A DNA stretch of 64,000 bases from Rhizoclosmatium globosum. Taxonomy: Eukaryota > Chytridiomycota > Chytridiomycetes > Chytridiales > Chytriomycetaceae. The notes beneath the pieces were generated by a model. It was not told where the DNA came from. It saw only the letters and a list, made by a program, of their open reading frames with translations, and searched no databases. How positions within the stretch are numbered: the first letter of the stretch is position 1; each line of letters starts with the position of its first letter. The stretch spans positions 558,001 to 622,000 of the forward strand of contig MCGO01000005.1 in the NCBI GenBank assembly GCA_002104985.1, in the 5' to 3' direction. The position numbers and the translations under genes were made by a program. Below are positions 1 to 64,000 of the stretch, one piece after another.

Positions 1-191
1 TAATCACATTTGTTATCGGTGATAGTCAAGACCAGATTGATGGAGTTATCAATTACACTGAACAAGGATATTCTGTTGAAGATGCCATCAAGATTGTATT
101 TGAAGGTGCGCAAATTCCACCACCTAACTCAAGCCAGAGCCAAAGCAGCGATGCATCAAATTCCACTTCTTCATCTACTTCTTCATTTTAA
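1..191 (+). CDS. C-terminal end of an LEA2/NHL-like membrane protein (partial, family copy 1)
   Basis: This is the 3' end of a gene that starts before the window. The open frame runs from base 3 to a TAA at 189-191. The last 62 residues contain a DQIDGVINYTEQGYSVEDA stretch that matches, in position and pattern, the extreme C-termini of the genes at 347-2175 and 9709-11143 (QIDQVIDAVKNGGDAMDSLK and QINAVISGVQGGQSVSDAFK). It ends in a Ser/Thr/Gln-rich tail that the other two lack. I infer it is a third paralogue on the same strand. The function of the family is not established; the other copies are single-pass membrane proteins. Confidence 0.75.
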   Translation, partial: ITFVIGDSQDQIDGVINYTEQGYSVEDAIKIVFEGAQIPPPNSSQSQSSDASNSTSSSTSSF

Positions 192-346
192 GAACTCTCC
201 TTTTGAATCAAATTGATTATTATTGCATTTTGGGTCAAGGGAGAATGTCAACATTTTTTCATTTGGGAGGCACGCCCTGTTCGAAACCCCCAATTTTTTG
301 CACGCCTCCCTTCACACCAAAACCAATTAGCAACCTTTCCTAAGGA

Positions 347-2175
347 ATGTCGCAACGCACACCCTCGCGCAACCGCAGCCGCAACAACAACAACAACTAC
401 GCCGGTGGCAGTGGCAACGACTACGAAAGCGAATCGCCGGTGCCGCGCTCGGCCTCGCACACAGCTAGATCGCAACGCAACGACACCAGCGACAGAGACA
501 GAGACCGGTCGCAGCGGACTTACGACTACGATGCCGATGCGCCAGAGTGAGTGTTTGAGTGCCAGAGTGTGTCAGATGTGTCAGATGACGGTGGTGCTGA
601 TATGGAGTGGAGGTGTCTCAAAGAGTTGTGCATTCACTTGGCTGCTCTTCGTGATAGACTGGAGCTAGCTTGAGAATGCGATTTGAACTTAGACGTAGAC
701 AGTATGGAGAGCTGGAGGGGAGCTGCGATACAGTATCACACTTTACTGACCCTCCCTTCAACTTCGCACCAGACCCCGCCAAAAGTCTTCCCGCAGCAAG
801 AACCAAACCAACTACGACGAAGATGCTGGGGACGACTACGTTTCTCGCAAAGACTCCTCAAAGAACAGAGACAGAGGTGATCGCAAAGCCGCTGCCTCTC
901 CTCGTGACAAAGACGATTACTCTTCTTCTCGTCGAGGAGGCCAAGAAATGGCAATGACCACCGGAGCAGTTGCTGGTGCGAGCGTTGGAAGTGCAAGCAG
1001 AAAGAAGTATAACAACTCGGAATACGACGATTACAATCAGGATGATGCAACCCAATACGATAATCCTTATGGCAACAATAACAGCAGAAACAATGATAAA
1101 TGGGGCGAGAAAGAAGAGTACGATATCAAGACCAACAACTCTGATCCTTATGGACAATATCCCGACGAGTATGATCAATACGGATACGAGTACCCTGCGT
1201 CTAACGAGCCAAGATGGAAAGTCTTTATGGAAAAATACCTCTGTCGCTGCTGCCCCAAGAGCAAGAAGCACAGGATCATTTGCGGAGTCGTTGTTGGCAT
1301 TGTTCTTCTCGCCATCATCATTCCCCTTGCCATCTTTTTCCCTCAGATGCCAGACATTCGTGTCGTTTCCATCAGTTTGACCAACGTTGACAAGGGTGCT
1401 TACACTTTCACGACCCCTGACAACAATGGCAACTTGAATCAAATGACTCTTGGTTTTTCTTTGGAGATGCAACTTGCCACCTACAACCCCAACATGTATG
1501 GACTCAATGTTGACTCCATCAACGTTTATGTAAGTTTTTGAATTCTTTATAGCAGGAAGATTCTAAATTATATTTCTTCTTTCAGGCTCAAATGATGGTC
1601 AATACTTCTTACGTTCTCAATGCCAACAAAGTGTCTCCGCTCACTTCATTTGCTTCTCTCGCTCAAATCGTTAACGAGAAGGGACCTATTCCTCTTGCAA
1701 CCAAGAAGCCTGCAGATTATAAAGCGTCATTGACCCCCCAAATCGGAACTGCAAACACTACTGGCATCTTCTTCCCTTCGAAACAGTGGGTCAACTACAC
1801 CATGACCTTTTACTTGAGTTACACTCCAGATCCATACGTCGGGTTGCTCAACGATCCTGCCATTATGGAAGTGGCTGATTCTTGTGGTATTACATCTCGT
1901 TATACTCCACGTGGAAGACCCATGAGAATCCATTATGAGGGAAAGAGTGTGATTGCTGCGTTGAAGCCTCTGGGTTATGCTGTGAGTGCGCTTATTTGTG
2001 CTTGACAAATACCAACTAACCATACTATTCACCTCAGCCTGGTATTAGTAACGACGTGATGATTTCTTGTCCAATCAAGCAGTGTCAAATTGATCAAGTT
2101 ATTGACGCCGTCAAGAATGGAGGAGATGCTATGGATTCATTGAAGTCCGTCCTCAGTGCCCCACAAAACTGTTGA
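347..2175 (+). CDS. Single-pass membrane protein with LEA2/NHL-like C-terminal domain (family copy 2)
   Basis: Four exons: 347-546, 773-1529, 1586-1981 and 2038-2175. For exon 2 the acceptor at 772 follows a TACTGAC branch site and a pyrimidine tract; an acceptor at 796 is also in phase. The N-terminal half is hydrophilic and disordered, with an Asn run and Asp/Arg/Tyr-rich sequence. A Cys/Lys cluster (CRCCPKSKKH) precedes one membrane helix (GVVVGIVLLAIIIPLAIFF). A PDIRVVSISLTNV segment and a roughly 200-residue beta-rich domain follow. This topology resembles the plant NHL/LEA_2 superfamily; the assignment is inference from layout, not from a profile hit. The protein is probably anchored with its C-terminal domain outside the cytosol. 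The intron before AQMMVNTS is at the same place as in the copy at 9709; the last intron is absent there. Confidence 0.8.
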
Positions 2176-2363
2176 ATTTCTCCTTTTCTCCCTTCTCTCC
2201 TGTTTTAGTATTATTTCCCATAGAGCGTATAACGGACTGTTGACAGCCGTTGGTTTTGATCTGTTTCCATTTAGCCGTTTGTTATTAGAACGTTTCAGAA
2301 CAAAGTTTTATATAACTATAGTGAAAAAGAAAGAAGACAGGAAATTGAATAAGAATTCTCCAA

Positions 2364-3528
2364 TTACTGTGAGCCAATCACAACTCCGACAGGTTGAACA
2401 GCAGTTTTGAAGTTCACAGTACAAGCTTTAAGCTGCTGGCTCCACAACGGTGGTAGCTGAAAGTGTCTCTGGGCAGGCGTCACAACATCCTCCAATTTGC
2501 TGATTTGTTGGACAGTAGAGCAATATTCCCCAACTGAAACTCCAGTCTGCACGTCAGTGTATCCAGGTGCGAGTCCTCCACTTCCAGAAACTTTTGGATT
2601 TGTTGCGCTTGGGTTAGTTGCAGCACTAACTAATGCCATTGCGGAGTTTGTAAACAGATTTCCAATGACGGAAATGGAAGCACACGCGGGACAAGTTCCA
2701 GTAAATACCGGAAACACTGCATAGTTGAGCATGTGTGCGCTTGGTGCAATGTCTTCAATATCAATGGTGTCTATAATTCAGGAATGTTGTTAGCTTTTGT
2801 ATTAAAGTTATTTCGAAAATAACGTACTTCTGTAATAGCAAAAATCAGTGCATGAATTCAAGTTTCCATATGTAATCGATCCAGTGGATAGATAGACAGG
2901 GTAGTAAGAGTTTGTCGTTGGTTTAATGGTTCCTTGTTCAACCAACCCTCTTATCGAACGAGTTAATATCTGTGCGTCCATAAATTACAGGAGATACCAT
3001 ACCTTAAAAGAGCTTGGACATCCAAGACATCATCGTAACCTGGCTGGCTGTTTGTAATGACGAAAGATGAAGGGGTAAATGTCACACTCTTGATTCCATA
3101 TTCAGCCACTAATTTGAAACTGTTAGTACGAAACGAGAGAAGAACGGTTTTATGGTACATTGCACATAAGAAGATTGAACTACTTCAGAATACAACAAGT
3201 CAAGAGGCTCTTGAATCATTTCAATAGATGTTCCTTTTTGACCCCAGTAGATAGGCTGCACGACCATCTGTCTCAGCACCGTGCCTCCTCCATATCTGAA
3301 GCCTGTTGGTGGAGGAGGAGGTGGAAGTGGGGATGGCGATGGTTTTGGTTGAGGAGATGGAAGTTGTGCTACAACTGTTGTGGTAATGATTGGAATATTG
3401 GCTTGGGACGCTACAACGCCACTATTATTTTGAGCAACGCCTGCTTGAGGGATTCCTACAGTCGGGACCTCAGCGGTGTCACTTGAGACTTTGGATGCAA
3501 AGAGGAGGGCGAGGAGTGACGTGAACAT
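2364..3528 (-). CDS. Secreted EXORDIUM/PHI-1-like protein with a degenerate SHE motif
   Basis: Four exons on the minus strand: 3159-3528, 3003-3108, 2828-2949 and 2364-2770. All phases match, and TACTAAC-type branch sites are visible. The product starts with a signal peptide (MFTSLLALLFASKVSS), then a Pro-rich linker (PSPSPLPPPPPP). A domain follows with an MVVQPIYWGQ strand, LDLLYSEVVQSSYVQ, CTDFCYYRNT and YAVFPVFTGTCPACASI. These resemble the order of motifs in EXORDIUM-like and related secreted proteins, where YWG, a DxFY..SxY helix, an FCxYH strand and a SHELxEAxTDP motif occur in series. Here the last motif reads TNSAMALVSAATNP, so the His/Glu pair is missing. The family match is from memory of motif order. 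The role is unknown, possibly extracellular or cell-wall related. The gene converges on the LEA-like gene ending at 2175. Confidence 0.65.
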
Positions 3529-3597
3529 CTCTTGTTTTTGTTTTTGTAAATCATGACGAATCGATCTACGTAGTAATGGTATTTATTCGAAAGGAAT

Positions 3598-4219
3598 TTA
3601 AAGGAAAAGAGCCAAGACGGAGAGAGATGCAAGAGCAAAGGCGGAGATGGAGGCGGAACTCTTGGTGGTGGTTGCAGGGGCAGAAGTGGCGACAGCGGCA
3701 GCGGCGGTAGTTTTAGCGGCAGCTGAAGCAGTTGTAGTAGCAGCGGCAGCGACAGCGGAAGTAGCTACTGGGGCGGCAGCGGTGGTTTGGGCTGGAGCTG
3801 TCCCGGCAGACACAGTCAAGGCGAACTTCATGCCCGCTTTGCAGTGGTTACCATTGCCGACTGGACAAACAATGTAGTAAGTTCCTGGGGTGGTCAAAGT
3901 GTAGGAGAATCCTGGTGTGGGCAATCCATTCGATGTCAAACCAAGAAGGGGAGGGGTGCTGGGGTCAACGCTGCAGGAATCGTATTGCGCCGCAGTAACA
4001 TCAACAACCGCATGGTTTCCACCGAGATCGAATGCAAGAACGTCTCCGACAACAGCAGAGGCTGGGACATTCTGGAAGGGTGCGCCAGCTCCTGAAGCAG
4101 CTATATTGGCGATCAGCTGCCAAGGCGAGATGATTCTAGGAATACAACATACCAATGATGTTGTAGGTGGCTGCATTGACTGCAGAAGCGGCAGCAAGAG
4201 CAACGAAGAGAGCGTTCAT
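3598..4219 (-). CDS. GPI-anchored cupredoxin-like (plastocyanin fold) surface protein
   Basis: Two exons, 4153-4219 and 3598-4100, join in phase across a 52-nt intron and give 189 residues. A signal peptide (MNALFVALAAASAVNA) leads into a cupredoxin domain of about 100 residues: NHAVVDV supplies the first histidine, and CPVGNGNHCKAGM supplies Cys, His and Met in the order of a type 1 copper site. An Ala/Thr/Ser-rich linker of about 60 residues and a hydrophobic C-terminus (SISAFALASLSVLALFL) follow, as in fungal GPI-anchored serine-rich cupredoxins. It is probably displayed on the cell surface; the substrate is unknown. Its start lies 298 bp from the divergent kinesin start. Confidence 0.82.
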
Positions 4220-4517
4220 TTTTGAAAAGAAAGTGGGTGATGGATTGGAAATTGGGAAATGGGGAATTTTAAGAAGCACATGATCATGCAAACCAATTCG
4301 GAATCAACGGCATATTGGCGATTTAACATTATGGTGCTGAATAATAAGATGCAAAACATCCATTAGTGGAATTTGTTCGGATCGCACCAAAAAGAACCAG
4401 TAAATAATGCAGCTGAAATTATTTAATATCCTTCATAAATCTTCTCTCTACGTTTTGTTTTTATTTAGTTCAATCCAAAGAACGAAAAACGTCCGAAACC
4501 AGGAAACACACACGAGG

Positions 4518-7464
4518 ATGAGCACCAACATATCCGTTTCCGTACGCATTCGACCGCTTCTTCCATCTGAGACCAACGATGGAATGAAGAACATTCTGCG
4601 CCGAATCGATGACTGTCAGCTGGTTTTTGGTATGTGGTTCTAGCTGCACTTGAACTCCTCGTTAATCCAGTTCAACAAGACCCGAAGGATCCCTCGTCAA
4701 ATCAGAGAAACACTTACGCACATGGCTCAAAAAGGAATAAGGAGCTCTGCTATGCCTTTGACCGCGTGTTTGGGGAGGAGGCATCTCAGCAGGATGTGTA
4801 CGTTGACGTTCTGCATTCTTTACTCTGGGCTGTACTCAAGCTAACTCTTAATCAAACCAAGCTTCGAGGGTACTACGCAGCCACTTATTCCTCTCGTGTT
4901 GGATGGTTTCAATGCAACTGTCTTTGCTTGTATGCTTCTCCCGTCAAATCGAATGGCGACCAAACTAATCCACTTATTCATAAATAGATGGGGCTACAGG
5001 CTGTGGAAAGACACACACAATATCAGGCTCTCCCTCTGATCCAGGAATTATTCACAGAACGTTCCATGCTCTATTTTCACACATCAATTCCATCACCTCG
5101 GATTCTCCTTCCACTACCATAACTTTAACGGTGTCATACTTGGAAGTTTACAATGAAACAATCAGAGACCTACTTGCCCCTGCCTGTGTCACATCGTCTG
5201 CTGCAAGTTCAACCCTTGACCTCCGCGAAGACGATGAATCAAAACGCGTGACAGTCTCAAACCTCTCAGAACATTCACCGGAAACTGTGGACCAGGTTCT
5301 TGCACTCATGACTCTTGGAAACAAAAACAGGATCAAAGCCTTCACTGAGGCAAATGCCGTCTCATCCCGCTCACATGCAGTTCTGCAAGTATACATCCAC
5401 AAAGTTGAAACAGTTCCTGCCATGGACAAAGATCATACAGCCAAAGAAACACACACAACAGCTACGCTAAGCATCATCGACCTCGCAGGTTCTGAACGCG
5501 CCTCCTCGACAAAAAACAAGGGAACAAGGCTCCTTGAAGGTGCAAATATCAATAGATCTCTTCTCGCCCTTGGAAACTGTATCAATGCACTATGTTCGTC
5601 TACGTCCGCAAAACATATTCCATATCGTGACAGCAAACTCACACGACTCCTGAAGTACTCTCTCCAAGGAACATGTCGTGTCGTGATGATAACCAACATT
5701 TCTCCGGCATCAGTGCACTATGAAGAAACGGGCAATACACTTAAATACGCTAATAGGGCGAAAGAAATCAAAACGCGCATTGAAAGGAATGATATTGCAG
5801 TCTATGATGCTGGGTACGCAGGTGTCGTGGAGTCCCTCCGTCGGGAAGTGGAGCAACTCAAGAAGCAATTGGCATCTGGTTCTAACAACACGACTCAGTT
5901 AACCAAATCTGTGGATGCCGCCTTTCAAGAACAGAGCCCATCCCCACCAAAAACACAAAAAACAGACTTTCAACAGCTGCAGCTCTATACATCCCTCCAC
6001 GCGAAAATCTCTGCCCTCTATACCAAACTCCAGGCAAAGCAGGTTCTTCTTGTCACAGCCGAAACGCACATTTCAACCAACGAATCGAAAATGGAATCCT
6101 TGATGCGCGTTGCTGAATTCATCTCCACAAAATGTACACCTGAATTCAGTACTCTAGTTGGAACTGCTATCATGTCAGCTGTTGACAAGCTCTCAGTTGA
6201 GAATGTTCGGTATCGCCACAACTGTGGCGAGTATGAAGCCGCTATGGGGCGATATCGCGGTCGATGCTCGAGTACCGTTGAGGCAGAAACTGAATTAAGC
6301 CTTTTGTACCATGAGAAAGTGCAAGATGCTGTAAAAGGGATGGAGGAGCGACTGCGGTGGGAAAGAGATCGCGTGTATGCTGAACTGATGAAAGAGGAAG
6401 CTAAGAAACAAGGTGATGCTGGGGTTTTGTGCATGGCACTTGATGCTGTACTATGTGATGACAACCTTGAAATCCGTGTCAGTAAGTTTTTGGAAAAGGT
6501 AGTCGGAGTTTCAATTGAAGACGAAACGAAAGAAAAGGTGGAAATTATGGAGACGGAGGAAGAGTGGGCTGCTTTGGATGAGGATTCTGTTTCTGAATGT
6601 GACGTTTCGATAGCGTACGACTGCGCTTCTGAGACTGAGTCTGAATGTGGCGATCGCGAAAGCATTGTGGGAGACATGGAAAATTTGCTGGATGAGATGG
6701 AAGCGGAGATGGCGTTTGATATGGCATTTGAAAATGCCAACGTCGGTGGCGCCGGTGCACCCAACCAAAGCCTTCCACCCACAGTTAAAACTCCCGTTAA
6801 AGAAATGGAACTTGAGGAAGACGAAGAAGCAACCCCAATGGCGAAACCCGCCCATCGCGAATCTCTCCTTTCAGTAATGTCTCCCTTCATCTCATCTGCC
6901 CGAAAAATTGGTGGCCGTATTAGCCTAGCCGCGTCCCTGAATACAACTCCTGTCGCTGCCAAAACGCGCGTATTGGATCTCGCATCGGCAGCAGAACCCC
7001 CTGCATCCCCCTTCTCAACTCGACTCAAGCAGTCTCTTTTGCCAATCATGAAACCTCGCACACCTACAAAATCAGACGTTACGCCAAAGACTGGCGTGTC
7101 GGCAATTCCTATACCTAGGACGAGTAGTTTGAGGAGTGGATTGGGAACCGCGACACGATCGATGCTTCGGAAGCAGGGAGAAGTGAGGGCTGAGACGCCT
7201 GTGGGTGTTTCTACGCGTACTCGTGGTGCTAGTAGTAGTACGAACCAGAGTGTAACCAAAATACCCGCAATTCCAGTCCCTTCAACAACCCGAGTTTTGC
7301 GATCGACTGTTCAACAAAGTACAACATCTAAAAAACCTAGTGGTGGTACTGCCTCTACTGTTCAGACTGGTAGCACTTCTGTGAGACAGAAACGGACAGC
7401 AAGTAGGAGTGAAAGTGAGAGTGGTATGTTAGCTTCGACGAGGGGAAGCAAACGCCGTGGTTGA
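4518..7464 (+). CDS. Kinesin-8 (Kip3/KIF18-like) motor protein
   Basis: Exons 4518-4629, 4671-4831, 4881-4929 and 4988-7464 give 932 residues; the first intron is only 41 nt. The N-terminal motor domain (about 1-360) carries the P-loop GATGCGKTHT, switch I NAVSSRSH and switch II DLAGSE. The neck region RLLEGANINRSLLALGNC with ISPASVHYEETGNTLKYA is characteristic of kinesin-8. A coiled-coil stalk and a long Ser/Thr/Pro-rich basic tail follow. Known kinesin-8 proteins are plus-end-directed motors that depolymerise or limit microtubules during mitosis and nuclear positioning. The start ATG at 4518 gives the expected SVRIRPLL first strand about seven residues in. Confidence 0.95.
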
Positions 7465-7583
7465 AATTAGATTGGAGGAATATTTTTATATTTACAATAA
7501 GTTGCGAAATACTTGAACTATTTATTACCACCGTTAATTGATAAATCTATTTTGTCATCTTATCAAATGCTGCAACATACACG

Positions 7584-9482
7584 TTATTGGTCAGCAACGG
7601 GTCCAACAATTTCTACACCCCAAGAATGGAACCATTCTCCGTTTACAGCATCAGCAGCTGTAAATCTTTTCGTTGGGTCAGACTCAAGTACACCTCTCAT
7701 GAAGGTCTGTCCTTCAGAAGATAAGTGCACAAAAGCGGGATCTCTAGCGAGAATTCGTGGATTGTGATCGTCCAATTCGATAGCCCGTCCAAGTAAAATT
7801 CGGACCATACACACTCCAACCCCAAACACGTCCGCCGATTTCCTGTATCTTCCACCATCAACGACATCCGGCGCAATATACGCGGGACGAATTGGAAATT
7901 CTGATCCCATTCTTCCCGAAAACCGTTCGTACGCCGCAATTCCAAAGTCAGCTAGAACTGGAATCGACATTAACTCTTGCAACGACTCGTGTCCAGAAAG
8001 CGGTCTTCGGAACAAAACATTCGCTGGTCTAATATCGCGATGAAGTATCCCCAACTCATGCATATACCGAACAGCATCCATCAACGGTGCAACAAGCCGC
8101 ACACCTTCGTCTTCAGCCATCGGACCGGCTGATAACCCACCTTCAAGGTCTCCGCCAGAACAAATTTCAAACACTTGGTACACTTTTTCTTTACCCTCCC
8201 AAAAGTCGAGAAGGCGAATGATGTTGGGGTGTTTCCGTGTTTTCTGCAGGATCTCCACTTCTTGGCGGAACGACTTTCGCGCGTCAGCGACGACTACGGA
8301 ATTCACGGACATGGATTTCAAGGCGACGATACCGCCTGTTGGGGTGTGGAGACGGAGCGAGACTGTTCCTTGGACTCCTTGGCCCAAGATTTTGAGTTGC
8401 TGGTATTCGATTTTCTTTTGACGCGACGATACGGGGTGATCGGACACAAGGGCGAGGAATCCAAGAGGTGAGCCTGTTGCCTTTGTGGATGCGAGAACGG
8501 TTCCTTGGCTGTATGCTTTGGAATCGGTTGAGATTCGGGAAGGGCGAAGACTGAATCGCAAATCGGGGACAGAGTTGGATCTGATGTTCATTTTGTCTTT
8601 CAGGTTCTTGATCCAGTTGAATTTGAGTGGGAATGCGTTACGCTTGTTCTCGTTGATGTGTTCTTGTACAGGTGCAATCGGTTCTGGAACTGATGGTGCA
8701 GCCTCTTCAACTATTTTAGTAGCATCAATGGCGGCAGAGCCTTCCGCAGCTGCCAAATCCCCTTCTTGTTCCTTAGTAGTTGACAATATCTCCTCTGTTT
8801 CGTGAGCCAATGTCGCAAACGTGAATCTCTCATTCTCAATATCTCCTTTAGTCTCTGGCGATTGTATAGGAAGTGGAACAGACGGGGTTGTCGCAACTTT
8901 GATGGATGGGGAGGGCTTAACATCCAAAACCAAGTCATCCATATCGGCATCAGCAAATAAATGATCCTCGTCTTCGATATCATCGTAATCATGTGCAATT
9001 TCATCTATAACTGGTTTCGGAGCCAACCCTTGAGGTGTACGGTACCAACTCTTGTCTGCATTATTGGGATTGACGGGGGTTATATCCACGCTCATGAACG
9101 GAGTTTTTGGTGTATCGTGCACCAAATAAACAACATCCATTTCAACGTGATCTTGGTCTTCCGTTGATGAGATGGGCTGTGAGAGTGGGACAGTTCTCAA
9201 TGAAGGAGATCTGTCAACCTCACTTCCTCCAAGACCCGCTGCACGCAACTGAGGACTTCTCGTACTTCCAAGTTGGTCTTTAAACGATGTACTGAGGGGA
9301 CGTTGACGCGGCGACTGGCCAATAGCTTGTGGTGAGCTCAGATATGTTTGACGTGGCGATTGAAGAGGAGAAGATGTTCCTGTTGCCATGGCCGTTGAAT
9401 AGCGCTTTGGATAAAGGGCGGGTGAAGGTCCGGGACCTGCCCGAGGCATTGGAACGTGCTTTGGCGACTTGGTTTCGTCCAT
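7584..9482 (-). CDS. Serine/threonine protein kinase with long disordered N-terminus
   Basis: A single exon encodes 632 residues from the ATG at 9482; the frame stays open to 9524, but without an ATG. The first 350 or so residues are low-complexity and Ser/Pro/Asp-rich. The kinase domain then begins at LKILGQGVQGTVSL (Gly-rich loop), with IVALKSM (ATP-anchoring Lys), HRDIRPANVLF (catalytic loop) and DFGIAAYER (Mg2+ loop). The catalytic loop has Arg where most Ser/Thr kinases have Lys (HRDLKPxN), and the usual APE triplet is APD. All core catalytic residues are otherwise present, so I expect it to be active. The subfamily is not recognised; the general layout recalls CAMK-like fungal kinases. 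Confidence 0.88.
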   Translation of the reverse strand: MDETKSPKHVPMPRAGPGPSPALYPKRYSTAMATGTSSPLQSPRQTYLSSPQAIGQSPRQRPLSTSFKDQLGSTRSPQLRAAGLGGSEVDRSPSLRTVPLSQPISSTEDQDHVEMDVVYLVHDTPKTPFMSVDITPVNPNNADKSWYRTPQGLAPKPVIDEIAHDYDDIEDEDHLFADADMDDLVLDVKPSPSIKVATTPSVPLPIQSPETKGDIENERFTFATLAHETEEILSTTKEQEGDLAAAEGSAAIDATKIVEEAAPSVPEPIAPVQEHINENKRNAFPLKFNWIKNLKDKMNIRSNSVPDLRFSLRPSRISTDSKAYSQGTVLASTKATGSPLGFLALVSDHPVSSRQKKIEYQQLKILGQGVQGTVSLRLHTPTGGIVALKSMSVNSVVVADARKSFRQEVEILQKTRKHPNIIRLLDFWEGKEKVYQVFEICSGGDLEGGLSAGPMAEDEGVRLVAPLMDAVRYMHELGILHRDIRPANVLFRRPLSGHESLQELMSIPVLADFGIAAYERFSGRMGSEFPIRPAYIAPDVVDGGRYRKSADVFGVGVCMVRILLGRAIELDDHNPRILARDPAFVHLSSEGQTFMRGVLESDPTKRFTAADAVNGEWFHSWGVEIVGPVADQ

Positions 9483-9708
9483 CCAATTTGAGAGCAGGTT
9501 TATGACAGGAAAAAGTGGGAGCAAAAATTGGAAAGGGAAATCTGCGCGTGGCTACTAGCAGATTCGTTTCTTGGTTGCAAGATAATGAGAGATCTGTAAT
9601 AACTCTGTGATTCTTATCATTGGAAAGTGTCGTGTCATCAATCTATTTTTAGAACTCCTTTTGGGCAAAAGTCATTCCAAATGTTTCATTTCACGAGACT
9701 CTTTGGAA

Positions 9709-9738
9709 ATGGAAAGGGGAAGAGACAGGCGAATCCAA

Positions 9739-9778
<40 letters not shown>

Positions 9779-11143
9779 CGTATGCAGTGAATCACATCTT
9801 GTTGGGAAGAACCTCTGGAGATGATGTTCACAATCAGCCACAGTACTTGAACGATAAAAGCAACGCAGCGTTGACTTCAAGTAACCAGCAACAACAGCAT
9901 TCGGCAAGAATGCAGCAGCATCAATATCAATACAACGCTTACTACAGTAACCTCGAACAAAGCTATGTAGCTAGTCATGGGCAAGGAATACAGCCAATAT
10001 ACAAGGATGAATTCTCAACAGCTGCACTTCAAAACGTTCTTTACAACCCGTCTTCTACTGGACCTCTTCAACAACCTCCTACATTCATTTCCGGTCTCCA
10101 CAATTTGAATACTACTGTCATGACTCATCGCCGAACATCCATGTCTTGCTCGCCGACTCGAAGGACATTTCAACACTACGAAGAAGATCAAAACTCATTG
10201 CTTGACACGGAAAAAGGAACCAGTTTCACTCGACCCACTCGCGAACAACGACTCGGGATTTCTCCAAAATCCCATCTTTTGAAACGAGTCTTTTGTTATT
10301 GCATTCCTGCGCGTCCACTGCATAGAATTATTTGTGCTTCAGTGTTGGTGGTAGTGTTGGCTGCAATTGCTGTTTTGGGATGGTTCTTTTTCCCACGGTT
10401 TCCTGAGATTCGCGTCAATTCGATTGTATTGACTGATGTCGCGGGGGCAAGTGGGACGTTAAAAGTCACTGTTCCGGAGAGTGGAGACTTGAATGGGTTG
10501 CAGCTTCAGATGTCGATGCAGATGGATGTTTCCATGTGGAATCCCAATTTGTATGGGTTGCAAGTGGATGCCATTGACGTTGTGGTGAGTATAACATATT
10601 ATTTTCTATCTTCTGTAGAATTTTAACTCGTTTGTATTGTAGGCAAATATGGCTGTGAATACTTCGTTTGTGTTCAATCCACTCAAGACACAGCCTCTCA
10701 CAAGTTTTAACTCTTTGACGCAAGTTGTCACGGTTATTCGAGCACCAGCTGGATATTATGCATCGAACACGTCAACGATAGGAACTTCCCACGTTGGAAG
10801 CATTTATTTCCCGGCCAAAACCACAACCAACTTCACAATGACCTTTGCGCTTTCGTATACACCGGATCCACTTGTGGGGCTGTTGAACGATCCAACAGTA
10901 CTGGAGCTCGCTGATGCATGTGGAATTACTTCAAGATACAAGCCGGCTGGTCGCCCAATGAAAATTCAGTACGTGGCAAAAACTGCGATACCAGCCCTGA
11001 GGTTATTCAATTACTCACCGTCACTGGGTGGTGACATTAAAATATCCTGTCCAGTATCATCAGATCAAATTAACGCAGTGATTTCTGGGGTACAGGGAGG
11101 CCAAAGTGTATCAGATGCATTCAAAACTGTATTTGGTGGTTGA
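9709..11143 (+). CDS. Single-pass membrane protein with LEA2/NHL-like C-terminal domain (family copy 3)
   Basis: Exons 9709-10584 and 10643-11143 give 458 residues. I chose the ATG at 9709; the same frame is open to 9607. A polyglutamine tract follows the start. Then come a Gln/Ser/Tyr-rich disordered region, a Cys pair, one membrane helix (IICASVLVVVLAAIAVLGWF) and the segment FPEIRVNSIVLTDV. The C-terminal domain aligns with the gene at 347-2175 along its whole length (YTPDPLVGLLNDPTVLELAD versus YTPDPYVGLLNDPAIMEVAD). The VDAIDVV/ANMAVNTS intron is shared, but the later intron of copy 2 is absent. A retrotransposon is inserted 22 bp after the stop, so the 3' UTR must run into or be supplied by the element. 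Confidence 0.85.
9742..9779 (+). repeat. CAG/CAA trinucleotide repeat encoding polyglutamine
   Basis: A near-perfect run of CAG with a few CAA codons lies just after the start of the LEA-like gene and encodes about 14 glutamines. Pure CAG stretches of this kind commonly vary in length between strains. The mixture with CAA at the 5' side should damp slippage. Confidence 0.85.
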
Positions 11144-11165
11144 GATGTCCTTTCTTATTTATAAC

Positions 11166-11395
11166 CCATCAAACGGCACCATCCAGACGAAGCGAAGGCA
11201 CATGAAGTGGTGGGAACAGAAGCGAATAAAGAGATAGTACTGAATTTATTGGGTTCAAAGACCAAACTGGAAAATGTGTAGGTGTGGAAAACACCCGCAA
11301 CATCGACAGCAAGATGGTAATGCACCCAAGAAAGCAGCAACAAGAGAACACCGGTGAGGCCTACGTAGAAGTAGGGCCCCCACGTGTGGCGCCTA
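11166..11395 (-). repeat. B2 terminal repeat of the YR retrotransposon
   Basis: The 230-bp direct repeat of 11671-11899 forms the outer 3' terminus of the element. It ends next to the flank 22 bp downstream of the LEA-like gene stop. It differs from B1 by a single extra C in a C run near its inner edge. Confidence 0.88.
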
Positions 11396-11459
11396 GCTGT
11401 GCTTGGGTGATACAAGCTGTGTGCGGGGAAAAACAAGAGACGGTGGAGTGGTGGGTGGG

Positions 11460-11670
11460 AGTCTCAAGTTTTTCGTCTGGAGATGGTAGCAGGAGCAGGA
11501 AGCGAGGGGAGGACGGAGTCGAGACAAGTTTTGTTTGCGAGGACTGGGATTGTCTCGGCAACTTGGAAAAATTCTTGTCTTTGACGCGCCTCCCGCCCAG
11601 TCGACTTCCTTCCAGCCACGATGGCCCCACAAATCCCCACTGCGTAAACTTGCTTTAGGATTGGTATCAA
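11460..11670 (-). repeat. A2 internal repeat of the YR retrotransposon
   Basis: A 211-bp copy of the left repeat at 15062-15272, identical by eye. It abuts B1 exactly at 11670/11671. The B1-A2 junction is what a circular intermediate joined end-to-end would contain. Confidence 0.9.
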
Positions 11671-11899
11671 CCATCAAACGGCACCATCCAGACGAAGCGA
11701 AGGCACATGAAGTGGTGGGAACAGAAGCGAATAAAGAGATAGTACTGAATTTATTGGGTTCAAAGACCAAACTGGAAAATGTGTAGGTGTGGAAAACACC
11801 CGCAACATCGACAGCAAGATGGTAATGCACCCAAGAAAGCAGCAACAAGAGAACACCGGTGAGGCCTACGTAGAAGTAGGGCCCCACGTGTGGCGCCTA
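11671..11899 (-). repeat. B1 internal repeat of the YR retrotransposon
   Basis: A 229-bp direct repeat of B2. Its inner edge overlaps the last three bases of the recombinase frame, so the stop codon lies inside the repeat boundary. Confidence 0.88.
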
Positions 11900-13033
11900 T
11901 ACCGGCCCTACAATGGAGGAGTGCTCATGGAAGGCCTTTGGGGATGCCAGGGGCAGGAGACCACCGGTGATGAGAGAACTGATTGAAGCAGGCTTAGAGA
12001 GCAAAGCTCTTTGCAGAGCTGGAAATTCACGGATGTATAGTTGCCAGGTGTCTGACGACCAACGTCCTTGGATTTGAATGGCACTGGCAGGACACCCAGA
12101 GAGAGCCATGTGAGTGGCACCGCCCGCACGCAGGCATTTAGAGCCGACTGATTTTCCCAAAGCTTGGCTTAGGACACCGAGGAACCAATTGCGCGTTGGG
12201 ACTGAGCCATCATCTTTCAGAAAAAGGACGTCAAAGGCGAGGCTGTGCGTGACGCTCCTCCTGTGAATGTATTCCTTAAGTACTCCAACTGTATCGACGT
12301 GCGGGTGATGCGCGTTGGATTGTTTGTGAATATACACAGTCAAACTCTTTCCTGTCTGACGGGGCTTGTGGGCCCGCAGTTTGTAGGACACGAAAGAGGA
12401 AGCTTCTGAGATAAGGTGGGAGTCAGCGTCAAGGGATGAGAGTTGAATGCGTTTCCATGGACAGATGAGAGCGGTGTCATCATAGTCGGTTAGTTCTGCT
12501 AGGCGATGCAACCCGAAGAAGCCGGCAACAAGGAGAGCACAGAAAAGTTGCCGATTAAATAAAGATAACGTGCCGAAGGGAAGGGCAAGCAGAGAAGCGA
12601 CATCCTGGATGGTCAGATAGAAGGAGGCTGGTGCTTCAGGGAGGTTGAGGCGGACTCTCTCTTTTTCGATAGCAAGGAGTGTAAGCTGGAGACGTTTGCT
12701 GAGTCTGATAGAGTTCCAGTCGTCAAAGCCAAACGATGTGTAAATGGCTCCAAGACCTCCTAACCAGGTGGATATAGACGAAGCTGGGTAGCCGCACCAG
12801 TGCATCCAAGATGACCAAAGAATCAAGCATTCTGTAGAGTCGGGCAGTCCAGAGGTGGAGACACCTGGGACTGAGGAGGTGAACCTTAGCCAGTGGGTCC
12901 AAGCAGCATGGTGCGACCGGATGGTCGTTGATTCGAATGCAGACGTCAGGAGTTTTGCTGCCAATCTCTTGAGAGCTGTGACAGAGATGGGCTTTGGTTG
13001 GCGCCTTTGGTTGGTGACTTTTGGAGTGAACAT
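11897..13033 (-). CDS. Tyrosine recombinase of the YR retrotransposon
   Basis: An intact 378-residue frame starts at the ATG at 13033. The C-terminal half is a tyrosine recombinase catalytic domain: the first Arg is in FFGLHRLAEL, the second in KCLRAGGATHM, and the nucleophilic Tyr in WSSDTWQLYIRE. In the usual HxxR box the His position is Lys (KCLR), a change seen in some members of the superfamily. The enzyme would integrate a circular DNA intermediate by strand exchange, explaining the absence of an integrase and of target duplications. It lies 60 bp downstream of the RT frame. Confidence 0.92.
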   Translation of the reverse strand: MFTPKVTNQRRQPKPISVTALKRLAAKLLTSAFESTTIRSHHAAWTHWLRFTSSVPGVSTSGLPDSTECLILWSSWMHWCGYPASSISTWLGGLGAIYTSFGFDDWNSIRLSKRLQLTLLAIEKERVRLNLPEAPASFYLTIQDVASLLALPFGTLSLFNRQLFCALLVAGFFGLHRLAELTDYDDTALICPWKRIQLSSLDADSHLISEASSFVSYKLRAHKPRQTGKSLTVYIHKQSNAHHPHVDTVGVLKEYIHRRSVTHSLAFDVLFLKDDGSVPTRNWFLGVLSQALGKSVGSKCLRAGGATHMALSGCPASAIQIQGRWSSDTWQLYIREFPALQRALLSKPASISSLITGGLLPLASPKAFHEHSSIVGPV

Positions 13034-13093
13034 TTTGGAAGGACAAAGACTGGCAAAGACAGATTTATTTTGGAGTAGAACCAGAAAAATGTG

Positions 13094-15232
13094 TCACTTG
13101 AATGCCAAGTTGAACGGAGCGGTGAGTGGTAAGAGTTCGTCTTGCGATAGTTCGAAAGTTGTAATTCCTGGGCAGAGGGACTTGACTAGATTCAGTTGAC
13201 GTCTCGAACCCGCGTCGGCGATGACGTTCCTCTTTCCTGGTATGTAGAGGACCCTTGGGGAAAACCCGTGGGTGGCCTCTAGGAGCACAAAAGACTGAAG
13301 GATGGCTAAGTTGAGATCGACTGAGGAGTGGAGCGTGTCAAAATTGGCACGAGCTCCTTGGTTGTCACAGAAGCCAAGGATACGAGAGCCTGGTAAAGAT
13401 TTTTCGACAGCTAGATAGAATGCCATTGCTTGAGCGTAGAGTTCAATTGATCCGATGTGCATGCCTTTACCATTGAAGCAGAAGCCGTCGGACTCGAGCG
13501 TGCCATCGTACCAATAGTAATACAGACGGTTAAACTGAGGGAACCAAATGGCAAAGCCGTAGGGGCATGCGTCGGCGTAGAAGACTAAATCTGCAGATTT
13601 CATGTACCACGCTTCTTGGAGGAACATTCGAGACGGTTTTGCTGCTGAGACGTATGACCAGATGTATTCCAATGAGGTAATGACTGGCTTAGTTGGGGTC
13701 AAAGATCTAGATGAGATGCCACCTGCTTTTGCCATCACTTTGTAGAGGGAGCCAAACCAAGGTTTTAGGAGAACGTGCACGTTGCAAGCCCAGTTAAGAT
13801 AGCCAGTGAGAGCATTCCATTCTTTTAAACGTCTTGGGAGGGTTGGAGAGGAAAGCCAATCACTTATCAAAGTAAGGAGACCGACTTTACTTTTCTCGGT
13901 GATTGAAATGGTGAGGTCTGATGAGTTGAGGACAAAGCCGGTAACAGTGATAACTTGACCGTATTCGTCCTTTTCGTCAGATGTTGGTATACTAAGACTG
14001 TGAATGAAGTCTTTGAGCTTGACCATTGGTTCTGGAGGCACCATGTTGTCGTGGTCAACTTTCTTTTGAAGGCAGGCTCCAAAGAAGTCGTCCATGTACA
14101 CTAGAACTAGAATCTTGAGAATATGGGTCGCATACCACACAATCAAATGGCTGATAGCAGAGGTGAAGAGGAATGGCCCTGTTCTAACCCCAAAAGATAT
14201 ACAGTAGTCCAAATAGAAGTTCCCATTCCAAAAGATCCAATGCAGGCCCTGGAGGACGGGGTGGAGTGGAAGGAGGCGAAAAGCACCTTTCACATCAACC
14301 TTCCAAATGACTACGACATGATCGTCAGGGCAGGAGCTGTGTAAGTTGCGCAGGAATGGTAGGAGGTCGTTTGGAGTGTCGTAACGAACTTTAGCTTCGG
14401 CAGGGCTGATGAACGAATTAAAAGATCCGCCTTCGTAATCCCTAGACAAGTTATAAATCAGACGATGTTTGTCCCCTTGTTCGAGAACAAATGTGGGGAC
14501 AGTTGAGCAGAATTGCGGAAGTTTGGCAAAGGGACCAGCCATCCGTCCTGCTGAGAGTTCTTTCTCAACCTTTTCTTTCAACTCGAGGCTGAGCTCTGGT
14601 GAAAGCAAGTCGGGCGAGTGGCGAAGCCTAGGTTTTTGGGGGCGATCTAAATCGCCTTGGCCTGTCCAGAAACCTTCTGTGAAGCCACGAACCACGGATT
14701 GTATGTAAGGCTTATTTGGGTGAATGCTAAAGGCGGTGGAGAAAGCTTCGATGTTGATTGGTGTGACTACTTTGAAGATGTTGAGACTTTTGTAGTAGGA
14801 CAGTATTGATTGAAAGCTGGTGTTATCAACTGGCGGGTGAGGGAGGGGATCACAAGTGGTGGTATTGTGTGCTGAATGGACGAAGCCGTTGAATGCTGGG
14901 TTGAAGACGCGGCCACGACACCAGTTGGGTTTCATCATTGCGTTGTTTATACCTTGATCTTTTACGGACCAAGCATGGTCATAAGGAAGAACTGGCCCAA
15001 AGTAGTCACCAAGATCGTCAAGTGCGCTTTTGTGGCGAATTGCGTCAAGGGCTGCTTTTGAAGTCTCAAGTTTTTCGTCTGGAGATGGTAGCAGGAGCAG
15101 GAAGCGAGGGGAGGACGGAGTCGAGACAAGTTTTGTTTGCGAGGACTGGGATTGTCTCGGCAACTTGGAAAAATTCTTGTCTTTGACGCGCCTCCCGCCC
15201 AGTCGACTTCCTTCCAGCCACGATGGCCCCAC
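13094..15232 (-). CDS. Reverse transcriptase/RNase H of the YR retrotransposon
   Basis: The uninterrupted frame is about 712 codons, but its upstream part has no ATG: 15232 is a GTG and the first in-frame ATG is at 14938. The fingers/palm domain has RLIYNLSRDYEGGSFNSF, WKVDVKGAFRLLPLHP and the catalytic LVYMDDFFGACL. An RNase H-like domain follows (VFYADACPYGFAIW, IELYAQAMAF, GFCDNQGARANFD and LYIPGKRNVIADAGSR), supplying the acidic residues in the usual order. Starting at 14938 would keep both domains. The extra 98 codons come largely from repeat A1 and are Ser/Arg/Pro-rich. They could be joined by splicing to an upstream start or could stand in for Gag; this is unresolved. Confidence 0.9.
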   Translation of the reverse strand: MGPSWLEGSRLGGRRVKDKNFSKLPRQSQSSQTKLVSTPSSPRFLLLLPSPDEKLETSKAALDAIRHKSALDDLGDYFGPVLPYDHAWSVKDQGINNAMMKPNWCRGRVFNPAFNGFVHSAHNTTTCDPLPHPPVDNTSFQSILSYYKSLNIFKVVTPINIEAFSTAFSIHPNKPYIQSVVRGFTEGFWTGQGDLDRPQKPRLRHSPDLLSPELSLELKEKVEKELSAGRMAGPFAKLPQFCSTVPTFVLEQGDKHRLIYNLSRDYEGGSFNSFISPAEAKVRYDTPNDLLPFLRNLHSSCPDDHVVVIWKVDVKGAFRLLPLHPVLQGLHWIFWNGNFYLDYCISFGVRTGPFLFTSAISHLIVWYATHILKILVLVYMDDFFGACLQKKVDHDNMVPPEPMVKLKDFIHSLSIPTSDEKDEYGQVITVTGFVLNSSDLTISITEKSKVGLLTLISDWLSSPTLPRRLKEWNALTGYLNWACNVHVLLKPWFGSLYKVMAKAGGISSRSLTPTKPVITSLEYIWSYVSAAKPSRMFLQEAWYMKSADLVFYADACPYGFAIWFPQFNRLYYYWYDGTLESDGFCFNGKGMHIGSIELYAQAMAFYLAVEKSLPGSRILGFCDNQGARANFDTLHSSVDLNLAILQSFVLLEATHGFSPRVLYIPGKRNVIADAGSRRQLNLVKSLCPGITTFELSQDELLPLTAPFNLAFK

Positions 15233-15272
15233 AAATCCCCACTGCGTAAACTTGCTTTAGGATTGGTATCAA
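15062..15272 (-). repeat. A1 left terminal repeat of the YR retrotransposon
   Basis: The 211-bp 5' terminus of the element in its own orientation, identical to A2. The frame of the RT protein runs into this repeat, so the repeat is partly coding. The outer flank is an A run on the plus strand (15273 onward). Confidence 0.9.
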
Positions 15273-15461
15273 AAAAAAACAAACTGATTGCTTTCCCCCC
15301 TTATCTGTGCTCTCCAACGAACAAGGCACCAAGCATGTGACCTTTCTTTGGATTTTGTTCAAATCAAGGAGATGGCTCTCGATCTCTCATTACTTGGTGA
15401 CAAATTTTGTTCGCACCAACCGCAGCAGGCGCCCATTTGACTTCATCACAAAGACCGACCG

Positions 15462-18400
15462 ATGCCAGCGCCACCGTTTCCCACGCTGTCGCCTGAACCG
15501 GAGGTGTCAAACCTGGGCACAGTTGAGAATGCAACGTCTGGATCGCGGTATGTTCTTCAGCGCAAGAAGGGCGAAGGAGCCTTCTCGACGGTGTACGCCG
15601 CCGTCGTTGTTTCTGCGCCGGACGCGGGGCTCCACGGACGGGCGATGCAGCCAATGGCGCCACCGTCTCTGCGCGTGGGCCAGGTCGTTGCCGTGAAGCG
15701 CGTGGCGACAAAGAACTCAAAGCGAAAGGCAAAGGCCCTTTCCGCCGGCCGCTCGGCTTCGAACGCTCGCTCGTTCTCGGCTTCGAACAACTCGGCAAAG
15801 GGCGTGGGCCTCAGCGACACGGCCGATCTGGGCCTCGCCGAATGTGATCTGCTGCGTCGTCTCACCTGGACAACACACATCTTTGTTGCAGGCGATAAGC
15901 CAAAGGACGAGCAGGACCTGGATGATCTGCGCAAGGCTGAGGCGGATGCAATCAAGGATGTCGAGCGTGAGATTGGTGCGGGTGGTGGCGTTGTGAAGCT
16001 GTACGAAGTCATTGAAACAGAAGACTCTCTCTTCTTTGTCATGGAGTTTTGTGCTATAGGTGTGTGTTATTTTGAGCGGCAGCATCATGCCTGCTCTTTG
16101 TATCCATCTCATCATGGATACTAACCCATCTTGTATCTCACCCACTTGCTAGATCTCTTCCATTGTATCACTTCTCGAACTGGACTCCCAACTCATATTG
16201 TTAAAGATTTGTTCACTCAAATTGCGAACGCTGTCCACTTCTGCCACGAAAACGGCGTCTTCCACAGGTTTGTAACATCTCTCATAATTATGTCATCACC
16301 AGCTATCTCCTTTTGCTCCTTGCCCTTCTTTATATGTTAGATTATTTGAAGTAATCGTATTTGTTGCAAACAGAGACCTTAAACCAGAAAATATTCTGAT
16401 CGATACCAATGATTTCTCTGTGAGACTTGCAGATTTCGGTCTTGCCACAGATGAAGACTGGTCAGACAACTTTGGCTGCGGTTCAGTACGATATATGGTA
16501 AGTTCCCGTCTTGTGGCCCCCTTAATTTGGCGGCTGAAGTCAAAAAAAACCCTTGTTTGCACTTGATTGACAATCGTATCACAGTCACCAGAATGCCTCG
16601 GAATCCCACTGGACACCATCTTAAAACCATCAACACCCACATCTCAATCTTCTCAAACACCGGCAAAACCTGGTTATTCACCTCAAAAGAACGATGTATG
16701 GTCGCTTGGTGTCATTCTTATCAATCTCCTCTTTGCCCGAAACCCCTGGCATTCCCCTAAGGACGCTTTCTGTGCTCAACAATATCTATACCGCCGTGAA
16801 CCTGCCCTCAAACAAGAGTTTGGTTTGTCAGATGAGTTTGATGCAATTTTGCGACGATGCTTTGATGCCAACCCTGAGACACGATGTTCTGTGCTCGAAT
16901 TGAGAGATCTAGTATGGGGATGCAAAGTGTTTGTGGAAGGTGAAGAGGAGGATGATTCATTCTTGCCTGTGGTTCCCCCAGCACCTCCAACCCAATGGGG
17001 AAATGTGAAGAAAGTGTATTTGGGATCCGAGCACCGTGGACCGACTACTGTTTCTGCGTTTAGTGACTCTGTTGTCGCTGGAAGTAGTGCTCATCAAGCT
17101 GGATCTGGTGGAAGCCGTAGGGATTCCACAACGGAGTCTGTTGCTTCTGAGAAAACCTCAGCCTCTCGGCCTCATTCGCATCTTCATCAACACCATACCC
17201 CTGGCTCTGGAGGTGCCAAGAAGAAGGTTGCTATGAGTGTTTTGCAGAAGTTACTCGTGACGGATGAACCCGTTGTCTATGGAAGCAATGTGTCAACGCC
17301 TGCAGGGACCCCAGCGCCACAGTTTACCAAAGGTGTGGAGATGAAGTTTGGAGATTCAGCTTTTAGTGGATTGAGCACAAGTTCGGGTGAGGAGGATGAA
17401 GATGAGGTGGATGATGTTCGACCATTACCAACCTATCCAGTAAACACCCACGGTCTCGCAAATCGTATCAGCGTAACAAATACGTCAAGAATGGAAACAA
17501 GGCCTTATGTTGCGACTCGTGAACGTTCATCTTCTTTGAGCAACAATGCAAGACCCGCTGCCGATCAAATTCACAATTCGCCTGAGTTGCGCCCCGTCAC
17601 TCGCGATCGCGCTGGTTCGTTTAATAGCAACCACTCTTTGAATCATGACTCCGAGTCTCGATCTTCTCCATCCCAACAACCTGCTCCAAGACCGCCTTCC
17701 ATTGCAGGTACTCTCTACAAAGGTCTCTCTGCAATGGGAATAAATGTAGCTTCAAAAGCGCCAGCTCCTCAAGAAACAGCTCCGACTTCTACTGCTGTTT
17801 TGGTGAAAGGACTCTCCGCAATGGGCGTTTCGGTTGCACAGCCAAAAGTAGCTGCCGGACAGCAGCAAGAACCAAGTCCAATTTCGTCTCCACACCACCA
17901 TCAAACCTACCAAAGCCATCATCCTGCGGCAGCCAACCTTCGCTTGAACTCTACCGCATCATCCCCTCCACAACTCCCTTCTCCAGGTCAAAGGACACCA
18001 GTCAACACGGTTCCTTTCCCATACCAACCAACAAGAGAAGCACCATCGTATGCTGCCCCGGCAACATTTGTTCCCCGCCCAAGAATGGGAAGTAATGAAC
18101 AAGCCATCACATCGTCCCCCATCACCACAACATTCGTCGAAGACGTTCCGCGCCCATCGGCTAGTACCAAATCAATCAGCAATAATGCACGCAACCGTTT
18201 AAGTATGGCGAGTAACGGGTCTGGAAGCAGTTTGTATTCCCAGGATGTTCCTGGACCCGCCTCGAGCACCACATCAAGACAGCGTCCTGTTCGTGGGGTT
18301 TCCTTAAATCCTGAAGAGGATGTTATTAGTGCGTATGCAAACATCACGTCACCAACAATGACTGGTGAGGATGATGATTTGACAAGTGTTTTGTCGGGGG

Positions 18401-18492
18401 ATGGAGAGTATAATACTGTGTTTGGTCGACCGAAACCAAAAGTGAGATCGAGTGTGGAGTATTTGGGCGGCCCTGGATTGTTTAAGGCTTGA
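15462..18492 (+). CDS. Ran1/Ksp1-like serine/threonine protein kinase
   Basis: Exons 15462-16059, 16153-16267, 16374-16497 and 16585-18492 give 914 residues. The kinase domain has the Gly-rich loop KGEGAFSTVYAA, VVAVKRV, then a basic Ser-rich insert. VMEFCAIDLFHC, HRDLKPENILI (split by an intron), DFGLATDEDW and GCGSVRYMSPECL follow. The GCGSxxYMSPEC activation segment is typical of the fungal Ran1/Pat1-Ksp1-Vhs1 group, which couples nutrient status to growth and differentiation. The last 500 residues are Ser/Pro/His-rich and disordered, with two similar KGLSAMG repeats (about residues 645 and 680). Exon 1 is more GC-rich than the rest of the gene. Confidence 0.93.
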
Positions 18493-18716
18493 TTTGATGA
18501 ATGAGGTTGCGTAGTTTTTGTTTTTTTGATGATGGTGTTTCCCTATTTTTATTTGATTTTGTTTGAGAGTTGATAGAAGGTCTTGCTATGAAATATAGAA
18601 GTTATAGAACAGAATAGGATTCTCTTTTTCTTTTTTGTTTTATGTTGATTTGGGTGCACCGCTTCCAAAGACCGTTGAACCAACTCATCCCACCACTTTT
18701 CACGAAGCCACACCGA

Positions 18717-21096
18717 ATGAGCACCACCGCCGCGGCTTCCTCGTCTGCGACAAAGCGAACTGCCGATGACGCCACAACCGACGCCGCCGCGAAGAAGGCA
18801 AAGACAACCGTCACTGTCGAGCAGCTTCTCGCCCTTTCCGGCGTCCCAGCCGATCGCTCTTATCTCCTTGAAACTGACGTTGGAATCTCAACCTTCCTCA
18901 ACCCGCTTCAAACTGCCGGCCGTCTGACTGCCATCATCAAACATCGGTTAGTCTGAAATCTTAAGTCTCCCTAGCAAAACTAACAACGACCCTTGACCAG
19001 CTTCACAGACTTCCTCGTGAATGAAGTTGACCCCGCTGGAAATGTGCTCCATCTGACTGCCGAAGACTCCGCAACACAACAGAAACCATCGTCAAAAGAG
19101 AAATTCGACATTGCCTCCATCGATGAATCTGTGTGGACGGAATTGAAATCGTTCTTTGACGACGACGCGCAGGACGCAGCTATTGAAAAGGTGAAGGAAA
19201 TACTGGTCAATGGGCCGCCGAAATTCGCGAGAAAGAAGGGCCACAATAACCGTGATGGTAAAGACACCAAAAAGGAAGAGGAGGAAGAGGAGGAAAAGAA
19301 GGAGCCTGAACTCCTGACAAAAGTGTATGCTGTTAAGGAGGACCGTGTGAAAGTCTACGACTTTTTCAAGAAACACTTTTTTGAGCGCCTTTCAACCGAC
19401 TCGAGAAACACACAGAGAATCTGTGTTCGCGCATTCACGAATCGAGATCGTGAGTTCTATTTTTGTTTCGCAGATTGGTTAATTTTTGAAAAAAAGGCCA
19501 ACGATCTCTTCCTCGTCCTGATTTTTCTGCGTCTGGCCCTGGAGAGCACTTGTCGTTTATTTTGTACAAAGAAAACAAGGATACGATGGAATGTTTGAAT
19601 CAACTTGCTCGTGTGACGGGAACGTTGTCAACGGCTTATACATTTGCGGGAACAAAGGACAAACGTGGAGTGACTGTGCAGAAATGTAGTGGATACCGTG
19701 TTTATCAGTCAAAATTGGAGGGTGCTTATTTGGGACCTGGTGTCAAAATTGGGGGATTCAAGTTGAGTTGATTGCTATAGAGAGAAAATAGTTACTAATA
19801 TTGTATGCATAGATATGTCAAAGACAGAGTCAATCTCGGAGACTTGTCAGGAAACGAATTCGTGATCACTTTACGTGATGTAGCTTTGGCAACTGACCAC
19901 GAAACCGAAACGGACATCCCAAAGATCCTTGAAACCTCGCTTACATCTCTTGCTGAATCCGGATTCATCAATTACTATGGAATGCAACGATTCGGAACCC
20001 GAAATATTTCTACCCACCAAGTTGGATTGGCGATGCTTGCGTCTTCTTGGGAGACTGCCGTTGATATTATTATGATGCCTAAAGGCGATGAAAAGCCAGA
20101 CTTTGTGGCGGCAAGAAACTTGTGGATGGAAAAACGCGATTACAAGGAGTGCTTGAAAGTTTTCCCTCGATCATGTATCGCAGAACGTGCGATTTTAACT
20201 GCAATGCAAAAAAGCAAGAGATCAGATGATTATTACGGAGCTCTTCAAGCTGTAAGTTTTGATTTGGTGTTGGTATCCATGCACTCAAACAAGGGTTTCT
20301 CTCAAAATAGATTCCAAGAAATCTGCGGTTAATGTACCTTCATGCTGTCCAAAGTTTCGTCTGGAACCATGCTGCCTCTGAGCGCATCCGCTTGTACGGA
20401 AACAAAGTCGTGAAAGGCGACTTGGTTGCAAAGTTCAACCCTCTCGCCCAATCCAACGCTTCCAAAGTAACTCCAGAAGATACCGGCGATGCAGAAGCCG
20501 CTGAAATTACAGCCATCGAAGAACACCGACAGGGCCGTATGATTGAAGTGGAACTTGTCGAAACGGATGAACAAGCAGCTACCAAAAGTATTGAAGATCT
20601 CGTGTTGCCTTTACCCGGCCATGCAGTCAAATACCCCACCAACGAGATTGGAGAGTTTTACAAATCGTTTATGGCTAAATATGGATTGGATCCACATGAT
20701 ATGAAGAGAAAGCAGAGGGAAACTTCGTTGACTGGAGACTATAGGCGTGTCATCATCAAGCCAAAGAATGTTTCATGGAAGTCATTGCGATATGATGACC
20801 CCAACTTCCCGCTTTCAATGACCGATTTGGACCGTATTAATGGTGCTCCTGAGCCTGTGTCTATTCCAGGTTCGTATTTATTAGCATTAGCTTCTCTTAT
20901 CTTACTTGTTCTCTTTACAGATGGAAAGCGTCTTGGTGTAATTGTGTCCTTTACGCTTGAAACTAGTTCATATGCAACTATGGCTCTGAGAGAAATCTTA
21001 CGGTCTGATACGGGTGCTGGATTCCAATCTGTCATGTCAAATAAGTCCAAGGTTGAGACAGATGCTGAGCGCACGGCGTTGGAGGATTCGGCTTGA
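18717..21096 (+). CDS. PUS7: tRNA/mRNA pseudouridine synthase Pus7 (TruD family)
   Basis: Exons 18717-18946, 19001-19449, 19497-19761, 19813-20251, 20311-20869 and 20921-21096 keep phase throughout and give 705 residues, close to yeast Pus7. TruD-family landmarks are FTDFLVNEVDPAGNVLHL, HLSFILYKENKDTMECL, the catalytic aspartate in FAGTKDKRGVTVQKCSGYR, GNEFVITLRDV and FINYYGMQRFGT. The enzyme isomerises uridine in UNUAR-type sites of tRNA, U2 snRNA and mRNA. The N-terminus is Ala/Lys-rich and could act as a nuclear signal. The third intron boundary (acceptor at 19496) was chosen because it is the only one that restores the conserved frame; a CAG at 19471 does not. Confidence 0.95.
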
Positions 21097-21186
21097 GAAT
21101 CCAATTTTTTATGTTTTTAATGTACTCAACGAAATATACTGTTATTATTGGGACCAAAAACTATGAAAAATGGAATGACGAGACAT

Positions 21187-23085
21187 CTAATGTTTGTTGT
21201 GGTTTGGGAATTCGTTGGGGTGTTGGCTCATGAACACCAAGGCATATTCATCGGCACTCTTGATTATGAATACGTGGCTGTGGAATGTAAGCTCGGCGCC
21301 TTAAAGAATAATGATAAGGCTTCGTTTTGTCAACAGTTTTTAAGTTACCAATATAAAAGTCAGCCGACTCATAGAAGGAAACTCCATCTGGTTTCTTCAC
21401 TCTATTCTTTTCCAAGAACTTTCCTCCCTTGATTCCCGTGTTTCTCTGATGTGGTTCAAATACAGAAACAGAGTCGTCCGCGAGGTACAGTGAAATAACG
21501 AACTTGCGGTCGCAATCGACTTGTTTAGACGTCTTCAAGACAGCCAAATACCTCAAGAACAGACCATCATACGTTTTTTGGAACGCTTTCTTGGTCACCT
21601 CGTGGACTGGATGGCTAGCAGTGTCAGGAACCATAGACCACACTCGAGTTTGCTTAGCCAACTCTTCCACGGGATCTTCAATTGGAGTCTCTTCATAATC
21701 CTCAGGACGAACAGGGTCGAACGTTTCCAAGCCGTATTTTTCGCGGTAGTATTCTTTTGTAAACTCATCGCAATCGCAAATCACAAACGGACGTCCGTTC
21801 AAGTGAAGCACGGCACCAAGAGTAAAGTCCTTGTCGCTGTAGTAGGCGTCCGGAATGGTTGGTGATAAACTGCTTGTTCCTGGAGTAGCGTGTTTTGGGA
21901 GGCGGCAACGTCTTAGGAACATGCTGTTGGGTGGACGACCGCTGTTGGAGGGAATGCTTTCATGAATATCGACGGTGTCGTCGCTCAGGTAGTAGTGGAC
22001 CACCATGTGGCGAACATCACCAAATACTGTGTTAGTGTCGTCCCAAACACAGTAGAAACGAAGAACGCGGCGATCGTTTTCAAGAAACTGCTTGAGAGCT
22101 GTGTTTTTGACGTAGGGGCGGGTTGGTTTGAGACGAGAAAGGAGCTCTGCGCGTTGGATTTGGTATGGGTCAGATGGGAACTCCCCACTTGCTGGAACAG
22201 AGATACTGATGTTGGTCAAAAATTCCTACAGCTTTTTCTTAGATGACATAATTTCAAACTGGCGGCCTACCCTTGTAAAGTGGTCACAACCAACAATTTT
22301 GAAAGTTCTACCATAGAACGTGACTTCCTTGTCAACGTTTAAGTCGGAAATAGTGTAGTGCTGTGACTTGTTAGAACTGCTCTTTGGAATTCTATGTCTC
22401 CTGATAAGAGTGCCTGGCAAATGTTATTGAAGCTTTATGGAAGAAGCTTACCCTGTGGAATACCGCTATTGGCATATTTTGGTTCGCTCACATGAATGGT
22501 ATCGTCTTCGAGGTAGAAGTAAATGTTACACCTTAATATTAACGTCATTTAAGATTATGTTTAACCACAAGAACATACTTTCTGATTCTGTATTGCTCCT
22601 CGCGTTTTTCATGAACAGCCTCTTGAAAATATGCGTAAAATCTAAGGACCTGGTTGAATATACGGTTAGTCGTTGTAAATCTTATTGGGAGTTGCGATGC
22701 TGTACTTTTCGGTCAAACGCCAGCCAGGCTGGAACACACTCTCCTAGAGCGTTACTATGAGGATATTTCTCAACAGATGTGGCTATTTTTGCTTCGTCTT
22801 GACCAGGGAGACTTTTTCCACCTGTTTCCCCATCAACAACTTTTAAAATCGAAAGCCATGTTATACTCACCAATTCCTGGTTTCTCGCCAGCAAACACAG
22901 AGACAGTGTTGCAGAAATCAAATGCGTGAGATTTTCTGTGGTTCGGAAGCTCCTACATCAACATTAGTTGCCAATATTCCATACTTATGATAACTTGCCA
23001 ACTTCTTGAAATCAAAAGTATGACCTGGAAGAAAAGGGAGCTTATTGAGCAATTCCTTCGCGACTTCGTTCTTCTTGTCGTGCAT
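21187..23085 (-). CDS. EFHC/Rib72-like axonemal protein with three DM10 domains
   Basis: Eight exons on the minus strand: 22985-23085, 22871-22935, 22706-22839, 22579-22649, 22452-22531, 22271-22413, 21349-22225 and 21187-21299. They join in perfect phase to 527 residues. LPFLPGHTF near the start is an EFHC signature. Three DM10 modules follow, recognisable by [24 protein letters not shown] and [17 protein letters not shown], each ending in a G(K/R)xF..xxCDxF-type strand. Known members are inner-junction or lumenal proteins of ciliary doublet microtubules, so the gene implies a flagellated zoospore. The usual C-terminal EF-hands are absent: the protein stops just after the third DM10. Its start is 97 bp from the divergent VPS27 start. 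Confidence 0.92.
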
Positions 23086-23181
23086 CGTAGCTCTTGCGAT
23101 TGACACGAAACTGGATTTGCAATAGAGATTCTCTTTTCGGGGTATCCCAAAAAATCTCCACTCCAAAGAACTCGAAAAGGA

Positions 23182-25648
23182 ATGTCTCTGTTTTTCGGAT
23201 CCAACCCCTTCGATGACCTCGTCGGTAAGTCTTAACAGCTAGTATACTGTTCCTGGCGTGAGAAGGTGCCTTGGTCACTGGGGTTTCAATGCATTCTTCG
23301 CTGCATCCAACCCACGCCACTTCCGCATCCTTCCAACAGCCAATCAAACTGACTGGCTCTGCAGAGAAAGCAACGTCAGAGAACCTTCCAATTGGCACGG
23401 AGGACATGTTCGTGAACCTCGACATCGCCGATAAAATCAAGTCAAAGCAAACACCGGCAAAGTACGCAGTCGCCTCAATCAAACGAAGACTCTTATTCAA
23501 GAATCCAAACGTGCAGGTCTTGGCGATTAAGGTGCGTGTCTGGGTGACGGATCGTGGGCCAAGCAACAACCTCCACCTCACAACTAACTACTGTTCTGAA
23601 CCAGCTCGTTGATGCTTGCGCTAAGAATAGTGGAAATCATTTCTTGGTCGAAGTGGCCTCAAAAGACTTTATGGATACCTTAGTTGGACTTGGTGGCTCC
23701 TTGCAGCTAACTGACTTGGCTGTACGAAAAGCTGCGTTAGCTTTGATTCAAAATTGGGGTCTGTCTTTTAAAGGAAAGCCCGAACTTTCATATGCATGTG
23801 AAGTTTATGAAACTCTTAAACGTGAAGGTATGATATTTCTTGGTTGTTGCAGTTCATGATTCTAATTTCCAACAAAAGGTGTCCCATTCCCACCAGTTGA
23901 AAAAGCAGAAGTATCGACGATCATGGTTGACACAACTACTGTACGTTTTTCAAAAAAGTTCGTTCGTGGGGCTAATTCTTAACGTAGGCACCTGAATGGT
24001 CCGATAGTGACGTCTGCATGCGCTGCAGAACTCAGTTTACGACGTTTACTCGAAAACATCACTGTAGAAATTGTGGTCAGACGTTCTGCCATTCGTGCTC
24101 TTCAAAAGTGGCCCCACTTCCCCACCTAGGAATTACAGATCCTGTTCGTGTCTGTGATGGATGTCATTTGAAATTGGTCGCAAAAGCTGCTGGTGCAACA
24201 TCTTCGCCTTACAGTGCTCCCGTGGCTACAGGACGACACGTTTTAGATGCTGCTGCTTTGAAGGAAGAAGAAGACTTGGAGCGTGCAATTGCTGCGTCTT
24301 TAGCTCAATCTACCCCAGTTAAGAAGAGCACTCCTGCTCCTATCAAGAAACCTGTTTATGATGAGGAAGAGGACGAAGATTTGAAAGCAGCCATTGAAGC
24401 TTCTTTGAGGGATCTGAAAATCGCTGAGAACAGCAAATCTGGAATCAATTATCCTTCAACTTCCGGGGGCACTGGTGGAAGCACGTTTGCTGGATTTGGA
24501 GGGTATGAGACACAAGGCAGCATTCCTACTCCCGGGAGCCCTTCCGTGACAACACCTGCTCCAAATCCAAACGAGCTATCTCGCATTGAATTGGACAACT
24601 TGAAGCTTTTCGCGGATTTGGTTGAGCGAATGGAAGCAGATGTACAACAACGAGGAATTGGAGTTATGTCGCACAGCCAGATTTCGGTACGGCTCCTTTT
24701 TTTATGGGAAGTGTCAACTTATCAACCTTGGTTTAGGCATTGTATGGTCAGCTGTTTGCCTTGCAGCCAAAGCTGACCTGGTCTTTGGATGATGCCGTCA
24801 CAAAGTATCGAAAATCGATGGAAATTAACGAAAAAGTGTCCGATTCTCTTCAAATGTATGATCGGATGCTTCAGGAGCGACTGAATGCTCGCAATATGGG
24901 TTATGGAATGGCGCAAGCACCTCAACAACAATATTGGGGTGCTCCTCCACAAGCAGGCTACTATGGACCTGTTGGCGGCCCGGCTCCTCAACAATATGCA
25001 GCTCCACAAAACGGCTACCAAGCCCCACCTCCGCAACAAAGCTGGGCTCCGGGATACGGTCCAGAGAGCTATGCACCGCCACCTCAACAACAACAACAGT
25101 ATGCTCAACCCCCTCCAACTCACGAATATGCAGCACCTCCTCAAGACCCAAATTATCAGCAGTATCCACCAAATCAACAGCAAATAGCCCCACCACCATC
25201 AGAACAATACCAACAACAGCAATATCAAACAGCTCCACCAAGTGGGTACGCTCCACAGCAGGTCCCTGCTTCGACTGGCTACGCACCTCAACAGCAAGCT
25301 CCTGTACCTGCCGGTTACGCCCCTCAACAGCAACCACTTCAACCACAATCACAACAACCTGCCCCTCAGCCATCTCCGCCTAAACAACCTGCTGCACTTG
25401 AATCGCTTCAGGGGCTCCAGTTTGCTCCAGCTCCTCTGGAACAACCGCAACCTCCCGTTGCCACTCCACAACAACACGCCCAACAGCCTCCTCAAGATCC
25501 TCAATATACTTATGTGACTTCTGCCCCTCCTCCTACCGCTAATCAGCCTCAAGCTTTTGGTGGATATCAGCAACAACAACATTTGCAACCTCAACATGTT
25601 GCTCCGACGCCGTCTCCCGTGCAAGAAGCCCCTCTAATTGAGTTTTGA
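23182..25648 (+). CDS. VPS27: ESCRT-0 subunit Vps27/HRS
   Basis: Exons 23182-23224, 23365-23531, 23605-23827, 23879-23940, 23988-24686 and 24737-25648 give 701 residues. In order: a VHS domain (VEKATSENLP to about residue 145), a FYVE zinc finger (CMRCRTQFTTFTRKHHCRNC) with the R(K/R)HHCR motif for PI3P, two ubiquitin-interacting motifs (LERAIAASLAQ and DLKAAIEASLRDL), a helical core matching the STAM/Hse1-binding coil, and a Pro/Gln/Tyr-rich tail ending PLIEF, a C-terminal clathrin box. Vps27 recruits ubiquitinated cargo and ESCRT-I at endosomes. The domain set and order are complete. Confidence 0.96.
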
Positions 25649-26083
25649 TTCTATTGTATTTTGTATCTGAAAATTTCGGATGGAATGGCGGCCATCGATG
25701 CAATAAAAACCATGTTACATTTTATGCAACGGAGGGGTTCGACTCAATTGAGGAGAAAAAAATTTGATTGGTAATCCCATACTTTCACATCTATAAATCG
25801 TAGATTTGACGACAGTAATTCAAAACTACTGTTGTGAAATTAATTTCGCACAGTCGTTGTTTTGCCCAAAGTATGATAAAAATAGTTGTATTAAGCTGTC
25901 GGCCACTTTTGCATCGAATTCAAGCCCCTTTTGATTATAATAAGTTCCTGGAGAGACGTTTGTGGTAGTAAAGAACTTTAAGGCTGTCACCCTGATTCTG
26001 ATTCAGACATGACCAAAAACACATCCAACCAAGAAGGGTACTTACCGGAGATCCTCTCCATTTTGTCGAGTATTCAAGTTGAC
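25649..26083. other. Intergenic stretch without recognised gene
   Basis: A-T-rich spacer between VPS27 and the LRR relic. A short frame begins with an ATG at 26009, but its first 25 codons have no counterpart in the neighbouring LRR genes. I see no RNA gene or repeat here. Confidence 0.6.
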
Positions 26084-26401
26084 AATCAATTGAATGGTTC
26101 GATACCAGTATCTGTGGGAAATTTGTTAAAGCTTGTATGCCTGCAGCTGTATGGCAACTCTCTTACTGGAGCGATTCCTGCAGAATTGGGGTTCTTACCA
26201 CAGTTGCGTTATATGCAATGAGGGAAATAGATGACAGGATTCATTCCTTCACAACTTGGGCAAAATGGCTGCTACGTGAATTTGGAAAACAATCAGCTGA
26301 CCGGCCGAGTTCCTCGTGAAGTCCTAACGTGGAGGGAAAAATATAATTTTGAGATGAATCCGGCACTGATATTTGACAAGGACACCCCAGAAAGCACGAA
26401 A
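26084..26401 (+). pseudogene. Relic of the C-terminal end of an F-box/LRR gene
   Basis: Translation gives NQLNGSIPVSVGNLLKLVC, then NSLTGAIPAELGFLPQLRYM. After two in-frame stop codons (TGA at 26219 and TAG at 26228) come MTGFIPSQLGQNG and NNQLTGRVPREVLTW. This matches the last four LRRs and the tail of the intact gene that ends at 27691, in the same order. No F-box or earlier LRRs precede it, so it is a truncated copy left by tandem duplication. Unlike the frame breaks further right, it is damaged by nonsense codons. Confidence 0.75.
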
Positions 26402-26407
26402 AATAAA

Positions 26408-27691
26408 ATGACACCCAAACATATCGCCGACATCTTCACCATCCTCTCAACGATGCAAACTCAGCTGTCTGATTTACAAACACAATCTGCAGCACAACAA
26501 AGACAACTTTCGGAAGTCCTTTCCGTATACAACGCTGACCGTTCAGACAACCAAACACAACAAGCACGCCTTCAACAGCAACAAACGCATCTTCAAAACT
26601 CCATCAGTAGTCTTTCAAACAGTATCAATCTATTAGAGAAACCGATGCGCAAGTTTTATACCCAGTTGAATGAGTTGCCAGACGAACTACTCGTTCAACT
26701 GTTTTCGTGGATCACACCAACCAAAGTATTCAGATACCGTCGCCTATCACACAGATTCAAACAAGTTCTTGAAACGAAACACTTCGCTGCATATTGTCTG
26801 GCGAGAGTACCCAAAGCTGACTTTCGCAGAAAACAACGCATCATCCATTTTGATATCGAAATCGAATCCGAATCCGATTCTGATTCTGATTCTGACTCCG
26901 ACAATGATGGCAATATTGGTGGCGTCGATCATAAACTAAATCTCTTTCCTTGTGATGTGAAGAAGAAGGGGCTGACTATAATGGAAGCGGTTTTTCTGCA
27001 GGCACCAGCAGAATTCCAACATGTGTTTGCAGCGTCAAAAATGATGAAGTATAGACAAGTATATTGGACGTGGAAGTATTATTTGCCTCGTGTACCTATT
27101 CCTGTGGCGCTTTGCTCTCTTTCTTCTCTTGTCTGTTTGGCACTTCGTGGAGTCACTGGCGAGATTCCGCCGGAAATCGGTCGATTACTATCACTACAAA
27201 GTATTAACCTCGCCGAGAATCCTGGACTCATTGGGAGGATTCCGCCGGAACTGTGCTTGCTGAAAAAACTGCTGTTCTTGGAATTAAGCAATTGCAGACT
27301 CTCGGGACAGATTCCGGACGAAATTGGAAGTCTCACGGAGATGAGTGAGCTATTTTTGAATTGTAATCAATTGGAGGGACCAATTCCATCGTCATTGGGA
27401 AATCTGTCCAACCTTCGATGGTTGAATTTTAGGAACAACAAGTTGACTGGCGTTGTCCCGACTGAACTAGGTCACTTGCCCGAATTGTTGTGCATGAAAC
27501 TGCAAGGAAATATGCTGACAGGACCGATTCCTCCACAGCTAGGGCAAATCGCCTTTGTTGACCTTAGTTCCAACATGATTATCGGCCATGTACCGCGGGA
27601 AGTTCGAACATGGTTCGGTTATGCTTTTAATAAGAATCCGGGAATGATATTTCCCGCTGATATTACAGTCACCAGCCAGGACTTGGAATGA
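26408..27691 (+). CDS. F-box protein with plant-type leucine-rich repeats (copy 1)
   Basis: A single exon of 427 residues; the ATG at 26408 is the first after the relic, with which it shares the frame. Residues 1-85 form a Gln-rich coiled coil. An F-box follows (LNELPDELLVQLFSWITPT), then a Ser/Asp repeat (ESESDSDSDSDSD). About six LRRs follow, of the LxxLxLxxNxLxGxIPxxLG type otherwise typical of plant receptor proteins (IPPEIGRLLSLQSINLAEN, IPPELCLLKKLLFLELSN). F-box proteins of this kind usually pick substrates for SCF ubiquitin ligases; the LRRs would be the substrate-binding surface. No signal peptide or membrane segment is present. Confidence 0.88.
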   Translation: MTPKHIADIFTILSTMQTQLSDLQTQSAAQQRQLSEVLSVYNADRSDNQTQQARLQQQQTHLQNSISSLSNSINLLEKPMRKFYTQLNELPDELLVQLFSWITPTKVFRYRRLSHRFKQVLETKHFAAYCLARVPKADFRRKQRIIHFDIEIESESDSDSDSDSDNDGNIGGVDHKLNLFPCDVKKKGLTIMEAVFLQAPAEFQHVFAASKMMKYRQVYWTWKYYLPRVPIPVALCSLSSLVCLALRGVTGEIPPEIGRLLSLQSINLAENPGLIGRIPPELCLLKKLLFLELSNCRLSGQIPDEIGSLTEMSELFLNCNQLEGPIPSSLGNLSNLRWLNFRNNKLTGVVPTELGHLPELLCMKLQGNMLTGPIPPQLGQIAFVDLSSNMIIGHVPREVRTWFGYAFNKNPGMIFPADITVTSQDLE

Positions 27692-27984
27692 AAAGAGCGA
27701 CAGATGTTCAACGGAGTTCGAAAAAATAAAATCATCAACTATATGCTATGTTTATTGTTTTGTTTTTGAGTATATCAGAATATACATAGCCTCAATTTTA
27801 GAGGCACATTCTTTCCCTTCTCAAGATAAGTAACATGTTTAGATTCATAACCAAACTTTGAGAATTATGTTATTCCATCTTGAGCGCGCCACAGCCTCAA
27901 ATATTGGGGCTGAACACATCCTTGAAAACAGCAAGACTCCAAAACCAACAAACACACCTTCAACTTAAGCCATATCAATCTGCA

Positions 27985-29018
27985 ATGATCTCAACAATCA
28001 AGATCTGTATTAACTTGAGCGAGTTGCCCGATGAGCTACTCATTCAAGTGTTTTCGTGGATCACTCCTATCACTGTGTTTGTCTACCGTCCTTTATCACA
28101 TCGATTCAAACGAATTCTTGAAACACAACACTTCGCTACTTGCTGTCTGGCGAGATTGCATGAAGCTGACTTCCGCACAAAACTAGAGTTGATGGATTCT
28201 GAATCCGAATCCGATTCTGATGACGATGATGATGGTAGCATTGAAGACATCGATCAGGAGCTTAATCTCTTTCCTTTCATGGTGACCAAAAAAAGGCCAA
28301 CACTGATGGAGTATGTCTTTTTGCAAGCGCCCCCAAGCTTCCAGGATGTATTTGCAATGTCGAGGACTCGAGACTGAAGAACTGCAGACAAGTTTATTGG
28401 TCGTCAACGTATTTATCGCCGTATGCGCCTATTCCAGTTGCACTTTGCTCCCTATCTTCACTGGTGTGCTTAGTTTTACGGGGAATCCGTGGTGAGATTC
28501 CGCCAGAAATTGGTCGATTATCGTCTTTGAAAACCATGAATCTATCTGAGAATTTCAGACTCGTTGGGAGGATTCCCGTTGAACTATGCTTGTTGAAAAA
28601 ATTGGTATTCTTGGACTTGAACAACTGTAGTCTTTCAGGGCCCATTCCAGATGATATTGGAAACCTCGCTGAGTTGCAAGAGCTTCATCTCAATTACAAC
28701 CAATTAGATGGGCCAATTCCATCGTCACTGGGGAAACTATTAAATCTCAGATGGTTGAATTTGAGATACAACAAGTTGAATGGCGTCCTTCCAGCTGAAC
28801 TTGGCCTCTTGTCCAAATTGCAACGTATGAAGTTGCAAGAAAATATGCTGGAAGGACCAATTCCTCCACAGCTGGGAAAAACTGCCTTTGTTGATCTTAA
28901 CTCCAACCAAATTATTGGTGATGTTCCGTGTGAAGTGACGACATGGGTTGGTTATGATTTTTCACAAAATCCCAGAATGGTCTTTCCAGCGGATATTCCA
29001 ATCCGTCGAGAAGAGTAA
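27985..29018 (+). CDS. F-box protein with plant-type LRRs (copy 2, one apparent frame break)
   Basis: A close paralogue of 26408-27691. From the ATG at 27985 the frame gives LSELPDELLIQVFSWITPI (F-box) and an Asp/Ser tract, then stops at 28375. The neighbouring frame continues at 28374 with LKNCRQVYWSSTYLSPYAP and the same six LRRs, to a stop at 29016-29018. One missing base near 28372 joins the two exactly where copy 1 is continuous. Upstream of 27985 the frame still shows a remnant of the coiled coil (TARLQNQQTHLQ) but no ATG, so the N-terminus is shorter than in copy 1. It is either a recently damaged gene or, more likely, a sequence error in an intact one. Confidence 0.72.
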
Positions 29019-29109
29019 TAGTTTCTTTATGAATGGTTTGAAGGCATTAACCACTAAAATGAGAGTAGATATATAGTTAATTTGTTTGTTTCAAAGTGTC
29101 CGAAAAAGA

Positions 29110-30820
29110 ATGATGGCATCGTCAGCACCAACCGAAGAAGCCAGCGGACCGTTTTCAGTGATCCGCGACGCCACGCTCCGACGCAACGCCATCCAACTTA
29201 GTCAGCGCGATGGATTTGCGGCGTCGGTTGTGTCTGGACTGATTGCGCTGATTCGGAGCGGTGACTCATTGCCCCAACAACAGCAACAACAACAACGCCA
29301 AAGTGCGCCATCGGACACACAACTCGGATTTAAGATTGCGTCAATCGTCGACTTGTCCTTTGCCCTTCCCGCTCGCAAAAAGGTGGGCTTCGCTCTACCA
29401 ATCCTATTATGTTAACAGAACTACTTCACCACCTAGTTTACTCTTGCCGCTCATAAGAATGCTCTGGTTCTGACTGCATCTGCCTCGGATACTCCTGTGC
29501 TCTCCGTCCCCACAGAAAGCATTACGTCCCTCCTTGTCCTCCCAACTCCTCACAAACCCAAGCAAAACTTCTCTGTCGCATGGACAGTCTCTTCATCCGA
29601 AAGCGACCTCATTTACTTGGATAAAGCAGTACTGGGTCCGTCAGCAACATCAGATGCCTTCCTATTCACCTTTGATAACGCTGGAACTCAAATTACATTT
29701 AAATCCTCTACACCTGCGTTGGATGGCGTACTTCCCAAACCGGCTGAAAAGAAGGATAGGATCGTTGAGATTCTTCGGAAAACATTTGAGGGCTCGGCGT
29801 GTCATATTGAAGAACCCTCCATGAACGTGTTTAATGTATCCCTTGGTGGAAAGCTTGGACGTCAAGGAGTCTGTTGGGTAGACGGATTGGTGAAAATGAA
29901 GGACGGGTTCGTATTTTTCTAGCTGCTGGCTAACTCCATGAACCAAACGTCTAAATCCATCATCACTCAACAGACATTTCTATATGCTCCCAAACACAAT
30001 CTTTTACGGTTTCAAAAAGCCCCTCCTGCTTGTTCCAATTCCTCAAGTCCGTTCCATCTCTTTTGCATTCATCACGTCTCGTACTTTTACGCTTCTCGTG
30101 CACTACTACCCCAGCAGCACCGCTTCTTCAACGGCAAAACTGGCTTTAGAGACATTTGAACTCGAAATGGTGGACAAGTCGGAGTTGGAAGGTGTCCTCG
30201 CATATTTCAAAGGTCGTGGTGTACCTGTTGCTTCAGCAGAAGAATTGCTTCCTGGTGAAAATGGAAACGGTTCATCCGCTAGTGGAAGCAATAAAGGGAA
30301 AGTGGTCGTGTTGGGTGCGGGTGAGGTTGCTGATGGCGACGAAGATGGCGAGGCAGTTGATGCTTCGAAGAAGGATGTGAATGGAAACGCATTGTTTGAT
30401 GAAGATGAGGAAGATGATGAAGATTTTGTTGCGAACGATGAATCGGACGGAGATGATGTAAGAAATTCTTTCGCTAGAAACTTGATATTAACATATAGCA
30501 AACAGCTGGATGAAGAATACGACAGTGAGCATCAAACGGATGATGGATCAACCGACGACGAAGGAGATGACGATGACGACGACGAAGAAGAGGACGATGA
30601 GGATGAAGAACCGGAAAAGATTGTGCTCCTTGACGATGACGATGACATGGATGCAGAGCCTTCCGGCCAACGCGCAGCTTCTGAACTACAAGTTAACTCC
30701 AGGAAGCGAAAGAGTGAAGACACGTTGACGGCAGCAGAAAGTGGGAAATCCAAGCGTCAATTTATCGCTGTAGACGATGAGGACGAGGACGAAGAAGATG
30801 TGGATGAGCTGGCCTTGTAA
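29110..30820 (+). CDS. Rtt106-like histone chaperone
   Basis: Exons 29110-29382, 29437-29906, 29974-30457 and 30506-30820 give 513 residues. Two PH-like modules are recognisable, the second by MLPNTIFYGFKKPLLLVPIP and FELEMVDKSELEGVLAYF, the signature of the Rtt106 domain. The C-terminal 150 residues are a long Asp/Glu tail followed by a basic patch (SRKRKSED), as in histone chaperones. Known Rtt106 proteins deposit H3-H4 during replication and gene silencing. The third intron is 48 nt with no stop, so its retention would insert 16 residues in frame; I call it an intron because of its GTAAGA donor and branch site. A polyglutamine stretch is present near residue 60. Confidence 0.85.
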
Positions 30821-30891
30821 TAGAGCACTGATCTATAGTGTATTTATTTGATTTTGGGGAATTTCAATAAAACTTGATTAAACTTGACGTA

Positions 30892-33758
30892 TTAGAAACT
30901 TCCAGTTCCGAGAATGTTGTCCTTTCGATCTCGGAGAGCAACTCGCTTGTTATTCTCTTTTGCCACAAATGTGTTGGCTCCAAAGTTTGCTGGACTGGGC
31001 GACTGGCTGGTAGATTGTGGCCGCAGTTTTTGACTGCCACTGCCACTCTCCGCAATGTCGAGTTCAGATGTAGGTATTTGGTTAAAGCGGTGCAGCGACT
31101 TTGGTAAATAAAAGCTAGAATTGCAAGCTATTAAACTTGTGAGCGAAAGATTAATCAAACCTGGGAAATATGGAATGTAGCAACATCCAGCTCATCAAGA
31201 ACAACAATGCAAATATAGTCACAAGAATTATTGCGGAAAGTAGAACATCATATTCCTGAATATTATCGTTCGTGATGCGGCGCGCAAACATGAGGAAAAT
31301 GAGAATACTCCCGTGTTGGATTAAATCCAAATATGCAATAAACTCTTCGTGCCAGGGACGTCTCCATGCAACAGCAGCCATTTCAAGGAGCATAACAATG
31401 CTTCCAGCCGTCATTTGGTCATCCGTCGTCTTGAAAACAACAGTTGTCGCATGGAATAAACATATAAAAGCGAGGTTTATGGAAAGCCAAACAATGTTGT
31501 CTGCATGGTATGGTTTATAGAGGGGCCAATAAGCTTGATAGAATTCCTGATTTGATGGTTTAGGGAAAAGGTTTATTTTGGAAACGATTAATCTAACCTT
31601 CGTGTGTCTTGACTTGTAGAAGCCAACAAGGAAAAAGGCGTTGACGAGAGGAGGTATGACACACCAGCACACAAAACTGACAATGGAAGGTTTCATGAGG
31701 GACATGAATTCTGATTCACCGCATTTCACGTATGGTAACTCCTTTAGGAACAAGACAGAGTATGTGTTGTCACTTAGAACTAGGCCACAGTTAAAGTAGA
31801 GAAGAGATCGGGATACAAGCATAGCTATTAAGAATTGAGAAACAACAGAAGGGTTAAGGTTTTATACTCACGATACATTGGGAACGAACAGAATATGATC
31901 CAACTTTTGATAATCCTCCAATATTCTACGTCAGGAACTTCAAATAGCTTACGGAAAGGATCTTTCCACGTGAAAGGATAAGGCGCGTGGTAGCCCCATT
32001 CTAGTGGAGGATTCCGCAACAAATGCTTTCTATGCCCGCGTAACATGTAAATGAATCCAGAAATAATGACTAAAACGAGGAGGACCATAATGGGACTGAT
32101 TAGCCAGAGACTTTGAGAAACGGAAGTCGGCACACGAGTTATACAGTCCAGACGAAAGTAAGTCAAGTCTAAATTGAATAAAGCGGAGATGTAGAGAATT
32201 TTGGCGGTTTGAGATGGCCAAATGGCTCTAGTTCTTCGTGTCAAGTCAAGAATCTACAGATGCGCTGTTTAGATAAGCACTGGTTGCCACACGGGTCCAC
32301 ATTCGAGACAATGTCCGTTTGTGTCAGCATAATAGTTATCTAAGCATTTGCCACAACGTTTTCCCGTGTAGCCCGTTTGACAAGAGCTCAACTCTGGTGG
32401 TCCACCCAAACATGCATCTTCTGGCTCACAAGTGTAAAACGCATTAACGCTTTCATCAGATACAGCGTGTCCTATAATGAAAAAGAAGTGTCTTTTTTAG
32501 AATCCACAATACATGAAGATACGCGCTTGATACCTGGAAGCGGAATTGCAGCAGATGAACCATTCAAGCAATTCATACATGGATCAAATCCGATTGTGTT
32601 CAATGATCTCCCATGATTTTTTAGGGTCTTTGTCACATTGGCAGCATGCACCGTTGGCGGGACATGATACACACGTTCCGTTTGTATTCACGTAGCCTGA
32701 TTGACAAACGCAGTCGTTTTTAGAGACAGCTGCACCAGTCGTGTATGAGCCGTGAGGACATTGAGCACAGAATGTCCCTGTTCCGTCGTCGTATTTGAAT
32801 CCTGGACATGCAGAGCAACTTGATTGCCCAATGCTTGGTTGTATGTAACCAGGCTGGCACTTTTTGCATTCTGTTTTGCCCAGATCGGGTTGGTAGTATC
32901 CCGGAGCACAAGGCGTGCATTGAAGCGCGTTTGTTGTATTTGAAAATGTGCCAATGGAGCAAGCCGCACAGACTGCAGCAGGTTGATCCAATGGATTCAT
33001 TCTGAGTTGTCCAGGTTGACATGACGCGCGCAAGACTTTACGGTACCGAGCACGTGCCACGTCCAGTTGGGTCTTGTATCCATTTGGCATATAAAATGTA
33101 CGAACGTGAGATAGAAGGCACCAACTGCCTTCCGTCAAGACGAGCTGGCTTTTGATGACGGTTGAGTTTGAAACACAGCTGCTTCTTGTGTCACGACTGC
33201 ACCTGAAGATGAAGTGGTTCCGTTTTTGACTGTCACGGAGCAGAAACCAAGTTCGGTGGGGCAAGCATGGAGATTTGCATCTGAGGTGGGGTGGGTTGCG
33301 GGGGGAAATTGTCAATTGATGAACGAAAGGAATCGAAAGTACAAACGGGCAATCAACGCCGAACCAACCCATGCAATACTTCCAAGAGATAATGCGTAGG
33401 AAGTGTCAATGCCTTGGCCAGCGTAGATGAGTTCTGGTGGAGGGGTGATCCACTGTACATCAAAATTTTGGGGACAAGTATCCACAAGAGTTCCGTTGAT
33501 CCAACAGTGGTTTGTATCGTCTCCCAGGTGGTATCGCTTATCCATATCCAGCATATGTTCAGGTATTCCAACAGTTTCGACTTCATGTGGTGAGCCGATC
33601 CACGTGTGAAAGTGTTTGATTCTTGCGAGTCCTTCCGTTTGGAATATTGATAGCGACGTGTTTGGCCAGTCTGTGACAATCAAGGAAACAGGGTCAATGT
33701 CAGAGTGGTTGGGGTGTCAGAACGCGAAGCCGGCGAATATGAGAAGCGTCGCCCACAT
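30892..33758 (-). CDS. Cysteine-rich multi-pass receptor-like protein (5' half with frame breaks)
   Basis: The 3' half is clean: exons 32293-32471, 31872-32253, 31598-31824, 31161-31546 and 30892-31114 splice in phase. They encode a Cys-rich segment (CLGGPPELSSCQTGYTGKRC) followed by about six or seven membrane helices and a basic tail. The 5' part encodes tandem CxxCPxGxYxxxxGxxxC repeats (CTPCAPGYYQPDLGKTEC, CQPGYIQPSIGQSSCSAC) like ephrin-receptor/GCC2-type modules, and an extracellular domain (HCWINGTLVDTCPQNFDV). A signal-like start (MWATLLIFAGFAF) at 33758 is followed by an in-frame TGA at 33717-33719. A second TGA lies at 33312-33314, and frame shifts occur near 33195 and 32596. Such proteins are common in chytrids and oomycetes, but ligands are unknown. 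Exact exon structure upstream of 32534 is uncertain. Confidence 0.62.
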
Positions 33759-33838
33759 TACTGACAATTCTTTGTGAAAATAAACTCTTAATGGATCCAC
33801 ATTAAAAGAAGTTAAGGAGAATCAAGGTGCCTTCAAAA

Positions 33839-35626
33839 ATGAACCAATACGAGCGCCGACCACGACCCGCCTCGCAGCGAGCCACGCGCACCACCGACGC
33901 CAAGTCCGGGATCTCGTTTATTGGGCTTGCAGTGAGTATACTTTAACCGAGCTTGGCCGCTGACTAGTTTGCGGATGACTGTGACTAAGCCACTCTCGTT
34001 CGTTCGCACCAAAACAGCGCCGCCTCGCCGTCCAAAAGCCGACGCTCAAAGGCCATCGCGGATGCGTCAATTCGCTGAGCTGGAATTCGGAGGGCACGCG
34101 CCTTCTTTCGGGCTCAGGTTCCTTCCCTTTCTTAACTCTCCTTTCCAATTATCAACCAACCAACCACAGACGACTGCACCGTCAAACTCTGGGATCCATA
34201 CAGAAACGATCACGCGGGAAGCGCCCTAGTTCACTCATTCGCCACGAGCCACACTGCCAACATATTCTCTGCAAAGTTCATGGTTGGTTCTGACACTAAG
34301 ATTGCTTCATGTGCAATGAATGGGAAAGTACGATACCTCGAAACTAATGGTGCATCGGTCTCGCTCAACGGACTCTTCAACTGCCACTCGGAAATGACGG
34401 ACGAAGTGTTCCCTGACCCGCAAAACCCACACGTGTTTTTCTCGTGCAGTGACGATGGCACAGTCAACGAATATGACACTCGTGTCGCAACGTCGTGTCA
34501 TTGCGAGCATTGCAACAAGTACACAATCATTGACGTGAATCGTTCCGTCTCTTCTCATCCTTATGCTCGTCTGGATAATCTTGCAAAACACCGCGGAGTT
34601 CCAAAAACAACAACTAGTGCATCTTCGGCTCCTGGAGACGTCCGCCGTCTTGGACTTCGACGCTTCTTTTCGTCTGGTGGAACTGGCATTGCTGCCATCT
34701 CTTTACACCCTGTTCACTCACAATATATGGCTCTTGGATGTAGTGACGATGTTGTTCGAGTATTCGACCGTCGACTCTTGAAACCGCCAGGAACAATTGA
34801 CTGGTCAAACGATATCGCAGCATCGAGGGGCGAAGTCTATTCTGCCATTCCAGCCAAATTTGTTCCATACGCGCTCAGCGAAGAAGACCGAAAACAATAC
34901 CTTCCTGTCTGGCCTTCTCACATCCCTAGACCTACCCCACGAATCGTGTTTGACCCAAAGAAAATAACCAGCTGCAAATTTGATCCCAGCGGCTTGACAC
35001 TCGATATTCTTGTGTCCTACTCGGGCGATAAAGTCTACCTATTGAGACCTTACGAAGGTTCCGTTGATTTCGAAACTCCTGCATCCAACCCTCCATACAC
35101 CCTGAGCAACGTGGGCAAACTGACGTCCATCGCGAGTTTTCAGGACACCAGAACAGGCAAACCATGATCAAAGAAGCGTACTTCTTTGGCCCCAAATCCG
35201 AATGTATCATGTCAGGATCAGATGATGGTACTTTTGTGTATGGGACAGGTCAACAGGCGAAATGATCAACAGAATCAAATCGGATCGCAGTGTTGTCAAT
35301 TGTGTGTGTCCAAACCCTTCGCAAGATATGATTGCTGTTTCTGGTATTGACCATGATATCAAATTGCTTCAACCTACCAACGAAATTCCGTGGGACAGCA
35401 GTAATTCCAACAACGTTGTTGCAGATGACGATGAAGAGAGCGACGACGACTACGAGGATGATAATTTGGGTCCGATTCCGCGTGATTTGCTTCTGGCCTT
35501 TTTGGCGCGTCATGGTTTGACTGTTGGTGATGTTTTGGGTGGAATGGCTGCTCACCAGGATGATCTTGAAGTGGATGGGGACGAAGATGAGGAAGAAGAC
35601 GAGGATGGAAGAAATAAATGGAGGTG
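33839..35626 (+). CDS. DCAF8/WDTC1-like WD40 protein (two apparent frame breaks)
   Basis: Exons 33839-33931, 34018-34117 and 34170-35626. WD repeats start with LKGHRGCVNSLSWN, LLSGSDDCTVKLWD and SHTANIFSAKF. FYGPKSE-like motifs (FFGPKSECIMSGSDDGTF) and DMIAVSGIDHDIKLLQP occur near the end. This is the pattern of DCAF8/DCAF6/WDTC1, substrate receptors of CUL4-DDB1 ubiquitin ligases. The frame is lost near 35120 (between NVGKL and HREFSGHQNRQTM) and again near 35241 (a Trp codon in VYWDR lacks one T). Each needs one extra base to restore the family consensus. The protein ends in an acidic tail. Its start is 80 bp from the divergent receptor-like gene. Confidence 0.82.
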
Positions 35627-35774
35627 ATGAAGTTGACTAGGAACGCATATTTCCCCTGATTTATCTTCTTTTGCGTATTAGCTGCTATTGAATGAAAATG
35701 TCGTTGTTCGTATGTATTCATTCAAGTTTATTTGGCGAGATGAGGGAGAGGAAATAACCTTTGTATATTCCATT

Positions 35775-36860
<1,086 letters not shown>

Positions 36861-37068
36861 CTGGGGAGTTGATCTGCAAAGAATTGGGCAGTTAGGCAGC
36901 CATCGGAATCAAGTTGAAACGCATGATGGTCAATGTACACACCAGTTTGTTTCGGGGATGAAAAACAAGGAGGCGAAGAACTTGTCAGTTCGGTGTTTGA
37001 ATTTGTTTGTTTTGCCCAAATAACGCCATAACAAAAAGAGAATAACTGAACAATTAATACGTTTATTT

Positions 37069-37279
37069 TCATAACTTAATCTCGCGTTGGACGACTTTGA
37101 GAAGTCGCGGATCTGTCTGCTGTTGCTGCAATGAGTCAACAAAGTCTTTGATGGCATTCGAAATATCCTTATGAATCAGAGCGAGCTATAGACGGATAAG
37201 CATCGTAATACGAATGATTCAGTACAAGACTCACTGCAGTGACAGCAGCTGCCATGAACGCCAACAAAGCAAGAGGCAT
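37069..37279 (-). CDS. Small membrane protein, function unknown
   Basis: Exons 37235-37279 and 37069-37185 join in phase across a 49-nt intron. The frame gives a hydrophobic helix (MPLALLAFMAAAVTALALI) followed by a charged tail (DFVDSLQQQQTDPRLLKVV). The same frame is open upstream to about 37466, with a Lys/Arg/Asn-rich sequence (NATVVSDGNELVNSGSWGR) but no ATG. The true protein may therefore be longer, starting in an exon I cannot identify. The length and single helix recall small ER or mitochondrial membrane subunits. It lies between SURF4 and the divergent RBR ligase. Confidence 0.42.
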
Positions 37280-37537
37280 CAGAATCCGGCCCCAAGACCC
37301 TGAATTCACAAGCTCATTTCCGTCAGAAACAACTGTAGCGTTTCTCGTTGCCTTTTGTTGCTTTAAAGTGGGGTTAAGTCGGTTTCTTTGGTCAGTGTTT
37401 CCTTCACAGAGGCACCTTGGCCCTTTCGGTTTCGCACTCCTTCGTTTTCTGAATAGATGGTGTTAGATGGATATAAAATTCAACGAGAAGGGACTGTGAA
37501 ACAAACGCATTATTTGAAATCTACTTTGAAAACGGGA

Positions 37538-39040
37538 ATGGACAGCAACCGAGCTGAACAACAGGACGAGCTGGAGGCTCTCCAGTCTATTTACAACGAA
37601 GACTTTTCGTGTCAAATAACCTCAGGCGATGCGGATCCCGTGGGCCGTTTGACTGTGAGGATGCAGCTTCCAGGCACTTGCATCCTTCCATTGCCTAGTG
37701 TTGAAGGCGTGGCTGGAAGCTCTGTCACGATCAATGTAAGCGTACCTTCCTACATTGCTCAATTATGTATTTATGAGTGTTATCAGTATCTGCCGCCTGT
37801 GGTGATTCACTTCTCACTTCCAAAGTCATACCCATCTGAGACTTCTCCACATTTCTCTCTCTCCTGCGACTGGTTACCGTTAACTCAGCGTCGTAAATTG
37901 CATCAAGGACTCAAAGATCTTTGCGAGCAAACCATTGGAAATGTGGTTCTATTTTCGCTTGGCCAGTATGTTGTTGATGAGTCGATTGGATTCTTGGGAC
38001 TTCTAGACGGAGATACAATCAACCTCGCATATAACAATCCGCAAGACCATCTTAATGCCGTCGATGCGTTGGTTGCAGCTGATAGGGAGCACGCTCAGTA
38101 TTTATTCTCAAATTCAACCGTTAGCTGTGGAATTTGTATGGAATCCAAGTTAGGTAGCAAGTGCCATCAATTTATCGAATGCCGTCATGCGTATTGCTGT
38201 GCCTGTCTCGAGGATTACTTTACCGTACATATCACGGAAGGTCAAGTACTTCAAGTCACTTGTCCTGATGCATCCTGCAAAAAACCCAAGCCAGGAAGCG
38301 GAGGGAAACTAACACCATTGCCGCCTTCGTCCTTGTCTTTCCTGCCCCATGATTTGATCTCTCGTTATACATCACTTCTTGAAACCCACGATCTCCTCCA
38401 AAAGCCAAACCTTACTTATTGCCCTCGACCCTCCTGCAACGCCCCCACTGTCAAAGACCCTGAAGAAGAGAAACTATGTATATGCTCACAGTGCTCTTAC
38501 GCCTTCTGTTTCTTTTGCAATCGTACTTGGCATGGATATGCGTCATATTGTCAAATCCGCCACCTTGAAACGATCGCCAAAGAATATATATCAGCGTCTG
38601 AACAAGAACGCAAGACGTTGGAGATAAAATACGGTAAAAAGACACTCGAGAAGGTTGTACGAGAGATTGAGGAAGCCAAGTTAAATGCATCATGGTTGAA
38701 GGAAAATGCGCAAGCATGTCCAAATTGCACATGCCTTGTGGAGAGATCGGAGGGGTGCTGTCATATGACTTGCAAGGTCTGCTCCACTCACTTCTGTTTT
38801 AACTGCGGTGAACGATTGAACCCAAGTGATCCTTATCGACATTATAATACCCAAGGAACGAGATGTTTCGGAAGATTGTTTGAAGGAACCGTGATGGCGG
38901 AGTATGATCCTTTGAATGATCCTGCTGTGATGGGTGATGCTGTGTTGCAAAATAGAGTAATGCATCGAGGCAACGAGGAAGAAGATGACGAGTATTTGGA
39001 CATTCCCGAAGACGTTATGCTTGATTTTATTCGACGCTAA
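37538..39040 (+). CDS. RWD-RBR E3 ubiquitin ligase (RNF14/Itt1-like)
   Basis: I start at the ATG at 37538; the frame is open to 37457. An RWD domain (ELEALQSIYNEDF to about residue 150, with YLPPVVIHFSLPKSYP) is followed by RING1 (CGICMESKLGSKCHQFIEC), an IBR and RING2 (CPNCTCLVERSEGCCHMTC). This is the arrangement of RNF14/ARA54 and yeast Itt1, which act on stalled ribosomes and translation factors in other fungi and animals. A 51-nt segment (37736-37786) starts GTAAGC and ends TATCAG. Its removal joins TINYLPPVV as in the family, so it is very likely an intron that happens to be in frame. The stop lies only 6 bp from the convergent chitin synthase stop. Confidence 0.93.
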   Translation: MDSNRAEQQDELEALQSIYNEDFSCQITSGDADPVGRLTVRMQLPGTCILPLPSVEGVAGSSVTINVSVPSYIAQLCIYECYQYLPPVVIHFSLPKSYPSETSPHFSLSCDWLPLTQRRKLHQGLKDLCEQTIGNVVLFSLGQYVVDESIGFLGLLDGDTINLAYNNPQDHLNAVDALVAADREHAQYLFSNSTVSCGICMESKLGSKCHQFIECRHAYCCACLEDYFTVHITEGQVLQVTCPDASCKKPKPGSGGKLTPLPPSSLSFLPHDLISRYTSLLETHDLLQKPNLTYCPRPSCNAPTVKDPEEEKLCICSQCSYAFCFFCNRTWHGYASYCQIRHLETIAKEYISASEQERKTLEIKYGKKTLEKVVREIEEAKLNASWLKENAQACPNCTCLVERSEGCCHMTCKVCSTHFCFNCGERLNPSDPYRHYNTQGTRCFGRLFEGTVMAEYDPLNDPAVMGDAVLQNRVMHRGNEEEDDEYLDIPEDVMLDFIRR

Positions 39041-39046
39041 ATAAAA

Positions 39047-42000
39047 TCATGTTGGCATGGGTCGTGGCCCAACTAAAGTTTCTCTCTTTCCAGCCCTTCT
39101 CTCTATCCAACCTCCACCCATACTTGCCATTGAAGTACGATCTCGTGAAACAATAAATGTTGATTTTGGAGCGGTGCCAAGATTACCGTCGCTATCACCA
39201 TTTACAAGGGTTGCATCCTCGCGAAATGTGGATAACATGTACTGTTCCTTAATGAGAGGCTCGGGGGCAAATTTAGAATCGTGTCGCGACTCAGTGCCGA
39301 ACTTGGGATCATTTGGCGGAGAAGTGCTTTTGAATGGTACGATCTCGATATTATGGAGTGCTATTGAGCTAGCTGATGGTACCGCATCTTCACTTTCTAT
39401 CGGAGAAGCGCGTAATGGTTTTCCCTTCAGGATGGATACTGGTTGCTGAAGTGACGACGAAGTGGAAGATTTTGAGAACGCTGAAACAATGGGTATGGAC
39501 TTATTTAATGACTGTGGTACTATTTCTGGTGTTTTCGCTTGGCGTTTAGGTGAGGTATGTCGTGGAACACGTCGAGGCGAAACTTGAACTGAATTTCTAC
39601 TGGCATAAGCTTCCTGTCTTATACTCAGTTGTCCCAATCTTTCCAGCTCCCAATCTTTCCGTCTAAATACAGAGTAAGCTTGAGGGAAAGCATTGATATC
39701 ACTCACTTCTTCAACATGACGGTTCCTTGCTCGAACACATTCCCACAACTCATTCGCCCAGCTGCAAACGCAGTAACGGACAGCGCATTTCCCTCTGCAA
39801 ATTCTCCCGTTTCAATTCGCGGTGAGTTTTCAATTTGTCTCGTTTCTCCCCAGCTGAAGTCATCAAAATGCCAAAAGGCCCATAGCGGGAATACAATATT
39901 CCAGATAGGCAACGACAAAAAATAAATAAGCATCCAGAATATGTACACTGGTTTCAACGATACAATGGCAATGAGAGTCCCAGGAAGGAACAGAGTTGCG
40001 ATCATCATATAAATAGGAAGTAGTGTGAATGAACCGTCCATGACACCGATGACTATTTGAGCTACTAAAATTATAAGAGCGGCAGGGAGGACTATGGTTC
40101 CAATTAAGTCGAGCTGTCGTTTAACATGAGTAATTTAATTTAAGCCAACACTTGCCTCACCAAAACTACAAATCGCATCGAAAAACAAAATACACCACAC
40201 AAATCTCGCATTCGAACTAGTTCGGCTAAGTTGTGAACCGTGGAGTTGATCCATCGTCGTCTTTGCGATAACAGAATTTTGAATTTATCAGGAACAACCG
40301 TCTTACAGATCGCTAGCAACAAAAATTGAGTCCAAAAAAAAGCATGAAAGAAGCATGAATACAAACCTGAAGGTACATAGACTAGTTTCCGCTTTGGAAA
40401 TGTTCTCAACATCATCGTTGACAAGAATCTATCTTCGCCCAAGAGTAACAAGTTTTTCTTGTGCAACGTATCCACCATATTCTCACTATATTCTTCCACG
40501 ATATCAGGATTGCGATAACAGGCATAGTCCACATGCCTCCAGGTCCCTTCGCCATTTTGATTCGGTACATACAAAAACACCCAGGCAAACAAGTAACTCC
40601 ACCAAAACAAGATTCAAACGCTTTACCCAAGTGATGCGACATAAAATATTCAAACACCTGAATCATAGTGACCCATGAACCGAACGGATTGGCTACCTGT
40701 GTCTCACCACAAAGACCCATCACTTTATCATCACGTTTCATAGTTTCCACCATATGTCTCAGCGACGACGGTTCAGCGACAGTATCCGCATCAACCATAA
40801 GTACCAGTGTATATGCCGTTGGTGGAACATTTCCTTCTGTAATTCCAGATATCTTAACCCACAAATCAAAGTCAAGTGCTGTCATTCGGTCCTCAAACAA
40901 AATCCGCGAAAGGAAGTTCATGAGGATCAGCTGTGAATCTCGTTTACCTCTATTTCCTGATTTTGTTTGGCCTTGTTGAGCTTGCTCCATTGGTGTACCG
41001 CACTTGATCACAGCAATCATTGGTACAGCTACGCTGGGTTCGGCAGGATCGTTGATGTAGTATCCAGCATATACTTGCGCCATATTATGTTGCTTTTCGC
41101 CATGCGCGATAGCGAGGTAACTCTGGAGTGGTGGATTGTAGTTTTCTGGAGGCCCAGTATTCGGGAATGACATGAGTGCGAGAATGGAATCAGGAGTTGA
41201 TTCGATATTTCCAGCGCCAGTGACAAGACCATCGGCGACAACAAAGAGGAGCTTCTTGTTGTTCGGATATTCCGTTTTCGACAAAGATTCAAGGGTTGAT
41301 TTGATACTTTCACGACACTCTGAATAGCAAGTTACGAATAAAATCACATAAGGGTCAGGTTGAGCTGGTGGAGTAGTGGTGTCATTGTTTTGTGCTGTTT
41401 CCAGATCGAGACCATATGGAGAGTTTGTTCAGGGTCTACAGGCTGAGGTATCGACTTATTTCGTGATTTTCGATTGCGTAAAGAGTCTGTGCCTCCAATG
41501 GCACTGAATGCGGATATTAATTGAAAGGCGACAGCCATTGCGACTTTCACAGCGACGATTCCAACAATTACCATCAAGCAAAAAACTTGAATAGCATGAG
41601 TAATAGTGCAACCAATTGACTCTGAGTGTATGTAACCAACAGTAGAGGTTTGACGCAAACACTTGATGGCAGTGATGGCATCTGGAGACGAGCTGAAAGC
41701 AAGAGTTCCATCTATTCCAAGCGACGCATTTATGAGCTCCACAATTTTTGGATTTTGCAAGATGGGTGGAGGAGAATCGGTCACAAGGATAGACGTGAGA
41801 TTCAGAATTGCACTGTTATAGAGCAAAAGAGTATGCGGAGAATTTGACGATATTATCCCATTCATTGAGAGATCAAGGTAGGAATATGAAGCAATACCAA
41901 TCGGTTTCAGAGTAGATATCCAAGTAAAGTCCGGGCAAGACTGTCCAGGTTGTGGGCCAAGTGCTGGACTCCTTGGGAATTTCAAATTTGGCAAAATGCA

Positions 42001-42513
42001 GTTATATTGTTGCTGTGAATTGATATCAGCACATGCGTCAGACGAAGGTTTGAACAGAGCTGTTATATCGGAATTCAACCAGTCAGAAGTCAACGAAATT
42101 CCCCCGAAATCCGCCAATCGAAGCTGCACTTGAGTGAAATTATAGTAGTAACCATATATTCGCACGCTATCCTGGAAAGACATGGTTCTATGATCAGCTT
42201 GGCTCAAGGTGAATATTGGTGGAATAGGCTGTAGTATTCGCGAACTGCAAAATAGGAGCGGTAGGCCGAGCGTAACAAAAGCCAAACCGAGCATTGCAAC
42301 TAGAAAGAGAAAGCACAGCGCGACCTAAATTATGTCAGCCTCACTACCGAGTGAAAGTGCACTCAAAACCACCTTCTCACGCCACGCCAACTGTGCCGCC
42401 GCGTCTTTCAATCCACAAAATGCGAGGACTGGCGCGGCACATGCGCACGTTAAACCCTGCGCAAATGTTGCCAGCGCAGACTTTTCCTTCTGTGGCTCTC
42501 CTTCCGACGCCAT
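39047..42513 (-). CDS. Chitin synthase, division II (class IV/V-like), two apparent frame breaks
   Basis: Exons 42373-42513, 40367-42324, 40161-40312, 39707-40113 and 39047-39662. The N-terminus ([17 protein letters not shown]) leads into two membrane helices around a cysteine-containing lumenal loop. The GT2 catalytic domain has [70 protein letters not shown] and [12 protein letters not shown] (the processive Q/RxxRW motif). Six or so membrane helices and a Ser-rich tail follow. The enzyme makes cell-wall chitin at the plasma membrane. The frame slips near 41400 (before PDPYVILF) and 40510 ([17 protein letters not shown]); each is repaired by one base, a G in a GGG run and an A in an AAA run. 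Confidence 0.9.
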
Positions 42514-42752
42514 TGTGGCACCGCGGGTACCGCCTGCGTGGAACCGGTACGTCGTGGCGCCGAAACGTGCGAGTGGCGGCGCACTGTCAAGCCGCCGAAG
42601 GAGAGGTCGTGAGTGGATATGTGGAGTTGTTGCTCGAGCTTGGCTCATTCACTTCAAGGAATCTTTATGAAATCAATATAACAAACAGCAACTTAATGCA
42701 CAAATAAAGAAAGATTGAACAAATTTACAAATGCTGTAGCGTCGGTTGGGAT

Positions 42753-44044
42753 TTACTTGGAAAGCGCCTTGTTGCAGAATACAACTTTGATGTTTGTGCG
42801 ATCATTGAAACTGAATCTTGTTAGTATTGCAATTTATCAAAGGCAAAAAAGAAACTTACTGCTCAACACATTCACGCGCGTGTTCGACAGTGGAAAACAG
42901 TGCCCAACACTTTTTGGAAGTGTAAAACAGTTTGGTAAATCCAGGCCGAGTCATAAATACGTTGCGCACTTCACTTTCGCTGGGGCTTGATGTGTCGTGA
43001 GTAAACAACGAATGAAATATAAAATTCAACAAACCTGGTGGTGATAAAGTTCATGCGGACCATTTTACCTGGAGTACCAATGGAACCTGGCGTAAAATGA
43101 GGGGAATATTCAAATTCCACAGTGCGAGCCTTCATTCTGGTCGAAGTGTTGATACGCGACACAGCAGACTTGGCAGCAACGTGTTTGTCAAAGCAGAGAA
43201 AGATGTATCCTTTGTGGTATCCTGAAATAACCAAGCTGAAGGAAAATACAACACAAACTGTCAACTCACCAATCCGATTCGCTCCGGGCAGCTCCAAGAA
43301 CAGCTTATACAAGCCATCAAAGTCTCTGTCCAAACTCTGGACATGAACCGTACGACTTTCCTCATGTTTGCATTCGGATAACGTTCTCAGAATCAGATTT
43401 CATGTGATGGAAATAAGAATAAATGTTGGTTTCAGTCCAGAGACGTTCAGCTGCACGCATAGCATATTCGGCGGACACAAAGTAAATCTTTCCAAACGTT
43501 TTCGTATTCTAAGTTGGAAAATGCTTAGTTGCAACAAACAAAATCCCACACCACAAACACGAGAAGATTATCCGTGCCCTCAATGAGGCAACGAACGATG
43601 CTTACCATAAATTTATCAAACCCGTCAAGTCGGACACAATTTTCAGCAAAGCTTCAGCGGTCATCCCCTTCATCATCCGAACATAAAGCACCGAGGAAGG
43701 GTTGGCAGTCTGGTCCAACGGTGGAGGAGACTTTCCGTCTTTCCAGCAGCACTGCTTGACACGAAAGCAATGTCGTCCAAGTCCTGGCACTGCGTTACCA
43801 AGCCAGCGCCGCGTCATGGGCAGAACGGAAATGAATGTCGATGCATTCTTTTCTGCCGCAGAGAAGTTGATTCTCAGAAAGCCGGGCATTTGCTTGGCCT
43901 GTTGGTGGCAAAGGGAATCAGTGTCCTGGGATTTCGGTTGATTTGTAACCGCACCTGTTTGAACAAGTCACCCAAGTCTTGAGTCGAAGGAGTCCCAACG
44001 CGCAAGCAGTTCGTCACAACGATTTGGTTCCTTGTCACTGTCAT
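42753..44044 (-). CDS. RNA-binding protein with three RRM domains (several apparent frame breaks)
   Basis: Starting at the ATG at 44044, exon 1 gives an RRM first strand (NQIVVTNCLRVGTPSTQDLG). Exon 2 (about 43602-43922) contains GFLRINFSAAEKNAS, then in other frames HFRSAHDAALAW, DLDDIAFVSSSAAGKT and SSVLYVRMMKGMTAEALLKI, then DGFDKFM. The gene continues with KIYFVSAEYAMRAAERLW, TVHVQSLDRDFDGLYKLF, YHKGYIFLCFDKHVAAKSAV and FMTRPGFTKLFYTSKKCWA. It ends with FNDRTNIKVVF at 42753. Alternating beta1, RNP1-like and alpha2 elements indicate three RRMs. Frame jumps near 43832, 43797, 43733 and 43626 each need one base; one further break near 43375 is unclear. The binding target is unknown. Confidence 0.72.
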
Positions 44045-44231
44045 TTCGCAGTGGATTTTTCACACAGCATCCCCGTGTGTGTGAACACAACTTTTTGTCA
44101 ATCCCCTCACACAACCACTACCCCTCCCCACTCACTTTGAACTTCTATACACCATATTATTCTAAACTTGAAACAAAAAGATGAAAACAAACAGCAGAAA
44201 GAGGTTTTTAACACCCCATAGAAAGTCACTA

Positions 44232-46930
44232 TCATACACCTGTTTGGAACCCAACACACATTGAATCTTCGGTCACGTTGTAAGTCTTTCCAAGCGAATT
44301 GCCCATCTTCTTGTGAGCCATGCATGTCAAATAGTAGTCAGGGGCACAGCCTTCAATATCAGATCGATTCAGCATATATGTTGGAAATGGTAAATTAACA
44401 AGGTCCGAGTTAAGGAAAAAGACCAATAGAAGCGTGATGGCGACACCACTGTCAAAAGCAGCCGACATAACAAACGCGTATTTCTTCCACCAAATATATC
44501 GATACGAGCGGATCACGTAGTTGATACCCAAAGCAGCAAAGAATGGTGTGATCAAGTCACTCCGCAGTCCACCAACTTGCGCTGGGAACACAAAAAAGAG
44601 TGGGACGTTCACCAAATGCCATGCTGATACAGGCCGAAGCTTGTGCATAATCCAAGGAATGAAAGGAAGGCAGAATCCAACAGCAAAACCATACAGAATT
44701 TTGGAGTAATCGGATTCTGGTCCAAAGAACTTTTGAGGCCCAATAGATCCGAAAATAATACCCTCAGACAAAAAAGTTCTGTACTGGACACCTGCAATAA
44801 AGTATTAAATTCGCGTCTTGAGCAACAACGCCAAAACCCTAACCTGTCCAACTCGACTCGGCCATTGCAGGGGAAATTAAAGTACTGAGTGCATCGTTTT
44901 TACTTAAAGGATCCGATGGCTTGTACATCCTTTCCGCATACAAATACGAAACAAGTGTCGAGACAACGGCTCCAAGTACAGATCCAATAAACTGGGTTAT
45001 GAAAAGAGATCGAGGAGGAATTTTCAAGTAGTGCCCCAATTTCATATCTGAGACTAATACCAAGCCTTGTGACATAGCAACTGACGATAGAGTTTTGAAT
45101 GTCTAATGGCAAACTTAGCTTGAATTGACCGCATCAATAAAGTAAGCCTACCATCACAGCCATAATGTCTCCTTGGAAAATGTAACCAGAAATTAGCTCA
45201 CTGACTGCCTTCAATTCAATTAATTGTCCTGAAATTGCTTGAATGATCCGAATGGCACGATCGACACCAAGCAGTAGCAATTGCCAGCAAAACCCAAACC
45301 ATGGCAGATTGAAGGAATGCTCGTTTGACACACAAAAATAGTCCAGACACCAGTCCAAGTAGAAGGGACAGTACCAGGCCTCTGGAACGACCGGATAAAT
45401 GTCCATCAGAGTGTTATGAATATCTTCTTGATCTAAATCTTCAAGCTTTGCTCTGAATCGGAACCACAGCTCGGGCCATACCATAATGCAATATGAACCA
45501 AGGAAGCAGAAAACACCAAGAAGGCAGACATGTACTCGAACGCAAAATATGTTGTAATATGGAAAGGTCCTTGTGCGTCGTATGCAGTGTGATTGAACAG
45601 TAACATCGACACGTTAGTTGTGCGATCCCAAGTGTAATATTCCAAGACATTGATCTTGAATCCAGAAGATTAAAATGTCTGGAGAATTAAGAGCAAATCC
45701 AAGAGGGAACGAGGAATTTGTGCCGTTGGGGCCTTGATTGTAAGATGTGCCCAAAGTTTGGTCACTAACAAACGCCGAATTGAAATAGAGCAAGGGAATA
45801 ACGACCCATAGGCAGAGCCAGAGTCCACAAAATTGATTTAAAATTGCCCAAAATGGGTTGTGATGGGTCCTGAATATTTTGTAAGATAAGCGACAATTCA
45901 AAGCAAGAGACAAACCGAAAGACGTCATCAAAGACCAGTCCAGCGTAAACGACAATAATCCTACTCCACTTTGAGCGGATCCCAAACCTGAAGAACTTGT
46001 GGTTTTGAAGATTTTCCGCTTCGATCACTGAAAAAACAGAGCACTGAAATCGCACTTAATAACGGGGCAAGGTAACTAGGAAGAAATTCCCAGCAAGCCA
46101 TAGCTGCAGTTGCGATCCAAAAAAACTTGTATCGGGACATGGGATATTGATCACTGACAGAATCTTCCTTGTTGTTGTGCAAGGAATGTAACATGGCAGT
46201 TGTAGCCAAGTTACTAGGCCAGAGCATAACTGCTGGTCTAACTAAATATCTTCGACATAAACCAGCAAAGGAGTAACCAAAACATGAGTGGAGATGGCGA
46301 AGACAATGCAAGATAGTAGGGACAAGTCAGTCTGGTGAAAGACATACTTCTGAATAATAATGTTCTTGAGAGCATATGGGGTGAAGCCATCGCTGAAGCA
46401 CAAATGAATATCAGACCGTGTTCCTAAGTAATGTTAATTGATCAGTCAGCAGTCCCACCCCAATTCACGCCTCCCCACCTTGTGATTAAACCGACCAGGA
46501 TTCATCCAGCCCTTTGGTAGATACGCTGCCATGAACTGGCCGCAGGGGTAGGCAAGAACTGCAGCCACGATTGGAGTGATAGTGAAAGCGTTGCTGCGGA
46601 AAGTGAAGATTGTGTTCCCAACGCATAACAACGTCCCAAAAGCGACACCGAGAAACGCAACTCGAAAGGTCAGGGCAGGCAGCTTAGGCCGATCGGTTCT
46701 CGGAACGGCGGCATCAAGGACGGCATAGACTTCGGGGAGATAGTCGTCTGTCTCATCGTCTTCCTCTGCTCCACTTCAACTAGCTCTTCGTCCTTGGATA
46801 CTAGTCCCTCAGTGCTCTGCGATGCATGCAGCTCCTCCAGGGCTATGCTTGGTCCGCCTGTACTTTACTCAATCAGTCACATATGACACAATGAGGAAAG
46901 CATCCCACCAGCCAATGAGCCACTTTGCAT
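44232..46930 (-). CDS. Oligopeptide transporter, OPT family (tandem copy 1, three apparent frame breaks)
   Basis: A first exon of 22 nt (46909-46930, MQSGSLAG) joins 46479-46857 and then at least five more exons to a stop at 44232. An acidic N-terminus (EEDDETDDYLPEVYAV) precedes about 14 membrane helices. OPT landmarks are LTFRVAFLGVAFG, FRSNAFTITPIVA, ASAMASPPYALKNIIIQKY (frame restored), MLWPSNLATTAMLHSLH, GVGLLSFTLDWSLM, SIGPQKFFGPESDY and QVGGLRSDLITPFFA. OPT proteins import tetra- to pentapeptides or glutathione-like substrates with protons at the plasma membrane. The frame slips near 46771, 46380 and 46278; each is one base, next to a G, C or T run. The gene lies 85 bp downstream of its paralogue. 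Confidence 0.88.
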
Positions 46931-47014
46931 TGAAAATTTGAAACTCAACAAACAGCTTATTGATCAATGAGTTATGATTTATTACTTGATATTACGATGC
47001 ATTATTAAGGGATA

Positions 47015-49371
47015 TTAGATCACACCCACACATTCGGGTGCATCACGGCTGACGTTAAATGCGCTCCCAACAACAATCCTCTGCTTCATGCAAGTCAAAT
47101 ACTGATCGGGAGCACAATGCTCGCCATCGGCAGGATTCATGGCCCAAATCGGGAACGAAGACAGTCGATTCTTGTTCAAGTTATTGATGTAGAATACAAC
47201 CAGCAAAGTGATTGCAGCACCAACATCAAGTCCTGCACTCATCGTGTACGCATACCGCTTCCACCAAGCTTTCTTGAATCGACGAATAAAATAATTGACT
47301 ACGATGGCAATAATGAGTGGTGAGATCAAGTCCGACCGTGTTCCACCTGCTAATGTTGGAAATGCAAATATGAGGGGAATGCTAACAAGATGCCAGTATG
47401 ACCCTGGATATACAAAATGCAAGGCCCATGGGATGATGGGAAGAATTAAGCCCACTGCGAAACCGATGAGGACTGAAAAGTACTTTGAACCGGCACCAAA
47501 GAAAGCATTTGGGCCGATAGCACCCCAAACAATTCCTGTACTCAGAAAGATACGATATCCGTTCGCAGACCATCCATTGTCGATTCCAGATACGAGCAAG
47601 AATCGACCATCCTCGGCTTGCCCGAACATCTCAACACTCCCTTTCGCAAATAGAACAGAAATTGCAGCGGCGATAAATGTGGCAGCTCCTTGAGCCATAA
47701 ACACTGTGCGTGGGGGGAGATGCAAATATTGCGCAAGTTTCAAGTGGCTTGTCAACGTAATACCGTGTTGAAGAGTGAGATAGGATAGGGTTTTGAACGA
47801 CATGACTGAAATAACCTTATGTGGGAAGAGAATCGCTCCTATGAACTCAGACATGAACATTAAACCGATTTCTTGGCCTGAGATGGCGACAATGGTGCCA
47901 AGTGGAAGCAGAGAGAAGAACCCAATCACAACAGCCAACATAACACCATAATATCGTAGCTCAAATTCGCCAAATTCACAAACGAATGCAGACGCCAACG
48001 TTCCAAGTAGAAGCAGTAACCAGTACCAAGAGGCTGGAACCATCGGATATTTGTCCTGATTGAAGTAAGTATGCATCATATTAAGTAACTGTGTGGCTCA
48101 CTAAATTGGCGTCCTCTGGTTCCATACGATTGCTTCGAGTGAAAATAGCCCTCAGCTGTGTCACGATCTCACCGCCATACCACAAATAACAATGCACCAT
48201 CGCAGCAACAAACGCAATAAATGAGCTTGCATACGTAACAGCAAAGTAAGAGGTCATTTGAATAGGCCGGTTGAGGTCGTAAAACGTGGAATTCAAGTTA
48301 TATGATGAATCAAGCAGCTCCAAAGGGTCGATTCGTGATCCATTTCCGTTAAACAATTCCCACGTATTTAATGCGAACCCCAATGGAAATCGAGAGCCAT
48401 CAACAGCGGTTGTTCCCAGAGTGCGATCGCTTCCAAAGAAACTTGTCTGCCACAAGATGGGAACGACTATCCAGAGCAAACATAGAATCCGAAGAACTGG
48501 TTCAACATGGCCCACAGTGGCGTCGTAATTGGATTGTAGTTGGAAATCAATGACCAGTCAAACGTGAAGGATAGTAAGCCAACACCGTATTTAGCAGACC
48601 CCAGCGCCTTTAAAATAGAAGGAGAGCCAGGTTTCCAGTAGGAATAAAGCAGAGCAACGACAGCGTTGACAGAATAGGCGCAACGTATGTTGGCAAAACT
48701 TGAAAACAGGCCATCAATCCAACCACAACCAAAAAGAATTTCCTCTGGATATTTGACGTATAGTCGATACAGGTTCAGTCTCATGCATCGCATTCAGCCA
48801 GCCACACGGAAAGAATACTGGGCCAGACCATCGACTTTGGTTGAACCAAGAACTTTCGCGCAAGGCCCGCAAACGCAAGTGCTATACATTGAGTTGCGAG
48901 TACAAACACGATAGATGTCATGGTACTCAGGCTGTGGTTTCCCAGGAGGTATTTCTGGACGACAACGTTGTCAAGTCCGAAAGGGGGTGTAGCCATAGCG
49001 GCCACGATGATGTATATGAGTGCATGCTGTTTGTAATTGAGTTTGTTTGCCAGTTTGAGAGGGTATACAACGATTGTGGCAGCTAAGGCAGGTACTGCGA
49101 ATGAGTTTGTTCGGAATGACAGGACAGTGTTTGCGGCGCAGACGGCACTGCCAAGAATGAGGCCAACTATGCATGTTAATGGCGTCATGCAAGCGAGATT
49201 CGGGTCATCGTCTGGAGCCATGGCTCCAGCAACTTCACTGAGTGTATCATCCTCGATTCCCTCAACAAATTCGTGGAAATCTGAATCCCCGTCTGGTGTA
49301 GAGGTAGCCTGCACTTCCGGTTTTGCCATTAGTTTCTGCATTGCTAAGGAACGCCGCCTTTGAAGTTGCAT
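47015..49371 (-). CDS. Oligopeptide transporter, OPT family (tandem copy 2, apparent frame breaks)
   Basis: This paralogue of 44232-46930 is on the same strand. From the ATG at 49371 it has an acidic N-terminus and then CIVGLILGSAVCAANTVLSF, NNVVVQKY-like DNVVVQKYLLGNH, VQPKSMVWPSILS, MACFQVLPTYVAPILSTLSL, KYGVGLLSFTFDWSLI and MTSYFAVTYASSFIAF. The last 350 residues (47015-48079) contain AIGPNAFFGAGSKYFSVLIG and LAGGTRSDLISPLI. It ends with a short lumenal tail (EHCAPDQYLTCM) also present in copy 1. The frame slips near 48714 (one T) and near 48795. The C-terminal signature CAPDxYLTCM shared by both copies is unusual and may be lineage-specific. Confidence 0.86.
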
Positions 49372-49515
49372 TTGTAAGGATGTTGATGATAAACGATAAT
49401 GTTTGTCAGCAGCACATGGGAAACAGGCACGCACTTCCTCAAACAATTTGATAAATAAATGATTTATCTCCCATATTTAGCAATACGAAACGAATTGAAA
49501 CCTCTGCTATCCTCA

Positions 49516-52500
49516 TCACTTCTTTCCTTCATCAGACTTTTTCACAACCGTCCACCCACAAAGCGTCCCCACAGACGTCCTCTCCAACTTGCACGTTGGG
49601 AAATAGTGCAGATTATTCTTGATACTCAAAACGAACGGCGCATTGTCAAAGCTAATGGTCTTGACTCGTACGTAGGCATTCTCCTCAGTCTTGGAAACAG
49701 CTTCCAAAAAGGAATCCAAATCAGGAGTTGGTGTTCCATTAATATGAGTGACCCATTGTGTTTGTCCAAGTCCGTACATAAATGATGGAGATCCTTTGCT
49801 TCTTCCAGAGACGTATACTCGAGAAGGAAGAGTCTTCGATTGGTGCAATACCGCTCGATGGGGTTCCTAAATACTAATGAGTCCTTCACGTCGCATATTT
49901 AGCAATAGTTTACCTGGAAGATAGCACCCGCCCACAAAACAACCCTCGAAGTTCCCTCCCCATCTAACAATTCCGTGGGAACCCTTACAGTCATTTCCTT
50001 TTTCGCCCTCAACAGGACAATATCCACAAAATCAGGCCACTCTAATCCAACATCCACTTCCTTTGTCCTCGTGATTGTCTTTCCATCAATGGACAAAATC
50101 AAATCAAGCTCCTTCAAGTACTTTCCAGTCTCTCCACCAGCTTCCACTCTTCGAACCATAAATAACTGACGGCGGTGCGCATTCGCAGCTTCCACCTTCT
50201 GGATCCATGCGTCGGATACACCCATATTTTTAGCTTGTGCCATTTGGACAGGTGTGAATTCAGCCGCAAGGCCACGGATTTTGATGGCAGGAAGGAAATT
50301 TGTGAGCGCGGTTTGTTGGAGTTGTGTGAGGATGGGTTTAATGACAGAAATGCCCATTCCCATATGATATTCAACGTCTCCTCCGTTTGAATTTCGTTCT
50401 CCGAGGAAAGAGAGCCAGAGACCCTGTACGCGTCCTTGAGAATCTGCAAGGATTCCGGAAGAACATTGTTGTGCGAGTGGTGTGTCGAGTGTTAACGCAT
50501 CTGTTGAGAGTGTTAGATGACTTAAGAATACAGCGTGACAAAGACAGAGAAACCAACCAAAGTTGATGGCTCTAAATCGAGGAGTAGAATTTTGTGGAAT
50601 CATAACCGATGTAATATCCGTGATGGTAGTCTCAACAACCACAGGCCGGAAGTTGTGGTTGAAGGCAACAAACGATACTTTGTGCCCTTGAACAAGATCC
50701 ACATCACTCAGAGCAGCAGAACGAACAGGGGTTTGGGCAATCAGCTTTGGATCATACGATACGAATGCAAGGTTGTGTGTGGGATGTAAGAAGAGAACCT
50801 TTCCAGGAATAATAATTGTGTCTGCAAAGGTGATGTGCACGTCTCCCATGGAAAAAGGCACAATATTCCTTCCAACTACGATAATTCCTCGTTCAGCATC
50901 AAGAATCAGCCCTGCCCCTTGTTTGCGTGATTTTGGATATCCGTCGATTCGAATTGGCATGTAGAAACTGATTTTCACCAAGGACTTAAACAAGTCTTTT
51001 GTGGCACCTAAACTGTCATCAAGTTCTGGGAATGTGGCAGTGAAGGGAACGATAGGCTGTGGTGGAACTGGGCTTCCCAGATTTGTGAAGTCCCAAAGAC
51101 CAGTCTTGTCTAAAAAACAAACAAACGACCAAGCGTTAGAAATGAGAGTGAATGGAAGAATGGAATATACCATTTCGAACAGCAAGCCTAAATCCAGTCC
51201 AATGCCTCTCCATGCTTACAATCACAATATTCACGGTATGAACATCCGCAATGCTGTAGTAAGTGACAGGGACTCTTTTACGGTCAGGGATTCCTTTGAT
51301 GGCCTCAATAAAGGCATCCAAATTTGGACAAGGTTTCGAATCGATGCTCTCAATTATCCAGCCGCGATCAGTAGCACTATCAAACTTGAACATTCCTGAA
51401 GGTTCACTGACATAGACTCCTTCAACGGCGACTGAGAATTGACGGGCAAGTTGGTAAGAGAGGTTGTTGACTTTAGCGCCACCAACTTCAACATATCGGT
51501 CAGGAGTACTAAACACGGGTCAACAACGAGTCGTCCGAACAATCAGCAAAAACTCACATGGAATGTAAATCGACAACTTTGACGGAAAACTCCATTGATT
51601 CTCCACCCCTTTCAATTTTCAAAAGAACTTCCTTTCCAACACTTTCATCCAACTTGGCTTCAAGTGGGACAAACTTGGTCATTACAACTCCATCCACCGA
51701 AATCAAAACGTCTCCTTCCTCCAGGAATCCAAATGCAGGACCCTTGGGCACAACGACTTCGCATACAAGCATTCCAATTTCTTTCGGATTTGAGGCTCGA
51801 ATCATAGCTTCTGTTTCGTCCTGAAGACCAAGTCTGCGACATTCGTCAAATGGACGGAAACTATAGGATAAGAGGTTACTTTCGAGGGTTTTACGAGAAT
51901 CAGGGAGACGTACTAGAACTGAGTCATGATAGAACCTCGTGAACGGGAGAATCATTTTGAAGTAGTTCGAGACATCTCTTTACGCGATCCAAAGGAAAGA
52001 AGAAATCTGTGCTGGCTCCAACACGACCTCCGGCTTGTAATGCCACCGCACGACCCCCAACTTCCAAGACTGGTGAACCACTGCTTCCTCCAGAAGTACT
52101 GGATGCAGCTTGAAGGTAGAAGTGTTGAAGTCGTTGTAAGATAATTCCCCATAATCCGGGGCATTTCGATCCAGACGAGAAATCTGACCACTCAGAATAG
52201 ACAGCTTTTCACCAGCATCGTTTCTTAAATTAGATGTTTAGAGATGGGTTGATTCTGATGACAGGAGAGGGGTGTACACACCCAACAACTTTGATGTCCA
52301 AGCCCACCTTTGCTAGCTCAGGAGCAAGGGCAATTTCATCCACATTCATGTATTTAATCTTCTCTGGGTCGAATTTGAGGAAACCAAAGTCGTGGACGGG
52401 ATCTCTGTAGATAGGAAAGACAGAGACCTCCTCGTGGTTATGGAAGATAGCCTCGCCAACAAAGGGACCTGAGCAGGCCACGTGTCTATTTGTGAGGATG

Positions 52501-52863
52501 ATTCCGCGTTTTGCGTCCACGACGAAACCGGACGCCTCGGACGTGTCGGCGTGTTCCGTGTCAAAGGCGGCCACCTGATTGACATCGTTTAACCAACCCA
52601 AACCAACCAAACCAAAGTAACTAAAGACAAAACAAAAACAAAAACAAAAACAAAACCTGGGAAAAGCGCAGAGAAACAATGCTCCGAATCGCCTTTTCGA
52701 TCGTAGTTTGCCACTGGGTCCGCGAGGGACTCCGCAGCAGCCCGGCCTCGGCGTCAATGTCCATGCCTGTCAGCGCTTCTTCGGATTCGCTGTCGCTCCA
52801 TTCGCTGCGTTTGGTCTCGGCGGCGCCAGCGTCAATGCGCTGTCGCTTGAGCGTTGGTGACAT
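49516..52863 (-). CDS. NMA111: Nma111/Ynm3 HtrA-type serine protease (two apparent frame breaks)
   Basis: Exons 52657-52863, 52282-52574, 51914-52223, 51558-51860, 51171-51508, 50558-51109, 49914-50500 and 49516-49866 give about 980 residues. The N-terminal protease unit has the triad His (LTNRHVAC), Asp ([11 protein letters not shown]) and Ser ([13 protein letters not shown]). PDZ domains follow ([19 protein letters not shown]). A second, degenerate protease unit and two further PDZ-like domains complete the layout peculiar to Nma111. In yeast this nuclear protease promotes apoptosis and degrades the inhibitor Bir1. Exon 3 is two bases short of the phase its flanking exons require. One T is missing near 52121, in [10 protein letters not shown] just before the active serine, and one near 51940. 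Confidence 0.95.
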
Positions 52864-53490
52864 AATGTGTGGTTGGTTATGGAAAACAAAGTGAAGAAAA
52901 AGAAAGAGAACAACGTCATCCAATTATCATGCTTTCCATTGCCAACGATTTGACTGTAAGGATAGTCACGGAAAAGCTTATGATTACTGTGCATCAATCT
53001 TAAATTATTCTACTTCGAGTATCCACTTCGAGCAAACTGAGACGTTAGGCAGAGCTGTACCAAAGTCACTCTTAATATTGATGTTGTCTCAGTAATTGCC
53101 TTCCTCAATTAACCTTTTTTCGGACTTGTATATCAGTTTCGCAGCCGCCAACCTAACAAGGCTCAACTGCACGATCTCTCTTCACTATATGCAATTTGAT
53201 TGAGAACCACTTTTCTTCTCACCATCAACAATGCGAGAATCGCAAATCACCGCTACCTGACTTTAGCGTCAACTACGTGATTTACTTCGCTTCGGAGTGT
53301 TTTGATTGAGAAACGACACTTTTCTTTCTCCAATCAAAAGAGTGTCGGACGTGCATTTCAAGTTGTAGCCGCCAGCCGCTGAAAGCAATACGATCTCTTT
53401 TCAACGTGGCAGAAAATGCAAATTGATTAGGATTCAACCCCAAAAAGGGTGGCAATCCATTTCTGAAAGGAGAAAAATCTCATTGCCAAA
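52864..53490. other. Intergenic region between divergent NMA111 and the CAX array
   Basis: 627 bp without a coding frame I can support. Two imperfect copies of an ACGATCTCTxTTCA...ATGCAAxTTGATT block occur (around 53170-53205 and 53385-53425). Between them is an imperfect inverted repeat in which TTTTGATTGAGAAA faces TTTCTCCAATCAAAA (53298-53340). The region must hold both promoters. I see no RNA gene. Confidence 0.5.
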
Positions 53491-54952
53491 ATGGACCACC
53501 TAGAACTTCCCACTATCGCTGTCAACCGCCAGTCAAGTGAGTTATATCAGATTGCATAGGAAAGAATCAAACAGCTGACTTGTTGTGATAGCGCTGCGCT
53601 CTGCTGCGTCGGGAGTGACAATAGTACAACAAGAGCCTCACAACACTGCCACTCACGCCCCTGTCACGGTCAGATCAAGTCTTCGAGCTCTATGGACCAG
53701 CATCTTATACTTTAACATTGCCTCATGTATCTTTGTGCCGCTGGGCATCCTGTCCCACTCTCTCAAATGGGGTGGGTGTTGACTCCTTTTTTTGCTCCGT
53801 TGGGCTTGTGAGTTCTAATTTGTTATGCTTACAGGTGATGTCCCTACATTCGTTCTCAACTTCCTTGCCATTATTCCTCTTGCAAAGATGTTGGATTATT
53901 GCACTGACCAGCTCTCAATGAGAGTTGGTGAAACCATGGGCGGACTCTTAAATGCGTGAGTATCTGTTACTAATCAACGTATGTCAACTGACACATCATA
54001 TTTTAGTACGTTCGGAAACGCCGTCGAACTTATTGTTGGCATCCTTGCTCTCAAAGACGGACTCCTTAGAGTTGTCCAAGCCTCCTTGATTGGCTCAATG
54101 TTCTCCAATTTATTACTTGTTCTCGGACTCTGCTTCTTTTGCGGAGGAATGTTTCCTTATTCTCAAAACCAGTACCAAAAATTTGATACTGACAAGGCCA
54201 ATGTCAACACTGGTCTGCTTGCAGTTGTTTGCTTGGGATTCATGGTTCCAGCTGCATTCGAGATGTCTTCCTTGAAAGAGCAAGTTGCAGAATCTACTCT
54301 CTCCATTTCTAGAGGAACCGCTGTTTTCATGCTCATGACATATATTGCTTACTTGGTTTTCCAAATGAAAACAAATCCAGACGGCCTCGTAATTACTCCA
54401 AAGGAGCGCAAGTTGGGGCTCACCGCCAAAGACTTGTTGGAACGAAAAAAGCTGGACGACGAGGAGGAAGAGGAAGAGGAAAGGCCCGAAACTTTGACTT
54501 GGATAGCATTGGCTGGTTTGATTGGCTGCACATGTATCATTGGTCTCTGTGCAGAATTTCTTGTTGGTTCTTTGGATGGTCTTTCTGAAAAAGCTGGACT
54601 TTCGCACACTTTCATCGGTATCATCATATTACCAATTGTTGGAAATGCCGCCGAGCATGTCACCGCCGTCAGCTCTGCCATGCGAAACAAGATGGACTTG
54701 GTGATTTCAGTCGCGGTTGGAAGCAGTATGCAGGTCGCCATGTTGATTGCCCCTCTACTTGTCATGATTGGATGGATTATAGGTCAACCTTTGACCTTGG
54801 ACTTTGAATTGTTTGAAACCGCCGTACTGTTTGTCAGTATTTTCGTTGTTTCCACCTTAATTTCTGATGGGCGAACACATTGGCTGGAAGGTTGGATGTT
54901 GTTGACGTCTTACGCAATCATTGCTGTGGCTTTCTACTATGTTAAGGATTAG
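53491..54952 (+). CDS. Vacuolar Ca2+/H+ exchanger, CAX/VCX1 family (array copy 1)
   Basis: Exons 53491-53536, 53592-53771, 53835-53955 and 54007-54952 give 430 residues. Eleven membrane helices are arranged as an inverted repeat, with the two ion-binding alpha motifs GNAVELIVG (c-1) and GNAAEHVTAVSSAMRNKMDL (c-2). An acidic Glu-rich loop (DDEEEEEEERPE) separates the halves. CAX proteins use the vacuolar proton gradient to sequester Ca2+. This copy lacks the final intron present in the other three: STLISDGRTHW is continuous. Confidence 0.95.
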
Positions 54953-55114
54953 CGGATTCATTTGTTCTATAGTTCATTGTTCCTATGTGCATAGTCCACT
55001 CGAAGTAAAGTTATTTGCATTTCAGTATCATTGTGTGGCAGGTTGAGTGAAAGGATCCAGGGATCAACTCCAATTTGGATTGGGTGCCCTTTGGAAAAAT
55101 TATTGCACAAACAA

Positions 55115-56591
55115 ATGTCCGTTGACGCCGCCGCCGGCCTTCCGACTTCCGGTACGTACCTCCACTTCACCCTCTTTGTACTGCCAAGGCAATTATGCCA
55201 TACTAACTCTAGTCGTAGAAAGCGCAGGTGTGTCTCATCACAGTCACAAGCGACAAGAACCCACAGTCAAGTCCAGTCTTTACAACATTTGGAGGCGGAT
55301 CCTCTGGTTCAACGTTGTTGCTTGCATCTTTGTTCCTCTCGGTATCATCTCGCATTTCCTGCATTGGGGTGAGTGGTAAATGTCTCTTGGGCTTGTGATA
55401 ACCAAATGAATAAGGTGACGTCCCAACCTTCGTCCTGAATGTCCTGGCCATTATTCCATTGGCCAAAATGCTTGATTACACTACTGACCAGCTCTCGATG
55501 CGAGTCGGTGAAACGATGGGCGGACTCCTCAATGCGTAAGTGAGGCACGCATCTTAGTAAGTCAGCTGACATGTCTTCCTCAGCACATTCGGTAACGCTG
55601 TTGAGCTTATCGTTGGTGTCCTTGCCTTGAAGGATGGACAGTTACGTGTGGTTCAGGCCAGTATTGTCGGATCTATGCTCTCCAACATTTTGTTGGTCCT
55701 TGGTCTTTGTTTCCTATGTGGAGGTCTCTTCCCTTACCGCAAGAACGGGTACCAAAAGTTCGATGCGGACAAGACAAACATTAGTAATGGCCTCCTCGCT
55801 GTCGTAACTCTCGGGTTTATTGTGCCAGCTGCTTTCAGCATGTCGCTCAAGGAGACTGATGCTCAATCTACGTTGTCGATTTCTCGTGGTACTGCTGTCG
55901 TATTACTTATCACATACGTGGCCTTCTTGGTCTACCAAATTAAAACGAATCCTGATGGAAGTGTTATAACACCAGCTGAACACAAGGCTGGCAAAACAGC
56001 AGAAGCTATTCTTGCTGAACGCGAGGTTGAAGTTGAGGACGATGAGGAAGAGGAAGTCCCAGAACTTCTGACTTGGATTGGTATTCTTGGACTTGTCGGG
56101 GCTACATGCATCATTGGAGTTTGTGCGGAATTCCTTGTGGATTCTTTGGACGGACTTTCTGCGAAGGCTGGACTTTCGCACACATTTATTGGTATCATCA
56201 TCTTGCCAATTGTTGGAAACGCCGCAGAGCATGTCACAGCTGTTAGCTCCGCTATGAGAAACAAAATGGATTTGTGTATTGCCGTGGCTGTTGGGTCAAG
56301 TATGCAAATCGCTTTGATGGTTGCGCCAGTTCTAGTAATGGTTGGATGGATGATGGGGAAGGAGTTGACCCTCGACTTCCAGCTTTTCGAAACAGCCGTC
56401 CTATTCGTCAGTATCTTTGTTGTTTCAACTTTGATTGCGGTAAGTTCTTGTTCAGTTATACCCTAGTACGACTCAACCTTTGCAACACACAGGACGGAAA
56501 AACTAACTGGATGGAAGGATGGATGTTGCTTGCCTCTTATGTCATTATCGCAGTTGCCTTTTTCTTCGTCAAAGATCATGGAAAAGAATAG
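55115..56591 (+). CDS. Vacuolar Ca2+/H+ exchanger, CAX/VCX1 family (array copy 2)
   Basis: Exons 55115-55151, 55213-55368, 55415-55535, 55584-56439 and 56493-56591 give 422 residues with no frame problems. It has GNAVELIVGVLALKDGQLRV in the first half and GNAAEHVTAV in the second, with a shorter acidic loop (EVEVEDDEEEEV). The C-terminus (FVKDHGKE) is slightly longer than in copies 1 and 3. A last intron (56440-56492) splits TLIA from DGKTNW. It is 162 bp from copy 1 and in the same orientation. Confidence 0.95.
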
Positions 56592-56691
56592 AGATTTTAA
56601 TTTTAATCAATAAACTTCATTGGGATGCAAGCTGGAACAGCAACAACAACAGACATCCCCATATCAGGTACAGCCGAACACACATGAGAAC

Positions 56692-58277
56692 ATGAAGGAG
56701 GAAACTACTGACTATGGCATCATGGTAGACAATCCTGGGCCCTTATCAATCCGTTCGGCCTCGGGCCATCCCCTGACAACCGCACAATCGTTGAAAATGC
56801 TATGGACAGGCATCCTGTACTATAACATTGCATCATGCATCTTTGTGCCCCTTGGGATCATATCGCACCTCCTCAAATGGGGTAAGTGGGTCTAATTGAG
56901 ATAAGTGCGCACTCAACCCACTTTATAAATGCGAAAGGCGATGTTCCAACGTTCGTTTTGAATGTACTTGCTATTATGCCGCTTGCCAAGATGCTCGATT
57001 ATTGCACAGATCAGCTATCGATGCAAATTGGGGAGACGTTGGGAGGCTTGTTAAATGCGTAAGAATGGTCTATAGTCCGCAATAACTAAGCAATATTTAG
57101 TACGATGGGAAATGCAGTTGAGTTGATTGTTGGTGTGTTGGCACTCAAGGGTGATGAGCTTCGAGTTGTTCAAGCTTCTTTGATTGGATCCATGTTGTCG
57201 AATATGCTTCTCGTTTTGGGTCTATGTTTCCTCTGCGGTGGCCTCTTTCCATATCGCAAGAACGGTTACCAAAAGTTCGATGTCGATAAGTCGAATGTGA
57301 ACAATGGTCTTCTCACTGTTGTGATATTGGGCTTCATCGTACCAACTGCATTCAATATGACCCTCCAAGAAACTGACACCCAATCAATTCTATCGATTTC
57401 TCGCGGAACAGCCACAGTGCTGCTTGTGACCTATGTCGCCTTCTTGGTTTTCCAGCTGTCAACAAACCCAGATGGAAACTTGGTCACACCAGCTGATATG
57501 AAAAAAGAGGCACTCGCACTCGCAGAACCTGATTCTCCTGTTGCAGAGCTCACTGTGGTCAATACCAGACACAATATGATTCGTGGACTATCATTCAATT
57601 CAAACACAAGTCTGGGTACGACTCCATCTCGTAACACACCAAGACCCAGTCTTAGAGTTATTAGAGATCCTTCCTTCCACTCGGTTGCGCGCACACCGAC
57701 CTATCACTCTGCCGCACGAAAATCCTTAAAAGAAAGACAAGACGAAGAAGATGTTCCAGAAGTCCTTGGATGGATCGCTATGGTTGCATTGTTGGTGACG
57801 ACAGTTGTTATCGGGGTTTGCGCGGAATTCCTGGTTGATTCGTTAGATGGTTTGTCAGCGAAAGCTGGCCTTTCAAAGACATTTATTGGTATCATTATCT
57901 TACCAATTGTCGGAAATGCTGCGGAGCATGTTACAGCTGTTAGTGCAGCTATGCGAAACAAAATGGACTTGGTTATTGCTGTTGCCGTTGGATCTAGCAT
58001 GCAAATCGCATTGCTTGTCACTCCTGTTCTCGTCTTGGTTGGATGGATGATGGGAAAAGAGTTGACACTCGACTTCGAATTGTTTGAAACTGCAGTCCTG
58101 TTCGTTAGTATTTTCGTGGTCTCGACTTTGATTGCGGTATGTTTTTTGCCTTATTTCATAACCTTTTCATTAAGATTCTTTTTAATGCAGGATGGAAAGA
58201 CCAACTGGTTGGAAGGTTGGATGTTGCTGGCTTCATACACCATCATTTCGGTGGCTTTTTTCTTTGTCAAAGATTAG
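56692..58277 (+). CDS. Vacuolar Ca2+/H+ exchanger, CAX/VCX1 family (array copy 3, long linker)
   Basis: Exons 56692-56881, 56938-57058, 57101-58136 and 58191-58277. The first in-frame ATG is at 56692; the frame is open to 56620 without one. Both alpha motifs (GNAVELIVG and GNAAEHVTAV) are intact. The central cytosolic linker is some 55 residues longer than in the other copies and is Ser/Thr/Arg-rich (TPSRNTPRPSLRVIRD), a likely phosphorylation and regulatory segment. Transporters of this family are regulated through such loops and N-termini; that role here is inference. Confidence 0.95.
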
Positions 58278-58467
58278 ACTTTCTCTTTTCTGTTCTCATG
58301 TGTAGTAAAATTGGAAACTTTCTCTATTGGAATGTGGCGGTGGATCTAGGCTCGATCCAGCCTCCTCTTTCGCTCGGAGAAAATGCCAAAAAAAGAGAGG
58401 AGAGGCTGCACGAGCTACGGTGGATCAAGGACTGAAACAATCTTTTTCTCGCCCACTAAACAAAGTT

Positions 58468-60015
58468 ATGCCACCAAAACACGAGAGCAACGAGGAGCTC
58501 CTTCCGCCATCCGACTTCATCCAAGCGACAGGAAGTGCCCAGTCCTCTGTCCGTGCGTCTAACTAGAACCTTCCTCTGAATCACAAATGCGATACTGAAC
58601 TCGAACCAAACCACAGTCTCAGTCCCAGGCACTGACAACGGCCTCATTGCCCCGCTTTCGACCATCCAACTGAGCCACGAGACGCTGTCACAGTCAAATC
58701 AAGCTTCTACGCAATGTGGAGAGCTAACTTGGCCCTCAATATCATGGCTGCAATCTTCACTCCTCTGGGCATACTCAGCGCCGCCCTGGATTGGGGTTAG
58801 AGCACATCCAACATTAACTTTGTTACTAAAGTAGCTCTGTATTGATAGGCGATATTCCACGTTCATCCTCAACTTTCTTGCTATCGTTCCATTAGCAAAG
58901 ACTTTAGATTTCACAACAGATCAGCTTTCTATGCGTGTGGCCAAACAATGGGAGGCTTGTTGAATGCGTGAGTGATGTTTGATGCACTAATTGGTGCTGA
59001 ATGTCTTTGGTAGAACATTTGGAAACTTTGTTGAACTGATTGTCGGAGTCCTTGCCCTCAAAGACGGTCTTCTCCGAATAGTTCAAGCTTCGTTGATTGG
59101 TTCAATTCTCTCAAACTTGCTCTTGGTTCTTGGTCTCTGTTTCTTTTGCGGAGGAATGTTCCCATACGCTGAGAACCAGTATCAAAAGTTCAATGTGGAT
59201 AACGCGAATGTTCAGTCGGGTCTTTGGCCGTTGTGTTCTTGGGATATGTTATTCCAGCTGCATTTCAGCAGAGTAGTAACTCGGAAAACACGAGTGTCCT
59301 TGAACTTTCACGCGGCACTGCGTTTATGCTCCTCATAACTTATATCGGATACTTGGTTTTGAGCTCAAAACGAATCCAGACGGCCTTGTAATCACCCCAA
59401 AAGATAGGAAAGATGGAATCACCAGTGCACAAATCTTGGAAAAGCGTAAGCAACAAGCTATTGATGATAATGAAGAAGAGGAAGAAGAAGTACCTATCAC
59501 GTTGGCATGGGTTTCGTTAGTGGCCTCGTTGGTGTAACAGTCGTGATTGGGATTTTGGCTGAATTCTGGTTGGGAGTTTGGAGGGACTAAGTGAGCAAGC
59601 TCACATCAGCAAGACTTTTATCGGTGTTATTCTTCTTCCTATCGTTGGAAATGCGTCGGAGCATTTGACTGCTGTGAGCTCTGCGATGCGAAACAAGATG
59701 GACTTGGTTATTGCTGTTGCAGTTGGCTCAAGTATGCAGATTGCCTTGCTCGTAACACCGCTTCTCGTATTGATTGGATGGATGATTGGACAGCCTTTGA
59801 CCATGGACTTTCAATTGTTTGAAACAGCTGTGCTGTTTGTGACTATCTTTGTTGTTTCCACTCTGATTTCCGTAAGTACTAGATTTTGTTCATTTTGCTT
59901 TAAAGCCATTTAATCTATTTTGACAATAGGACGGGCGAACCCATTGGTTGGAGGATGGATGTTGTTGACTTCATACCTAATTATTGCTGTCGCATTTTAC
60001 TACGTCAAAGATTAG
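58468..60015 (+). CDS. Vacuolar Ca2+/H+ exchanger, CAX/VCX1 family (array copy 4, eight apparent frame breaks)
   Basis: The whole gene is present from MPPKHESNEELL at 58468 to FYYVKD at 60015. Introns sit at the family positions (58555-58617, about 58797-58849, 58968-59013 and 59873-59930). The frame is lost at about 58685, 58859, 58939, 59223, 59358, 59521, 59573 and 59951. In every case one base added at or beside a short run of the same base restores the sequence of copies 1-3. There are no nonsense substitutions or insertions. The c-2 motif reads GNASEHLTAV, and the c-1 motif reads GNFVELIVG, with Phe in place of Ala. The stop codon overlaps the stop of the convergent PPR-like gene. Confidence 0.8.
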
Positions 60016-62851
60016 AAGGATTTTTTTTGAGGAATCTCTTGCAATAAATTATTATTCTTTTTCGCAGACATCAGAAAGCGAGGCCAAAACAAGTTACACC
60101 ACTCAACAAACTCATCCCTATCACTCACCCTCCCCAGCTTATCCAAACCAGTTAAAATAGTCTCATACATTTTCCGCGTTGGCCAAACCCCCTTCAAATA
60201 ATCAACTTGACAATCCCTCACCCCAATCTGCTTCGCAAACGCAATAGCCGCATCAACACGCCCGCACCGCAATAAGGCCTCCAAATACGAGTTACAATGA
60301 TTCTCGGTAATAACAAACCCAGACACAGTACCATGCCACGCAACAACCTCTTCCCACGCTTCATTCAACCCAGCAATATGGTTCCGATACCCAAAACTAT
60401 CCAAATACAAGCAAACAATCGACTCACGAACACGTCCTGGTCCTGACACCTTAACCGCCTCTCGCCACAGATGCACGACTCTCGAGTAACCACCTCCATA
60501 CGCGTGTGCCATCATCTGCACGGACAGGAACTTGTCAGTCATTGAGTCACCCCTGCTTCGAGTTGATATTGTTTCAAAAAGTGTTCGGTAGCTTTGACGT
60601 CTCCTGCGCGAGCGGCTTTTGAAACGAGGATGAGGGACATGGTTTCCCATTCGTTGCTTGAGGGGGCTATGTTTGTGCGGACGCGAATTTCGGTGAGGAG
60701 TGAGGAGACGTCTTTCCAGGTTGTGGTGGGGTCGTTTGCGACGACGGAGAGGAGGGCGCTGGAGACGAGGATGTCGGTTGTGACTGTTGGGTCTGTTTCA
60801 ATGAAACGGGTGAACCAGTCATTTGCGGTTTGGCGGTTTCGCATGCAGTAATGACAACGGCGAATACTTTGTGTGGGATTCGGAAGTTGTCTGATTTCTT
60901 TGCAGATGCAGCCATTCGTGCGTTCCAGGCTGCAATTGCGTGTGGTTTTCGTTGTGTTTGATACAGGTTGCAAGGTATGCTCCGAGAATGTCAGAATCAA
61001 GTGTGAGTGGTTCCTTCAGGGCGATTTCACGACAACTATTGATTTTCTTGATTATCGGCGGCGAAACCAGATCTTTTGGCGACCCGTTTTTTATCAGCGT
61101 GTAGATTACTGAGTGATGGTCTGCTGGTTTTAAGAAGGTAAGGTTTTTTGCCAGATGCACTTTTGCATCTTTCCAGCGACCGCAAGAAACCAAGTTTTGG
61201 ATATACGTCTTATGCAAAGTAGAGAGTCCAGGATGTATTTGGTGCCTGTAGCGAAACTCCCGATTCCTGATTGAAACCTCAACACCAATTTCTGACATTC
61301 CTCTGGCGCATTCAATTTCGCAAACGCATTCATGATATGAACAACTATAGTTTTGTGAATTAATTTGTGAGAAGACTGAATCGAACAAACAATGGATAAA
61401 CTTACAAGGCAACACGGCTTCCTCCTTTCTCAAAACATCATCATTTTTCAAGCCTTCTACCATGTCAAGGACATCGACAGCCTCCTGTACCAACCGCATA
61501 TCCGGATACTGCCCTCTATGATCCCACACAAGAGCGCGAATCCGATACGAAAGCGAGAGCACGGTTTCTGGAACCCACGTTCTTGCATCAGCATACTCAA
61601 CCGCTTAACCTGCGCAACATTCCCTTGACCCGCCGCAACACGAAGCAATCCGTTATAATACACAGCATCTGGTGTCACATTTCCCGAAGCACACCAAGTC
61701 TCATGAATCTCATGCACTTTGTCCCAGTTGTTTTCATTTGCATAACCAGTGGAAAGGATTGAGACAGTTACGATAGAAGGACGAGTTTTGAAGCGTTCCA
61801 TTTCGGAGAGAACCCATGCGAAATCATTTGTGACGGAGGTGGAGGTTCGGTGTTGAAGGAAATCGTGGAAGATTGGGTAATTTGGTGTTAACCCTCGATC
61901 CAACAGTTTCTCGTACCATTCCTTTGCTTCCTCCACATTTCCATTCTCAAGTGCGCGTTTGATGAGTGCGGAGAAAGAGGAAAGGTTATGTTGTAGTGGT
62001 TTTGCGGCAAAGTTGGAGCATGCGACAAGTTGGTTCTGAATGATGGATTGTACATCTTCCTCAACAACCATTTTTCCGTCTTCAATTCCCTTAAGCAGGA
62101 TTCAGAATGTATTGTTTTGAGTATTGTTTGCCGCAAGTGTATTGAACAGCTTCCCAGATACTACCGTATTTGAAGTCAATCGCTTCTGCTATTTTAGGGT
62201 CCAGTTTGTCGGGAAATTCCACGCCCATCCAAACAGCTTCCTTCACGCGTTTCAAGATGCGCATCCACTCTCTCGTTTCGGCATGACTCCATGAGAGCCA
62301 GGATCTCGATTGAAACTGATTTGTATAATTTGATTTCGAGTAACATAACGGATTGCGTATTTGTGTAAGTTGTTGGAATTTTCAGGGTGAGAATCCAATG
62401 CCCAATTTGCGTCGTTGACTGTTGTGTCGCTCTCAAACGACTTTTGATGACGAACAAAATTCGCGTCTGCGTTGAGAAACATAACTGCTGAGTCCTTTCG
62501 CAATGCTCCACAGACCGTCGCCATTCTTGTGCGGCCAATATCGCAAGGAGAGAATACTGAAGGGCTCCCACAGGACGGGCATTGAGTGTATTGTTTTGGA
62601 TTTGTTGTTTTTCTTGATTGCATTCGTGCATTTTGAGACAAGTTCAGAGATGGAGTCAAGGGGGAGAGAGGGGATTTTGCAAGAGTGAGTAGGAGGGTTT
62701 CAGTTGCGAGGAAGGAGAAGGATGGAGGAAACGAGACTTTATTTGCAGGAGCGGTCTCGAAGGTTTATAGTTGGACGATGAGAGGAGTTGGCAGTGCTGG
62801 AGTGGAGGAATTTGTCGTTGGAGACGTGTGGTGCTTATGAGGAAGAGACAT
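60012..62851 (-). CDS. PPR-repeat protein, probably mitochondrial (several apparent frame breaks)
   Basis: Helical-pair repeats of about 35 residues are visible across the span: SSFSALIKRALENGNVEEA, TPNYPIFHDFLQH, TVSILSTGYANENNWDKV, VYYNGLLRVAAGQGNVAQV, GLSTLHKTYIQNLVSCGRW, HNSYLEALL-like NHCNSYLEALLRCGRVDAA, and MYETILTGLDKLGRV. These are typical of pentatricopeptide proteins that bind organellar RNA. The 5' end (62650-62851) is Ser/Arg/Leu-rich, like a mitochondrial presequence, but the start is not certain. The frame changes near 61570, 61263, 60941, 60830 and 60550; each is repaired by one base. Two further breaks near 62105 and 62660 do not fit that pattern. One intron lies at about 61345-61405. 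Confidence 0.7.
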
Positions 62852-62932
62852 GATTTCAAGAAAGTGTCAACTGTGATTTGAAGGGATTGCGCAGTGGGAA
62901 TCCCAATCGTACAGGGACCAATAGCATTGCAT

Positions 62933-63805
62933 TTACATCCTCTCGCGACACTTCAGTATGGATTTCGAAGGATTAAAAAGGGGAGGCCCCAGTAGAAGTT
63001 GCTTCACAATATGGTTTGTTATGATGGCAGTCGATGCAGATGACGCGAGAAACCATGTTTGGACATCTTCGAATAGAATTTGGGTACTGTGAGAATTGAA
63101 GATATCCATGAAGGTAGCTGACAAGTGATTATGCAACTCCTTGTCCTTTGCAAGGTCGAGTTTGGCTAAATTCTTGACTATATAGGCAAGAAGGACACGA
63201 GTAGCCTGACGTCCAAGACAAAGGAAACTTGCTGATTGGGTTGAGGTTTCAGATATTCTTTGTTTGGTTTCAACGTGTTTGCCATCAGATGCAGAAGCAC
63301 GGCGGCATTGACAGCATCCAACAAAATCTTTAGATTCGAGTTACGTTTCGCGTTTATGATGAGAGCATTCGCGATTTGAGGAATGTTTTTGTTTTCAGCA
63401 CAATCGCGAGCGAGTTTGACGAGCATTTGAGACGGTGAGTGTTCAGGATTGAGAGCAAAGAGGAAGTATTTGCGATCGGCGAAGACGAGGCGACACGAGG
63501 CCGCGTGAACACGCCTAAGGACGGGCGGGCGCGAGAGATAGGCGGCGTGGAGGGCGGCGCGCAGAGAAGCGACGTGGGCGAAAGTGGCGGCGGTGGCGTC
63601 GAGCGGCTTTAGCGATGCGAGGCGGAGTGCGGACGTTGGTCGGAGGCTGTTTGGTTGGTGGTTGGTTTTTGGTTGGTGGTTATGTAGAGGTGGCGAGTTA
63701 CCGCCATTCGTGCGACATCTTCTGCACGGCATCCCACTGCTGCTGGACGGCCTGTTGCTCAACGAGTGAGGCGATTCTTGTCCAGTTGGTGGTGCTGCCA
63801 CTCAT
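62933..63805 (-). CDS. Uncharacterised helical protein (one apparent frame break)
   Basis: Starting at the ATG at 63805, exon 1 encodes MSGSTTNWTRIASLVEQQA and ends at an intron whose acceptor CAG precedes LRPTSALRLASLKPLDA. The long second exon is Ala/Leu-rich and helical (FAHVASLRAALHAAYLS, IANALIINAKRNSNLKILLD). It loses its frame near 63225 and resumes with SFLCLGRQATRVLLAYIVK and HNHLSATFMDIFNSHSTQI, to a stop at 62933. I do not recognise the family. Helical repeats (ARM/HEAT-like) are possible, but no motif proves it. It shares a 60-bp divergent promoter region with the MYND gene. Confidence 0.6.
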
Positions 63806-63865
63806 TTCATTTCAAGTTCAGTGAAGTGTTAATCAGAAGAAAAGAAAGAAGACACAATCCAACCA

Positions 63866-64000
63866 ATGTCTTCAGTGCCCTGCTCCACGTGCGGCAACCC
63901 AGCCCTCTTTGTGTGTTCGCTGTGTCCATCAGACGATCTTGCATCGGCGGCAAAGTACTGCAGCGAGGCCTGTCAGCGATCACACTGGCCCACGCACAGA
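63866..64000 (+). CDS. MYND zinc-finger protein (5' end only)
   Basis: The frame opens at the ATG at 63866 and runs off the window. The 45 visible residues form nearly a whole MYND finger: CSTCGNPALFVCSLC, then KYCSEACQRSHWPTHR, with the CxxC...CxxC...CxxxC...HxxxH spacing. MYND fingers bind Pro-rich peptides and occur in SET-domain methyltransferases and many fungal regulators; the rest of the protein is needed to say more. Confidence 0.85.
   Translation, partial: MSSVPCSTCGNPALFVCSLCPSDDLASAAKYCSEACQRSHWPTHR

Follow-up and report, generated by a model that had tools for sequence, protein, structure and literature searches.

Why do so many neighbouring genes in one part of a Rhizoclosmatium globosum contig seem to lose their reading frame by single bases? 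The window analyzed here is a stretch of 64,000 nucleotides (positions 558001-622000 of the 896,209-bp contig C366) from an assembly that comprises 56.9 Mb in 420 contigs and that we presume to be based on PacBio sequencing. A first-pass annotation had named twelve genes that lose frame, all confined to the right 35 kb with an onset at 28.4 kb, and had favored residual consensus deletions of a long-read assembly as the cause. R. globosum is described as an aquatic chytrid with a saprotrophic lifestyle (PMC12115818), and the available genome of strain JEL800 is attributed to Mondo et al. 2017 (PMC8887899). Features of the window that bear on the question are compiled in the table.

Features of the analyzed window (positions in the 64,000-nucleotide stretch of C366)
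Feature	Position	Strand	Observation
F-box/LRR copy 2	28360..28367	+	8-bp insertion in C366 relative to C232
Receptor-like gene (Ephrin_rec_like domain)	32472..33405	-	versus C232: 1-bp insertion, 1-bp deletion, 8-bp deletion
DCAF8-like WD40 gene	34136..35624	+	single-base deletions near 35093 and 35233 against the C232 frame
SURF4/Erv29	35777..36860	-	three single-base deletions, all within the N-terminal quarter
RBR-type gene (RWD, IBR)	37457..39040	+	open in C366 (527 aa); five single-base indels in C232
Chitin synthase (Chitin_synth_2, CHS4)	39817..42324	-	two frames meet near 40515 with exactly one base missing
OPT transporter copy 1	44232..46766	-	ten frame events versus four chytrid relatives
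OPT transporter copy 2	47015..49476	-	four deletion events versus R. hyalinum
CAX (Na_Ca_ex) copies 1-3	53960..58277	+	no retained frame break
CAX copy 4	58948..60013	+	five single-base deletions retained from six calls versus copies 1-3
PPR gene	60012..62101	-	four single-base deletions (398 aa aligned to R. hyalinum)

DNA searches identified the 36,281-bp contig C232 as a reversed, collinear copy of this part of C366 with about 97-99% identity. Positions 1-36000 of C232 align to window positions 1-39,144, where the match stops; the exceptions are a 4.1-kb retroelement (window 11,166-15,270) and 138 bp. To the left of roughly 32 kb, the differences between C366 and C232 resemble those between alleles. 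Substitutions favor third codon positions (37 of 48 in the kinesin gene, 37 of 54 in the kinase gene, 36 of 41 in kinase 2 and 8 of 15 in F-box copy 1; the phase row '21251' was excluded, its interval being not codon-aligned), and indels within the listed coding intervals measure 3, 18, 6, 3 and 9 bp, excepting the F-box copies and a 1-bp event at 18672. Apparently, C232 is a second, allelic copy of the C366 region. The 4.1-kb element (11160-15272) contains a frame similar to reverse transcriptases (RVT_1 at 29.2 bits, slightly under the cut-off of 29.6) and split direct repeats in pairs of 221 nt and 211 nt, and we take it to resemble DIRS/PAT-type retroelements. As the element is missing at the matching place in C232, it is apparently a heterozygous insertion. 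At window position 32272/32273, beside the receptor-like gene, C366 lacks 138 bp that are present in C232.

Our data do not support the proposed onset at 28.4 kb and the sharp change assumed there, since single-base coding differences between the two contigs begin near 33 kb. No single-base coding indel was counted in the 16,024 bp of listed coding intervals left of 32 kb, whereas the 2,896 bp from 32.7 to 36.9 kb contain six (Fisher P=1.3e-5; P=7.9e-5 on inclusion of the event at 18672, located two bases inside the predicted edge of its interval; an event at 33299 just outside the coding interval was not counted). The event at 28.4 kb itself is an allelic-type insertion that adjoins a similar 8-base word, and in C232 the frame of F-box copy 2 is continuous over 382 aa. 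The tandem F-box/LRR copies (26231-29018) appear to be reciprocally disrupted, copy 1 by two 2-bp differences on C232 and copy 2 by the insertion on C366, which together looks like a real allelic difference; a multi-base indel opposite a clean frame in the other copy was found at the F-box copy 2 site only. The receptor-like gene, previously counted among uniform one-base losses, instead shows a mixture of an insertion, a single-base deletion and an 8-bp deletion. The 8-bp events in both genes are more likely real allelic indels.

The most direct evidence comes from the RBR gene. Between window positions 37,457 and 39,144, C366 and C232 differ by not a single substitution but by five 1-bp indels, all of them inside the RBR gene, and 522 of 522 aligned residues are identical. 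Alleles, pseudogenes or decaying copies hardly fit a combination of zero substitutions with five coding indels. The RBR comparison is therefore a direct demonstration of error, and the error is located in C232, near the end of that contig, where two deletions and three insertions are mixed. Since C232 carries errors where C366 is clean, the two contigs are affected at different places, and this separate cluster in C232 likewise disagrees with one sharp change near 28 kb. Also, the right segment of C366 is by no means uniformly affected, as the RBR gene and CAX copies 1-3 stand open among broken genes.

This patchiness is most obvious in the tandem array of four CAX-type exchanger genes (53960-60013), in which three are clean and one has several breaks. 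Pooled over six genes, 27 events in 8,729 bp of coding sequence give a rate of 3.1 breaks per kb, so that about nine breaks would be expected in the approximately 2.85 kb of copies 1-3, where none was retained (P=1.5e-4); the error process must therefore be patchy. Two calls were rejected, one near 56443 in copy 2 because it coincides with an intron and one near 57498 in copy 3 because it belongs to a variable loop. For copy 4, eight breaks had been claimed; multiple breaks were recovered, but at a lower number than that, and a two-base call at 59875 was discounted since the reference reads through an intron there. Both internal stops of copy 4 lie beside this discounted call.

For the individual genes, proteins of relatives were aligned to the window by a script permitting introns as well as frame changes of one or two bases. 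Ab initio frameshift HMMs called between 0 and 8 breaks in the window, none of them left of 28.37 kb, and were abandoned because introns are so short in this genome (47-87 bp in 19 examined) that the model could span a break by a spurious intron. The homology test covered nine of the twelve named genes, the RRM gene, NMA111 and the 63-kb gene being outside it. All nine carry a frame-disrupting event, as had been noted before, but the kinds of event differ, given the 8-bp insertion in F-box copy 2 and the mixture in the receptor-like gene. Break calls were obtained within 30 bases of 13 of the 22 positions that the first-pass annotation gave outright, one of which (28372) is of another kind; the remaining nine (41400, 43626, 43733, 43797, 43832, 46771, 51940, 52121 and 60550) lie outside the stretches covered by a homologous reference in this analysis.

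In SURF4, one-base deletions were located near 36779, 36762 and 36620, two of which had already been listed, with 227 of 273 residues identical to the reference row and no stops. The same gene in C232 shows no frameshift, and substitutions between C366 and C232 are found close to the break sites. A one-base insertion call near 36005 vanished once a loosened donor rule admitted an intron there, and a 2-bp event at 36668 was left out of the counts as intronic. The DCAF8-like gene forms one open frame of 497 aa in C232; events near 35607-35616, including a one-base insertion call in an acidic, diverged tail, were left out of the counts. A DNA search for a second copy of window positions 39.1-52 kb found none in the assembly, and the case there therefore rests on relatives. 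The chitin synthase matches profile positions 11-300 and 300-404 in two different frames which abut with exactly -1, and overlapping frames make a second, predicted break near 41400 plausible. OPT copy 1 comprises six one-base and three two-base deletions as well as one two-base insertion (364 of 746 residues identical, no stops), with poor resolution in a cluster of events at 45246-45355. OPT copy 2 shows one two-base and three one-base deletions over 47017-48996, with 634 of 642 residues identical to R. hyalinum and no stops; the reference profile for this gene included the public R. globosum model besides R. hyalinum. In the PPR gene, one-base deletions lie near 61573, 61237, 60944 and 60831 (389 of 393 residues identical to R. 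hyalinum, no stops). The R. hyalinum proteins run continuously through the four OPT copy 2 and the four PPR breaks.

The public annotation hid such breaks as truncation and false introns. The public SURF4 protein model (P0001) measures 202 aa, versus 279 aa in Siphonaria, and the public OPT copy 2 model P0079 lacks, as judged by eye, three segments that are found in R. hyalinum P0080, at the break sites.

Internal stops were sought in SURF4, the DCAF8-like gene, both OPT copies and the PPR gene as aligned, and none was found. Genuine decay would be expected to leave stops, substitutions and relaxed constraint beside the frameshifts, but OPT copy 2 and the PPR gene retain about 99% identity to R. 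hyalinum. The shared direction claimed for the breaks largely held within C366, where deletions make up all three events in SURF4, all four in PPR, all four in OPT copy 2 and nine of ten in OPT copy 1, but not for the mixed RBR cluster of C232. The reported proximity to short runs of the same base proved only weakly above chance. Among all 15 one-base sites at which C366 is short relative to C232 (32,273-37,456), 11 fall into runs of at least two, which hold 46% of bases (P=0.03), and four into runs of at least three (P=0.24).

Junctions between neighbouring pieces of four families (OPT, chitin synthase, PF00118 and kinesin) were examined across the assembly by comparing the DNA gap to the profile or query gap. 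Rows used were 76 of 76 for OPT, 39 of 75 for chitin synthase, 64 of 65 for PF00118 and 115 of 116 for kinesin; the 36 omitted chitin synthase rows are short matches on C2, C20, C57, C106, C112:160-164 kb, C126, C168, C202, C300, C346 and C415. An excess of more than 20 bases, interpreted as an intron, occurs at 134 junctions and stays below 40 bases at four of them. Another four junctions (two OPT, two kinesin) with an excess outside -13 to +20 but not intron-sized were set aside. Frame-changing junctions too tight for an intron number 33, of which 18 are exactly -1, three are -2, one is +1, one is +2 and ten are others. Only one of the 18 exact -1 junctions is in the window and 17 are elsewhere, so the breaks are not confined to its right 35 kb. 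Those outside lie on C124, C256, C101, C388, C117, C105, C68, C79, C378, C359, C365 and at C366:764.9 kb, and three fall within one chaperonin-family gene on C365. Between two of these contigs, C68 (about 645 kb) and C79 (about 644 kb), a stretch of 1,698 bp shows no difference (C68:127201-128900 and C79:516450-518150), and a chitin-synthase-like gene has two -1 breaks in common; because of this identity, the shared breaks are not independent. True pseudogenes may be among the OPT and chitin synthase paralogs on other contigs. For the kinase family PF00069, which stands outside the junction count since 121 of 941 candidates were scored, seven adjacent pairs evaluated by hand all leave room for an intron. 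Partners of the same size and range on another contig were seen for 59 of 115 kinesin, 16 of 39 chitin synthase, 36 of 76 OPT and 14 of 64 TCP1 rows used. These matches suggest unmerged allelic contigs, though the partner rule catches some paralogs too.

We are thus highly confident that residual consensus errors, with few exceptions missing bases, account for the single-base breaks from about 33 to 62 kb in a long-read assembly with patches of presumably weak consensus. This interpretation, which is the best supported one, is held because C232 (SURF4 and the DCAF8-like gene) or the sister species R. hyalinum (OPT copy 2 and the PPR gene) keeps four genes unbroken, because the flanking residues are undecayed and because the -1 signature recurs on other contigs. 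The indels are single-base and mostly in one direction, and at 37,457-39,144 they come without accompanying substitutions. Single bases would have been dropped where the consensus was locally weakly supported, possibly due to read depth or polishing. Some observations speak against an artefact: the homopolymer association is weak, CAX copies 1-3 lack the breaks expected at the pooled rate, the mixed cluster of C232 is unlike the deletion bias of C366, and the breaks of C68, for which C79 offers no unbroken copy, are unlike independent errors unless both contigs derive from the same reads. Overall, the locus most likely reflects an artefact of the assembly, joined by a few indels of allelic type, and not a biological novelty.

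A special form of the residual-error reading, whose likelihood is already contained in it, assumes that polishing under a haploid model turned heterozygous SNPs into deletions, with collapsed heterozygosity instead of low depth as the cause. Several deletions adjoin allelic substitutions, the absence of a second contig from the search at 39.1-52 kb is as expected after a collapse, and 10 of 12 sites fit a missing third codon base compared to 57% in a simulated null. But the mean third-position share in the codon-position test is not significant (P=0.12), and breaks also occur at 33-37 kb, where both copies were assembled apart, so that we regard this form as possible but rather unlikely. A scenario in which one haplotype of a diploid chytrid truly decays, C366 bearing null alleles next to a functional second haplotype, would agree with the allelic appearance of C366 and C232, with several genes broken on one of them only, and with the reciprocal differences of the F-box copies. 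In sharp contrast, the RBR gene is broken on C232 with its five indels and no substitution, flanking residues show neither decay nor stops, the R. hyalinum OPT copy 2 and PPR proteins are about 99% identical and unbroken, and -1 events of this kind also occur in chaperonin-family genes elsewhere; this scenario is very improbable. Slightly less credible still is a diploid chytrid whose haplotypes both contain patches of genes with genuinely broken frames and compensate for each other's losses, in the reciprocal manner seen for the F-box copies. Widespread programmed -1 frameshifting, to which the dominance of one direction might point, is hardly worth considering, as the counterparts of SURF4, the DCAF8-like gene, OPT copy 2 and the PPR gene in C232 or R. 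hyalinum are in one frame, so that the shift is not conserved, and as one gene alone would need up to ten events and the affected genes are unrelated.

R. globosum JEL800 is a working model chytrid whose reference has been used for gene counts (PMC12115818) and for expression mapping (PMC8887899). Among the matches listed in the open-licence literature, as far as their text was accessible, no paper on such errors or on unmerged allelic contigs in R. globosum was found. Should the assembly indeed combine patches of single-base errors with unmerged allelic contigs, its gene models suffer from truncation or false introns, and gene families can be overcounted. Our results should be useful to users of the R. 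globosum reference, as some of its gene models are distorted.

Unmerged allelic contigs, or haplotigs, occur in assemblies of heterozygous genomes. C232, collinear with C366 at about 97-99% identity, and the many same-size family pairs on two contigs resemble haplotigs, whereas C68 and C79 differ from them in showing no divergence over the 1.7 kb compared. The breaks themselves resemble the residual long-read indel errors that fragment genes as assessed by Kastor (PMC12007338): they are mostly short indels with deletions prominent, they truncate gene models, and the affected genes are unbroken in relatives. In contrast to the errors described there, those in R. globosum show a weak homopolymer link and a patchy distribution, some lying few codons apart, and they affect an intron-bearing genome in which breaks are absorbed into false introns.
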